A stretch of 64,000 nt of DNA from Rhytidiadelphus loreus (taxonomy: Eukaryota > Streptophyta > Bryopsida > Hypnales > Hylocomiaceae): assembly GCA_947034895.1 (NCBI GenBank), contig OX344764.1:61485348-61549347 (forward strand), given 5' to 3'. Position 1 is the first letter of the stretch, and each line of letters opens with the position of its first letter. This document shows positions 1-64,000 of this stretch, piece by piece. The notes below the pieces were generated by a model. That model ran no database searches, was not told the origin of the DNA, and saw nothing but the letters and a program-made list of their open reading frames with translations. The position numbers and the translations under genes are program-made.

Positions 1-280
1 AACAGAACTAGTGCTTGGTGAAACTAAACAGAACCAGTGCTTGGGAAACGAAACAGAACTAGTGCTTGGAAACGAAACAGAACTAGTGCTTGGAAACGAA
101 ACAGAATCAGTGCTTGGAAACGAAACAGAACTAGTGCTTGGAAACGAAACAGAATCAGTGCTTGGAAACGAAACAGAATCAGTGCTTGGAAACGAAACAG
201 AACTAGTGCTTGGAAACGAAACAGAATCAGTGCTTGGAAACGAAACAGAATCATTGTGTTTGAAACAGATAGGTGAGGAA
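1..280. repeat. 24-bp minisatellite, about 10 copies, cut by the window edge
   Basis: The unit is roughly GAAACGAAACAGAACTAGTG plus CTTG. The phrase GTGCTTGG recurs at 11, 37, 62, 86 and 110 and onward, so spacing settles to exactly 24 bp after two units of 25-26 bp. Copies alternate between CAGAACTAG and CAGAATCAG variants. Because 24 is a multiple of three, all frames stay open, which explains the overlapping ORFs here. The array starts at base 1 and so continues outside the window. Confidence 0.95.
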
Positions 281-3200
281 GGTTTGGGAAAAATATCGAT
301 TCAATCTCTGTGAACAGGGGTTAGTATTGATAAGTTGATGATTTAAATAATCTAATCACCAAGGTCTATTTGAATGAGACATACACACGGACTTGACATC
401 TAATCAACAAGTCTTCAAAGTCCATCCTCCTCACCCATCTTACACTTGAATTCGAAAAAATGAGAATGAAGTGAAGGGGTTGAGGAAGAAGAATAAGAAG
501 AAAGGAGGGAATTAAAACACGTGAAGGAATTAAAAATTAAACAACTATTAAAGAAAGAATCTAACTATTTATTTGGCTAATTGTTTAAGGTTGTTTATTC
601 AATTTATTCTTTTTACTATTGATCGATAGAATTGTTTTGGATTGTTTTAATTATTTTATTAGAATACTATTCATTCATTTGGTTTTAGTTATTAATTAGG
701 ATTCCAAAGCCAAATTAGTTGTTTGTTTGTAGTTTGGAAATTTGTTTTATTAGGCCTAATAAGCTAAATAGATAAAAACAAAAGACAACTAATATCTTTG
801 GAATATTAAACTAAAACTATTAAACAATTGGCAAATGAATAAAACTACTATTCATTGAAAACTTGGAAAAAATAAATTAAATTTATCATTTAATTAAAAT
901 TCCTAAAATCAAAGGATTAGTTTTAAATTGCCAAAACTAACAAACTTGGACTTTTTAGATAGGTTTAGAAACAATAATAACTAAGATTCCTTTCAAATTC
1001 ATGAAAGACAATGGAGAATTTCGAGGAGACAATTATGATGGTGTTTTGCGATGACAGGACGATCGACATTCTTGACACCGAGGTATGATTTCAAAATTTA
1101 TCTTTTGTCTTTTCTTTTGCTTCATTCTTTAAAAATTTAGATTAGAAAATTAAAACTAACAAAATTAACCATTAAGAATCCAATAGCTAGTAGAATTTAA
1201 ATTGTTAGGAAACCTTTGAAAATTTAGCTAAAATCGTAAAAGTAATAATTAGATTAACTTTGAATTAATTTGGAAAACGAAATAGTAATCTCATCCAAAA
1301 GAATCTCAAAAGGAATCTAACTTAATTTAGAAATTTAGGGAATATTAGAATAATTAGGGGAAGTCAAAACCTAATTTATCTATTTATTCTCTTGAAAATT
1401 ATTAAAGGAACAAATTCCATCCAACCAAGGGGAATTTTCATCCATTTAAAAGTTTTCACCTAAAAGTTCTAAATTCTTACTTTTTATCTTAACAAGAAGT
1501 TAATTAATCACTTTACTCATAAAAACTATAAAACCCTAAAAATTCACTAAAATTAGAATAATAACTTAGAATTAGGATTAATTAAAGAACAATTAGGAAT
1601 ATTCTCAAGATACGACTAGGAAATCTTTTGAAACCATAATCTTTTAGAGAATCTTTTGAAGATTCCAAATCCACCTTTTACTTTTAAATTTACTTTAATT
1701 TGAAGGATAAAAGTGTGGATGAAGATTTGACCTAGTTTTGGATGAAAAATCCTAAAATAGGTTAAAATTAGGTTTTCTCTAAAAATTCCATTAGATAACT
1801 TAATTAACCTTTCAACCCTGAAATTTAGATTTATTTTACATTATTTTACATTATTTTGCTATTTTTAGTTGACGGATGAAGTTTTTAGGATAGAATTAGG
1901 TACGAGTTTCATCCACACATAACTTTCATTAGGTATATCAGAATCCAACTTGCTTTACCATTTTGGAAATGGCAAATTGTATTCTTTGATTTAGTTTAGG
2001 TAGAATTTTATTTTAGCTAGAAGTTTAAATCACAATTAACTAACCTTCAACAACCTTATTTCTTAACTATTAGAGTGTTTTGAAGTACTTAATTTAGGTA
2101 AAAATCAACATAACAAAGTGTCCATTGCTTGGAAGGCCAAAGAACACTATGTTTACATTTCACCCTTACAATTTGCTAACTTATGCCTCTAGAACCTGTG
2201 TGCAACTTTCTGACTCAAGGGTGGAGTTAGAAACACTCATAGTGTACTAATGAGTATTAACCCCTAAATGCCCGAGGCATGAAAATATGTTGTTTCCAAA
2301 TTTTTTTAGGTACCTACTTCCTAGCCAATTTTCTATTTTTAGAAGTTTATAATTTTTAAATGTTCTTCTTGATTTCTGTAAACTAAGTGTTCCGCGCTTT
2401 TGAAAATGAGTTTCAAATACACTAGATCTTTGAGAGAAAATCACATTCTAAATTCATTTCAAAAAATTGTAGAATGAATTTGGAGAAGTCGTATATTCAT
2501 TTGGATTATTCAAGTTAGGCCCGTTCACAACGATGCTAGCGTGTGAGCTTGGAGCAGTGAGCTTGTGAGCGTGGAGCGGGGAAGTTGTGAGCGGTGAGCC
2601 TTGGAATTACTTTTTTAAGACTTTTATACCGAAAACACAATTTTTTTTTAAAAGAAATCAAGATTTGACAAATTTGTTGTTATATGAAGCAAATTAGAGG
2701 ACCTATGACCGCTACCCCTATTACCGTGGATTCTAAGAATTATGACTAGGACTTGTGAAGGTCCATTTTTTGTGGGAAAAAATCCTTAAACCTTTGTGTA
2801 TAATGAAACATTTATTTCCCCCTAACATTGTTCACATATTTATCCACTTTCAATTTGTGTTGGAGATTTTAATAACGGTTTTAAGCAAATAATAGAGACA
2901 AAAACTAATGTAGGTATAACCTTGCCTCTACTACTGCAGCTCTTCTGTGATAGCTTCATTAGAAATTCAGTGTAGAGACCACATTCAATGGAATAATATA
3001 GGAAGCGTTTTTGGGTAACTAGGCCACGACATTGAGGTCAAGAACCTCTCCCACATATAAAGTACGTCATCCAAATGTAACACTGACCTTAAACTGCCAT
3101 CTTCAAAATTAAGATATATGATGATAAAAAAAAAGAGAACACAATGAACAATCCATGGAAGGAGAGGGAAATAAAAGGAAAATAAATGACTTTTATACCG

Positions 3201-3487
3201 AAAAAAAAATTGGGAAGACCAAAAAAAATGGATAAAAAATAAAAGGTAGACTGACATAAACATGCCTTAAAACGTTCTCATATTCATATGCACACTTCTG
3301 GATTATAGGTTTGGAAACATGGTTTAGCCATTCATAATATTATTTGCAACAAAATTTACTTGTGGGACATACTTCCATATTTCATAAATGCATTGACATT
3401 TTCTAATTCATATGCTTCAAATCATATAAATTCTACCAAATGGTAGTTCATACCAAAAAAATGCAGTACTTGGAACTATTGAAGCCA
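281..3487. other. AT-rich non-coding DNA
   Basis: No supportable gene. The stretch is AT-rich with many homopolymer runs. A GC-richer patch at about 2516-2606 contains GGCCCGTTCAC followed by TGCTAGCGTGTGAGC and several GTGAGC words. A related inverted arrangement lies near 19,376-19,412. The small minus-strand ORFs at 2247-2444 and 2985-3263 are low-complexity and have no recognisable domain. Confidence 0.7.
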
Positions 3488-4879
3488 TTTTTATTCTAGA
3501 ACTGTGATGATCCCTGCTTTTACAAGGAGAAGCTTCAATTCATTGAAGCTAAAACTTGGTGCATGAATGAATTTGTCTTCATGGATGTCCATCTTGCAGA
3601 AATACCGAAATAGGTAGTACAAGTGCTTGCAATTCACATATTGTTGACGACCTCCAATAGCTGAAATACACATGTTGGTAAAGTCCGGGCATGTGCAAGA
3701 GGGGTACATACCCACTGTAATTCGATACACATTTCGGTTATGATCACTCCCGGTCTCCAAAGACAGAATTGCACCTAGTCCTGGAAAAGGCAACAATGTC
3801 ACTCCAAGTATTAGTCCGTTCACATTGCCAACACTCTCCCACTTGTTCCGTTGTTCTGTAGTTGGCACATTTGAAATTCGGCGTATGTTACGACTGTTTC
3901 GAACCGTTGGATACATATGGGCATCATGTGGAGGTGGCTGATCATAAAATACGCTTTTGAAAACGTTGGACATATTGAATAGACGACGAGGAGACAATGT
4001 AGGACGCTCCTGGAGTCGAAATCCAACATGTTGTAGGAGTAATGTCTCCTCTCGGTTCAAATGGGTCCCCGTCAGAACAGGCCACACCTCTGGCACCTCC
4101 GGCCAATCTATTACCCACTTCCGCTTAGTTCCCTTCACACATCGTTCAATGTCATCTGCACATAACCAGAAGTCCGCCAACACTTCGCGCTTACTCCCGT
4201 AATCTTCTTTTCTCCCACGATAGGTAGGAGCAGGGGTTCCCTTCCGTCCTTTTGAAATTTTGGCAGTGCATCTGATATCTGACCCCCGTTGTTGAGCATG
4301 ACATTTTATGTTTGATTTGTGGCTGATCCTCGCAATGTGCCACTTCGATGTGTCGCAGTCACTTTCAAACGCAATGGACACATGCGGTGAACTGTTTACT
4401 TGAGCTTGTGTATACTTTTCCTCAGTAGAGTTGACAAAAGCAGTTGTAGACCTCGTTCGAACACGAGGTTGAGAGAAATTTAATTTATCTGGTCTATGTG
4501 AGTCGCCGGCATCACCAATGGGTACATCTAATTTCCTCTTCGTGCTTCCAAATATTTCTTCTCCTTCCAAATGGGGTATGTGACTTCCAACACCTTCAGA
4601 TCCGGGTAGTGTATTCAGCGCCTCTGCAATTTTCTTGGGATCTCTGCTCCGTCTTGCAGCTCTCAATTTCAACTCACCCTTTGATGGACCAGAGCCACAT
4701 GCATGTCCCTTCAAGTAAGCGCGATAATTTGTCATTTGCATCCATGCACGGATACTATTGTCGCAAGTGGCATCAAACAAATTGTTGCCTTGGTTTCCAT
4801 ACATTTGAAGCCACTTGTTATGCACTGTTTCCGACAAGTTGCAGGAAGGCATGTCAGCCATCTCCTCCAAACTCAATTC
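3488..4879 (-). pseudogene. SWIM zinc-finger exon of a MULE-like transposase (C-terminal half)
   Basis: An open exon of about 463 codons ending in TAA. It begins after a TTTTTAG acceptor at 4880-4881 and continues in phase from the remnant exon at 5183-5277. Early residues read NLSETVHNKWLQM, a stretch I recall in MULE-like proteins of seed-free plants. Near the C-terminus a SWIM-type metal site is visible: CTCPDF, then about 17 residues later CKHLYYLF, giving the CxC...CxH pattern. SWIM fingers are standard C-terminal DNA-binding modules of Mutator-like transposases. The middle third is polar and probably disordered. The exon itself is intact, but the upstream parts of the same gene are broken, so I call the locus a pseudogene. 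Alternative reading: a domesticated MULE-derived protein using a downstream start, which is unlikely. Confidence 0.75.
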
Positions 4880-5182
4880 CTAAAAACCCCCCCCACCCAA
4901 AAAAAAAAAATTCAATGGAAAAGAATAGAAGCAATTACCACTGGAAATTGAAAACCAATAAGTTCATGTACGGACATACAGGGCACAAACGATGAAGGAC
5001 ACGTATAGAAGATCTAATCCGAAATTAAGCTAATCCGCTCCTAATTTGCAACTGTAGGCCTTCATTGATAATTACTAAATACATGAAGTTACATACCATA
5101 AAACATAGAAGACCAATAAATTATAACATTGATTTGGCTCTGCAGAAACAAGCAAATAATAAAAGTATTGCAATGACCTTAC

Positions 5183-5277
5183 CATTTGCATGAAGCCTCC
5201 CCACTACCTATAACGGAAATGCCAAAATGCAAGCCAATGGTCCAAGTGATGAAGTGCATCTTCCGTGGTAGCTCCGG
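5183..5277 (-). pseudogene. Middle exon fragment of the MULE-like gene with an in-frame TAG
   Basis: The minus strand reads EDALHHLDHWLAFWHFRYR, then a TAG at 5204-5206, then WGGFMQM, followed by a GTAAGG donor at 5182. Phase 0 splicing to 4879 gives a smooth join to ELSLEEMADMP. At its 5' side the frame continues directly into WWLSSG at 7340 once the 5278-7335 insertion and one CCGG copy are removed. The fragment is too short for a simple ORF listing but is clearly coding in origin. The stop probably replaces a glutamine codon (CAG to TAG); that is inference from family memory. Confidence 0.75.
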
Positions 5278-5364
5278 TGTCATGTAGAGAGAGTTTGCCT
5301 CGGGAAATCACGAGGATTTTGGCTGCGACTAGAAATGGCTCGGGAATGAAATAAATTGTAACTT

Positions 5365-5432
5365 GTCGAATCTTCAAATCTTCGAGTCTTCAAATCTTCG
5401 AGTCTTCAAATCTTCGAGTCTTCAAATCTTCA
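5365..5432. repeat. Short tandem array of a TCTTCAAATCTTCGAG-type unit
   Basis: About four imperfect copies of a 16-17-bp unit lie inside the LTR-like insertion. They are visible as repeated CTTCAAATCTTCGAGT. Confidence 0.85.
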
Positions 5433-6655
5433 AACTGCTACTCGTTGTCCTATTCTGTTGTGTTTCTAGATAGGCCAAGGGTTAAGGTAGGGTGATAAGA
5501 AACCACGGGCTTCGGACGTGTAAAACGGGACGGCCAGACCACGAGCTGAGCTGTCCGAGGGATTGGATCCTAAATTTCAAACCCACGGTGACCAGCAAAC
5601 TTGCCTCACCAGTGGGAACAACATAAAAGTCTCGACCATGTGGACAATTAACCCCACTTCGTCGCATCCACAACACCAAATGAGGCTAGTATTGGTGTGA
5701 ACCAAACTGCCCGCAACAATAAAATGAAATTTACAAAGCCACAAGCCACACACAAACACACAAACACACAAGTCTTCCAACTCCTTCAACTCCAACTCCA
5801 ATTCCCAAGCTGATCTTTGGATGAGTGTTTCTATTGATCTATAACTCCAAATGAACTAAATGATAGCTTTTCGGAAAGCTAAAACAATCATCTACTTCTC
5901 CTCCAAATTTCATACAATTCTAAAACTCTGTCCAACCTCTATGGCCATCCAAAGTTTCGGCCTTGAGAAGGGAAAGGCAGCAGACCTTCCTTCGTTTCCA
6001 CACTCACAACTTTCTCATACAAACTCCAAACAAAACGAATGATAGCTTCATGAAAAGCTAACACAATTCCCTACACTCCCTCCAAATTTCATGGCAAAAC
6101 AAGAATCTGTCCGTCTTTTATGGTTGGTCGAAGTCTCTGCCTCTTAATTTTAAAGACAACAAACCTCCCTCCACTCAAACTAGCACAACTTTTGCTTCAC
6201 AACTCCAAATCAAGCAAGTGAGATCAATTTGAAAACTACACACCATGATATACAACACCTTCAAATTTCATTTCAAAATACTTCAAATTCACAACACAAT
6301 GGGCCCTCAAACATTCGGGCCTTTCTAAACTCACAACGGGAGAGAAGATGAATAGTGTTCCCTTTTTTCTCCACCTTATCTCTACTCTAACCACACAAAC
6401 AAGTGGGGTCAGCCCCTAACTCACTCCCAAAGCTTTCACATCAATAATTGAGCCCTTATTTGACCCCACAACTATCTCTTTATCTTTATCTTAGAAAGAA
6501 AATTCACTTTAAGTTCACCTAGAAGGAAAACTATTTCATTAATTCCTTTCTATCTTTTCTTTCTCTATTTTCAACACCCAAAATGAAATCTACAAACAAC
6601 TAACATAAAATAAATGTCTTCTCAAAGGTAAAAAACTAAAGTCTTCAAAGAAACT

Positions 6656-7135
6656 TCACTCCATCTTCAAGAACTTGAGAATTCGCTTGATGATAGTAGC
6701 AACAAACTCAACACGATCCGCCTTTGTCAAGGGATTGACCGGACCCTCTAACCATCGTTGGTGACCGCGACTTCCTTTAATAGGCCTGACCATACAATAG
6801 TATTGATCGTCGTTAAGACCTTCAAAACTCCCTTCGAATGTCACTTCTTGGGTACCAAGTTCAACACACCCAACCTGCAACAGGATCACTAGTGCTCGAG
6901 CTCCATGCTGTAGGTTCCTGTGCCATCGCTGCTCCACACGGGGTTGCTTTGGCGGTCGAGAAGGCCCAGATTCATCTTGAGGACGCTCGTGCGATAATGA
7001 AAGACCTAGCGGTTGAAGAGGTTGAGCCAGTAGTTGAGATAACGAAAACTCAAACTCCGATTCTGGTAGAGGCTCCTCATCCTGAGACTCAGAAAAAACC
7101 CTCCAATTCGACATACTGAAATCTATAACATACAA
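6656..7135 (-). CDS. Hypothetical 159-residue ORF inside the LTR-like insertion
   Basis: The frame is open from ATG to TGA. The first half is acidic and then rich in proline, glutamine and serine. The second half has hydrophobic stretches (ALVILLQVG) and a basic C-terminus (KRILKFLK). I recognise no domain. It lies wholly inside the 5278-7335 insertion and reads against the inferred left-to-right orientation. It could be a gag-like remnant or a chance ORF. Composition is not extreme, so I keep it at low confidence. Confidence 0.3.
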   Translation of the reverse strand: MYVIDFSMSNWRVFSESQDEEPLPESEFEFSLSQLLAQPLQPLGLSLSHERPQDESGPSRPPKQPRVEQRWHRNLQHGARALVILLQVGCVELGTQEVTFEGSFEGLNDDQYYCMVRPIKGSRGHQRWLEGPVNPLTKADRVEFVATIIKRILKFLKME

Positions 7136-7335
7136 TAAATAAACTACTTCAAGTTTGGTGGCATTCTAAGATGATAACCTATTCTTATATAGATGGCTCA
7201 TGTCATCGTGAGAAGGCGTCATCTTGAAGCTACTAAGGATGATGTCATCTTTATTTTTATATTATTAAAACCAAATCTATGGAAATAATGTATTACTATG
7301 CATTTTTACACTATGTACGCATTTACAGTGCGACA

Positions 7336-9442
7336 CCGGAAGATAACCACCATGACCGAATTGCTAGGTATTTCGTCTCCGCATCCTCCATATTCTTTGA
7401 ATCTTTGTATTGCTTACATAATGAAGTGTGTTGCTGTTGGAATGCTTCCTTGATATACTTTTGTGTGTGTTTTTGAAGTGAAGAACTCCAATGCAACAAA
7501 CAAGGCCGCTCCCGATTTTCCATTTTCTGATTGGCAAAGCCACTACCATAGATGATACGAACCGCATTCCAATTGGCCATAGCACTATCGGCCATAAACC
7601 CCTTGAAGTTTGGGTTTTCTATTCCGTGTCGTGACATGACATGACAGCATTCAAACATTTCCAAAAAAGCACTTGAATCTCGGTATCTTCTGATTGCATA
7701 TTGCATGTGGAAATGGTCATCACCTTTTTGTACTCGGGGTCATACACGTGGCAAGCCATTGTGGTCCACTCCTTCACACGCTTCACGTGGTCAAACATCA
7801 TCCACGCATTTTGTAGATTCCCTCCTGGTTGCATGCGCTTCACCAGATCCACTCCACTCCCAGGTCCTTCTGTCAGCATCTTGAAAATGTACACCTTCTC
7901 CTTCCCTTGTCCAGAGAAAACGCTGTCGTGAATGAATTCGAACTTCGCCTCCTTCTTCATGGTCATAATGTTGTCGATGACGCCACCGCGGTTGTTGGAG
8001 CGGAATGAAGATATGACGTTGCGGATGTTTGGACTGCTTAAGTACTCAAAGCGGTCCATTACCTCTTCTAGTTCCTGTCCTTTCAACATCTTCTTCTCTC
8101 CCTTTTCATTGTGAAACAAGTAGGTTGTTAGGAAATCTTTGCTAGCAGAGAGAGCAATAGCGGAGTTGGTGGCCAGAGGTGTTTTGGCCACGTGTTCCGC
8201 AATGAGTCCACATATCTTCTCTACAGAATCTCTGTACATGCCTTTTGCTACCGGATGACAATGATCTCCAATATGAATAGCAGCCCTACTCATTTTCGGA
8301 TTATCACTACAACAATAGTAAATTCTAGCACTGCATGTACTCAGACACGTAGGTGTAACTTTGCAAAGCTTACAAACTAACGTGCAATCTTTGGGAGCAG
8401 TATCCCCTATTGCAAAAGGAAAGGTAGTACACCCGGTCCACTCCGTTTCATTGCGTTTTTTAGTCCTGCTCAAGTAATCGCACATTGGATTCACACACGC
8501 AAGATGACCAGCACAATATGACTTATGGAACTTTAAGTTATCACAATTGTGGATATTCGTGGTCAGAAGTTTGCACCAAGGATGCCCATCATAGCGCTTG
8601 TCCATTCCTTCTAAGTTCTTGGCTGCAGAGGAAGATGACCGGTATGGAGGCAACTCGAAGATGACATCACCATTGAATATTGGTGGAAGGAATTGCACAT
8701 GATGGTATTCCACAGCATTTAGGTCCATCATGGACAGTTCATTTCGAGATCGATGCATCGTGGCAAGTCTCTTCAAACACTCCATAATGCTTACTCTATC
8801 GGTTGGAGATGGATGCAACAAAGGACATGAGAATAAGGACGGTGACTGACTTTGTGAAGGGGTACTACAGATTGACTTCATGACAGTCATTTCCACCAAG
8901 GGAGTGTGGATAGAACTTGTTTTCTTCTGAAGAATGAAGTCAGGAGACTCTCCTTCTGATTCAATAGATATTTCTATGATTGGATCTAATTTCTCAAGTT
9001 TCACCTTCCTCAGTACTACGTGTTTTGGAAAGACCGGTTTAAGTTCACTAGGTGAACTAGGTGAAACAGCGTGTGCGGCATAAGGCATGTCTACTGTTGA
9101 ATTATCGGATTAGCGGCTAAGAATCTCAGTAGAGGCAGCTAGAATAGAAAGAGGAAGCCCGTATGCTCTATAGTTTCCAGGAGCAAGGTACCAACACTGC
9201 GTTCCATCTTCAACAGTCCTCAAAACAGGAACAGACTGCTGTAATTGTCCTGATTCAGACCTCTTCTCCTCTTCGACATAGATGGAGGCTTCTACAAATC
9301 TGAAACGAACATGGAGAAGGTGTGATAGAACTCTAGCACGTCCTGCATCATCTAACGGGAACACAATAGGAACCTCCTGTCCATCTACTCGAATGCAAGC
9401 CATCATGTGCATATGCAGAGGGACTTCTAGGAAAAACGGCAA
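7336..9442 (-). pseudogene. MULE-like transposase, N-terminal and catalytic half, frameshifted
   Basis: The first visible residues (about 9409 downward) run HMHMMACIRVDGQEVPIVFP. An in-frame TAA follows at 9110-9112; the same frame resumes at the ATG at 9088. Around 8.2-8.6 kb lies a cysteine/histidine-rich region (CKLCKVTPTC, CSARIYYCC, GDHCHPVA) resembling the GCM/WRKY-type finger of MULE proteins. The catalytic region shows NFKGFMADSAMANWNAVR (candidate aspartate) and CLLHWSSSL (the C-x2-H signature). The frame breaks at three tandem TGACA units (7632-7646, plus strand); deleting one 5-bp unit rejoins AVMS to RHGIENPNFKG. The sequence then meets the LTR-like insertion at 7335. An acceptor-like CTAG sits near 9430, so an upstream exon may exist. 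The role would have been Mutator-type transposition in the nucleus; this copy cannot make it. Confidence 0.78.
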
Positions 9443-10648
9443 TGCATTCTACGTGGGAGATGAGGTACAAAACTACTTCTAGAGTACGACGTTCCCCCCC
9501 TTGATTTTATAGTCTCTATTCTTATTTGTTCATTAACAAGCCTTTTATTGAGCCGCTTTGTCATAACCTTTTTTGATTCCATCATGTAATGATGTAGTGG
9601 GAATCTCTTTGTCATTCCTTTCACATTAATTAAGCTCCTTCATTAACAAAGATGTAGGATAATATAAAAAAAGAAATAGGTGGCTGGACAAGGATAGTAC
9701 GACTGAATGAGTATACAAGTCTCTTACTAGAATGATAAGTCTATATATGTCCAGAAACACTTGAAAACCACAACACCGGGGTGAAGAGGAGTACAAATGC
9801 ATCAAAAAAAGATCCCAGGTTTTATAATAATTATTGGATTCGATTTGTAATTCAGGTCATTTACAATAGAAGTATACAATGAAAATTCAGATGTATGCAT
9901 ATATTCTAGTTATATTTTTGGCCAAACCACCAGTACTCTGCCCTTCTCGATTTAATGAGGAAGGATTAACTTCTGGAAGTTCCTAATATCCCATGTCATA
10001 GATGATATGATTTCGTCAGAAATATGTCATACAACTACCAAATCTTATCAAATAATATTTGCTTGGATTTTGGACCCACAGATCTATGACACAGTCGGGT
10101 TCCATTATTGGCGCGATTCAAGAGGCCGCCTATTTACCGAACCAAATACATACAAATCAAATTATTATTCCTCGTGTGAAATGTACGTCAAGATTTCGGG
10201 ATTCACTTGGACCACTTTAATGACACATTGAAGAAGCAAGTGAAAGTAGCCTAGCGTTCATTATGAATTGGAAATTTCAACCAAATTGACAATGATGTAC
10301 ACATGTCCTTATTCATCTTCATGAGCCTATAGTCCTTTCAAAGAATACAATGACCTGACATCATTGAAGGACGTACTATTGCGGGGGCACAATCTCATAA
10401 ACTATGACAAAGAACAATGTTTGGCGGCGATTCCAGAATTTGAATTCTAAAGGACCATTAAATAACTATAGAACACCCGTCAATTCCCTGACACGCATTG
10501 TCATCTGCTTCCACCTAGCACAAACCTCATTTTCATGAACTACAAAATAGGAATGAGGTGTTCCATTTAGTATTCATTCTTCAGGGTTTTGTTCTTCCAA
10601 GCAGTTGCAGTTGAGATGTTCTGAGTCTATGTAGTCACATTTGATCAC
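9443..10648. other. Non-coding stretch, nothing recognised
   Basis: AT-rich sequence with short ORFs only. No repeats, domains or convincing splice structure were seen. Confidence 0.6.
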
Positions 10649-10954
10649 ATGCATGTAGAGGCACAGCTAGATCATATCTTTAGTCCCAAGCACCGAAAGA
10701 GGCGGAAGAGGCATAGTTTGTTTTATTTCTCATCAACGAAGGCATTGAAGAGATCTAGGATGACGAGAGGTAAGAGAGTGCTTTCTAGGACAGCGCAAGG
10801 CACGGGAGGAGATTCTCGAAAAGCTCTTACATTTGGAGGTGGACATGTGGGCGGCCATGAAGATGTGGAAGTTAACAACGATGATGCGGTTCAAGAAATG
10901 TCCGAGGAGGACAATAGTGAACAACAAGAACCAAGACAAGTGGAAGTAGTTAAC
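10649..10954 (+). CDS. Possible exon of an unknown gene (basic, then acidic)
   Basis: Open from ATG 10649, with an internal ATG at 10760 that starts MTRGKRVLSRTAQG. A consensus GTAAGA donor stands at 10955. The encoded segment is basic at first and then acidic (HEDVEVNNDDAVQEMSEEDN). The 10760 start resembles the MTRNTRSRSGQ start of exon 1 of the next gene at 11,826, so this may be a duplicated or older copy of that first exon. No domain is recognised and no downstream exon can be assigned with confidence. Confidence 0.3.
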
Positions 10955-11825
10955 GTAAGACTCCTTTGCCCCCTAACTATTTTTTGGAACAATTTCTCCT
11001 TGACATTCATTTAATGACTAAAAAATATTGGACAGTTACGTTATGGCTTAGTATTTATTCATCCCACATCTCTTAATTTTCCCAACCCTCGCAATAAAGC
11101 TAATTTGTGCACCAAGGTAGGTGGGTTTTATATAGAGCTTGGTCTACAAGTGCATACCATTGTAGACATAAAGTTTGTAGAAGTACAGAGTATCTTTAGC
11201 CTTCACTAATCTATAGATAATCCTCATTGTAATAGGTGAGCCATATTACAACCCTATTCTATTTACTATTAAGTCATCAAAAGTATCTAGCTACTTTAGG
11301 AAAGCTCCAACCACTATAAAATCAATTTGACTACATGTCCATTACACTTGTCTTGTGAACAAAATGAACATCTTTGCACAAAAATGTTTATGATGTTCCG
11401 GTAACGATGAAAAAGCTGGATGCTTTCACCAGAGCTGTCCCCCGAATTGGCGGCGAATGTGACCGCCGAAATTGGAGTCTGATTTTCGTGACAGGTGGCG
11501 ACATTCCCGTCAGGAATGAAAATTGGAGGGAATGGCAGGTGCCCGGGATGCTTGGATCGACAGCATGTTCAATGATTTCTCGACACTACTTTAATGCTTT
11601 TTAGAACTGGCGTCGAACTTAGCAATTTCTAATTTTCAAATTAAAGTGTCCTTCATTCATGCATGCCGCATGTGTCGGTTTACACACGCAAGTTTCCACG
11701 GTTAACTGAAGCAAGTCTCCCTCCAAACTGAGATGAACTCTTCAAAGCCAAAACTCTGAACTCAAACCATCCTGAACTGTGAACCTCATTTCCATATCGT
11801 GCTCCCGTACTTGCAGTAGGGAAGG
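10955..11825. other. Mostly non-coding; one weak ORF at 11,374-11,604
   Basis: The ORF includes RRNWSLIFVTGGDIPVRN and NWREWQVPGMLGS, which look protein-like but have no clear start or splice partners. It may be a remnant of a transposon gene. Otherwise nothing is seen. Confidence 0.35.
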
Positions 11826-11918
11826 ATGACGAGGAATACGCGGAGCCGCTCCGGACAGGATGACTCAACTTCGCAGGCACCTCGAGGAAGGCAGACCCCA
11901 AGTCGGTCGAGCACACAG

Positions 11919-13922
11919 GTACGCCTAGAAGATTCTCAGCACAGCAGTCGCACATTCATGTTTCGCAGTAGACTAGCTGATTTGGAGACACAGATTGTGC
12001 TTCTCGGGTGTTGTGGTAGATTTAGTGACACTGTCTTTCCAAATCAAGTAAGAGGGTAGATTTGGAGTGTATGTCTTTGCGTCCGTGTTTCAAATTCCTC
12101 GATTCATGCAAAAACCGCCGATCTGGCTCCCCCGATGAAGGACTTGTCAAGCTTTGATGCTGGCAGCCTTGAAATGCCATGACCAGACGCTGAAGTTTAA
12201 TCTGAGTCCCCTGTTCTTCAGACCCCGTAGATTCAGCAACCTTCACGAACTTCTCGCTGCCACGGAAATAAAATTTGAGGCCTCCCGCTTCAACATGCCG
12301 TAGATTGATCCGCCTTGACTAGCCTCCAGTTGCGCCAGTCCGAATGGTGAATTTCAAAAGGGTGCAGCTCGCAGCTTGCAGCGTGCAGCCTTAGATCGAC
12401 GTCAAAGTCACGATTTTGACAACCGTGAACCTAGGGGAGGGGCTGGTCCGGAGTCCAGTAATCTCTAAATGCCAGGTGAATACATTGGAACTCACCAAGG
12501 CAAGAATCATGCTTCGACGTCAGGAGACAACGGTTGTAGTGCGTGAGGACCCGAGGAGCTTGTTTTTTTGAGATTTCATTACCCACACCGCAGACCCGGA
12601 TAGAAGTCATGGAAGACGTGTACCCGTTTCCGGGGGTCGGACTGGCCCTCCCCGGGGTTCAGTCGGATCCGACTGATCCTAGGAGAGGGTCTGTTGGACC
12701 CCATGAAACAGGTACTCGTCCGGGTTTTTTGTTAGTGAAGCAGGTAGGTTCGTGAGATTGAACAAGGGTTGTGAACGGAGCAGGTAGGTTCGTGAGATTG
12801 AACAGGGGCTGTGAACCTCTCAGTATTCTTGGAAACTCACGGTGCATGAAAGCTTTCTGATGTATTCCCCAGTACATCTCGCGGGTAGATTTCTCATTGA
12901 ACGGGGTTCCAGCGTACAATAACTGGGGGGTCCGATGGACTCTCACGGGAGGTCAGTCGGATCCAACTGATGACAAAGTTGGATCTGTCTGACCCCCCAA
13001 AATGGGTCCTGGAAATTTTATTTGGGGACGTCTTCTTTAGACAGACCTCATCCACCTTTGTCAATGGTTGATAATTGTTGGTCGTCTTCTTTCGTCATCT
13101 AGGGTTTTCATTCGTTGTCGTTTATCGTAGTTTGTTTTGCATGGTCTTTCCTTGACCACAGTCGGATGACATCTTAAGATTTCATCCACCTGGGTTCCAA
13201 ATGTCTGTTTAACCCTGATTATGAGATAATGAGGACCCGTTTCAGGGGGTCCGCCTAAAATTGATCTTAGATCAGTCGGATCCGACTGACCCTTTTTTGG
13301 GATTAGCTTGACCCCTTAGAAGAGGTACCAAATTTGGACCTTCAAAGTTAATGCAATTTCCTTTCATTAAAAATAGGTAATTCTTAGGATGATGAATTTA
13401 AACTTGATATTTTTAGTGGCATAGGGGTTAACAAGTAATAATGATTTTCAAGAAGTTCGAGAAAATATTTTAATGAATTATGTGAGTATCATGTTCTTCA
13501 CTTTCTTTTCATTCTTAAATCTCCAAATATGATTCTCATCTTGATTGATAGAGATTTAGATCTTTTCCTACGTTTTTTTGGATTTCCGTAGATTATATGT
13601 TTTGGTACCAAATTTTGGAGGTCAAGCAAAAGCTTTGCTTTGATCAGTCGGATCCGACTGATCATATATGGCTTTCTACTGGACCCCCAGAATGTGGTAA
13701 TTGCCAAATATTCGGTCTAGTCCTTAAAGATCAAAATTCAGAAACTAAGTTGAACCTCTTATGACATCTTCTGGGTTTATGAGTTTGAATCAGAAGCGTA
13801 GTTTTGAATTAGAAGCATATTTAATTACTATAAACCCTAAACACATAATCAGCTCTTCAATTATCTTTACTCTCTACATCTTGGACTGAAGCCAGTTGCA
13901 CAATTTTCTAATTTACTGACAG
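11919..13922 (+). other. Two-kilobase intron 1 of the ParB/methyltransferase-like gene
   Basis: Donor GTACGC follows CAG at 11918; acceptor CTGACAG ends at 13922. Joining gives an in-phase SRSSTQ to GPDRRHASSS. It holds the dyad array described separately. No other gene is seen on either strand. Confidence 0.6.
12600..13700. repeat. Four dyads of CAGTCGGATCCGACTG type inside an intron
   Basis: Perfect or near-perfect palindromes occur at about 12,659, 12,952 (one base changed: GGATCCAACTG), 13,272 and 13,645. Each is followed 15-25 bp later by a GGACCCC or GACCCC block. At least two are preceded by a GGGGGTCC-type block, so each dyad sits at the centre of a looser inverted repeat of about 90 bp. 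Function is unknown; the arrangement suggests a protein-binding site. Confidence 0.85.
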
Positions 13923-16900
13923 GGACCTGATCGAAGGCATGCATCATCTTCTATGGTATTGCCTACCATTGTGCCGGTATCATCCGCACCAGGCCCTTCA
14001 CAGCCTTTCACCCCAGCGAACATCCACATGGAGGTCTCCAGCGATTCAAAGGAAGAAGATACAACAGTTGAAGACTTGGTAAGCTTTGATGATATTATGG
14101 ATGCTGCTGATCGTGCTGCAGACGCTCTTGAGCATTCTATGCTCAGTCGGGTTAGTGACCAAGATGCATCGGGACGTCCTGGTAGTCTCAGTAAACCTAT
14201 TTTACGGAAGCGTAGGATGCTTGTGTTCTCTCCTGAGAGCTCCGAAACTGAGTACAGCTCGGATAGTGAGATGTCTTGCTCGATTGATGGTCCAATGTTT
14301 GTAGACACTTGCCAGTGTGCTTGTAGCACTAATCAGGGAGCACATGAGGTAGTGCTTATTCTTCTGAGTTCAGATGACGATGAAGATGTAGAGATAGATT
14401 GAGTTCATTCTCTTGGATTCAATTTGGGACATATATCACTGACCCATGCATGTCTAATATACCTTTTATGGTAATGCCTATATATATAATGAGTTCCTGA
14501 TGTTCCAATTTGGTTTTACTTCCACATTCATATAGAAATTATGGGTCTCTTTTTTTATCACATTTTCTGTATTTTGAGTTTCACCCCTTTATTTCGTTTT
14601 CTATAATCTTGAACAATCTTGTTTTTTGCTTTTCCAGATGGATGTGTCCCCCATCAATTTATCACAAGTGGATAAAATAATGGAGACTCCGGGGACCGAT
14701 GACATAGCTCAACCGGAGATTGGAGATGAACATGAAGGTGATGAAGACTTTGTGGAGGACGAAAAGAACGAGTTGCTGGAGGATGAACTTCGAAGACTCC
14801 AGAAGGTAGATTCGGTGGCTACAATTTCATCTCTAAGGATGAAGCTAGATCAATTGTTTAGGTTGCAAATCCCTCTTTGCAGGCTAGTGGCAATGCCTAT
14901 GGTGCGTCCAACCCTCTCTTGTGACCTAGTGAAGCTTGAGCAAGAATTTGTAAATGGGTACCGAGATGGAGCTGCAGTATTCTATGTGACAACTACGAAT
15001 GAGGCCGGAGAAAACGCGGAGTTTTCAGAGATTGAAATGGAGAAGTGGGGGCCATTGTGGAAGGAGAAGAACGACATCTTTAACGAGTATGTGGAGTCTG
15101 TGCCTGAGCTCAAGTTCTTGAGGAACTTGAAATTCTATGTTTGTGATGGGAATCATCGTCGCCTAGCATGGATGAACTACATTTCCAGACTTCATTCTAC
15201 CAAGCAAGAGTGGCATTGTTCCGTTGACTCTATAGTTTTGGACACAAAGGGGAAGATTGAGTTGGTCATGCATGTCATGCATGACATAAACAAGTGAGTT
15301 TTTCTCCCATTATTTTTTTTTTTCTAATTTTTTTTTTCTATATTTTTTTGGCTGTCATTATTTTTTTTTGGTCTTCATTTTTTTCCTGTCTTCATATTTT
15401 TTTCCGCTCTTAATTTTTTTTTTTTTGTTTGCTTAACATTGACGAAGTGTCCTTGGATGAATTGCAGATCTACGGAAGACTCCCATGTAAAGACCAATCT
15501 TGTACACACGCTGTATTGAGTTCAAAAGTATGGTCTTTTACCTATGGAAAGGTTCAACGAGATGTTGAGACCGTCAGAGGTCAAACGATGTGGAGCCTTC
15601 AAAGTGAAGAAAACTTGGTACTCAATGCCAGTGGAGGTGTTCACATCCTTTGTTTTTCGGGTGAGAACCAGACTGTGAACTTAATTCTTTTTCAATTTCT
15701 TGTTTATATTTTATACCATTTTGATGACCAATTTTATACTCACATTACTTGAATTTGCGCAGCAAGAAATTGTCCAAGCAGCTGATGCTGCAGTGAGAAG
15801 GTATAACGAGGTCACCCCATTCGAAGAAAAGAGTCATGAAGGTGTTGCAAATGCCATGAGAGTCGGAGCAAAAGAAAAAAATAGCAAGCTATATGTGAAA
15901 ATGATCAAGTTGGTGACCGTGGCCAATCCTACTCACGGACCTGAGTTCCTAGCTGAAGTACGTATTGTGCTTCCAAAATGACTTTATGGCACTAGTGTAT
16001 GATGATGTTCTAATTCTAATTCCAACATTTCAATGTCCTTGTATAGGTGGAAAAGCATTGGAGCAGTAATGAGGTTCCAGAGATGACCCTAGAAAAACTC
16101 CAGATGGTGGCCACATGCAACACAACTCCATTTCACAAGATCAAATTCTTGAAGTGGTGGAATTCGTCATTGCCATCACGGGATGCTAGGCGGTTTCCAG
16201 CGCGACCCGTATCTGAGATATTGCTAGGGCCCTTCTTGAATAGATGTGTGTGGTACGCAGGGGTAAGTGCTCACATGCACAAAGTCTATCATTTCATATT
16301 ATGATTCAATGGCATTTCAAATTATTCAAATTCTAGCATGAGGCTCTAATCCCCCCAAAATCTAATTTCTCTTGCATTTCTATAGATCGAAGATGCAGCT
16401 GTGGAGTACTTTGAGGATGTCGTAAGGCAAGACAACATCGCGGTAAACATGAAAGTTCCACAGCAGCCTGAGTTCTTAGCGGATTACATAGAAGGGTGGA
16501 GGAGGAAGATTTGGGATCAAGGATTTCTAGCGGTTCTCAGGGGAGCCAACTATTTCAAAAAAAGTGACAACTTTATGACGTATGATGGATCTAAACAGGC
16601 AGTTTGAAGAGTACTTTTCCGATAATACTCTAGCATTCTGTATTTGTCTAATTTCGACCATGTGGATTGCTTTGGTTTAATGGAGCTTCTTTGCCTCCCT
16701 AACACAAGGTCTAAATGTAATCCAAAACCTTTGCTCGTCATTCAGTTCATTCTATTGGTACTTGATTTCTTTCTTCTTAGTTGGTCAGGATTTTAAGTTA
16801 ATCCTTCTACCTCCCTTATTCAATTGAAATGTCTTGTTGAATGACTTGTTCTGTTCATTTTGTAGTTACTTCAAGCATGAGCTAGAAGCAAAAGGAGCTA

Positions 16901-19079
16901 TTGTGCGGAGCGACCTTCCTCCATTCCTTTTCACATGGTTGGACCGTAGTTCTGCGGATTGCATGTACACTGCAAACCAACTCCGCACTTTTACAACGGC
17001 TCATCTTAGTGGTGGAGGCTGGTACATTGACTGTCCGGTCTCTTACACTATCCGTCGGAAGTTCATTTCCGGAACTCATTGGAGGGCATCGGTGCTATTG
17101 ACATGGAAGTGGATGAGTTTGCAGGACTCACTGACAGACAGAGAAACAGGGCCATTTCAAAGAGGGAAGCCAATGATAGGAAGAAAGCGGCTCGGCTCCA
17201 AGTTCTTCTGGAATCAAAGGAGAAGAAGGAAAAGGAGAAAGAGGAAAAAATGAAGGCCAAGTTGGCGGAGAAGGAGAAAGAGAAGGAGGAAAAGCTCCTA
17301 TCCAAAGGCAAGAAAAAGGACGACAGCGGTGCAATCGGTCCAACAGCATCGACGATAGACCAAGGCTCTCAGATGGAAGGCGGCACTCAAAGCGGGGTGA
17401 AGAGGAAGGCGGCACTCATGCAACTAATTGAAGACGTCATCACTCAAGGGACACAAGTCATCATTCTTGGCGATGATGAATTAGAGAAGACTGAGGATTT
17501 AATCCTCAATATTTCAATTGAGGACCTTGTGGAGGACATGGAGACCGAGACGCCAACTTCATATAGAGAGGTCATGGACTTCTGGAAAAAGGTATGTTCC
17601 CGATGACTTTCAAATTGTAAAGGCACCTATGAAGTCCTATATGAAGTTTTCTAATAGAGGACATTGTGTACATGGTTAATTGATAGCAGAAAGTATCCTA
17701 TGTTTGCAGTTGTCGGTGGGGAAGCCTCGCATGTTCTACGGAGTACCAAATGCGAGGCCTGGAGTAACCTAGTATTTTTTGATTGCCCGGAAAACTTGCC
17801 CGTACCGGGATTATCTTCTCCATCGACGAAGGTGCCAATCTGGAACGCAGACTTGGAGAATGAGGATCTTCAAGCAGCATTTCAGTTTGCATTCAAGCAT
17901 TTGCAGGACCATGGCTGCATGATAATATTCTATTCATGGAGCGCCAATGTTAGAGGCGATATTGCAGGATTGTGTGAGACTTACCGTATGGTGAAGAAAA
18001 AAGAGTAGTGGGGCATGAATCGGCTCCACTTGACGTCGGCATTGGACACTAGCTCTACGGTAAATTTTGCTATAAAGCCTTTGAAGTTGTAAGTGTCCTT
18101 TCAAAATGGATAATGTTATATTCGCTTCTCATATATATTTTGTTTTTATAATTGCAGACGCAGCGGTTTGGAATTAGCTTCCTTGTGAAGGACTTTGGCG
18201 AGAAAAGGAAATCCAATTTCACTTTCAAACGCACATCGATGATGAAAAAGGCTGGTGTGGACATTGGTCGAGACGATATGTTGATGAACTACACGAAGGA
18301 GGATGACATGGCAATGAAAGACGGAAAGCCATGGCGGGGGGCTCGTGAAAAAGATCCTCGATTTTATCAACTCCTCATCGAAGCTACAACTGTTGAAGGA
18401 GATTTGGTTCTTGATTGTACAGCATCAACAGGTGAATAAAGTATTTCATTATTTTCTATTCAAGTTGAAATTTTGTAAATCATCTCTTTCACTAATATTT
18501 TATATTTCCTTGACATCAGGTGCATCTATTACAGCTTGTCATGGCACTGGCCGCCACATAGTGGCTTTGGAGGAGAACATTGACATTTTTGACGCCCTCC
18601 TCAAACCCATGAGGAAATCTGCTCCAGTCATGGTGAAGGCCCCACCTAAACCACCAACACTTCAAGACTTACATGATTCAGATGAAATGCCCGTGGTGCC
18701 TCGCAAATTTGCTCGAAGGGGAAAATTCAGTAAGTAAGTTTGCATATATTCAAGTCTTTCTTTCTATAGAAATTGTTGTCTATTAAAATACTAATATTGT
18801 GTCATATTTATTTGTAGCCATCGAGGATTGACGTCATCAGATGGAATGATGAAGAAACGAAGTCTTCTTTACAGTCCGGAGAAGAGTTTTGATCTTCCAC
18901 TCTATGCTGAGCATATGGCCATAGCCTTTGCGGATTTTGGTTGCCATAAACCAAAACGTCGGAAAGAAAAATATGCTCTAAATGTTTTACAGTTTATAGA
19001 TGGATCAGCATCGGAGGGTAGAGAGACTTCAGAGTCGTCTCTTAATGAAGATTCAACAACAGAATCCACTGCTACCTAG

Positions 19080-19679
19080 ATTTATGGAATAGACATATTT
19101 CATGAGTCTATCCATTATGTTTGGATTTTATTTATGATTGCATTTATGTGTTTCATGGCTATTATGCAAATGTCATTTTGTGCCATTGGTTTTTTTCATT
19201 GCGTGATTTCATTCAAACTTGATCACCATTGCTTATTGCAATGACAACTCATAGAAAAAAGTTTTAATTGACTTGCAATTTTTTTTAATGAACTCACATT
19301 TTTGCAAAATGCCAATTCACTCGATCCACGGTCGTAGGTACATCATCATATGTATCGGGAAAAAAAAGATAGGCTCACAGGCTCACATGCTAGCAACCCT
19401 GGGCCCGTTCACCTCATATATTTTTTGTCATTAACTTTTTTAGATTTGACTTGCAAATAAGACTTCAATTCCTTTTTGCAATTTTAGCACCCTCATAATC
19501 AAACATTATAATCTTTCACTCCATAAGTGAAATTGTTGTGCTTTCTTTTCCTAGGCAATGTCTAACAAGTTTAGTTTGAATTTGTACAAGTACAATTTCT
19601 AAAAAATCGTAAGATTTTATCTAAATGTTGGCATTTTGTTCAATTTAGAACAATTTTCAGTAAGCTGAAAACACAAAAA
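19080..19679. other. 3' flank, non-coding
   Basis: AT-rich. It contains a block near 19,376-19,412 (GCTCACATGCTAGC followed by GGGCCCGTTCAC) that is related in inverted order to 2516-2550. Nothing else seen. Confidence 0.6.
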
Positions 19680-20168
19680 TTGAAACTTGCAACATATGTT
19701 TCCCATTTTTTTTTTAAGTGTATTTCATAACTTTATAATTTGGAGGACATTAAAGTACAGCGCTACATTTGTGTTCTAATTTTTAATTTCACGTACAACG
19801 TCATTTAGTTGACTAACTACAAAAAAAATTTGGATTTTTGAATTTATTTATAATTAGAACTTGCACCATATGTTTCCAATTTTTTTTTATGGAATTTATG
19901 AATAATTGGGGGAACATTGAAGTACCTAGCCAGCTTTGAGTTCTAATTTTTAATTTCATGTGCAACGTCATTCAATTGATTAAGTATTTTTTGAGGATTC
20001 TTTAGTTTATTAATAATTGGAACTTGCACCATATTATGTTTTCCATTTTGTTTTTACGTGGAATTCATGACTTTGTAATTTGGGGGACACTGAAGTACAA
20101 GGCGAACTTTGTGTTCTAAGTAATTATTAATTTCATGTACATTGTCATTCAATTTATTAAGTAATGTT
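19680..20168. repeat. Three diverged tandem copies of a ~165-bp unit
   Basis: Each copy begins near AACTTGCACCATATG (about 19,684, 19,858 and 20,019), continues through a T-run, then GGGGACATTGAAGTAC-like and GTGTTCTAATTTTTAATTTC-like phrases. It ends with an ACGTCATT(C/T)A(A/G)TTGA phrase. The copies are clearly diverged. Confidence 0.75.
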
Positions 20169-20195
20169 TTGGAATTCTTGACTTTTTGAATAATT

Positions 20196-20590
20196 GGAGT
20201 TGAATGGGTCCAACACACACAATTATACATTTTTTTGGGGTTAGGGAGTGTTTTCGCACTCCCTAACCGGATGGACCCCCAATAATGGAGGCTGAATTAG
20301 TGTTCTCTAGCACCATTTCTCCAAAAGAGTTTGGAGTTGAATGGGTCCAGCACACACAATTATACATTTTTTTTGGGTTAGGGAGTGCGAAAGCACTTTC
20401 TAACCGGATGGACCCCTAATAATGAAGGCCGAATTACTGTTTTTCAGCACCATTTCTCCAAAATAGTTTGGAGTTGAATGGGTCCGGCACATACAATTAT
20501 ACATTTTTTTTGGGTTACGAAGTGCGAAAGCACTCCCTAACCGGAGGCACCCCTGATAACCGAGGCGCAGTTAGTATTCTCTAAAATAAT
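20196..20590. repeat. 137-bp tandem repeat, three copies, each with a hairpin
   Basis: GGAGTTGAATGGGTCC starts at about 20,196, 20,333 and 20,470, giving periods of 137 bp. Every copy contains an inverted repeat of the form GGTTAGGGAGTGCG with a short AAA-type loop and its complement CACTCCCTAACC. Loop and stem vary between copies. It could be a subterminal repeat of a mobile element or a DNA hairpin-forming site. Confidence 0.88.
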
Positions 20591-21041
20591 TAATGTTACA
20601 CATAATATGTGCTAATACCATAACCATAATAAATTCACCATCAAAAACGCTAGAATTTAAATCTTCGTTAAATGAATTACACCAAACAACTAATTCATTT
20701 CTGTGATGGTTTAAAATGTAGCACTCTAAGATTACTGATTTTATGCACACTTTTTATTCAATAATTACTTGGTGTAATTGAATAGTACTATTCGCATTTT
20801 TAATCTTAGATTTTATCTCTAACTTCCATTATTAATACATTGTAGTACTAGGTACTCTTAAGAAGAAAAGAAATGAACATTCAAGAGTATTCAAAAGCAA
20901 TAAAGAAAATCTTGTAAACTATGATAGGGATAGGGAAGGTTTATGGATAGGTAACGTCATAATCATGAAATTTAAAAACTGATTTTTGTCATACCTTCAC
21001 AATAGTCATGACTATATGTGAAATATTAAGAATCCTACATT

Positions 21042-21049
21042 TCATGGAA
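21042..21049. repeat. Left 8-bp target-site duplication of the 32-kb element
   Basis: TCATGGAA directly precedes the left inverted repeat. The right flank has TTATGGAA at 52,976-52,983, differing by one C/T transition. Confidence 0.7.
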
Positions 21050-21074
21050 GGCCTTATTCATTAAATTGAGACAA
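21050..21074 (+). repeat. Left terminal inverted repeat
   Basis: A 25-bp sequence beginning GGCCTTATTCATTAAATTGA, exact inverted match to 52951-52975. Confidence 0.85.
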
Positions 21075-21585
21075 GTTAAAGTCTCATTTTAATGCATTCT
21101 ATATTTAGAATGAAAAGGAGTGTTCATTAAATTAAGACTCTTTAATAAATTGAGACTCAAAATTGTCAAAACACTACTTAATATATTTTGGTACCACTTA
21201 CAAAAGGAGGTCCAATAAACTTGTATCATTTTTATTTTATTAACTCTTTAAGAATTTAATAATATAATAAACCAAAAGGTTATAGAATGCAACATTTCAT
21301 TTAATTGTATAAAAATACCTCAAGCAAAACTTTAGTGTACATAATTATTTGTATAACTTAACATTTCACATTAAATACATTGAAACCAAATAGTTTGTTG
21401 AAGGAAAATGCAAATGCATTATACGCTAATGCAATAAGAAGGAAATAATATACTATTAATAGAAATGAAAACTATTACATGGCCACAAAGATCATGATAA
21501 AAACTACACTAACAACATATACTTGTAATGAAAATAAAACATCTAAATGCGAAATGCATGGTATATGAGTCTACATAACTACAAA

Positions 21586-24458
21586 CTATTCCTCGCCTTC
21601 ACTCAAGGAAGCATCGTTGCTTGAATTAGACACAAAGGCTTCCATCGATGATTTGATGATGTTGATCTGCGGCTTGGGAATTGCAACTTTTGTAATAAGT
21701 GGGGGTTGATCTTCGACCCCCCTTTTCCCACGCGGCTTGAAAGTTGTCATGATACAGTCCGTGTTTGACCAACATGACGGTATTAAACGGTCCTCGCGCC
21801 ACACATTTCCTGCTTTTGTATCCCATCCAACATATGTATCCATATCAATGTGACGGCTTGAAGCAGGCGTCCAATATTGGATTTGGATCTGATGAATATG
21901 CCCTGGATCCGGATTCGGATTTGTAAGCGCCCTAGCAAGCCAAAATGGCTTTGGGTCTTCATCGGCAGGACGTACCACAACAAAATAACCTGCAAATACA
22001 TCACGTGCAACACGAAATGAAGGAGGTGGACGGTCACGCTTGCATCCAACAAAGGGTGGATCTTCTGCAAACTCTTCACGCAATGTGCCATCCTCCCGCC
22101 TTGTGTCTTCTGGTTCTTCAGCAACCCTTGAATCTGGCCAAAATCCATCTTTCAAGGTCTCACGTACCACTAGAGAATCATCTAGAGCGGTTCTGACACT
22201 CTTCCAATAATCTTTTATGGAGTCATTCTTTAGCCCGAAACATCCGGAGTCTTCGTTGTTGGCCATTTTGCTCCAATGTGCAATGAAACCATCCAATCTT
22301 TTTTTGATCTCACTCAACGATTTCATTTGTTGTGGAGGCAAAGGAGGCGGACTACCGCTTGGCACTTTAGGACGTCCATCTTCGGTTTCTGACCATAAGC
22401 GAATTCCTTTGCTGTCCTTAGGCAACCAGTCCTTCTCTGTACACAAGTTCTTATATTCCATTAAGGGCCATCCACTGGAATCCATATAGAACTTAAATTG
22501 TTGTGACGTTGAATGACCTTGTAAGAAGTCCCCGCCTGTGCCCAAATACCCTTGTACAAATTGCTTGAAGTCGGGAACTTCTTCAATGAAATGAGGAATG
22601 ACAGGGTGGGTTTCACAATCCATGAATGATTTCATGAGCCTAGGAAGTGTCGGGTAGCTTTTGCTCTTCAACATTGTGCTCCATCTACCAAAAAGAGCAT
22701 CAATGTCTTCATGAGTGTGGCCAACAATGAGAAAGTTGATGTATATTTCCCGGAAAATGCCTTTATAAACAAGGAGAGAACAAAAAGCAAAAACCCATCG
22801 GTTCTTGTTGTCTCCTGAAGCATTGTCGAGCTGGAGAGTCAATATAGGCGGCAAAGGTTTAGCTAGGAGATGTTCTTCTGGAGGAGGAAGGAGAGAATCC
22901 AAACAAATGTCTGAGCCTTCTAACATAGCCTTAGTTAAAGTGCTTCGACCCTCCTCATCAGAAAATAATGTACGCGACGAATTCTTTGGCTCTCCTTCCA
23001 GATCACGCAACAACCTCGCAATAGACCCAATAGTATGATTTGAGTCTGTTGGAAAAATGTCCAAGCCATAGTGAGCATACCGAACATCGCCATGGCCGTG
23101 GGCAATCATACCCGTTATGGCCACCGGCATTTTCATAAAAGAGTCAGTTGCTTTTGTCTTGTGGGAGAAGTGAGGTGAAGCGGTCTTTGAGTGATCCATT
23201 TTGTCATGGATGATACACAACATCTTATCAGGAAATTCCTCAGATATTTGCCTAAATCCATAGTAGAGTTCCCTGTGAGCCTTTTGCCCATTGAGATGGG
23301 TTGTGTAAATTTTCTCCCATTTTTCTTGCGCAATTGACATTGGAGTGCAAGCACTCCTCAATTGTTTGTATGTATCGCACAAACCACATCTTGCAAAAGT
23401 ATCTCCACGAGACTTCGCAGTATATTCAGAGAAAGAAGCACACCGAATGTTACTCAAGCCACTAGAGGAAATTGGTGGCAAATTCAGTGCGACATTGGCA
23501 TCATTGATTTTTGGCAATTGGTCGCTCCAATGCCACGACGAAGGCAAAACCATTGCTGGGACCTTCTCTCCAGATTCAAGAGTTCTTGATTTGTGAGGCA
23601 TTAAGTCAGCTTCACCTACTACCAAGTTCCGAAGTGTTGCAGTGGCTTGCACAGTTTGTGTGCGTGGCTTCTTCAACCCCATATTTCCATGCGCCTCTGC
23701 AACCTTCCCCTCTTTCGCCATGCGCTTGAACCTATAGAAAGTAGCTTTCGAAATCCCATGAATGGTCCACCAGGCAGTGAGATAGACTTTGATGTTTTTC
23801 AATGTTATCCATTCCTTTCCGGCAAGGTCCTTGTGCACCTGCCTATATGCCTTAAGAAGGCAAAGCTTGCGGACGTACACGCCACCTTTCACATGAAGTT
23901 GATAACGTATGGCTTCAATTTCGTGACGTGGGAAATGTTGCGTACAGTTGCTTTGGCAATATGGTTTTGTGGACACTTCAATAATTGCCTGCTGAGTGAG
24001 AAGAGATTCCCTTTTCGGAGGCTGTTCTGGATCCAATTTTTGACGAGAAGTTTCATACGAACGAACTCCAACTCGAACGCGGCGGTTTAAGGCATTTACA
24101 GCGGTATTGTAAATATGAGTCTGGTCATGGTTATAAAGACTAACACCATTCAAAAACACTTGTTTATGTGCCACGAAACCATAGACCACATTCTACCTGC
24201 AGGGACTTCGGCCTCCCATAAAGACTCTGCAATTTGTACAGCAACGCGGTTGTCACCCAAAGGCTCCCCATCAGAGTCAATCACAAGATCCACGTCTACA
24301 CTCTGGCACACTACTTTTGCAACATCATTTCCTGCCTCATTTCTGAGAATGACTCCCCTAGTAATCCAAGATTGCCGAGGTAACCCGTTGCAAGGAACAA
24401 CACCAACCGATAATATAGGCACCGGAACCGCAAATTCATCAGGACCATGTATATCCAT
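21586..24458 (-). pseudogene. DUF7869-like protein, candidate DDE-type transposase, one frameshift
   Basis: The main frame (867 residues, 24189 to 21586) is open to a TAG stop. It is preceded by about 90 codons (24458-24190) in another frame; a one-base loss near 24,190 explains the break, since AEVPAGRM then joins VVYGFVAHKQVF. A TGCAG acceptor sits at 24460, so a first exon may lie upstream. Conserved blocks in order: CGLCDTYKQLR (zinc-like cysteines), IIHDKMDHSKTA, AHGHGDVRYAHYGLD, LQLDNASGDNKNR, VGHTHEDIDALFGRWS. I take these as the DUF7869 family (name from memory). Spacing of the aspartates in HDKMDH, LDN and the ED of THEDID suggests an RNase-H-fold D-D-E/D catalytic core; that is inference. 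It shares all blocks with the gene at 58.8-62.1 kb. It is the best candidate for mobilising the 32-kb element. Confidence 0.72.
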
Positions 24459-24559
24459 TCTGCATGTCAAGTAGTTGATAAATATAAGAAGACGTGAAAT
24501 TCAACGAATCATGTAAATCCATATATAACATCAAATTGTCAATAACCATAAGACACGCA

Positions 24560-25180
24560 TAGGTTATTGTCGATACGACAATATCACCAATTTCTATTGG
24601 GACCATGCTGTACTGACAGAGACAGATAATCATCAAGTCGAAGATACCAGACTTCTAAAGGGTAGTCTCAATGCAACAAAATTGTTGAGGACGGTATCGT
24701 CGATTCGATGATTACCCTTATACTACTATGACCACAAAACAGACGCTAAAGAGTGCAATGGAATTCATGAGGATGGTATCGTCGACTCGACGATTACCCA
24801 CAAATTAACCATGATCAGGAAACATCCGTACAAGAGTTCAATTGTCGACTCGACGATAACCCAACATTGAGCTGGACACGGAACATTCAATACACTAGTG
24901 TATCGACTAAAACATCAACGATAATGACAACATACACAATTCAAGATTGAAGCCTATCGTTGACTCGACGATATCAATTAAATTAATCATGACAAAGAAA
25001 ATTCTATAAAATTGAATATTGTCTTATCAACAATGATAGTCACGACAACGATAAAGTTCACACCTCATGAAAATAAATGGTATCGTTGACTCGAAGATAA
25101 TACACACAATACTACATGATCATTATAAATAAATAAACTAATCTTCAAATATGTATTGTCGACTCGACAATTCACCCAAC
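24560..25180. repeat. Dyad array TATCGTCGASTCGACGATA upstream of the DUF7869-like gene
   Basis: Copies lie at about 24,565, 24,693, 24,775, 24,840, 24,953, 25,079 and 25,155, with weaker ones at 24,899 and 25,021. The best copies read GGTATCGTCGACTCGACGAT followed by TACCC. The centre is a single C or G. Many substitutions come as matched pairs in both arms, so the symmetry is preserved. The same family recurs at 33.2-38.1 kb around the divergent gene. Confidence 0.9.
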
Positions 25181-26619
25181 ATTGCATTCCTATACCATGC
25201 TTCCGTATTTTCCGCCGCATTCCTCGGGATCCCAGTACATATGCATTCAGCTGGGATGGAACATCGACATTATCATAAGGAGACGCAGTCCTACAAATTT
25301 ATTAGTTTCATATCGCATAACTTCTCACAGGTTGTACCACGGAATCGACTAACGTGAACCCAACCTTTCTAATGCATAGAATGGAACAGCATGATCGAAT
25401 TTGAAAAATACTCCACGATTGACATGAACCTGCATTGGAAGAACGTAGTAGTTCGGGGACGAACCGTATTGTAGACAATCAAAGAAGATGATCAAAAATG
25501 CAATACTGTTCAAGGCCTGTATGAACCTGCAATGGGAGAACACAGTAGCCCGGAGATGAACATGGAACGGCGCAACACGGAATTGATGGAGAGCAACATC
25601 AATACAGGAGCATCGACATGGAGAAAAATGTGAAAGGCGTGACTCCGTCGCAAAGGTGATTGCGCAAAATGAAAGAGTTGAACTGTCTCCGAGGACAAGG
25701 CGCGGGAAAATTTGAGCGCGAATTTTCCACCATTCAAAATATGTTGACTTCGAATGCAGAATATCTGGTACACTCATCATTTCCCTGACATTACTGAAGA
25801 TTCTCCGCCCACTTTCGGTTGCACTTTTCTAGAGTTGGGTCTACTGCGTAAAAGATGCAACAAAATTTTGTCCATTTACAGTTGTTAGATATTGTCAATC
25901 TAATTGAAGGGACTACACTTTGCAAGTATCACATCCACTTGCCGCTATCTTTGGTGTAAGGTTCTAAGCATACTTTTTCGGAATCGCCTTGATGGCATCT
26001 TCAACGTACGAGTGAACTATTTTGGGGTTTTCAGCATTTAATATCATTGGTTTAGGGTATAAGACTTTTTCTTCTTTTTTCTAACAAATGGGAAACTCAC
26101 TACATTCAAAAAACTGGCCAAACGCAAAGGTTGAACAAATGAAGTGAAAATGAGTTAGGGTTTAGAGTTTTAACATGCGTCGTTTATTGTTTGGGCAAGA
26201 ACATGTTAGAGGTTTGTTAACAAAAAACATGGATTTCTAAAAGCGAAAGGGCCAACAAATTTTCGTTGTCAAAATCTTTAAAAAAAATTCATTCTTGTGC
26301 ATAGTTAAAAAAACCTTGAAAGTACTTCTAATCCTCATATTTTTTCAAATGATTTTACAATTCAATAGTAGTAGAATGTACAGCAATTATTTAATTTTCA
26401 CTAAATATTTGATATCTTAGGTTATTCAATGTATTTATAGAAGACTTTAAGAAAACAAAATTCTTAATCTTTTATCACTACAATCTTTACTTCTTTTAGA
26501 TTTAGATTATGTGCAATACTAATTTAAATTCTCTTATTTTGTATGTTAAAATATTATTTCATAGTGTACAAATTCAAAAATAAATAAATAAATTCCTATT
26601 TCAAAATATATAAATGAAG
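25181..26619. other. Intergenic DNA inside the 32-kb element
   Basis: Contains two related ~40-bp stretches about 100 bp apart (near 25,424 and 25,520: ATGAACCTGCA.TGG followed by GAGAAC.A.AGTAG-like text). The 143-codon minus ORF at 25,349-25,780 has no recognisable domain and overlaps these repeats; I do not call it a gene. The remainder is AT-rich with nothing seen. Confidence 0.6.
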
Positions 26620-29600
26620 AATGTAGAGGTGGTTTCAAAAATGACACGTACAAGTTGCACATAGTTCCCCCATAAATTAGATTTTATGGCATATCCATGT
26701 CCATGCACGTTCTTTGAAAATTGGAATTGAGACAGTTGAAGATTCCCGAACCGTTACGAAGTGATTTCCCAATCATGGTTATTCCAATGAAATATAAACC
26801 ATGATTGGAATCATGAAAAAAATGTAGAGATGGTCCAAACAATTAGACGTACAAGTTGCAAATAATTCCTACATTCAGATTTAATAAGCACTTCACATTC
26901 AAGAACAACTTTTTTGAAAGATCTTGGATTGAATTCAAATGTGGGAGACACTGGGCAGTAATTTCCCAAAATCCACAAACTCATCTGCAAGTGGAAAAAA
27001 AAATGTAGAGGTGGTTTCAAAAATGACACGTACAAGTTGCAAATACTTCCCCCATAAATTAGATTTTGTGGCATGTCCATATCCATGCACGTTTTTAAAA
27101 AGTTTGGAATTGAGTTAAAGATTCCCGGACCGCTACAATGTGATTTCCCAAACATAGTTATTCCAAATGAATGAAATATGAACCATGATTGGAATCATGA
27201 AAAAAATGTAGACATGGTCCAAACAATTATACGTACAAGTTGCAAATAGTTCCTATATTAAGATTTGGTAAACACTACACAAGAATAACTTTTTTGGAAG
27301 ATCTTGGATGGAATGCAAATGTAGGAGACGCGTGGCAGTAATTTCCCAAAATCCACAAATTCATCACCAAGTGGAAAAATAAAATGTAGAGGTGGTTTTA
27401 AAAATGACACGTACAAGTTGCAAATACTTCCCCCATAAATTAGATTTTGTGGCATGTCCATATCCATGCACGTTTTTAAAAAGTTTGGAATTGAGTTGAA
27501 GATTCCTGGACCGCTACAATGTGATTTCCCAAACATAGTTATTCCAAATGAATGAAATATGAACCATGATTGGAATCATGAAAAAAATGTAGAGATGGTC
27601 CAAACAATTAGACGTACAAGTTGCAAATAGTTCCTATATTAAGATTTGGTAAGCACTACACAAGAATAACTTTTTTGGAAGATCTTGGATGGAATGCAAA
27701 TGTAGGAGACCCTTGGCAGTAATTTCCCAAAATCCACAAATTCATCACCAAGTGGAAAAATAAAATGTAGAGGTGGTTTCAAAAATGACACGTACAAGTT
27801 GCAAATACTTCCCCCATAAATTAGATTTTGTGGCATGTCCATATCCATGCACGTTTTTAAAAAGTTTGGAATTGAGTTGAAGATTCCCGGACCGCTACAA
27901 TGTGATTTCCCAAACATAGTTATTCCAAATGAATGAAATATGAACCATGATTGGAATCATGAAAAAAATGTAGACATGGTCCAAACAATTATACGTACAA
28001 GTTGCAAATAGTTCCTATATTAAGATTTGGTAAACACTACACAAGAATAACTTTTTTGGAAGATCTTGGATGGAATGCAAATGTAGGAGACCCTTGGCAG
28101 TAATTTCCCAAAATCCACAAATTCATCACCAAGTGGAAAAATAAAATGTAGAGGTGGTTTTAAAAATGACACGTACAAGTTGCAAATACTTCCCCCATAA
28201 ATTAGATTTTGTGGCATGTCCATATCCATGCACGTTTTTAAAAAGTTTGGAATTGAGTTGAAGATTCCTGGACCGCTACAATGTGATTTCCCAAACATAG
28301 TTATTCCAAATGAATGAAATATGAACCATGATTGGAATCATGAAAAAAATGTAGAGATGGTCCAAACAATTAGACGTACAAGTTGCAAATAGTTCCTATA
28401 TTAAGATTTGGTAAGCACTACACAAGAATAACTTTTTTGGAAGATCTTGGATGGAATGCAAATGTAGGAGACCCTTGGCAGTAATTTCCCAAAATCCACA
28501 AATTCATCACCAAGTGGAAAAATAAAATGTAGAGGTGGTTTCAAAAATGACACGTACAAGTTGCAAATACTTCCCCCATAAATTAGATTTTGTGGCATGT
28601 CCATATCCATGCACGTTTTTAAAAAGTTTGGAATTGAGTTGAAGATTCCCGGACCGCTACAATGTGATTTCCCAAACATAGTTATTCCAAATGAATGAAA
28701 TATGAACCATGATTGGAATCATGAAAAAAATGTAGACATGGTCCAAACAATTATACGTACAAGTTGCAAATAGTTCCTATATTAAGATTTGGTAAACACT
28801 ACACAAGAATAACTTTTTTGGAAGATCTTGGATGGAATGCAAATGTAGGAGACCCTTGGCAGTAATTTCCCAAAATCCACAAATTCATCACCAAGTGGAA
28901 AAATAAAATGTAGAGGTGGTTTTAAAAATGACACGTACAAGTTGCAAATACTTCCCCCATAAATTAGATTTTGTGGCATGTCCATATCCATGCACGTTTT
29001 TAAAAAGTTTGGAATTGAGTTGAAGATTCCCGGACCGCTACAATGTGATTTCCCAAACATAGTTATTCCAAATGAATGAAATATGAACCATGATTGGAAT
29101 CATGAAAAAAATGTAGAGATGGTCCAAACAATTAGACGTACAAGTTGCAAATAGTTCCTATATTAAGATTTGGTAAGCACTACACAAGAACAACTATTTT
29201 GGAAGATCTTGGATGGAATGCAAATGTAGGAGACGCGTGGCAGTAATTTCCCAAAATCCACAAATTCATCACCAAGTGGAAAAATAAAATGTAGAGGTGG
29301 TTTTAAAAATGACACGTACAAGTTGCAAATACTTCCCCCATAAATTAGATTTTGTGGCATGTCCATATCCATGCGTGTTTTTAAAAAGTTTGGAATTGAG
29401 TTGAAGATTCCCGGACCGCTACAATGTGATTTCCCAAACATAGTTATTCCAAATGAATGAAATATGAACCATGATTGGAATCATGAAAAAAATGTAGACA
29501 TGGTCCAAACAATTATACGTACAAGTTGCAAATAGTTCCTATATTAAGATTTGGTAAACACTACACAAGAATAACTTTTTTGGAAGATCTTGGATGGAAT

Positions 29601-30815
29601 GCAAATGTAGGAGACCCTTGGCAGTAATTTCCCAAAATCCACAAATTCATCACCAAGTGGAAAAATAAAATGTAGAGGTGGTTTTAAAAATGACACGTAC
29701 AAGTTGCAAATACTTCCCCCATAAATTAGATTTTGTGGCATGTCCATATCCATGCACGTTTTTAAAAAGTTTGGAATTGAGTTGAAGATTCCCGGACCGC
29801 TACAATGTGATTTCCCAAACATAGTTATTCCAAATGAATGAAATATGAACCATGATTGGAATCATGAAAAAAATGTAGAGATGGTCCAAACAATTAGACG
29901 TACAAGTTGCAAATAGTTCCTATATTAAGATTTGGTAAGCACTACACAAGAACAACTATTTTGGAAGATCTTGGATGGAATGCAAATGTAGGAGACGCGT
30001 GGCAGTAATTTCCCAAAATCCACAAATTCATCACCAAGTGGAAAAATAAAATGTAGAGGTGGTTTTAAAAATGACACGTACAAGTTGCAAATACTTCCCC
30101 CATAAATTAGATTTTGTGGCATGTCCATATCCATGCACGTTTTTAAAAAGTTTGGAATTGAGTTAAAGATTCCCGGACCGCTACAATGTGATTTCCCAAA
30201 CATAGTTATTCCAAATGAATGAAATATGAACCATGATTGGAATCATGAAAAAAATGTAGAGATGGTCCAAATAATTATACGTACAAGTTGCAAATAGTTC
30301 CTATATTAACATTTGGTAAACACTACACAAGAATAACTTTTTTGGAAGATCTTGGATTGAATGCAAATGTAGGAGACCCTTGGCAGTAATTTCCCAAAAT
30401 CCACAAATTCATCACCAAGTGGAAAAATAAAATGTAGAGGTGGTTTCAAAAATGACACGTACAAGTTGCAAATACTTCCCCCATAAATTAGATTTTGTGG
30501 CATGTCCATATCCATGCACGTTTTTAAAAAGTTTGGAATTGAGTTGAAGATTCCCGGACCGCTACAATGTGATTTCCCAAACATAGTTATTCCAAATGAA
30601 TGAAATATGAACCATGATTGGAATCATGAAAAAAATGTAGAGATGGTCCAAATAATTATACGTACAAGTTGCAAATAGTTCCTATATTAAGATTTGGTAA
30701 GCACTACACAAGAACAACTTTTTTGGAAGATCTTGGATTGAATGCAAATGTAGGAGACGCTTGGCAGTAATTTCCCAAAATCCACAAATTCATCTGCAAG
30801 TGGAAAAAAAAATGT
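26620..30815. repeat. Satellite: ~11 tandem copies of a 381-bp unit with higher-order structure
   Basis: Units repeat every 381 bp with few differences; for example CAAAATCCACAAATTCATC recurs in register. Each unit is itself two diverged ~190-bp halves: one begins TGTAGAGGTGGTTT and the other TGTAGAGATGGTCC, and both continue to ACGTACAAGTTGCAAATA and later TTTCCCAAA. From about 26,824 to 29,877 successive units alternate between GTAGAGATGG with AATTAGACG and GTAGACATGG with AATTATACG, which makes a 762-bp higher-order repeat. The last two units carry a third variant (AATAATTATACG). The 92-codon minus ORFs in each unit exist only because 381 is divisible by three. Confidence 0.97.
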
Positions 30816-33266
30816 ATTGGTAGGAAGCAAAATGGAACCGACATCTAATAATCCAAGTCGGTCGTTTCATATTTGTTTAACCTTGGGACTAGAATGAGTA
30901 ACAAATTTTTGAAAATTGAAAATGCGGTGGTTACTAATAAAAACGACCTTCTCTTGAAATTTACAGTGTTGGTGCATTGAAGAAAGCAAAATGTCCCTCT
31001 GCGTTAGTGATTGCTTTTCAATTGGAGCAGGGTCACTTTTAGAACTGACTTCTTTAAAGCACAAGCACCCAACTTTAGGTTAGAAACACCCTACCTCGGA
31101 GCACCCTTCGATAATATATTAGCTTTCGTTCAGACTAAGCCTACATTGGGAACAGCTAGCTATGTTTCCAAGGACTGGTATCACTATCGATGGCCAGTTT
31201 GTGCTGCACAGTACAAGGCACGGAAGGCAATGATCAATTATTCTTCTACCATCGCAAAAGCGTGATGAATCAAATCAACTGGTGAGATTAGAACTTGTAA
31301 CCTACACATACATACTTACACAGTTATACAGACCTTACGCTTTGTTTGCTTGTGACTTGAATTCCAAAGTTGTTTGGCAATAGTGGGTTGTTCGTGTCCT
31401 ATGGAAGGGGAAGGAACATATCCTATTTCACACATGTGACTTGTACGATTTATGGAGATGGGACGTTAGAATAACTTCTCTCATACTATAGTGGACCAAT
31501 TCCCGTGACACCAACGTCAATCAAGGTACGTTCATCTAAAAAGAATACAATAACTAATTGACCAAAGTTGTTGTCTCAGGCACTTGGCACCAGGGCTCTT
31601 TTTTTTACTTTCAAGTGCCAGATTGCACTAGAAAATAAAAAACGGGGTTAAAAAAGGTTATAAAAAATGCCAAAAAAGTGGGATGAAATCGCCAAACAAC
31701 TTTGAAATTTTAAAAAATATTAGATGAAATCGCCTACTATACATCTATAGTATACATACTATACCATACTATACATCCAATAAGTGGATGAATGTTGCAA
31801 TTTGAAGCACCACTAGAACATTTTATATCACCAGTATGGTACTTCTTCAAAAATGGAAAAAAATGGAAAAAAAGCCCTGCCTGGCACTGTTATTGAACTT
31901 ATCAATAACATTAAGACAATGTTTTTTTTGAATTGAAACAAACCCTTGCAGTGAACAAAATTGTCTCAGACAACCCTAAACACGTTGAGGTAATTGAGAA
32001 GTCCCTCTGGGAGGACTAAAAGTTATGGCAAAGTTATGGCAAAGTAATGGCCTGGTTATACTGGAGGCGGGTTGCTTGCGGATACACTAGCTTGCAGGTA
32101 GGGTGGGTAGGGTAGGTACACTGAATAGGGTGGGTAGCTTGGGGGTCCGAGTATGTGACGGGTGAGGGTGAGGGAGGCGGGTGTGGGACGGAGGGGACGG
32201 AAAAACTCCGCTAGGGTTTACTTTTTTTCCGTGCGCAGCGGAAGAGCTTGTTGGAGCGCGAAGGTTTGCGGGTTGTTGGAGCGCGTCGGGTTGGAGTGCG
32301 TCGGATTGCTGCGGGTTGCTACTGTGGCTTGTTGCTGCTGCGGTCTGCTCCTGTGGGGTTTGCGGTATGCTGTAGAGGGGTTTGCGGGTTGCTGCGTCTT
32401 TTTCATGAGTTTTGCTGTGGGGTTTGCGGGTTGCTGCGCCTTGTTCGTGAGTGTGCTGCGACTCTACCTTGTTGCTGAATTTGGGAGTTCGCGGACTGTG
32501 TGAGAGTATAATTGTTTCAAAAATTGAAATTTCCTGAGTTTGCATGGGGATCTCGTAGTCTACCTCGGCCCCGGGGAGTTTGTGAATTTGGGAGTTTGCG
32601 GACTGTGCGAGAGTGTGATTGTTTCAAAAATTGAAATTTCAAGAGTCTGCTTGGGGATCTCGCAGTGTACCTCGGCCCTGGGGAGTTTGTGGTCTGCCTC
32701 GACAGTTCGCGGTGTGTGTGACAGTCCGAATATTCGAGATTTCGTGGTTTTCAGGAGCTTGGCAGTGGGAGTTTGGCCTGTCGAGAATTTGGCAGCTCGG
32801 CAGTGGGAGTTCGGCAGGTCGGAAATTTGGCAGCTCGGCAGACGGCAGTCTTCATCTTCGACTTTGTTTGAGGTTTGTTGTTCGACTCCTTGTTTCGGGA
32901 ATTAGGAAGGTCGGCAATTTAAGAGTTTGATTTAGGGTTATAGTTCTTAGGGTTACATTTGTCGAGGATTCTGCTGTGAGCTAGATTTTAATAAATATGT
33001 AGAAATTTGGGATTGACCTGTTCATGCGCAAAGTATGGGTTTGTAGCAATGCCGTAGGTACATGAACTTGCATAAATTGTCAAGAACTTGCATTTTTGGA
33101 ACTCAGTAAGGGTTTGAAGGTTTCACGATTTAGGGTTTTTGACCGAAGGTTGTAGACGGTTGGGGAGTTACGGGATAGGGTTTATGTTTTCCTGAAGAAG
33201 GTCCACTGTGCAAAGGAAGTTTATTGTTCACTTTTGCTGGAAGGGTCGAAAGTAGAGTGAAGGATC
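30816..33266. other. Intergenic region with GC-rich short repeats
   Basis: No convincing gene. From about 32,040 to 32,900 the plus strand is rich in G and T with repeated GCGGGTTGCTGCG words. Two tandem copies of a 108-bp unit start near 32,482 and 32,590 (GGGAGTT.GCGGACTGTG). Two GGCAGCTCGGCAGTGGGAGTT-like copies lie near 32,790-32,840. The proline-rich minus ORF at 32,087-32,545 mirrors this bias. It could be an upstream regulatory region of the gene at 33.8 kb. Confidence 0.6.
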
Positions 33267-36200
33267 GCTGAATCATCGACTCGAGGATTCACGGAAATAA
33301 GAGAAGAGGATTAGCGGTGAAAACAGCTCTATCCTCGATTCGACGATCTAGAAAACCGAAACTACAATTTGATGTCACCTGAGCACCAGTAATAATTTGA
33401 AGCCAAATGATACCAGGAACTAACAATCAACAATACAGATATAAAAGAATTAAAAAAATAATACGATATCCAGTTGAAACCGAAGAACCGAAAATACCAT
33501 AGCCTTTAGATCAGCAGTTCGTACGTATCGTCGAGTCGAAGATACTAAAATGCCTTCATTTTCAAGAGTACAATCAAAGCAAATGACGCAATCCTACGAA
33601 GAAGACACTCATATATTCCTGAATATATAATTGCAGACGCATATTCCGATCGTTAGGAACGGCAATAACCGATGAAATTTAGCTAACCCAGATATACCGA
33701 AACTAACATGCCAACCTATCCTCGAGTCGAGGATACCTTATGTTGATTGGAGACTAACATTGAACTACTTGACACAGGGGTTGAGATATGGCCGAAACTG
33801 ATGAATATAATTACACAGTAACAGAAAGCCACATGGAGCCATTCGAGAACCCGGTGCAAGATGAACCATTCATTGCAGAGATGGAGGGAACTTATGGAAA
33901 ACTCTGGAGATTCAAAGAGCACATTAAAAACTGGAGTTTTGGTGTCAGCCGCTGGAAGAACTTTGTGTACCTTCGTTACAGAGCTCAGGGGAACAACCAG
34001 TACATCCCATGGAACATGAAGGAGAAGGTGACTCTCATCGACGACTACCAAAGCAAGTATGTCGTAATAGTCCTTCGTAGCGTAGATGATGTTGGAACCC
34101 CAGGAAAACACTGTCACTCGATGGTAATCGATGTGGACGAATATCACGCTAAGTTTGACTTAGATAATTTGATGACCTTCCTACAAGGGTCAGAGATGGA
34201 CTCTCTCAACGACGAATTCGTGAAGTGTGGATATGTTCCGTGGAGTGACAGCACGGCAAAGTCGAACGCTAGTAAACTCCGTCTCATATGGCAAACCCTG
34301 GATCACTACGCACTGACCAATTCAAAGCCGGTCCCATCAGTGGGAGGGAGTATCTCCAAGCAGGCGAAAAGAGCTGCAGGTGGTGGTGACCAACCACAGT
34401 CGGGTCATACTGGGGAAGGCAGTCGTGGGACTAGACCAGGGAAGACAAGGTCCGAACCCCAAAAGCGAGATCCTCCAATGTCAGAGCCAGGTGATTCAAC
34501 AAGGAAGAGGCGAAAACCAAGTCTCCCTGGAACTGTCGCTGGTGCCGGGAGTTCAGGTTCGGCACTGACGACACTGGAAGCAACTCCGGCGACGTCAGAG
34601 ACACCAACGCCGAATCATGAAAAGTTTACCAAAATTCAATCCGAATTTTGGGCTGACCACAAATCATGTTTCATTCTTGATGACGAAATTCGTAAGGTCC
34701 ACATAAAGCAGTGCATCATAGCGAAAGACCAATACATTATTCGGACACTCCAAAAAGACATCGTGGAATCTGTAAAAAATGAGCTCATCCAGCTCGGGGA
34801 CATAAAGCAAAGACAGAAAGTCTGTCTCACGCCTGTGGACTTGAAGAACGGACTTCTGCATAAGAAGCCTGAGTCTTGGGACGAAATTAAAAAAGGCAAG
34901 TTCATGATTATTAACAGTCAGCACAGCATCACCGCATCCAAAGAGTTGCAAAAAGAGGGATGCGGGGAGGCCCGTCGTGTCGAGCTTTAGGAGTGGGAGG
35001 CAATAATTGTGTGGACTAAGGAACCGCAGAAATTGCGAAGCATCTCCAAATTCTATAACTGCACCAATCATTTGGATCACGCCCAACCAACATGGGGGAA
35101 CCAGATAATCAGCTGTCGGAATATCTGGATCACATGTAAAAGGGCGACAGATAATCCAACCGAGGGTGCATCCCGCCACAACAAAGCAGTGTACAACCTG
35201 GATGAGTACAAGGTATGCTTAATTTTGCTTCACATATCCTCGAGTCGATGATTCAGTCTACTTCGTCAGCCTAGTATGTATTATTCTGTTGTTCGTTATT
35301 CTAGTATATATGATGGTTATGCAGTTCTGTGGACCATACAGGTGGAATCCTCGACTCAAGGATACTACTCTAGTTAAATGAAATTAAATAGTATCACTCG
35401 TATCATCGACTCGACGATACAACTTTGCAAAATCATTTCAAATTGATATGTAACGGCTGCCGAATTGTGTGCAACAGAATTTTACTGAGTCTGTCATGGA
35501 CCGATACTACAGCATCAACCTAGATAAGGATGGCGCGACTGTAAAAGGTCCTGCCGACCTGAAGAATGAGATGCAGATCATCACTTTGCCAGACGAGCTA
35601 TTTGCATTCTAGGAGAAATTTCTAACGAAGCATGCCGATGGTGAGTTGATCGAACCTATATCCGGGATGAAGTACAATGAGATGAAGGGCTTCAAGCGGA
35701 AGGCAATGTCCCTAAAGAAGGAGTTTTTTCGACATTGTGGTCATTTCACAGACAAGGACTTCAGCACCCTCGCGCTGCACCTGCTTGGGGAAACACCGAT
35801 GCGGAAATCCTTGTATCCTAAATTATCCGTGTCCAGGACTAGAATCTTGGTCGCTGATAATATGAGAGCTGGTGATTGGATTGAGAGGAGGAAGCATAAG
35901 AAAGTCATTCATCAGGACTTACATTCAAATGAATCAAACCAGCTCTTAAACTAACAGACAATGGCGGCGACGTTATTGACGAGACATGGAGGTCTTGGAA
36001 AGCGAGGCACAGATTCACGTCCGCGACGTGGGATTTTCTAATTTCATATCCCAAGAATGAGTACTTCAAGAGGAGGCTCACGAATGAGGCGTCTAATAAG
36101 CGAGCAAAAGATCTTGGGAAAACCTTATCCCGAGGTTTTTTACATGTTCACGCAGTTCATGAGGATGAAGTACAATCTTCCAAAACCAGCAGGAGGTGTC

Positions 36201-38138
36201 CAGGTCAGAGGGATAGATATGAAAGCAAAGTCGCTCATTGGCAGCTCTCAGTACCGGTATGTTAGCCGGGAAATCAACTTCGCGTTGTTGGACGTGAGAG
36301 AGGTTCTTCGTTCGACAGGGGCAGATGACACTGTGGATTTGGATTCTCTTTTGAAGTTTCTCTTAGAGGGGCTTGAACCAAAAATGCATGAGCCGCTTGT
36401 TTGGCTCTTCATTTTACGAAACAGAGGAGATGTGAAGGCAGTGAAATTATTTGCAACGCTGAAGCTAAAGGATTACGACTGCGTGCAGTCGATGTATGTC
36501 CCAGCAAAAGCTGAGATGCTAGACAATTGCACCAATCGCAACATGGCAGACGACGTACCTTTGGTATTTTTGTTCAAGAGAGGCCACGACTTCGTTAATT
36601 CAATTCGTGGATTGGTGAAGAAGGAATATGAAACACCTGCGACATGTCAATACTACAATGAAGTGTCGAAGAACACGGAAGCCAAGTGGAGGATTCACCC
36701 TACAGAACTCAGAATGGAGTTCTATCTGCAGGTACTTCAAGATTTTGCAATGCCAGAGGAGAACGTGGTCGGCGTCTACTGCGGTCCCAAATTCATGCTG
36801 GCCTTTAAGGTATGTATACGTCCCCGACGTATATTAATCATCGACTCGATGATAGTTGTCCTCAACTAGATGATATTTTCCATGTCAGGTGTGAGATGGA
36901 ATTTCTTGGATATTAACGGACTCTGTGATGTGTTTTATGCATTCATTGGTAGGATTTGAGTTATCGTCGACTCGAGGATAGGAGATGGATATTATGACTA
37001 CTAATAGCTGGTCTTTTGTTGCAGATGTTTGGGTCATATTTTTATGGATTTGTCGAAAGGGATGACGCCAGGGGGTATAGAAAAATTGCCTTCCTGGGAG
37101 ATAAAATGGATATGAATGATTTCATGTTATCTAATTCTCCATATACGCTGGAGTACAAAAGGCCAGTGAGTCGTGTTCCAGTGGTGGTGATCGAGAGCTC
37201 GCCCCCTTCGGGTCCGCCAACTTTCGAATCGCCCGTCGCTGTTCTCTCACCAAGACGACGAGAGAAAGAAGCCCTTGGCCTAAATCTCGCCGATGACCCT
37301 GGCGTGATGGAAATTGATCAGTTTGGGACAAACACATTTCAAGTGTTCATGTAGATGACATTGCCAATTGATCCATGTGCATCACAAGAGGTACCTACTC
37401 CGACACAAGATTCAACGCCGCCAGTACATGCACTTGTGCCTAATGTAGTGGACATGAATTCTGTCCCGGAATCTCAGAATCGACTGGTTGAGCAGGAGGG
37501 TGCTCATCAAGATCAGCGGCGGCATGCTCTTGAGGAGCAAAGTGTACTTGAGCCAATGGAGGTGCATCAAATCCGCGATCCTTTGCCGCCAAGTAGACCA
37601 CCGCGCGCCCCTATCGTTGGCGACATTATTGATCTCAGTGACGATGATGACGTCGACCGCACACATTCGTCGGATGAAGACGATGTAGAGGGCATGCCTA
37701 CGAAACCTGACCTGAAACCCAAAATCTTACCCGATGGCAAGGTGAAGGTTGAGGGGGACTGGTGGACACATCAAGAGGAGGCCAGAAAACGCAGAATAGC
37801 GAGACAGCAGGAGAGAGAGGAAAAGGACAGAAGGCTTCAAGAGGCCTATGCCAACACTCAAGAGGCGAACGCCAAAATTAAAGAGGTGCAGCTGGCGGCC
37901 AATGCAAAAATACAGGAGGTGCAGCAGGAGTCTAAGGCAGAGATCTCATCCCTTCAGAGTCAATTGAATCAACTCATTGCTGCGCTTCAATCTCAGTCCG
38001 GTGGCTCCATCGTCCTCCCTCCATCGGTCGTGTCCGGCTCACAAGTAGGAACTCCAGTGTCCTCCGGAGGACAGTCATCCATGCAGAAGGCTGAGAACTT
38101 GGTGTCCGGGACTCCTGATCGTCGACTCGAGGATAAGG
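33267..38138. repeat. Second cluster of the TATC-N-TCGASTCGA-N-GATA dyad
   Basis: Copies lie at about 33,267, 33,329, 33,524, 33,715 (upstream), 35,236, 35,345, 35,400 (intron 1), 36,837, 36,961 (intron 2) and 38,117 (inside an exon). Examples: TATCCTCGAGTCGAGGATA, TATCATCGACTCGACGATA and ATCATCGACTCGATGAT. They belong to the same family as 24.6-25.2 kb. Position 5 and its partner vary together in several copies. Confidence 0.9.
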
Positions 38139-39527
38139 AGAACCTGGCAATCCCTCCAGATCATGGCAAGCAAAGCACGGTTCCTCCTGCCTCTGTTGGA
38201 ACAACCTTGTCTTCACGCAATGCTGAGGCATTCGAGGTTGTTGTACCTGAGACCCAGCATGCCTCGCCTCCGCATGACAGCGTTCGACATGAGGAGGGCT
38301 ATCGTCGACACAATGATAGGACGTCGGAGATGCTCCACCATGTGGCTGGCGAGTTTGCTGAAAACAAGTCAGCACGGATAGACAATTCGGAGCCGGAGGA
38401 GACTGCAGTGAAGGCCAAGGAACTACATTTGTCTTCCTCGGAGGAGCGGTTGGACTATGGGGAGAGTGACGATGGCTTTGATGGAGAGGGAGGCACACGT
38501 GAAGAAGTTGCATCTGGCCAAGCGCAAGTGCCAACTGATCCGCAGCGGGTGGAGTCGTCTCAGGTACTAACCTTGGATCCATATAGTTTTGATTGACTCT
38601 CACACTTCGACTCATGATTAAATGTCATGTTTTGGTGGTAGCAGCATAGTTTTGTTCTAGGTCAGTAATCTTGTTGCTATTGATCCTGCGTGGCAGGATG
38701 GTGTGGCCTCTCTTTGATTGCGCGGTGCGGACGGCGATCCTGTCTGTTTCTGCGATTCGTCTAGACAGTGTAGCACGTACATGAGTGTACAGTTTTGGTG
38801 GCCGTAGATGAAAATGATGAATTTTCTCTGTAAAATATTTTACATGTAAATAAAATGTACACGTTTGAAATTTGAAATAGACTACGAGTCTAATTGTCTC
38901 CTCTTTCCATGTTTCCTTGATCAGCTGAAAAAACATAAAAGCATGCACGGTCCCCTGCCCATGAAAGCACTGTCTAATGGGAGCAAGCACTCGATTAGTG
39001 CATTTGAATGCTCCGTCCCGTATTCTGGTTCACCTGATTCTACATTCCAACAGGTAACTCCATTTCTATGTTGCCTTGTCTTGATCAGGTCGCACCGAAG
39101 GGCGGAAGAGAGGTTGTGCCTCGCAATGTCTTGCCTCTAGTGCCCGAGTCGCGGAGGAAGTGGCTGAACATTGTCTTCGACTTGAACGGGGTGCTTTGTT
39201 GTGTCACCAACAGATCCTATGGGATGAATAATCGCTTTCAGCCCTACCAAGTCGATGACAATGCTCTCTGCCATAGAAATCCCACACTTATTGGACCTAA
39301 AGCAGTTTTCGCTCGGCAGAATGTAGGCGAGTTCCTCCGACAGGTTTCCGATGTCGCGGATAGAGTTTTAGTGTGGAGTTCCATGTTTAAGAGTAACGTG
39401 GAGCCCATTACTGCACATCTGTTCCGCGGATGCAGACCACCCTATGATGTCCTCAATCAAAATGATTGCAAAATGATTGAGGTCTCATCGGGACATTATT
39501 ATGAAATCGGTATGAAGGCTGTGTGTA
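33788..39527 (+). pseudogene. Large unknown gene with HAD/FCP1-like domain, 5' part before the CACTA insertion
   Basis: Exons: 33788-35212, 35478-36809, 37025-38563, 38925-39053, 39089-39527, all with GT..AG borders and mostly in phase. The N-terminal ~180 residues (MAETDEYNYTVTE..., WKNFVYLRYRAQGN) and the next exons match no family I know. Exon 3 is disordered with a long coiled coil (RQQEREEKDRRLQEAY). Exon 5 carries WLNIVFDLNGVLC, HAD motif I in FCP1-like form (D-L-N-G-V-L), and VLVWSSM, motif II. Damage: in-frame TAG at 34988-34990, 35610-35612 and 37352-37354; a one-base shift near 35,935; and an extra A in the A-run at 36119-36122. The CACTA element enters at 39528. It is divergent from the DUF7869-like gene and shares its dyads, so is likely the second gene of the same transposon. 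Confidence 0.65.
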
Positions 39528-39560
39528 CACTACAAGAAAAGGGGGGTCATTTTGACTGCA

Positions 39561-40907
39561 CAGAATGACTAAAAAATGACTGAAAATGAGTCATTCCGGA
39601 CATACATGACTGAAAAATGACTAAGGGCTCCACAGTCATTGTGGACAAGTCATAGACTATGACTCCCAATTTTTATTATCACCATCCATTTTGGACTTGG
39701 ATGAAGTAAAGACTGACAGGGTCCACGTGGAAATTGAGCAGTTTAGGGCAGGTTTTGATGGAAAGGACGGGCATGGGTCCCTTTGGGCATGAATTTCGGG
39801 CGTGGGATGTCCATGTCATCCATTTCCACAGTCACAATGCAGTCATTGGCAAGTTTGGGTGTGGTCCACGTCAGACAATTATGCAGTCATTCTTTAGTCA
39901 CCATACAGTGTCAGATGTCAGTCTAACCCTTGCCATCTCTGACATGTCAGGGCATTCATTGAAGTCATTTTTTAGTCATTGCGAGTAACGTCTGGGAGCA
40001 ATACATTGGTGTGCGGTTGATAGACATTCCCAAGTAAGACTGAAGTCATATATTAGTGGGTACACTAGAATGCATGGAGTCATTCACGAGTCATGCCAAT
40101 GTCCTCAATGGGCAATGTCTTCAATGGGCGCCTTTCATGAACAAGGAACGTCAGCTTTGCTGCAATGCATTCATCATTCACAGAGCAAGGGACAAGGCAC
40201 GTGGGGGACATCAAAGGACAGAGGTGGATTACGATTTGAAAATTTATGAAAACTGCATTCTGATTAGAGGAATCTACAAAATGCACTTCCATCTCAGGAG
40301 TCCATGAAGCGTTGTTCTAAGTCTACAGCAGCTTCTAGACGAAAAAAAAATGCAAAAAAACAAACCACCTCACATTGTGGTCTTCATGTATTTCTAGTCC
40401 CATATTGTAGAGGTCCCCTTCACATGCTCGATTATGCTGTGCTCTTCATCTCTGTTCGGATACATCAGCGCCACAGTTGGTTGCATCACAGTAATGATGT
40501 CCACCTTAAACCATGTCTCGGGAATTTCGTAGAAATGGAACTTGTGTTTGCCGGGCAAACCACTGATTTTACCCACCGCCACTCTTTGCCTTGTACTGCG
40601 GGGGTTTAGCAGACACACTTCGTCTCCTTCTCGATACTACACACGGGCCATATATGACTTCAGAGACGGTGCAAAAGCAAGTGAAGTGAATAGTGTCCAC
40701 TTAATGCGCCACAGTACTTTCATATTCTACACTTTGGCGGGACTACAAAGTGACTCTCAAGTGACCTCATCGTGACTCCACCATAGCCAGGCGGGACTAC
40801 AAAGTGACTCGCAAGTGACCTCATCGTGACTCCAACATCCGAGGGACTACAATGTGAGTTAGACATGACATCCTCGTGACTCTAATATGACTGACGAGCC
40901 TCAGTTT
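39561..40907. other. Left subterminal region of the CACTA element
   Basis: Dense GTGACT/AGTCA words in both orientations, including two near-identical copies of GCGGGACTACAAAGTGACTC around 40,736-40,815. Short ORFs here are not supported. Confidence 0.8.
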
Positions 40908-43900
40908 AAAGTTAATATGCGGTTTACCTTCTTCGTCAACTGTGCACTGGCTTTTTTGGATGGACCTGTTGCCTGCTTCGCCCTCGGCTCCCTTTTTTGC
41001 GGCTTGCCCTACACACGAAGGCACAGAGCATCAGAGACGGTAAAGAAGCACAGATACTGAAGGGACATCGTCAGTAGCACCTTGAATCCGGAATGCCAAT
41101 CCCCTTACCTTCCACCACATCCAAAAATTCATACGCATGTCCAGTGCGGCGCCTCTGTACCCATTGGGACAATGATTCGTTGACAACTTCAGGGAATTTT
41201 AAGCGAAAAGAAGGAATGTCGGGGCATGCGTGTAAAGCATCCAATAGTGGCCACAGGTACCGTTTCAAGTATTCCTTGTCATCTACCAACGTGTGCATCC
41301 ACTTCAAATAGAACGGGGTACTCACGATTACATTGGGTTCAGGATTACACTCCACCCTACTGGCCTTACTATCTACAATCACAGTATTTGCAGCACAGTA
41401 ACGAGGCCACAAGGCATACACTAACTCCAATTGCTTCCCACGAGGAGATGGCCCCCCATCTTCCATTTGCAAGTTCTCACCCTGCGTAGCAGACCATATA
41501 AACAGTGGCGCTGCGTGGACACCCTTCAACTCCCCTAACATTGCTGGCACAACATCATCCATGTACGAGGGACTACCAGTGCTCCAAAATCCCACAGCAA
41601 AAGACTGAAAGCAACGGGTGAGAAAAGACTTCAGCCAGGGCCGAAAAAATATTCTTCGGACAGTAGTGCATGCGCTCCTACGAATTCGTGGGTGTGGATT
41701 ACGGGTAGACAGCATACTACTGTCTAACAAGGTACCGTGCACATTGAAGATCACTAATTTGGAGGGCCCACTCTCAATGCATACAGGCAGAAGTCCGAGG
41801 TCACCGCGTAGCTTCACCTCACTCGACGTACCTTGACAAACGTCGGGAGGAGAAGGTACCTTTTGCGGTGACTGAGCCGGCTTCTTCAACTTCCTCTCCC
41901 CTTGAGATGCCATCGCCGCTCCTTCATCGGTGGCTTGCGACCCTGATTCGTCCTCCGCTGGTTGTCCGGTGATGGCATCGCCGGACAAAGGCACGGAAGT
42001 TGGAGCCCCAACAGGGATAGAGCGGTTTGTTGAAGGCCCAGCGGTGTCGGACGTCTGCTGCCCCGAATCCCCGACAGGAGGTTCTTCATCTGCTGCAGCA
42101 GCCTCCGCTGCCGTCGTCTCTTCTTCACGTCCCACTTCCTTGTCTTCCTCACTTTGCTTGTGTCCGCAGGCGACAAGGACTACCAAACTAGCTGCCTCCA
42201 TTTCCTCCGTTGGCCCAAATGCCCATGCTGCATCCCCACTAGAAGTAACATTCCGTTCAGTAGCTCCAACTGGCTTAAGGAAGTCCTCACGCTGCATGAC
42301 TTGGAACTCAGGCGGCAAAGGGGGGTTCATGGAAGGGATGGCTTGTTCCGAATCGGACAGGGTGAGTTCGTCTGTTGTTGCTGTGACATTTGCTACTTCT
42401 GAGCTCCCCGCTCCCTTGTTGGGTCCTCTCCTACCTCTGCGCATGAAATTCAACAACAAGCTGCGCAAGTCATCAATAGCCGCGCTTGTCGCCGTTGCGG
42501 TCGCCGATACTTCACCAAATTTGGCATCCATGTCGACACGCAATGTTTGCAATGCCTCCCAACAAGCCGATTCGCCTTCACCCTGCATGTGGTCACAATC
42601 ATTTCAGAAATTTATACAAGCATGAAAGGCAAGTTACGTGCAATGAAGCCCCCGCGTCATGTATGCAGAGGTTGTTTTATTCAAGAATGAATGTGCACGA
42701 CGAGAAGACCGCGACTTCCACACATCTGACTTGTGACTTAGACGTCACTATAACAATACTAAAACAGGACACAAGAGTGACTACAGCATGACCAAAGAGT
42801 GACTACGGCGTGACCAAAGAGTGACTTCATTGCGTCGGATAAATGACTGGGGTGCGGACCTCAACTATAACAACGCCAACGGATTCCCATTTGACCCAAA
42901 ACTTTTAGTAGCAAGAAAGACAGCACAATGCTCCGACTATAGCTGAGACAAGGGAACATGTAATTAATTAATACACAACGTCTGGCACAAGTAAAACCGC
43001 AATTCTACTCCAAGAGTCCAAGGGGGCACAAGAGACTTACACTGCCATCACCTCCAGCTTTGGCCTTGGCTAGTCTAGCGTGAGATATGTTTGATAAAGT
43101 CGGACTACTTTGCCTTCCATCTCTCTGAGAATCAAGGCAAAGGAAAAGTTAGTGCTCATTGTGCAAAGACACATAAGTTGGATTCGCTCCTGCTTGTACC
43201 TAATAAAATATAAGGGAAGTCAAGACTGCCAAAGGCAACATCAAAAGTTTAGCCAGGCTTACCATGGGGGCTTCCTTTGCGGCTTTACCTCTTCTTCCCA
43301 CCAACGCATTGGACTTCACACTCTGTCTGGCAGCAGCCATGGACTGCGCCTTTTTCTTCTGGCCATCTGTGTTCCAATAATCCTTCAGGCGTTTCCACTC
43401 GTCATCGTCCACGTGAAGAGGAGGGCTATCTTTGCCTTTGAGATAACGGTTCTTCAATCTGAACCTCTCAGACTTAAGGAATTTCATAACAGCCAGCCTA
43501 AATCCAACCATGCTCAAGGGATTGCCGAGGTACTCGAACTCGTTGTCCAAGGCAGACCTCAATTTCTTCAAGAGTTGCGGTTCATGCTTGGACCATGCTA
43601 CGACACTCATGTCCAGACATTTTGGGATGAGATCACGCAGCGCCTCATCCCACGCGTTCTTGCCCTGGCAGTTTGGATCGACCTCGCCACCTAGCAACAC
43701 GGACACTCGATTTGGCTTCGCTCCTATTGTGGCTCGCTTCTTGGTTGCCAAATCGTACTGAGCTTTGCGCTTTCGTCGACTGATGCGGGCTTCAGTGTCC
43801 TCGGGTAATCCAACCGGTGGCAGTGGATATTGGCCTTCCCATGCTCCAACAGCTGCTGCGCCTCCTCCTGCTGGCTCGTAGTGCCCTGGAACCCAATTCA

Positions 43901-44672
43901 AGGTGGGCGGTGTGGGCACGATGGCTTGGTTCACTGGCGCTGCAGCCAGTGTTGTCTTCCTTCTCCTTTTCTTGAACCGCTTGTCGACGAGTGCCTCCTC
44001 CTCCACCCTATGCACGTCGTCCTCCGAGGAGTCTTCCAATTCACGTGACGTTTCTGCCAAACAACCACACACACGACACATTAATCATTCTTCGCCGTAA
44101 GGTTGGTCCAAGCAAGTGGACGGCACACATACTCCTCGCAATGGCCTCATCCACTTCGTCGAATGGCCCGACTGGAATGTGACAGTCCTAAACTTTGCCC
44201 AATGCTCTCTCTTGCTAAACAGAATGGACAATGACGTAATGAAGCCCTCTAAAAAACCCTAAACACGCACCCACAGCATGAAAGATGGCGCAGGTAGCCA
44301 GATTTTCCTTTACCTGCGGCTCTAGCCTCGTTCTTAGATTGCTGCTCAGCATATGTACAAGCAATGGCTAAATGCAGCATACCTGTGGCTATAGCATCGT
44401 TGTCGGACCTCGTCGCATCTGACGACGAGGAGTGGGAGCTAATCATGGGGATGTACTCTCGATCTGAGCTCAAGCGCGGACTTGTGCGCAAGCTCTCCCT
44501 CTGAATTCCGTCTCCATAGCCCCGATCGCTTCTCTTCCTTCGCCCTTGGGAAGTGCTTTTCTTCCCCGACGCGTGTGACACTGCCTTGTGGCGTGCATGG
44601 TCGTCCTCCCTGCGCCGCCAAACACGGTCATCAGCAGCACATTTTGAAGCGCACGCTCTCACCACTCTCAGA
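40908..44672 (-). CDS. CACTA accessory protein: Ptta/En/Spm-type region fused to a HAD-like domain
   Basis: Inferred exons in reading order: 44672-about 44,383, about 44,057-43,264, about 43,123-43,041, 42585-about 41,109, and perhaps a basic terminal exon from 41,008. The second exon has KNAWDEALRDLIPKCLDM and EWKRLKDYWNTDGQKKK, features I associate with the plant transposase Ptta/En/Spm family. The small exon gives RDGRQSSPTLSNISHARLAK, a hallmark of the same proteins. The fourth exon (505 residues if unspliced) is disordered, then carries an FCP1-like fold: LVIFNVHGTLLDSS, FAVGFWSTGS, NTVIVDSKASR. Both motif I aspartates are replaced (N and H) and the motif IV pair is D-S, so phosphatase activity should be lost. 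Likely role: DNA-binding partner of TNP2 with a captured, inactive HAD module. The exon joins are my inference. Confidence 0.7.
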
Positions 44673-44719
44673 AAACACTGCAAATGTGACAAAAAAAGAC
44701 AACAATGGGCTGCCAAACA

Positions 44720-46373
44720 AGGGCAGTACTTCTGGTGACTTCATTGCGCCAGAATTAGTGCAAAGAAGGAACCCGCCGCACTGAAACCCTCTTGTAAGTC
44801 CTCCCATGTGGCCCTAACCTTTATGAAGGTCTTCCCCGTGACTTGTCAACGTCTTCTTTGGGACTCTAACGTGACTATGAGGAGGCGGCGCTGAAAACAA
44901 AAGTGTACAGTATGACTCAATCGCCTCTTAGAAAAAGGTCCATCTTCTCTGAACGCAATGATAAGAAGAAGCTAGGAGCACTCGGCTCCACTAAACCCTA
45001 AGGCACTTATTTGGAGGGGGGGCCATGCTCGAGTGCAGAGTGCGGGTGAGAAAAGAACGATGCAGCCACTGGAAAAATGCTCTCACCATTCTTGGGCTGC
45101 GGCCTCGCAAGCAGCAGCCTTCTTGCGGACCTTAGCTACATTGCGATCGCGGAGCATCTCATATTCGGACTTCTCTGCCGGCGGGCTATCCATGGAACTG
45201 GGGTTTCTAAGTCTGCTCCACCTCCAACCTGATTTCTAGGACTCGAAAGCTGGTTCTTCCTCACAATAACAAGCCTAAAGCAACGTTCACCAGACAGACG
45301 TCGCCTCTCTCAGAATTGAAACACAATTTGACGTTCACTTCTTGGCAGGGGTGCTCTTCCGAGAACCGCAAGGAGATTGAGTTTCTCGTTTGCACAGTAT
45401 TCAATTGCGGCGGAGTGAAGGAAAGGAAGTCCGCCTTCCAAACATTGAGTGCTGAAGGTGGAAGATGGAGGCCAACCCATTGATTAGGTCAGCAAAATGG
45501 AAGGCGGCTGGACATTAATTTTTGCAATCGCAGGTACTAATCACAGCCAACTCCATTCCAAAACATGCAGTCTTGTTTGATCTTGTTCGATTGATTTTGG
45601 ATTCCGAGCAATCTCCTCCTGATTTGGTGGAGTGCAATCTCGGGTTTAGGAAATTATTGGTGGCCGGTGGCAATGGTGACATCCGACTCACTGTGTCTGT
45701 GCAGGTGCACCCTAACTAGAGCAGACAGAATTCGGCTGGAAGACAACAGCTGCAGCATCCGTGAATAGGGTCTCAAAGTCGTGCACAAGTCTCCCCCTAG
45801 TCATTACTTAGTCATTTTCAAGTAAGAACTTATATTTTAATTTTTTAGCTAATTTTACTATCTTTATTTTGGTTGGGACCTTGGCTTTCTGAAGATGAAT
45901 CCCCATTTCTGTCATTGTGGCCCATTATTTTTGGATGTGCGTAGTTTTGAAATAGTCAGGCGTGACTAGAGCTCTGCCAAATCTTTTGCAACCGCCTTCA
46001 TGTGCATTATTTGCAACCACTTGACAGAATTCATATTTTAGTCATTCAAGTCTTTAGTCTAGTCACATATATGTCAATAACTAGTAAGTCTTTAGTCTAG
46101 TCACGTCCATTTTTAGTCACTTCTTAGTCATTCAAGACATGATTAAGTCATTTTACAGACGGTCTAGTCACAGGGGAGACATGAAAGAGTCAATTAGAAG
46201 TTCGCCTTTCATGAAGAAGGAATGTCAACTTTGTTGCATAGTTACCAAGGCATGTACAATAGTTCTTGACAGTGGGGGTCTTTGTACACTTATAGACAAT
46301 GATACCCAGAAGACTCCCACTGGACGACAAAAGACGATAGGAACTCCGAGACGACCGTCTGTGGAGCAGAGAG
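44720..46373. other. Central intergenic region of the CACTA element
   Basis: Lies between the divergent genes. GTGACT and TTAGTCA words cluster around 44,840-44,880 and 45,780-46,200. It presumably contains both promoters and the first, unseen exon of the TNP2 gene. No separate gene is supported; short ORFs lack domains. Confidence 0.65.
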
Positions 46374-49300
46374 TTGCAAAGGGCCCGAGAGTGCAACGTC
46401 AAGAAATTGCATTGCCCATGCACCAACTGCCGGGGGCGTAAGAGACTCAATATACCCAATGTCAGGGAGCACCTCATCCGCAATGGCAGACACCCTAATT
46501 CAAGGACTTGGAGAGGTCCCGGTGCTAGAGATTCTTCAGACAAGGAGTGGGAGGAGCAATTTGGGGGCCCGGTTACCCATGCAGATGCGCCTCCGCCCGT
46601 GGACAGCACAGTCCATACTCGTGGAATGCTCAATCAAGCCTTCCTACCACCGGAGGAGGACATGTTTTCCCCGGAGAGAATCCAAGAAGAAGTTGCAGCC
46701 GCTTTTGAGACAGCAGACTCCATCCATGAAGAATTCATGGAAGTCGGCAATGGGGATGAAGCGCAAGAGCAGGAACCTCGTGACGACCGAGGTGACGACC
46801 AACATCCTCCAGACGTGGAAGCTAGCACGGACAATGTTGATGTCCATTTCGATGCGACGGTGATGGACGAGTCTTTGCAGTCACTTTACAATGGAGCACG
46901 ATGCAGCCAACTTGCAGCAACGGTGTTGTTGATGAATCTGTGTACCGTACACGGCATCAGCAACCAGTGTGCCAATGAACTCTTTAGTTTATTGCATTCT
47001 CACGTACTACCGGAAAACAATAGTTTGCCAAAAAGTCACTATGGGGCGAAGACTTTGACAAGTAAGTTGGGGTTGACGTACACCATCATCCACACATGCG
47101 AGCGCGGCTGTGTTCTCTTCCGGGGACCCTATTCTGACGCTCTCTGTTGTCCTAAATGTGGTGGTCGCCGATACAGAGATGAAGCTAGGCGTTGTTTTCC
47201 AGTGAAGGTGCTCCGTCATTTTCCAATCATTCCACGACTACAACGAATGTTCCAGAATCCAAGCATATCCAAACTCATGGTGTGGCACGCAACAAACCGT
47301 AGCAACCAACCTGGAGGAGATGGCCTAGTTAGGCACCCGTGTGACTCAAGAGCGTGGCAACACTTTGAGGAGAATGTGGACCCTTCTTTTGCTACAGAGC
47401 CTCGAAATGTTCACTTTGCGTTGGCTGCAGACGGAGTGAATCCATACAAGCAGAGTAGGTCATCATGGTCAACTTGGCCGGTTATGCTCTTAAATTATAA
47501 CCTACCTCCATGGTTGAGTACGAAAAAGTTCTTCATTATGTTGTCTCTTCTGATTCTAGGGAAGGAATCTGTGACATCGGATGCCTTTGATGTATACTTA
47601 GAGCCTCTTGTAGAAGAGTTGCTTCAGTTATGGAATGGGGTTCCAGCATACGATGTCACACAGGAAGTAGGATCAAAGGTTTTTTCATTGAGAGCCATGT
47701 TGTTGTGGACCATGCATGATTTTCCGGGCTACGGCACTGTAGGAGGTTTCTCCCACCAAGGCTTTGCAGCGTGTCCGTGGTGTGGTGACGATTTAGGAGC
47801 GGAGCATTCTATTGAGCTTGGTAAATGTACATTTGGTGGGACTCGTCGTTGGCTCCCTGAAGGTCATCCCTACAGGTCGGAGGGAATGAAGGACCACTTC
47901 ACCGGAAACATGGAAAACCGTCAGAAGCCACGCACAGTGACAGTTGAGGACCAAATAAGGCACGCTGAAGAATATGAGGCATGGAAGGCTACTGGATACA
48001 GGGACGGTGCTGTACGGGACCCTTCAAAAATCCATGGTGTAAAGCGTCTAAGCATTCTTTACCGCTTGCCATATTGGAAGGTAAGTGACCGTGGGCATTA
48101 ACAAAGGTTGGGCTCGTGCCTCGTAAGCGACTGTAATGTGACTTACATTTGACTTACACCCCATCTTTGCGGTCTTCTGAAGTCACGGAAGAGAATTTTG
48201 TAAGTCACGGTATAGTCAAACAGAAATCTAAGTCATTGGGAATGACTACTATATGACATATCGGTGACTGTCTAGACAGAAACTAACAAGAAGTTTGGCA
48301 TGGCATGTGTGTGGTGGCAGTTGCTTCTGATTCGGAACACTTTGGACGTAATGCATTGTGAATTGAACCTAGCTAAGAATATATTGAAAACAATAACAGG
48401 GAAGAAGGATACTGTAAAGGTGAGGCGGGATTTGCAGAGGCGGAACATTCGGAGGCACTTGTGGCTCACTCCCCATCCCCGGAAGCCAGGAAAGATGGTA
48501 AAGCCGCGTGCCTCATACGTGTTAACAGAAGAGGAGTTTGACAAGTTTGCAAAATGCATTGAGTCTTTGAAGGTGCCTAGTGGATATTCGTCTGACTTGA
48601 AGAGGAGCATTCGGAAAAAAACTTTGGGGGGTTGAAGTCCCATGATTACCACATTCTAATGCAGCAAATCATGCCACTTGCTGTTCGAGGGTTGATGGAA
48701 CCTGGTCCTCATATGGCGGTCCAGCGCATCTGCAAGGTATTTCGACGTCTATGCACAAAGGCTTACAACCCCTTAGACTTTCCCTCATTGGAAGCAGATG
48801 TGGCCGAAACCATGGCATTGTTGGAGATTGAGTTTCCCCCATCGTTTTTTGACGTGATGACGCATCTTCCATATCATTTGGCAAAGGAGCTCGACTTGTG
48901 CGGTCCAGTAACTGCGAGGTGGATGTACCTAGTGGAACGTTACATGAAAGTATTGAAGGGATATGTGCGGAACATGGCTCGTCCAGAGGCGTGCATGGCG
49001 GAAGGTTATTTGCAGGATGAGTGCATCGGATTTATAACGGAATACTTCCAAGGTTTTGAAGGCACTACAAGACGAGTGTGGGATGAGGACGAAGAAATAG
49101 GAGATGCTGAGGAAGTCTTGCAGGGGGGTGGAAGGCCATATGTAATGACTCCAGAGATGCGAGACATAGCCCACCAGTACGTCCTGTCAAATTCAACTGC
49201 TATGGAGGATCTTGTGGCGTAAGTAAAGCCAGTCACCCGTGACTGTGATGCCATTCTTTTCCACTTGCACCGTTTTGCTCAAATATCTATAGTGAAGGAG

Positions 49301-50258
49301 GATTCGGAAGTCATGTGTAAGACGTCTTCAAGTCATATAGAAGTCAAAATATTCCGTGAAACTAAAAAATGACTGAAATGTGACTCACTTAAGTGACCAT
49401 GAAGTCACCTTCTTTGAATGTGTTTGTTGGAGTTTCGGAGTTTCAAAAAGCAACACAGGCATGAATTTCTAATTTTTCATGCCATTCGTCCCATATGAAT
49501 GAGAATCGTACTGTTCTGGTGTCCGCAGGGAGTGGAGGACTGAATCAGTTGAAAATCCGGGCACCCTAGAAATGTCATCGTGGATTCAGCAGAGGTTGCA
49601 GAATGCTGATGTAGACTTAAGTGACCCCACAAACATGGATCGGTTCTTGCTGAGTAAGAAGCCAGCACAGAGGGCTATTCGCTACAAACGTGTCCTTGCA
49701 TTTGGTAATCATTTCCATGTGGAAGATGAGCAGACCAGGCACTTGTTGACCTACAACAGTGGCGTCGCTTCCGTTTTCCAGCATCCGTCAGAGAATGGAG
49801 ATGAATCAACTGTGAACTATGTGGGAGTACTAAAGGATATATTGGAGGTGGATTATGGTACATTGAGTACGCGCATCATCTTACTGCGTTGCGACTGGGT
49901 GAAAACCGAAGACACTCGAGGTAATCCCACGTATACACGGGACGAGTCCAGCTTCTTGTTGGTCAATTTTCGACACACTCTACCTCGCATGTTGGAGCCC
50001 TTCATTTTTCTGAGCCAAGCAACGCAAGTTTTCTTTTCAGACATTGAAGGTAGATCTGGTTGGAAAGTAGTCTTACAAAAAGAGGCCAGAGTGAGACGGG
50101 AAGTTGTGGACACAGTGGATGCATTCATCTCCACTAGAATAGAGAGTACAGGGCTTAGAGCTCCCAACACATTTCCCAATGTTTCAGAGGCAGTTGATCT
50201 AGTTGGAGCCACCGACTTGACGGAGGAAGAGAACTTATTAGCTCATGAAGCATATTAG
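46374..50258 (+). pseudogene. TNP2-type CACTA transposase with one frameshift
   Basis: Exons: 46374 (or an acceptor close by) to 48080, 48321-49218, 49529-50258. The first begins with a cysteine-rich HCPCTNCRGRKRL (transposase-associated zinc site). It continues with CPKCGGRRY and with FSLRAMLLWTMHDFPGY and FAACPWCGDD, typical of Transposase_21. The second has DVMHCELNLAKNIL and YHLAKELDLCGPVTARWMY, the DUF4218-type region. The third has TYNSGVASVFQ and LLRCDWVK, resembling DUF4216. The protein would cut at the CACTA ends in the nucleus. The visible start is a TTG, so an upstream exon is missing from this reconstruction. A six-G run at 48626-48631 breaks the frame between KKTLGG and LKSHDYH; one more G would restore it. 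The frame is otherwise clean over about 1,100 residues, so decay is recent. Confidence 0.85.
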
Positions 50259-50950
50259 TGTTAGAAGGTTCCATGTATGTGCTTCAAACGCATATGTGTA
50301 TGCCTAGTTGCAAGAATCATTGTGATGAATGTGCAGTGCACGTTGGCTTGATTTGCCCTAAACCACCACTGACCCTAAAACTATGGTATTCAAATTTACA
50401 TTGAAAGTTTCTCAGTATTTTTAGTAATTATTGCCTCTGTAGTCCAAAGGGGAGAGCACAGAAGCCTCATGTTAGTGTAAGACATTCTTTGCCGAAGTAA
50501 ACCTAAAATATCCGAAGTCCACATCTGCAGAAGCTTGACCGTTGTACCCTTCTTAGCAGTAATTCCAAAGAAACCAACCCTAAGTCATATTACAGTCGTT
50601 CATTAGTGGACTACATCCGACTATTAGACCGCAGTCCAAATGAGACTGTCCACGTCAAGGTGCTGCCCTGACCCCAAAAAACAAATCCAGGCAGAGAATT
50701 TATCTAAAGTCATTCTTTAGTCACCATCTAGTAACAGAAGAAGTAACTGCTGACTCTATAGTGACTTCAAACAGAATTCGTAGCCCCAGGTCACGACGGT
50801 TTTTGTCATCGGGCCCTTCTGTGAGGTCATCATCCAGAAGTCACGAATTTTGACTTTAAAGTGACTCTGAACATCTTCCAAGCTCTCCCTCGGTGCAATT
50901 ATAGAAGGCTCAGTCATTTTTCAGTCAAACCGGACAAGAAGTCACCTGCT
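50259..50950. other. Right subterminal region of the CACTA element
   Basis: Contains multiple AGTCATTCTTTAGTCA-like, GTGACTTC and AGTCACGA words, leading into the right inverted repeat. No gene seen. Confidence 0.75.
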
Positions 50951-50983
50951 TGCAGTCAAAATTACCCCCCTTTTCTTGTAGTG

Positions 50984-51384
50984 GTATGAAAGTTCTGTCC
51001 AAGACGCTGTTCCTCAATTCGAGTGGGGCGACGTCGTTCTCGGCAGAGAATACACTCCTTATAGACGATACCCCGGAGAAGGGGGTCTGTAACGAGAGAG
51101 GAAACAATATCATTCTTGAGACTTGGAATCACGAGAAACGGAGGGATAACTTCCTATTGGAAGACCTCCTGCCGTGGCTCCGTCGTCTCGTCATGGATTG
51201 TCAACCGGGGAGACTCAGAGAGTACGTCGAGGCCAACCGGATTGGCAGGATGCCGCTTGGCGCTAGTGACTACAATCACCAGCAGATTGTTGATGCCATG
51301 AAAGAGTCCGCCTCGAAGTTAGGAATGCGCTACGACCTTCCTGCGGAAAATCTAGTCATAGGACGAGGCCGTCGTAGGACCTAG
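50984..51384 (+). pseudogene. HAD/FCP1-like gene, 3' part after the CACTA insertion
   Basis: From 50987 the host frame resumes (ATG AAA GTT CTG), following TGT at 39524-39526 once the element and one GTA are removed. It encodes NTLLIDDTPEKGVCN, HAD motif IV (the D-D pair is present), and NFLLEDLLPWLRRL, common in FCP1-like proteins. It ends RGRRRT with TAG at 51382-51384. Together with exon 5 this makes a complete HAD-like fold whose motif I reads D-L-N rather than D-x-D, a variant known in plant FCP1-like proteins. Confidence 0.75.
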
Positions 51385-51586
51385 TGTAGGTCATGAACTC
51401 GAATGTATTTATATATTTTACAATCTCTGTATGCGACATTCGTTTGTAAATGCATTCGTCAATTTTTTTGTTCTTGCTATCTTTCCTGGGTCTACTTCTC
51501 TACGTCAATCTGTGTTTGCACCTGCTTCTTTTTAGTCAACTGATAAATTCTGCATGGGATATGTCTTTGATTTATTGGTCATGCAG

Positions 51587-52501
51587 GTCAGAGATGCCTT
51601 CTACCAGTCTCTATCTCCAGCGCGGATGGTGACTAGGAGTCTCCGGTCTGGCTCGGAACAATCACTCTCGAGGGGATCCAAGGGGGGTGGAGGGAGCTGT
51701 GGTCCCGCGCCAGTATCCAAGCCTTTTATGCTACGCTCAGCGGCAGACGCAGCATCGACGGCATTGGATTACTCAAAGGGGGACATAGAGGACGGTGTGG
51801 TGGACAGTCCTCCGAGTCGAGGGCCGGGGAGGACCCCCATTTGTTCACCCTCCCCGTTGAAAAGGACATCGTCTAATCGAGGAGGATCGTTCTCGCCTTC
51901 TTCGCGACCTAATACCGCAACGAACAGGAAACTGAACTTGCCAATCGGTGAGACTACTAGGCATCCTCGACCCGAAAATGATGTCCCAGACTCTACTGCG
52001 CCTCTATTCATCCAGTTCAAGAATAAGAAGCGCAATGCTAACTCCGAAGGGGCGACAAAGAGTGAGCACATTGCCCGGTGGTCCGACTCTCAGTTGCTTC
52101 GGGTCGAGGATATCCTACCTCAGCATTCAGTGTCTGTGGGATGTAGGCGACTGCCTTCTAGCGACTCTCTCTTCCGCCAGAGGATAATCAGAGACCAACG
52201 GCGCTCTCTCAACTCCGCTACATTGCATGGGAGTGGATCTCCCAGCACATGTTTTGTCCACATGTCCGGGGCGAAACCGCCTTCTGGTGCGTCTAGGTCC
52301 TTTTCGACTTTAGAGGTTCCTGAAGTTCCCCACAAGTCAAAGCGCTTTGCCTGTCGATCTCAAAGTGTCGGCCTCTCTGGTGGAGTGCGTGGCAGAAGTG
52401 AGTTCCACTATCATTCTCGAAGTGAGGACATCTTCGAAGGCCTAAAGAAGCTCAAATCAATGGAAGCACTGCAGGGCAATGCAGCATCCTCGGTTCCATA
52501 A
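51587..52501 (+). CDS. Serine-rich unknown ORF, possible last exon of the same gene
   Basis: Follows a GGTCATGCAG acceptor and stays open to a TAA at 52499-52501. The product (about 304 residues) is basic, rich in serine, arginine and proline, and low in hydrophobic residues (RSGSEQSLSRGSKGGGG, SPSSRPNTATNRK). No domain is recognised. A partial GTCGAGGATATCC dyad-like word lies inside it. I could not find a donor that joins it in phase to the HAD exon, whose own stop is at 51384. So it is either an exon of an alternative transcript or a separate small gene of the 32-kb element. Confidence 0.45.
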   Translation, partial: VRDAFYQSLSPARMVTRSLRSGSEQSLSRGSKGGGGSCGPAPVSKPFMLRSAADAASTALDYSKGDIEDGVVDSPPSRGPGRTPICSPSPLKRTSSNRGGSFSPSSRPNTATNRKLNLPIGETTRHPRPENDVPDSTAPLFIQFKNKKRNANSEGATKSEHIARWSDSQLLRVEDILPQHSVSVGCRRLPSSDSLFRQRIIRDQRRSLNSATLHGSGSPSTCFVHMSGAKPPSGASRSFSTLEVPEVPHKSKRFACRSQSVGLSGGVRGRSEFHYHSRSEDIFEGLKKLKSMEALQGNAASSVP

Positions 52502-52950
52502 TCAATTCCTCATAGCTCTCGTCTATGAATCTCTTTACTATTAATAGCATCGGTAAATAGTACATATACAATCAATTTTGAAAAGTAGAGTGCTCCATGT
52601 ATAGTAGGCTTCGTCATTTTCACATAGATGAAGTGAATGGAACGATACTTGTCACACTTCATTTACCATTGCTTACAATGGTGACATATTTCTTGTGCAT
52701 CTGAACACATATATATCACCAAAATTATTGAACGTGAATGGACTCCATTTTCTATTGTACTTTGTTTGGAGTCGTAGTGTATTATGCTTAAACTGTGAGC
52801 ACTAAATTCTGCGAGATAAATCTTTTCACTGGAACTATTTGGTTTCGTGGTACACAATATATCTCTACCATTCCTTTCAGTTGGGCTTCAGATCATTGGG
52901 TGAACCCTGGAACTTCAACTTCCACTTCCAAAAGTCTCAAAATGACCATT

Positions 52951-52975
52951 TTGTCTCAATTTAATGAATAAGGCC
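52951..52975 (-). repeat. Right terminal inverted repeat of the 32-kb element
   Basis: Ends ...TCAATTTAATGAATAAGGCC, exact complement of 21050-21074 over 25 bp. It is followed by the right 8-mer TTATGGAA at 52,976-52,983. Confidence 0.85.
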
Positions 52976-52983
52976 TTATGGAA

Positions 52984-55270
52984 ATATAAATCCGTAGACT
53001 CTTTAAAGGTTTCACATTCAACCTTTCCATTGATTTTCATTGTATCCCTTACAAGGAATTGAAGTGTGCCTCAATGTAAATGACACATGGGGTACATCAT
53101 AATGAGGTTTTCCAAACACTCATTGAACTCAAGTGCTACATTTATGGGGTTTTAAAAACACTTATGTTAGTGAAAGCCAAATGAGGATTATTTGAAGGCA
53201 TGGCCTAATATTATATTCCAAGTAACTACTAGTAGGTATTCATGAGCAATCATATAAATTTTGTATGAGTGCTTCCATTGCTTTTAGTGTTCCAATAATG
53301 GGATATTGGGATTGCCATGAAAGAACATAAATTTCACAACATGATTTTTTTTTAAATGCATTTCATATGCTGCAATGATTCATTTTATAGTATATTGTTG
53401 TCGTTCTACACGTTAAAGGTACATGTACAGACTTATGATTCTTCCATGAACCTCAAATATTTTAATTCGGTATTATAGGTTAATGTAGTGATTAAAGTTT
53501 TTGGAATACTTCTAACTTTTACATCTTTTTTCTGCATTCTATAACGTAGAAATACTACACTCACATTTCTAAATAAGGAGTTTAGGGATACTAGACTCAC
53601 ATACAAAATCTTTTTTTTAAAAGACCTATGATCCTTTATATTTTTTAAGTGCATGAATTTTAAATTCAAACAAATGAATATGGGAAAGAAGAAAAAATAC
53701 AATTTGTAGAAGTTATAAAGCATCTGAAGACCTTTGGTATATGATACTTTTAGGATTGGATTGTGCATAAAAATTTGAAGCCTAAATAGAAATCAAACAT
53801 GATTTCAGAAAGCCATCACTTATGTTTTAAGTTACTTCAAGTATTCTACATTCTATCATATTAATATGAAAAAGAAAGAAAAATATAGAGGATCATGGCT
53901 CTTTTGAAGTAATATGAAGATTTTCAATTCTTATAAATTTGTTGACTATGAAAAAAATGTGAAGCCTATATGGACTGTGGAATACTTATAATTCACTATT
54001 TATGTATTGTCACGTACGTATACGACCCACAACTAAATGATTCCAACAATTATAAATCCTTGGGATATTTGTGTCTTCCATATCGTTTTCGTTCATTCAT
54101 ATACAAATTCCATGAGTTCATCATTTTGTAAGTCTCTTAGATCATTTCAATTCTCCAAAATATTTGCATGATGTCAAGAAATTGCTACAAAGTCTATGTT
54201 ACAATTTTTTATTACAAAGAACATTTCAATTCTCCAAATATTTGCATGAATATCAAGAAATTGCTAGAAAGTCTATGTTAAGATTTTTTTTTAACAAGAA
54301 CATGTGTATTCTAAATTATGGAGACCTTGAATCCAATAACCACAACCCTAAACCCTAAATCCTAAGATCATCTATTCAAAAAAGGATCAGCATTTTCGGC
54401 ACTCCATAAGGTCAAGAAGGACTGAACTTGCATTCTGAAAAGGACTCAACAATCGCTTTCCCTAATTCCAGTCCACGTTAAATGTACGGATCCTAAACCA
54501 GGAATGCGTTTACTTTCTGGCACTATTCATCAGCGTCTTATAGGGAAAAGATATTCCTCTCCAGATTTGGCCCGTGACTTCCACCTTTTCCCGCTGAAAA
54601 TATCCCGCCCATGTGCGATGCTCTGTCTCCTCAGCAGCGAAACTTTTCCGTGCCATTCATGAGTTCGGCATTTGTGTCTCCACCCATTATTCTTCATGCC
54701 GTTCATCGAGGTTCGCAACTTTCTTCTAACTTCGCCTTCCATTTTGTTGATTTTCGTCCATTTTTGTAGCTCTCATTGACACGCTAGTGTATGGGGTTTG
54801 ACTGAACGGCTGCTCATTCTCAATTCGGGAATTGCGGTAGGTTTTTAGATCTCGAAGTGAATGCATTGTACCACGCAGAGGTTTCGCATTTCGTGATTGA
54901 ACATTTATGTTTTCCAGTGCTCTGGTCAGGTGTCGGAATGGGAGATTGCAGCGTAGAATTTACAGAACTCTCATTGCATTTTTCCAACTCCCATTGCATT
55001 CTTTCAATCCCTCACACAGTATTGTACGCATCGTACCGTACAGTGGTTTCGCAATGCTTGAGTGAAAGCTACGGTTTTGGAGTACTCTGACAAAGCCTCG
55101 TAATGGATATGGCACTGAAATATTACTCCATTTGCATTATGGGTTTCCAATCCTTCACATTGTGTGTATGGTGGACTTCACGTAATACTCACAGAGTAGT
55201 TTTCAGTCCTCTGATAATTACTCCGGGTTTTCCGGAAGAATGATTATTAATCGTGAATCATATAAATTCA
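52984..55270. other. AT-rich flank without a supported gene
   Basis: Contains a tandem duplication of about 81 bp (copies near 54,143 and 54,224, sharing CATTTCAATTCTCCAAA and GAAATTGCTA.AAAGTCTATG). Just after it is a telomere-like run AACCCTAAACCCTAAATCC at about 54,343-54,361. ORFs at 53,433, 54,530 and 54,857 are short and featureless. Confidence 0.65.
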
Positions 55271-55284
55271 ATCCAAGAATTTTA

Positions 55285-55580
55285 GTCTGAAATTCAACTC
55301 GACTCGAGTTAACAACATCACCACAGCATAACAGTAATGAATAACTCTGTATCCAGTTCAACTCGGCTCGAGTTGAATATCTCCTCCCCTAATGAATTTA
55401 ATATATTAACTGTAATTAAAAAATATAAATGCACCACTGTTTACGTACTATTTAACTCGGCTCGAGTTGAATAGATACCTTCAGATTGTGATTTGGTTTC
55501 TGTGAAAAAAGATGTTGATAATACCCATCCTTGATACTTATTAATGGATCTCCTCTTTTAACTCGACTCGAGTTGAAAGG
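55285..55580. repeat. Dyad array TCAACTCGASTCGAGTTGA
   Basis: Four copies at about 55,292, 55,356, 55,450 and 55,557: for example TTCAACTCGGCTCGAGTTGA and TTAACTCGACTCGAGTTGAA. The core TCGASTCGA or a one-base variant (TCGGCTCGA) is the same as in the 24.6-38 kb family, but the arms differ. No associated gene is recognised in the window. Confidence 0.85.
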
Positions 55581-55755
55581 CTGTCCTGTATATTGTGATG
55601 GAATGATGGTCATTGGGGATATGAATTTGTTTCCAATCTTAATTTAATGAAAGATTGTACGGATTGAACTATGACACCTAGTTAATAATTTATAATCAGT
55701 GACTGTAATGGTCAGCATGTGAATGACGATTCTAACTTTACAGTTTCTAGATATG

Positions 55756-58212
55756 TGTGAGCCCCAAATTCGTCACTTGGGACTCATTGTTTTCTTTTTT
55801 TTAGTTTATTACAAATTAAGGCATAAAGTACTACAAAAAGTCCAAAAAAGAGTGTAGAACCAAAATAGGTATGTCACGTACCAGTATAGCATTTGGTCAT
55901 AAATAGCCTTTTATCCATAGATTATCCATAAAACCCACTAGTATATAGGTTAGAACCCGTAATTAGTGAAAAACAATAGGGCTACTAGGAACTTACCCAA
56001 AATAGCCCAAAACCTAGTGCATGTGACCATGATAGGCTAAATTAAGTCTTAGGAGAGTGAGGGAGGTCCCCACGTAAATCTCCAAAGATAGGTTCTAGTT
56101 TCCCCATTCCACCGACGAAACATTAGAAATCCAAATTGTTAGCTTGCAGGTGTTACTTGTTCCAGACAGGCCGCATGGAGGAATCCACAGCCGCCGGATA
56201 GTGTTCTCGGATTTGGAACATGTCGGGATGTCCACGGCAAAACCCATTCACCAAGATTCCCTCACATGTAAAAGATTCCCTGACTGCTAGTGATTCAACC
56301 GAAGTCAGTTTTCACCCCGCCACCAACTGTGTGCCAGAATAGCCTAAGAATTGGCACGTGGCTTGGGGGAATCCATGAGAGGTTCCCCAAAAAGTCTCGG
56401 TTTTTTCTGATCTCCAAAGGATCTTTTTCCGAGTAGTCAACCGCCAAAGGCCACGTTGGGAAATTCATGGAAAATACCCAGGCCGCAGTAAAATCTCACT
56501 AAAAATTAGACTAGCATCTTTTATGTTAATAACGCGCCCCGACAAATTTCATGGTGTTCCAATAGCGGGAAGCAGCCGAAACTGACAACATCCCCCCAAT
56601 TAATAATTACGACAGGATCTTTGCGGGGTTGACCGGCGTCCCGGGAGCGTACGAAGTCGGAATGAAGACATCAAGGAGCCTTTTCTTACTCCCTAGAGCC
56701 TCCCCAACAACCCTAGCTAGTTACCCAAGCCAAAAGAGATAAACCCCAAAAGTTAGGTTTTTACCCTTTTAATTGGCTCCAGTTGGCACTAGTTTCCGAT
56801 GGGTTTTTTGTGATAGAAATAGGGGGTAGGGGGTCTTTAAGACTAAAAATGGCATTCTGAAGCCATTGGCGCGATCCATTTGCAATTCCGAGCTAAACTC
56901 CAAAAGTTAGAGGTTAGGACCAGCGTAAAACCCAAAATTAGGTGAAAATCTCAAATTTGGATGAAAATCCGGATGGATGAGGTTCCTCGTCGAGGGGGGG
57001 AGTGGGCCCTTGGAAACCTATAAAAGGGGGCCCTTCTCTCTCCCAAAACACCCCCAATACTTGTTTTGGGTCCGTGGGTCCAAGTTATCTTGAAATTTTT
57101 GGAGTTTCAAGCCAAAAAACCTCTACGGTGTTTTCGGAGCACTTTTGGCTCCCATTGTCGTTTTATTTCAAGCTCTTTGAAGGTCCTTGAGGTCCTTCCA
57201 TCTTACCTTGTACTTGTTGCGAGTCAAGCGGGTTTCATCTACTTGCGTGTGTTTCCGTGTATCTTTTGTGTGTCTTGTACTAATCCTAAAGTTACCCCCC
57301 ACCGTACCTTGGCGATGCCACTTTGGAGGGCCTTTAGTATGTGAGTATTGCCTTGTTTATGCTTACTTTGGGGATTCGGTTGTCTCTTGTGCAAATCCTA
57401 ACCATAGTCACCCTTGCCGTGTTGTTTGTGAGTGGGTTCCACCGCCCTTGAGGCGGCAAAGCTTTGAACTTGTAACTTACCCTAGTCTTAGAGTGTGTGT
57501 CAAAAACAGGCCGTAGACGGTGAAGCTTTGGACTCGGGGGGCGTCACGAGTCTTAGAGTTGGTGTCAAAACCAATTCAACGGCGAAGCTTTGAACCCCCT
57601 ATTCTTTTGGTTCCAAAGTTTAGTTCCCAAGATCTTCTTGGGAAAAGCCAAAGTTTAGCCCCCAAGAGTGCCTAGGTGGTATACAAGTGTAGGGAGAAAC
57701 CCCGCCACTAGGCCGTTTGTTTTGCTAGTTGTTAAAATTTTGGTCTATCCCCCTAGGCGGCGAAGCTGTGACCCTGACCCGTCCAATTTAAAGTTGTGTA
57801 GTGGGTTCCCATACGGGAACTCGGAGAGTGAGGTTTGTAGTAAAAAGTGTGGGACCGGCCTTAGGTCCAGCCCAAGGAGGACAGCCCACAAGGGGACAGC
57901 CCGTAAGGGGGAGAGCAGTCAGCGCCCGTAAGGGGGAGAATAGTCAGCAGCCCGTAAGGGGAGAGCAATCAGAAGCCCGAAGGGTACAGCTCGTAAGGGT
58001 ACAACCCGTCGGGGTACAACCCATCGGGACAGCCCGTCAGGGTCTCGGGGGCCGGGTATCGGGGAAGCCAGTTCGGGGAAGCCAGTTTCGGGGAGGGCCA
58101 GGGAGTTGGGGAGTTCTAGGGGGGGGGGAGGAGAAATCCTTACCTCAACTAAATTCAGCACTACGGGACGATGCCCTGTGGGGCCCCACCACACTTTTTT
58201 GGGGGTTTTCAT
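55756..58212 (+). mobile_element. LTR-like region (uncertain)
   Basis: Begins TGTGAGCCCC and could end TTCATCACA, giving a TGTGA/TCACA inverted end pair. It contains a TATA box in front of a pyrimidine-rich stretch. Downstream are repeated GGCGAAGCTTTGAAC-type words (57,450-57,600) and AGCCCGTAAGGGG repeats (57,900-58,000). The overall composition resembles a long retrotransposon LTR. Against it: flanking bases (GATATG versus CTAAGG) show no target duplication, and no primer-binding site follows. Boundaries are therefore provisional. Confidence 0.35.
57018..57027 (+). promoter_or_regulatory. Candidate TATA box
   Basis: CTATAAAAGG stands 10-30 bp before a CTTCTCTCTCCC pyrimidine patch, a typical core promoter layout. 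It lies inside the LTR-like region. Confidence 0.4.
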
Positions 58213-58836
58213 CACACTAAGGTTGAAAACCGGGAGTCTAGTTAAGGACTAACGAAAGACCAACTCAAGGCTAAAGGAAGAAGGGGGGAAGAGAAGTCGC
58301 CATCCTACGCGTCCAAACCTGCACAAATGGGCAATTTCGTTAAAATGGCGGTATTCCATGTGCCATTTGTACATGGAAGTTTGGCAAAGTGCGATTTCTG
58401 AAACAGAGGGGTGTGGATTTCTTTGTAGGACTTGTAAGGAAGAAAGTGCCTTGAATTTTATATAGTTGTCAGAGTTTTGCATGAATACTTCCTAGTGTGG
58501 GCGCGGGAGATGTCGACCTCTAGAATGGAAGAAAAGCAAACATTGGATTACATTTTGGTTAGGAGTCATGATGTGCAGAAGTTTTAGAAGATCTTTAGAT
58601 TTGCATTGTTTCGGATTGTGAGGACCGCAAAGATTGAATTTGGAGTAGGGCCTGGAAGAACTTGTGTGGGAACTTGATTTTTTCACTTAAAAAAATTGGA
58701 GGGTACAAATGTCGATGAACATGCAAATGAGCACAATTTCTTGCATCTTTTGCCACTCTACTGACTTCTACAATGCACGGGAGCATTGTAAGCAACAAAA
58801 TTTTTTTTACCAAGAGCCCTCCGCCCTAAAAAAAAA
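58213..58836. other. 3' flank of the second DUF7869-like gene
   Basis: No gene and no clear repeat. If this gene belongs to a transposon, one end should lie here or slightly left; I could not find an inverted partner inside the window. Confidence 0.5.
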
Positions 58837-61800
58837 TCAAGAGCCTCGCTGTTCGTCCTCTGCAATTCGACGTAAATGATCCACTGCAAATTGGACTTGC
58901 TGACGGGGGGCAATGAAACTGTTCCCATCATTCTTCTTTGGTTTCCACGATGCCATTATACTGTCTGTAGAAATGTAGTCAGCCTTCTCGGCCGTACGAT
59001 CAACCCTCCATCTGAAATTGGTCTTCGTGTCCCAGCCTGCGTACAATCGTTGAGGGTCCTTCGACGCTCCGCATGGGGTGTGCCATTGCACCAAGACTTC
59101 ACGAAAGTGCTCCGCCGTTGGATCAAATTGCGGATTTTCAACTGCCCTAGCAAGCCACACGGGCTCTTCACAATCCAATCCGGGCCTCACAAAGAGGTAG
59201 AACCCCTCGCGGACATCGGTGACCACGTTGTATGCTGGTGGTGGCCTCCCCTCCAGAGTGCCAATGTAAGGATCATCCATGTCGACCTCCTCCCGCGTCC
59301 TTCCATCTTGCATTAAATCCGTCGTAAGATCCCCGGGTTGTCGAGTTCGAGGCCAAAATCCATGCCTCAATTTATTGGATTGAGGAAGATCTTCTTCGGC
59401 GCCACTGCCCAAGGCATTTCTCACTCCGGTCCAGTACATGATCAAGTGTGCAAGTCGGGCCTTGTACTCCAGTGGAGCGTCGTCTTGAGATATGTCCGTC
59501 CAATGTTGGATGTATCCATCGAGTCCACGCAAAATCTCTGCTTCGTTGGTCATTTTCTTTGGAGCTACGCACGACGGATCACCTTGGGGAAGGATCGGTT
59601 TGTGCTCTGCATCTTCCTTCCATAACTTCAAGCCCGCTTTGGGCAACCACGGGATGTCTGTACATGCCAGTTTGTATTGCATGATTGGCCAGCCCTTGTC
59701 ATCCATGAAGAATTTGTATTGCCTTCCGTTGGAGTGGCCCACGAGTTGCTGCTTCTTCATCCCAATAAACGGTTTGACGTAAGCTTTGAAATCGGGCACT
59801 TCTTCTACCAGGTGAGGAATGAAAGGAACTTGCTCCATTTTCATGTACGACTCCATCAACGACGGCAAAGTAGGATGGTCCTTTTCGCGGAGTTGTTGAC
59901 TCCACCGACCGAATGACGCATCCATGTCGTCGTGCGTGTGTCCCACAATCATGAAGGATACCACCACTTCTTTCACAATCCGCCTAGCCACCAAGAGGGA
60001 CCAAAAACAAAAGACGTATCTGTTCTTGTTTTCCCTCTAGGAGTTGTCCATTTGAATGTGTAACACCGGTGGCAATGGTGTGGATTCGATAGGTGGAAAC
60101 GGAATCTCTCCCAACGCATCCACACAGATATCGCTACCATTCAGCAACGCCCGATACAATTGCGTGCTACCGGATCCGCGAAACAATGATCGTGAAGACT
60201 TTGCAGGGGGGTCCTCCAAATCTCGCAACAACTTCGCCACCGATCCCACTGTGAAGTTGCTGTCGCTTTTAAAGACATCCAAATTGTAGTGTGCGTACTT
60301 GCCATCCCCGTGTCCGTGTGCAAAAATTCCTGACACCTTCACGGGTAACTTCATGAATCCATCTAGTGCCTTTGTTTTCCTCGCCAATGTGGGACATGCT
60401 GTTTTTGAATGGTCCATCTTGTCCTGCATGATGGATAGCAGTTGCTTCGGTCGTAATCTAGACAACTGCCTACTGCGGTAGTAGGCATGCCGACACGCTT
60501 CCTGCAAGAACAAGTGCTTCTCAAAACACCTTTGGATGCGACCATAGTCCTCTGACCCAGGTGCAAAAGATGCCCTCAATTGTTTCAAGTTGTCGCAAAT
60601 GCTACATCTCGCAAACGAGTCACCTCTTCCTTTGATGACGTATTCCGGAAAATGTTTTGTACGTATTTTACTAAAGCATGATTGCGACAAAGGGGACAGT
60701 CCGAGTTCCTCGTTCGCCTGCAAACAAAGCCGACCAGACAACCAGTAAAGTAAGTGACTTGTGCCTAAAATATGTTCCCACATTATTCCTTTTCAGAGAA
60801 ATGGATGGAAAATGTAACACAGGGAGTTACATATTTCCCGAAATCTCTATGAATTACTTCAGGACTTCTTTACACTTCGACGGTTCTAGGTCCCTACTTT
60901 CAATAGACATGAATGGACCATACATTCTTCTATCATTTGATCGATAGCAAGTGACCGAGAGTTGTCTTTCATACTCAATGGAAACCCATGTGTGATGCCG
61001 AGTGCATGTCCCATTCCTACCTCATTCACACTCGCCAAGAACTGCTTCCATTCCGTACCCGATGGAAGAACTTTTAAGCCCACCCTTTCGCCGGTAGGCA
61101 ACGTGCGAGACAAATGGGGCATGTGGTCGGCCGTTGCTTCCAGTAATGAGCACAAAGTCTCGATGCCCTGAACAGTGGCACTTCTCAATTTCGTCCTCTT
61201 CAGGTTGCCATGAGGACCACCTCTGACGCCGAAATCTGCCCTAGCCTTATATCTTTGAAACGTGCGGAGAGGGATGTTGTGAAGAATCCGCCAAGCACGT
61301 AGACAAATGTCTATGCCCTCCACGGTGACAAGCTTCTTCCCCCTTCCAACTTCTTCATGAAATGCTCTGTGCACATCCAGATTTTTGCTAGACTTGACTT
61401 TAAAGGACTGCATGTGCATTTCCGTGCGAAGCATACGGATCGTCGAAGGACGAAACTTTCGAATGCACTCCATGTCGCAGCAGAGTTCTGTGAAAACCTC
61501 TGCGATAGATTCATACGACACCATCTGTGTCCTCCGATCCACCAATGCGGCAGCACGGGTTCTCCTATCGTAGCGGTACTTCCGAACGCCTGTCCTTTTC
61601 CGATTTCCCTGTAGCTCTTCATCCATAGCAACTCGTTTACGAGCATGGTCGTACATACTAACATACCCATTTTGCCCGTGATAAAACACTTGGCGCATAG
61701 GCCAACGCAGACACATGTCCCCAGCATTGGGGTCCCCATTCTGAACTTCCAGTACAACAATGCCCACGTCGTCCTTACCCAACCTGTTCCTCCCATCAAT

Positions 61801-62134
61801 GCAAGTGTTTGGGTCAGCAGTGATGATGATCACTTCCGCGAAGTCCGAGCCGTCCGCGTGTCGTGCGAGTAGGGCCTTACCAGACCATCCGTCGCGGGCA
61901 ATGCCTTCGCAATCCGGAATGGGACTAGTGTCCTCGTCCTCCGCGGCAACTGCCTCCAAGTCCACATCTTCCTCTTCACATTCTTCGAAACCCTGAGCGT
62001 CGAAGGATTCACGAATGACATTTGCACGATGTAAGCGAAACGAAACGAAGACTTGCGAACGATAGAAAAATCAAGATGGGCTCGATAAAAAAACGCTGCA
62101 CCTCGTCACCGTCGGATTCACTAGAAGAAGTCAT
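58837..62134 (-). pseudogene. Second DUF7869-like candidate transposase gene with one in-frame TAG
   Basis: Exons in reading order: from ATG 62134 (MTSSSESDGDEV) to an uncertain donor near 62,060; 61992-61021; 60717-58837, ending TGA. The 60718-61020 intron has a GTAGGA donor and TTTGCAG acceptor, joining LASVNE to ANEELGLS. Blocks match the 21.6-kb gene: CSICDNLKQLRA, IMQDKMDHSKTA, AHGHGDGKYAHYNLD, QMDNS..., VGHTHDDMDASFGRWS. One TAG at 60037-60039 interrupts DNS and RENKNR, at a position where the paralogue has serine. The rest, over about 1,000 residues, is open, so the copy is nearly intact. I infer an RNase-H-like D-D-D/E transposase-type core. Its upstream DNA carries a different dyad family, so the two paralogues probably belong to distinct element families. 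Confidence 0.72.
60718..61020 (-). other. Intron of the second DUF7869-like gene
   Basis: A 303-bp phase 0 intron with GT..AG borders. The ORFs that run into it are read-through of the flanking exons. Confidence 0.75.
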
Positions 62135-62469
62135 ACGCCACAACGAAGATTCCTGCAGTGGAATCGCGTGGAAGATATACTCAGGGCTGTTGACAGGATG
62201 GTCGCGGTCATAGAATGAAATGTCAGAGAATTGGCAGGGGCCCATAGCTTGTACGAAGTAATTGCCAACGCGTGGCTGCCAGACGCGAAGGCAAATCAGA
62301 TGACATATAGGCACGAATCAAGTCTCTTGAAGAAACAATTCAAATCTCGGTATTCCATAAAGACAAAGATAAAAAAGAAAGTTTCATGTACATAACTACT
62401 GAGCGAAATGTCAGACAGTCAAGGGTACAGGCCAGAAAAATATGGTGACTGCCAATGCAAGAAGAAATA

Positions 62470-62700
62470 AACCGATTCGACAGATCAGAGCGCCCGCCCT
62501 GAACACAACTAGACTCGGTCGTGTCACACAAGATAAACAGGATCAATGCTTGAAGTGCCCACTCACAATTGTTTCCAAGAAAGCTGGCAGGTCTCTGGTC
62601 TCTCCAATTCAGTTCAGAGCGCCCTCTCAGAACTGGATCCAAGTTACTGATTGGCGAGACCGTGGCCAGGGAAATCCACATCAGAGCGGGCGCTCTGAAC
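62470..62700. repeat. Dyads of TCAGAGCG-SS-CGCTCTGA type upstream of the DUF7869-like gene
   Basis: A perfect 18-bp copy (arms of eight around GG) stands at 62681-62698. Imperfect copies are at about 62,484 and 62,610. Confidence 0.85.
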
Positions 62701-63560
62701 TGAATCGGACCGAAACCTGACTAAGTCCACGTCTGCGAAAAATAGGTTTAGGGCGCCCGCTCTGAATTGGGTCCTTATAGATTGGCGAGACCGTGGCCAC
62801 GGAAATCCAAATCAGGGTGGGCGCTCTGAACTGAATCAGACCGAAAAATGACTAAGTCCACGTCTGCGAAAAATAGGTTTAGGGCGCCCGCTCTGAACTG
62901 GGTCCTTATAGATTGGCGAGACTGTGACCACGGAAATCCAAATCAGGATGGGCGCTCTGAACTGAATCGGACCGAAAAATGACTAAGTCCACGTCTGCGA
63001 AAAATAGGTTTAGGGCGCCCGCTCTGAACTGGGTCCTTATAGATTGGCGAGACCGTAGCCACGGAAATCCAAATCAGGGTGGGCGCTCTGAACTGAATCG
63101 GACCGAAAAATGACTAAGTCCATGTCTGCGAAAAATAGGTTTAGGGCGCCCGCTCTGAACTGGGTCCTTATAGATTGGCGAGACCGTGCCCACGGAAATC
63201 CAAATCAGGGTGGGCGCTCTGAACTGAATCGGAACGAAAAATGACTAAGTCCACGTCTGTGAAAAATAGGTTTAGGGCGCCCGCTTTGAATTGGGTCCTT
63301 ACAGATTGGCGAGACCGTGGCCACGGAAATCCAAATCAGGGTGGGCGCTCTGAACTGAATCGGACCGAAAAATGACTAAGTCCACGTCTGCGAAAAATAG
63401 GTTTAGGGTGCCTGCTCTGAACTGGGTCTTTACAGATTGGGGAGACCGTGGCCACGAAAATCCAAATCAGGGCGGGCGCTCTGAACTGAATTGGACCGAA
63501 AACTGACTAAGTCCACGTCTACGAAAAAAAGGTTTAGGGCGCCTGCCCTGAACTCATTGC
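62628..63560. repeat. 131-bp tandem repeat, about seven copies, each with dyad half-sites
   Basis: TTTAGGGCGCCCGCTCTGAA-like starts lie at 62,751, 62,882, 63,013, 63,144, 63,275, 63,406 and 63,537 (the GGGCGCC position), giving exactly 131 bp each time. Each unit also holds GATTGGCGAGACCGTGGCCA and GGGCGCTCTGAACTGAATCG, and the GACTAAGTCCACGTCTGCG phrase. So each unit contains two dyad-related blocks in opposite orientation. Confidence 0.96.
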
Positions 63561-64000
63561 CGGCATAGTGTGGACCTCACGATTCAGTTCAGAGCGCCCG
63601 CTCTGAATTGAAAAAGGCACCAATCACGAACGCGACTTTGGAGGCATCAAAAAGGTTCAGAGCGGGCGCACTGATCCATTCTGACGCCCCAAGTGGAAGA
63701 CAATACTAATATTGAAACCCATCAGGGCACCTCCACTGACCTATGCGGGGCCCAACCACTCCGGTCATTCACTATGGTCATGAGCACATGTGCAGCTTCG
63801 GGATAAATAACAAGTGAATGAACTATACTATCAAGAATGTTTTTGGATTTCGAGACACCATCTTCACACGTCGATGATGCAACTATTGTGAATGCAGGAA
63901 TCCAATTCTTAGGCTACACTGATCATGAGTTCAAGGAAAGCACGAAAAGGAATTGCGCTCATCACATGAATTCGGATTCCGAGAATTCATAATTCTAGGA
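63561..64000. other. Window end with two more dyads
   Basis: A perfect 20-bp dyad TTCAGAGCGCCCGCTCTGAA stands at 63588-63607, and an imperfect one (TTCAGAGCGGGCGCACTGA) at about 63,656. The remaining ~300 bp show nothing recognisable. Confidence 0.7.

Follow-up and report, generated by a model that had tools for sequence, protein, structure and literature searches.

The window, a 64,000-nucleotide stretch of contig OX344764.1 from the moss Rhytidiadelphus loreus, contains a transposable DNA element of about 32 kb (21048-52977), one copy of a family. Its features are as follows.

21044-21047, no strand: left target-site duplication of 4 bp, ATGG, identical to 52978-52981
21048-21074, plus strand: left terminal inverted repeat, AAGGCCTTATTCATTAAATTGAGACAA, identified by its complementarity to the right end and its genome-wide recurrence
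21589-24500, minus strand: DUF7869 gene, putative DDD transposase (PF25273, E 1.5e-45; conservation; model)
24566-25171, no strand: eight dyads upstream of the DUF7869 gene
26620-30816, no strand: tandem array, 11 copies of a 381-bp unit
33272-33734, no strand: four dyads upstream of the right-hand gene
33785-35248, plus strand: exon block E1, with the conserved motif F-M-I-I-N-G-Q-H-S-I-x-A and, in the window copy, an in-frame stop
35236-35418, no strand: three dyads at the end of E1 and before E2
35454-36866, plus strand: exon block E2, predicted beta-class DNA amino-methyltransferase fold (from a model of homologue P0169)
36837-36979, no strand: two dyads after the predicted E2 donor and before E3
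36998-38596, plus strand: exon block E3, with a predicted acceptor (CAG|ATG), a low-complexity tail and dyads at 38118 and 38301
38850-51384, plus strand: HAD gene, NIF/CTD-phosphatase-like, interrupted by a CACTA element in the window copy
39528-50983, plus strand: nested CACTA element with tnp2 transposase, DUF4218, DUF4216 and a 3-bp duplication, GTA
51536-52498, plus strand: E5, a C-terminal block of 321 aa, conserved in both subfamilies
52951-52977, minus strand: right terminal inverted repeat, 100% complementary to the left end
52978-52981, no strand: right target-site duplication, ATGG, identical to 21044-21047

The initial annotation described exact 25-bp inverted repeats starting GGCC, flanked by the 8-mers TCATGGAA and TTATGGAA as an 8-bp duplication. 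The repeats are indeed exact, but they are 27 bp long (family ends AAGGCC(A/T)TATTCATTAAATTGAGACAA); the 8-mers are present, but the AA 5' of GGCC and the TT 3' of the mirrored end belong to the inverted repeat, not to a duplication. Within the window the 25-mer terminus occurs in two places only, allowing up to three mismatches, and it was found in none of 100 shuffled sequences. Genome-wide, the 27-bp ends have 304 plus 318 matches (reversed control, 0), and 27 facing pairs were found among the 100 places listed. All 26 of the pairs tested, which span 17-55 kb, carry an exact 4-bp duplication, variable in sequence and AT-rich. Left ends begin AAGGCC in 25 of these pairs and GAGGCC in one, and right ends are GGCCTT in all 26. 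Two related loci lacking the insertion were also found; one of them defines where the element stops, with the 4 bp present once and without the element's AA/TT. The claim of one self-contained DNA transposon holds.

These data also bear on a relationship to hAT, Novosib or Zisupton elements, which make 8-bp target duplications. The 8-mers flanking the window copy agree at 7 of 8 letters, as such an element might leave, but in 11 copies just 4-7 of 8 agree. Membership in these groups is refuted by the exact 4-bp duplication together with the empty site, and we give this reading almost no credence.

The family is a high-copy one of giant, multi-gene, cut-and-paste-type DNA transposons. Copies usually span about 18 kb, and the window copy is enlarged by its nested 11.5-kb CACTA element, which is absent from copy C3_56376. 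Subtracting the insertion and one 3-bp duplication (31,930 - 11,456 - 3) gives 20,471 bp, in agreement with the earlier estimate of about 20.5 kb. The shortest of the 27 facing pairs among the 100 places listed is 16,976 bp, and therefore no miniature derivatives were seen among these places. In copy C3_56376 the tandem array is reduced to about 1.6 units, in one 600-bp stretch. Two subfamilies share an identical gene order, and between diverged copies dN/dS is 0.09-0.45, so that the genes are under purifying selection. The window copy itself looks inactive, because its E1/E2 and DUF7869 frames are broken and the CACTA element lies inside its HAD gene.

The left-hand gene encodes a DUF7869 protein of 868 aa, in which an RNase-H-like core (residues ~270-530) and a C-terminal SH3-like barrel (~725-834) are predicted by modelling; in the window copy, 24153-24500, which encodes the N-terminal part, is in a different frame from 21589-24192. 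The modelled core resembles Mos1 and retroviral integrases with middling scores. Three aspartates, D330, D456 and D498, are invariant in all 44 aligned DUF7869 sequences, the third of these having been chosen as a triad residue from the predicted model; position 495 is E in 13 sequences and D in 31, and position 496 is D in 43 of 44. Pfam and NCBIfam recognize only DUF7869 or nothing in this protein, and the organisms named among the homologue matches listed are Ceratodon purpureus and Physcomitrium patens, with no others. Sequence-only searches of the DUF7869, E1, E2 and HAD proteins against solved structures gave nothing convincing.

From the model and the alignment we infer, with good support, that the DUF7869 protein is the element's transposase, of the DDD type. 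It is improbable that it is instead an accessory protein and that another element protein is the recombinase, a reading that draws on the remaining proteins, which are likewise under selection and accompany DUF7869. Two proteins were modelled, and DUF7869 is the only one of them with a predicted RNase-H/DDE-type fold and an invariant triad; between subfamilies it is also better conserved (~66%) than any other element protein (~34-57%). Moreover, the window holds a second DUF7869 gene (58840-62070, 41% identical to the element's), near which E1, E2, E3, HAD and E5 have no match (53,001-74,000, E 1e-3). Ends for a second element were looked for up to 74,000 and not found. As the transposase, DUF7869 would bind the element ends through its N-terminal part and cut them with the candidate triad D330/D456/D498 in the RNase-H-like fold, and the cut ends would be joined to a target opened by a 4-bp staggered cut. 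The SH3-like (BAH/chromo-like) barrel may read chromatin.

The initial annotation recognized two divergent genes, DUF7869 and HAD. Open frames and conservation bear out that they face apart, but a methyltransferase-like protein in the right-hand unit was missed; it sits upstream of the HAD gene in the predicted transcription unit. The conserved motif of E1 has what we take to be a ParB/DndB-like 'DGQHR' look. E2 is spread over at least two reading frames in the window copy; its modelled homologue P0169 has the permuted Rossmann fold of a beta-class DNA amino-methyltransferase. The catalytic (D/N/S)PP(Y/W/F) motif has no match in E2; at the place equated with DPPY by strand order in the P0169 model stands D-[LF]-R-x-x-P, whose D and R are each found in 29 of 30 homologues. 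Judging by its sequence, E3 appears to continue the fold, with YFYGFVERD, before its low-complexity tail. The protein is DNA-methyltransferase-like but probably not an active methylase, because DPPY is replaced.

E1 and E2 homologues are not recognized by Pfam, which gave no family for the first member of either set and, across the sets of 25 and 30, only scattered weak matches to one or two members. NCBIfam did not recognize the E2 protein, and its sub-cut-off match of E1 to FosX (E 0.0018) was taken for chance. No paper joining ParB, adenine methyltransferase, transposon and Physcomitrella was found in the literature searched.

The HAD gene forms open frames of 283-295 aa in other copies, and the Pfam NIF domain is recognized in C1_434 (E 2.7e-16, 60.1 bits) and C3_56376 (E 1.5e-9, 38.2 bits; cut-off 21.8); in the window copy its halves score 18.1 and 19.5 bits, below that cut-off. 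In three copies the DxDx(T/V) motif (D-x-D-x-T) is absent and D-L-N-G stands in its place. The nested CACTA element has its own NIF-domain gene (41071-42603, minus strand), and one recent transfer joining it with the HAD gene was rejected (no significant similarity, BLASTP E 0.25). E5 is 75% identical to that of C3_56376 and, in the long BLASTP alignments, 38-39% to those of A-type copies.

A palindromic dyad, TTATCCTCG-RSY-CGAGGATAA, recurs 19-39 times in each of 11 copies, in both subfamilies, upstream of genes and in predicted introns. The window copy contains 22 dyads, one dyad lies in the nested CACTA element, and the 32,070 bp of the window outside the element contain none, a stronger case for a real dyad family than had been made. 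The dyads had been placed in the 5' regions and introns of both genes; they were confirmed upstream of both and, as regards introns, in predicted ones of the right-hand unit. Near the second DUF7869 gene lie four AACTCG-RSY-CGAGTT dyads. An Rfam scan of 20900-53200 gave no matches.

VANDAL elements, which are of the Mutator type, provide a potential parallel. In Arabidopsis, copies of a short motif lie in the upstream regions and introns of such an element and are read by its own accessory protein, VANC; these motifs multiply by tandem repetition, and that of VANC21 is 9 bp and not palindromic (cited passages of PMC5735166). The element described here likewise repeats a short motif upstream of its genes and in introns, and by analogy may have a protein that reads it. 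It differs in that its dyads are palindromic and the proposed reader is methyltransferase-like, not VANC. With less certainty than for the transposase, we suggest that the second protein, with its DGQH-like motif and methyltransferase-like fold, would bind the dyads, both those upstream of the two genes and those in introns, and would either keep the element's genes expressed, as VANC does, or set their level by feedback. The HAD protein, of CTD-phosphatase type, would, again less certainly, help element transcription or act on the transposase.

Instead of DNA sites bound by a protein, the dyads could be RNA hairpins in transcripts, with an effect on splicing for example. They start ~10-26 nt past two predicted 5' splice sites, and pooled dyads co-vary at mirrored positions (offsets 5, 9-12 and 14 reached by 0 of 500 shuffles). 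However, pooled dyads are related by descent, and single copies taken alone show weak co-variation: offset 5 was reached by 11, 33, 111 and 359 of 1000 shuffles in four copies, and the sole case that no shuffle reached was offset 12 in C1_7464. As the dyads also cluster upstream of both genes, we regard RNA hairpins as unlikely and favor protein-binding DNA sites.

Several known groups share parts of this architecture. Large size and several genes recall an integrated virus-like element such as a Maverick/Polinton or a relative, but none of the open frames scanned with Pfam contained a polymerase, packaging ATPase, protease or capsid domain, and the duplication is 4 bp, not the 6 bp given for Polinton (cited passages of PMC10045372); membership was rejected, and the chance of such an origin is minimal. 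KolobokP and KolobokD are described as carrying extra nucleases and duplicating TTAA (cited passages of PMC9587614). Our family resembles them in being a DDD/E element of a eukaryote that carries a further enzyme gene, but its duplication varies and is TTAA in just 1 of 26 pairs, and membership in Kolobok or piggyBac was rejected. AcademX, with a 3- or 4-bp duplication and an accessory enzyme gene (cited passages of PMC10045372), is similar in both respects; no Academ-type nuclease or helicase domain was matched by Pfam in the open, unspliced frames scanned. Ginger is described with a 4- to 6-bp duplication, an integrase-like fold and TG...CA ends (cited passages of PMC10741241). The duplication and the predicted fold are alike, but the ends here are AAGGCC...GGCCTT, and Ginger was rejected. 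No relatives were found in a bacterial and archaeal contig collection, as expected from its composition.

The initial annotation also proposed an undescribed superfamily, which is not established, since the published description of Sola, in the passages cited, fits every feature testable here: a DDD transposase, a 4-bp duplication, inverted repeats of 11-1124 bp, some elements above 15 kb, and a moss host, Physcomitrella, from which Sola1 is reported (PMC10741241, PMC9033089). The pairs seen here depart from these descriptions in spanning at least 17 kb and in carrying 19-39 dyads and genes for a methyltransferase-like and a HAD protein. A genuinely new superfamily, in which the transposase would share only the RNase-H fold with Sola and the 4-bp duplication would be convergent, is a lesser but substantial possibility. 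It accords with the protein being known to Pfam and NCBIfam as DUF7869 at most, with the term DUF7869 having no use in the literature searched, with the mostly 2-9 kb size of published Sola elements (cited passages of PMC10741241), and with the cited passages of PMC10741241 and PMC9033089 mentioning no accessory methyltransferase or HAD genes for Sola. We favor a giant Sola-like lineage as probable, likened to Sola by published description, not by transposase sequence; the family may belong to Sola or be its sister.

Taken together, these observations probably describe a giant cut-and-paste family with a DUF7869 transposase; that it is related to Sola and has a dyad-reading accessory protein and a HAD helper is less certain. 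A bolder form, which we offer tentatively, is a new superfamily or first giant Sola branch whose diverged methyltransferase-like protein reads ~20-40 dyads and protects the element against silencing, alongside a CTD-phosphatase-like partner. If this were true, related lineages would have re-aimed control through a changed outer half-site, with the inner CTCG-RSY-CGAG core preserved, as suggested by the four dyads near the second DUF7869 gene. The family is of unusual size with genes still under selection, and for DUF7869, a domain of unknown function, a role as DDD transposase can now be tested. The 27-bp ends and the dyad can be used by annotators of moss genomes to find the family. The conserved operator-like palindrome and the methyltransferase-like protein may represent a second, independent case of plant transposons evading or tuning silencing.

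The window element ends in 27-bp arms (21048-21074 and 52951-52977) that are complementary at every base. The 25-mer of these ends has no further match in the window at up to three mismatches and none in 100 shuffles. Across the genome (G000, 407 Mb, 489 contigs; the window is C4:61485348-61549347), it has 304 forward and 318 reverse matches at up to two mismatches, and none when read backwards. The initial annotation had described 25-bp ends and proposed looking for further pairs and for related loci without the insertion; we found both. A recount of 100 listed places of the 622 gave at least 27 facing neighbour pairs no more than 60 kb apart. We tested 26 of them: the window, ten copies fetched whole, ten by their ends and five from fetched loci L001-L030, leaving out two further pairs there that duplicate whole-fetched copies; the 27th pair is C3:84481618/84522632. 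Spans range from 16,976 to 55,331 bp, window copy included. Over the first 26.2 Mb of contig C1, every place with up to one mismatch is listed; the 35 ends there form 13 pairs, all tested, eight of which span 17.8-18.7 kb. The ten whole-fetched copies were picked for sizes below 20 kb, which biases their sizes taken alone.

The 4 bp flanking AAGGCC...GGCCTT are the same on left and right in 26 of 26 pairs, with GAGGCC instead of AAGGCC at one left end. These duplications are 75% A+T and have no fixed word. The 8-bp duplication claimed initially is thus replaced by one of 4 bp; the window 8-mers agree at seven of eight letters only because the element's TT, followed by ATGG and an AA present by chance, mirrors ATGG followed by the element's AA. 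The joined flanks of copy C3_66341 align at 90% across 505 bp with a relative without the insertion (L010:1-498); TAAA is present a single time, and the alignment runs through the junction ungapped. A second copy, C3_77589, sits within a tandem repeat, a whole unit of which is the empty site.

The copies form two types with the same gene order: T (window, C3_48152 and C3_56376; mean identity 88-97%) and A (eight C1 copies; 87-98%). Between types, there is no DNA alignment of at least 150 bp at E 1e-20. Two features make the window copy bigger than most:

26620-30816, inside the element: tandem array of 11 near-identical 381-bp units (about 1.6 units in C3_56376)
39528-50983: nested CACTA transposon with a 3-bp duplication, GTA (empty site seen in C3_56376)

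This CACTA splits the window HAD gene. E1 (the DGQH-like-motif block) has an in-frame stop, E2 (methyltransferase-like) and the DUF7869 N-terminus have frame changes, and the window copy looks inactive from its sequence; other copies of the family have open frames. Within the CACTA lies a separate NIF-domain (HAD) gene (41071-42603, minus strand), with no detectable similarity to the giant element's HAD gene; one genome thus holds two different transposons, each with a NIF/HAD gene. Tandem arrays also lie outside the element (131-bp units at 62649-63554; 137-bp units at 20194-20583).

Among A-type copies, dN/dS is 0.09-0.12 for DUF7869 against C1_434 (dS 0.17-0.19), 0.12-0.15 for E1 (dS 0.39-0.98), 0.10-0.12 for E2 (dS 0.18-0.75), 0.14 for HAD (dS 0.12), 0.30-0.44 for E3 and 0.28-0.31 for the C-terminal block E5. 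Between types, it is 0.15-0.17 for DUF7869 and 0.22-0.37 for E5, with saturation reached for HAD, for E2 and for most pairs of E3. E5 compared between two T-type copies, the window's and C3_56376, gives 0.45. For close copies (dS below 0.1), the ratio runs from 0.08 to 0.62, among them DUF7869 at 0.29-0.51 and HAD of the two T-type copies at 0.62; such values reflect relaxed selection or carry no information.

Because pieces within one copy are of unlike ages, element copies seem to exchange segments. C1_7464 is near C1_2173 in DUF7869 (dS 0.03) and far from it in E1 (dS 0.98), its E2 lies at dS 0.74 from C1_1672, and C1_5162 is near C1_434 in HAD (dS 0.08) and far in E2 (dS 0.74). Across ten copies (L031-L050), the closest relative of a copy's left gene can differ from that of its right genes (dS 0.03 versus 0.74-0.98).

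A second DUF7869 gene (58840-62070, minus strand) is 41% identical to the first across the C-terminal part and aligns nearly full-length with the A-type protein at 31-46%. Up to 74,000, there are no E1, E2, E3, HAD or E5 matches near it at E 1e-3, and a search for its element ends found none. A further DUF7869 lineage occurs on several chromosomes (for example C1:60645458, C1:93128633, C3:27883806 and C5:40192905), and its members score alike (179.7 bits) and have open frames of 1083 aa, which suggests recent spread. The only organisms named among the DUF7869 matches listed are Ceratodon purpureus and Physcomitrium patens, hence our calling the host moss-like.

Sola transposons, as described in PMC10741241, encode a DDD-TPase, have 4-bp flanking duplications and inverted repeats of 11-1124 bp, are mostly 2-9 kb with some above 15 kb, and occur in Physcomitrella, whose Sola1 is entered in Table 1 of PMC9033089. 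Transposase similarity is the mark that defines Sola; our element shares the other Sola marks compared here, and for these reasons we hold it rather doubtful that the family is the new superfamily first proposed.

All 11 copies contain a TTATCCTCG-RSY-CGAGGATAA palindrome, 19-39 per copy and 316 sites in total, compared to 0-3 in Markov shuffles and 0-1 in reversed copies. The CACTA has one, and window sequence beyond the element (32,070 bp) has none. With one mismatch, the strict core TATCCTCGASTCGAGGATA has 1,983 genomic sites, and one when read backwards. In the six copies examined, 8-13 dyads are upstream of the DUF7869 frame by no more than 1 kb and 4-12 are upstream of E1 by no more than 1.6 kb. 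The remainder lie in introns, E1-E3 and E5, with none in the HAD gene; some are spaced 40 bp apart. At 55296-55574, there are four AACTCG-(A/G)CT-CGAGTT dyads, which have the element's inner CTCG-RSY-CGAG core and a different outer half. The element's own dyads are kept in both types although the DNA around them has lost alignability. We read them as putative binding sites of an element-encoded protein, for which the nearest working parallel, as presented in PMC5735166, would be the VANC/VANDAL system.
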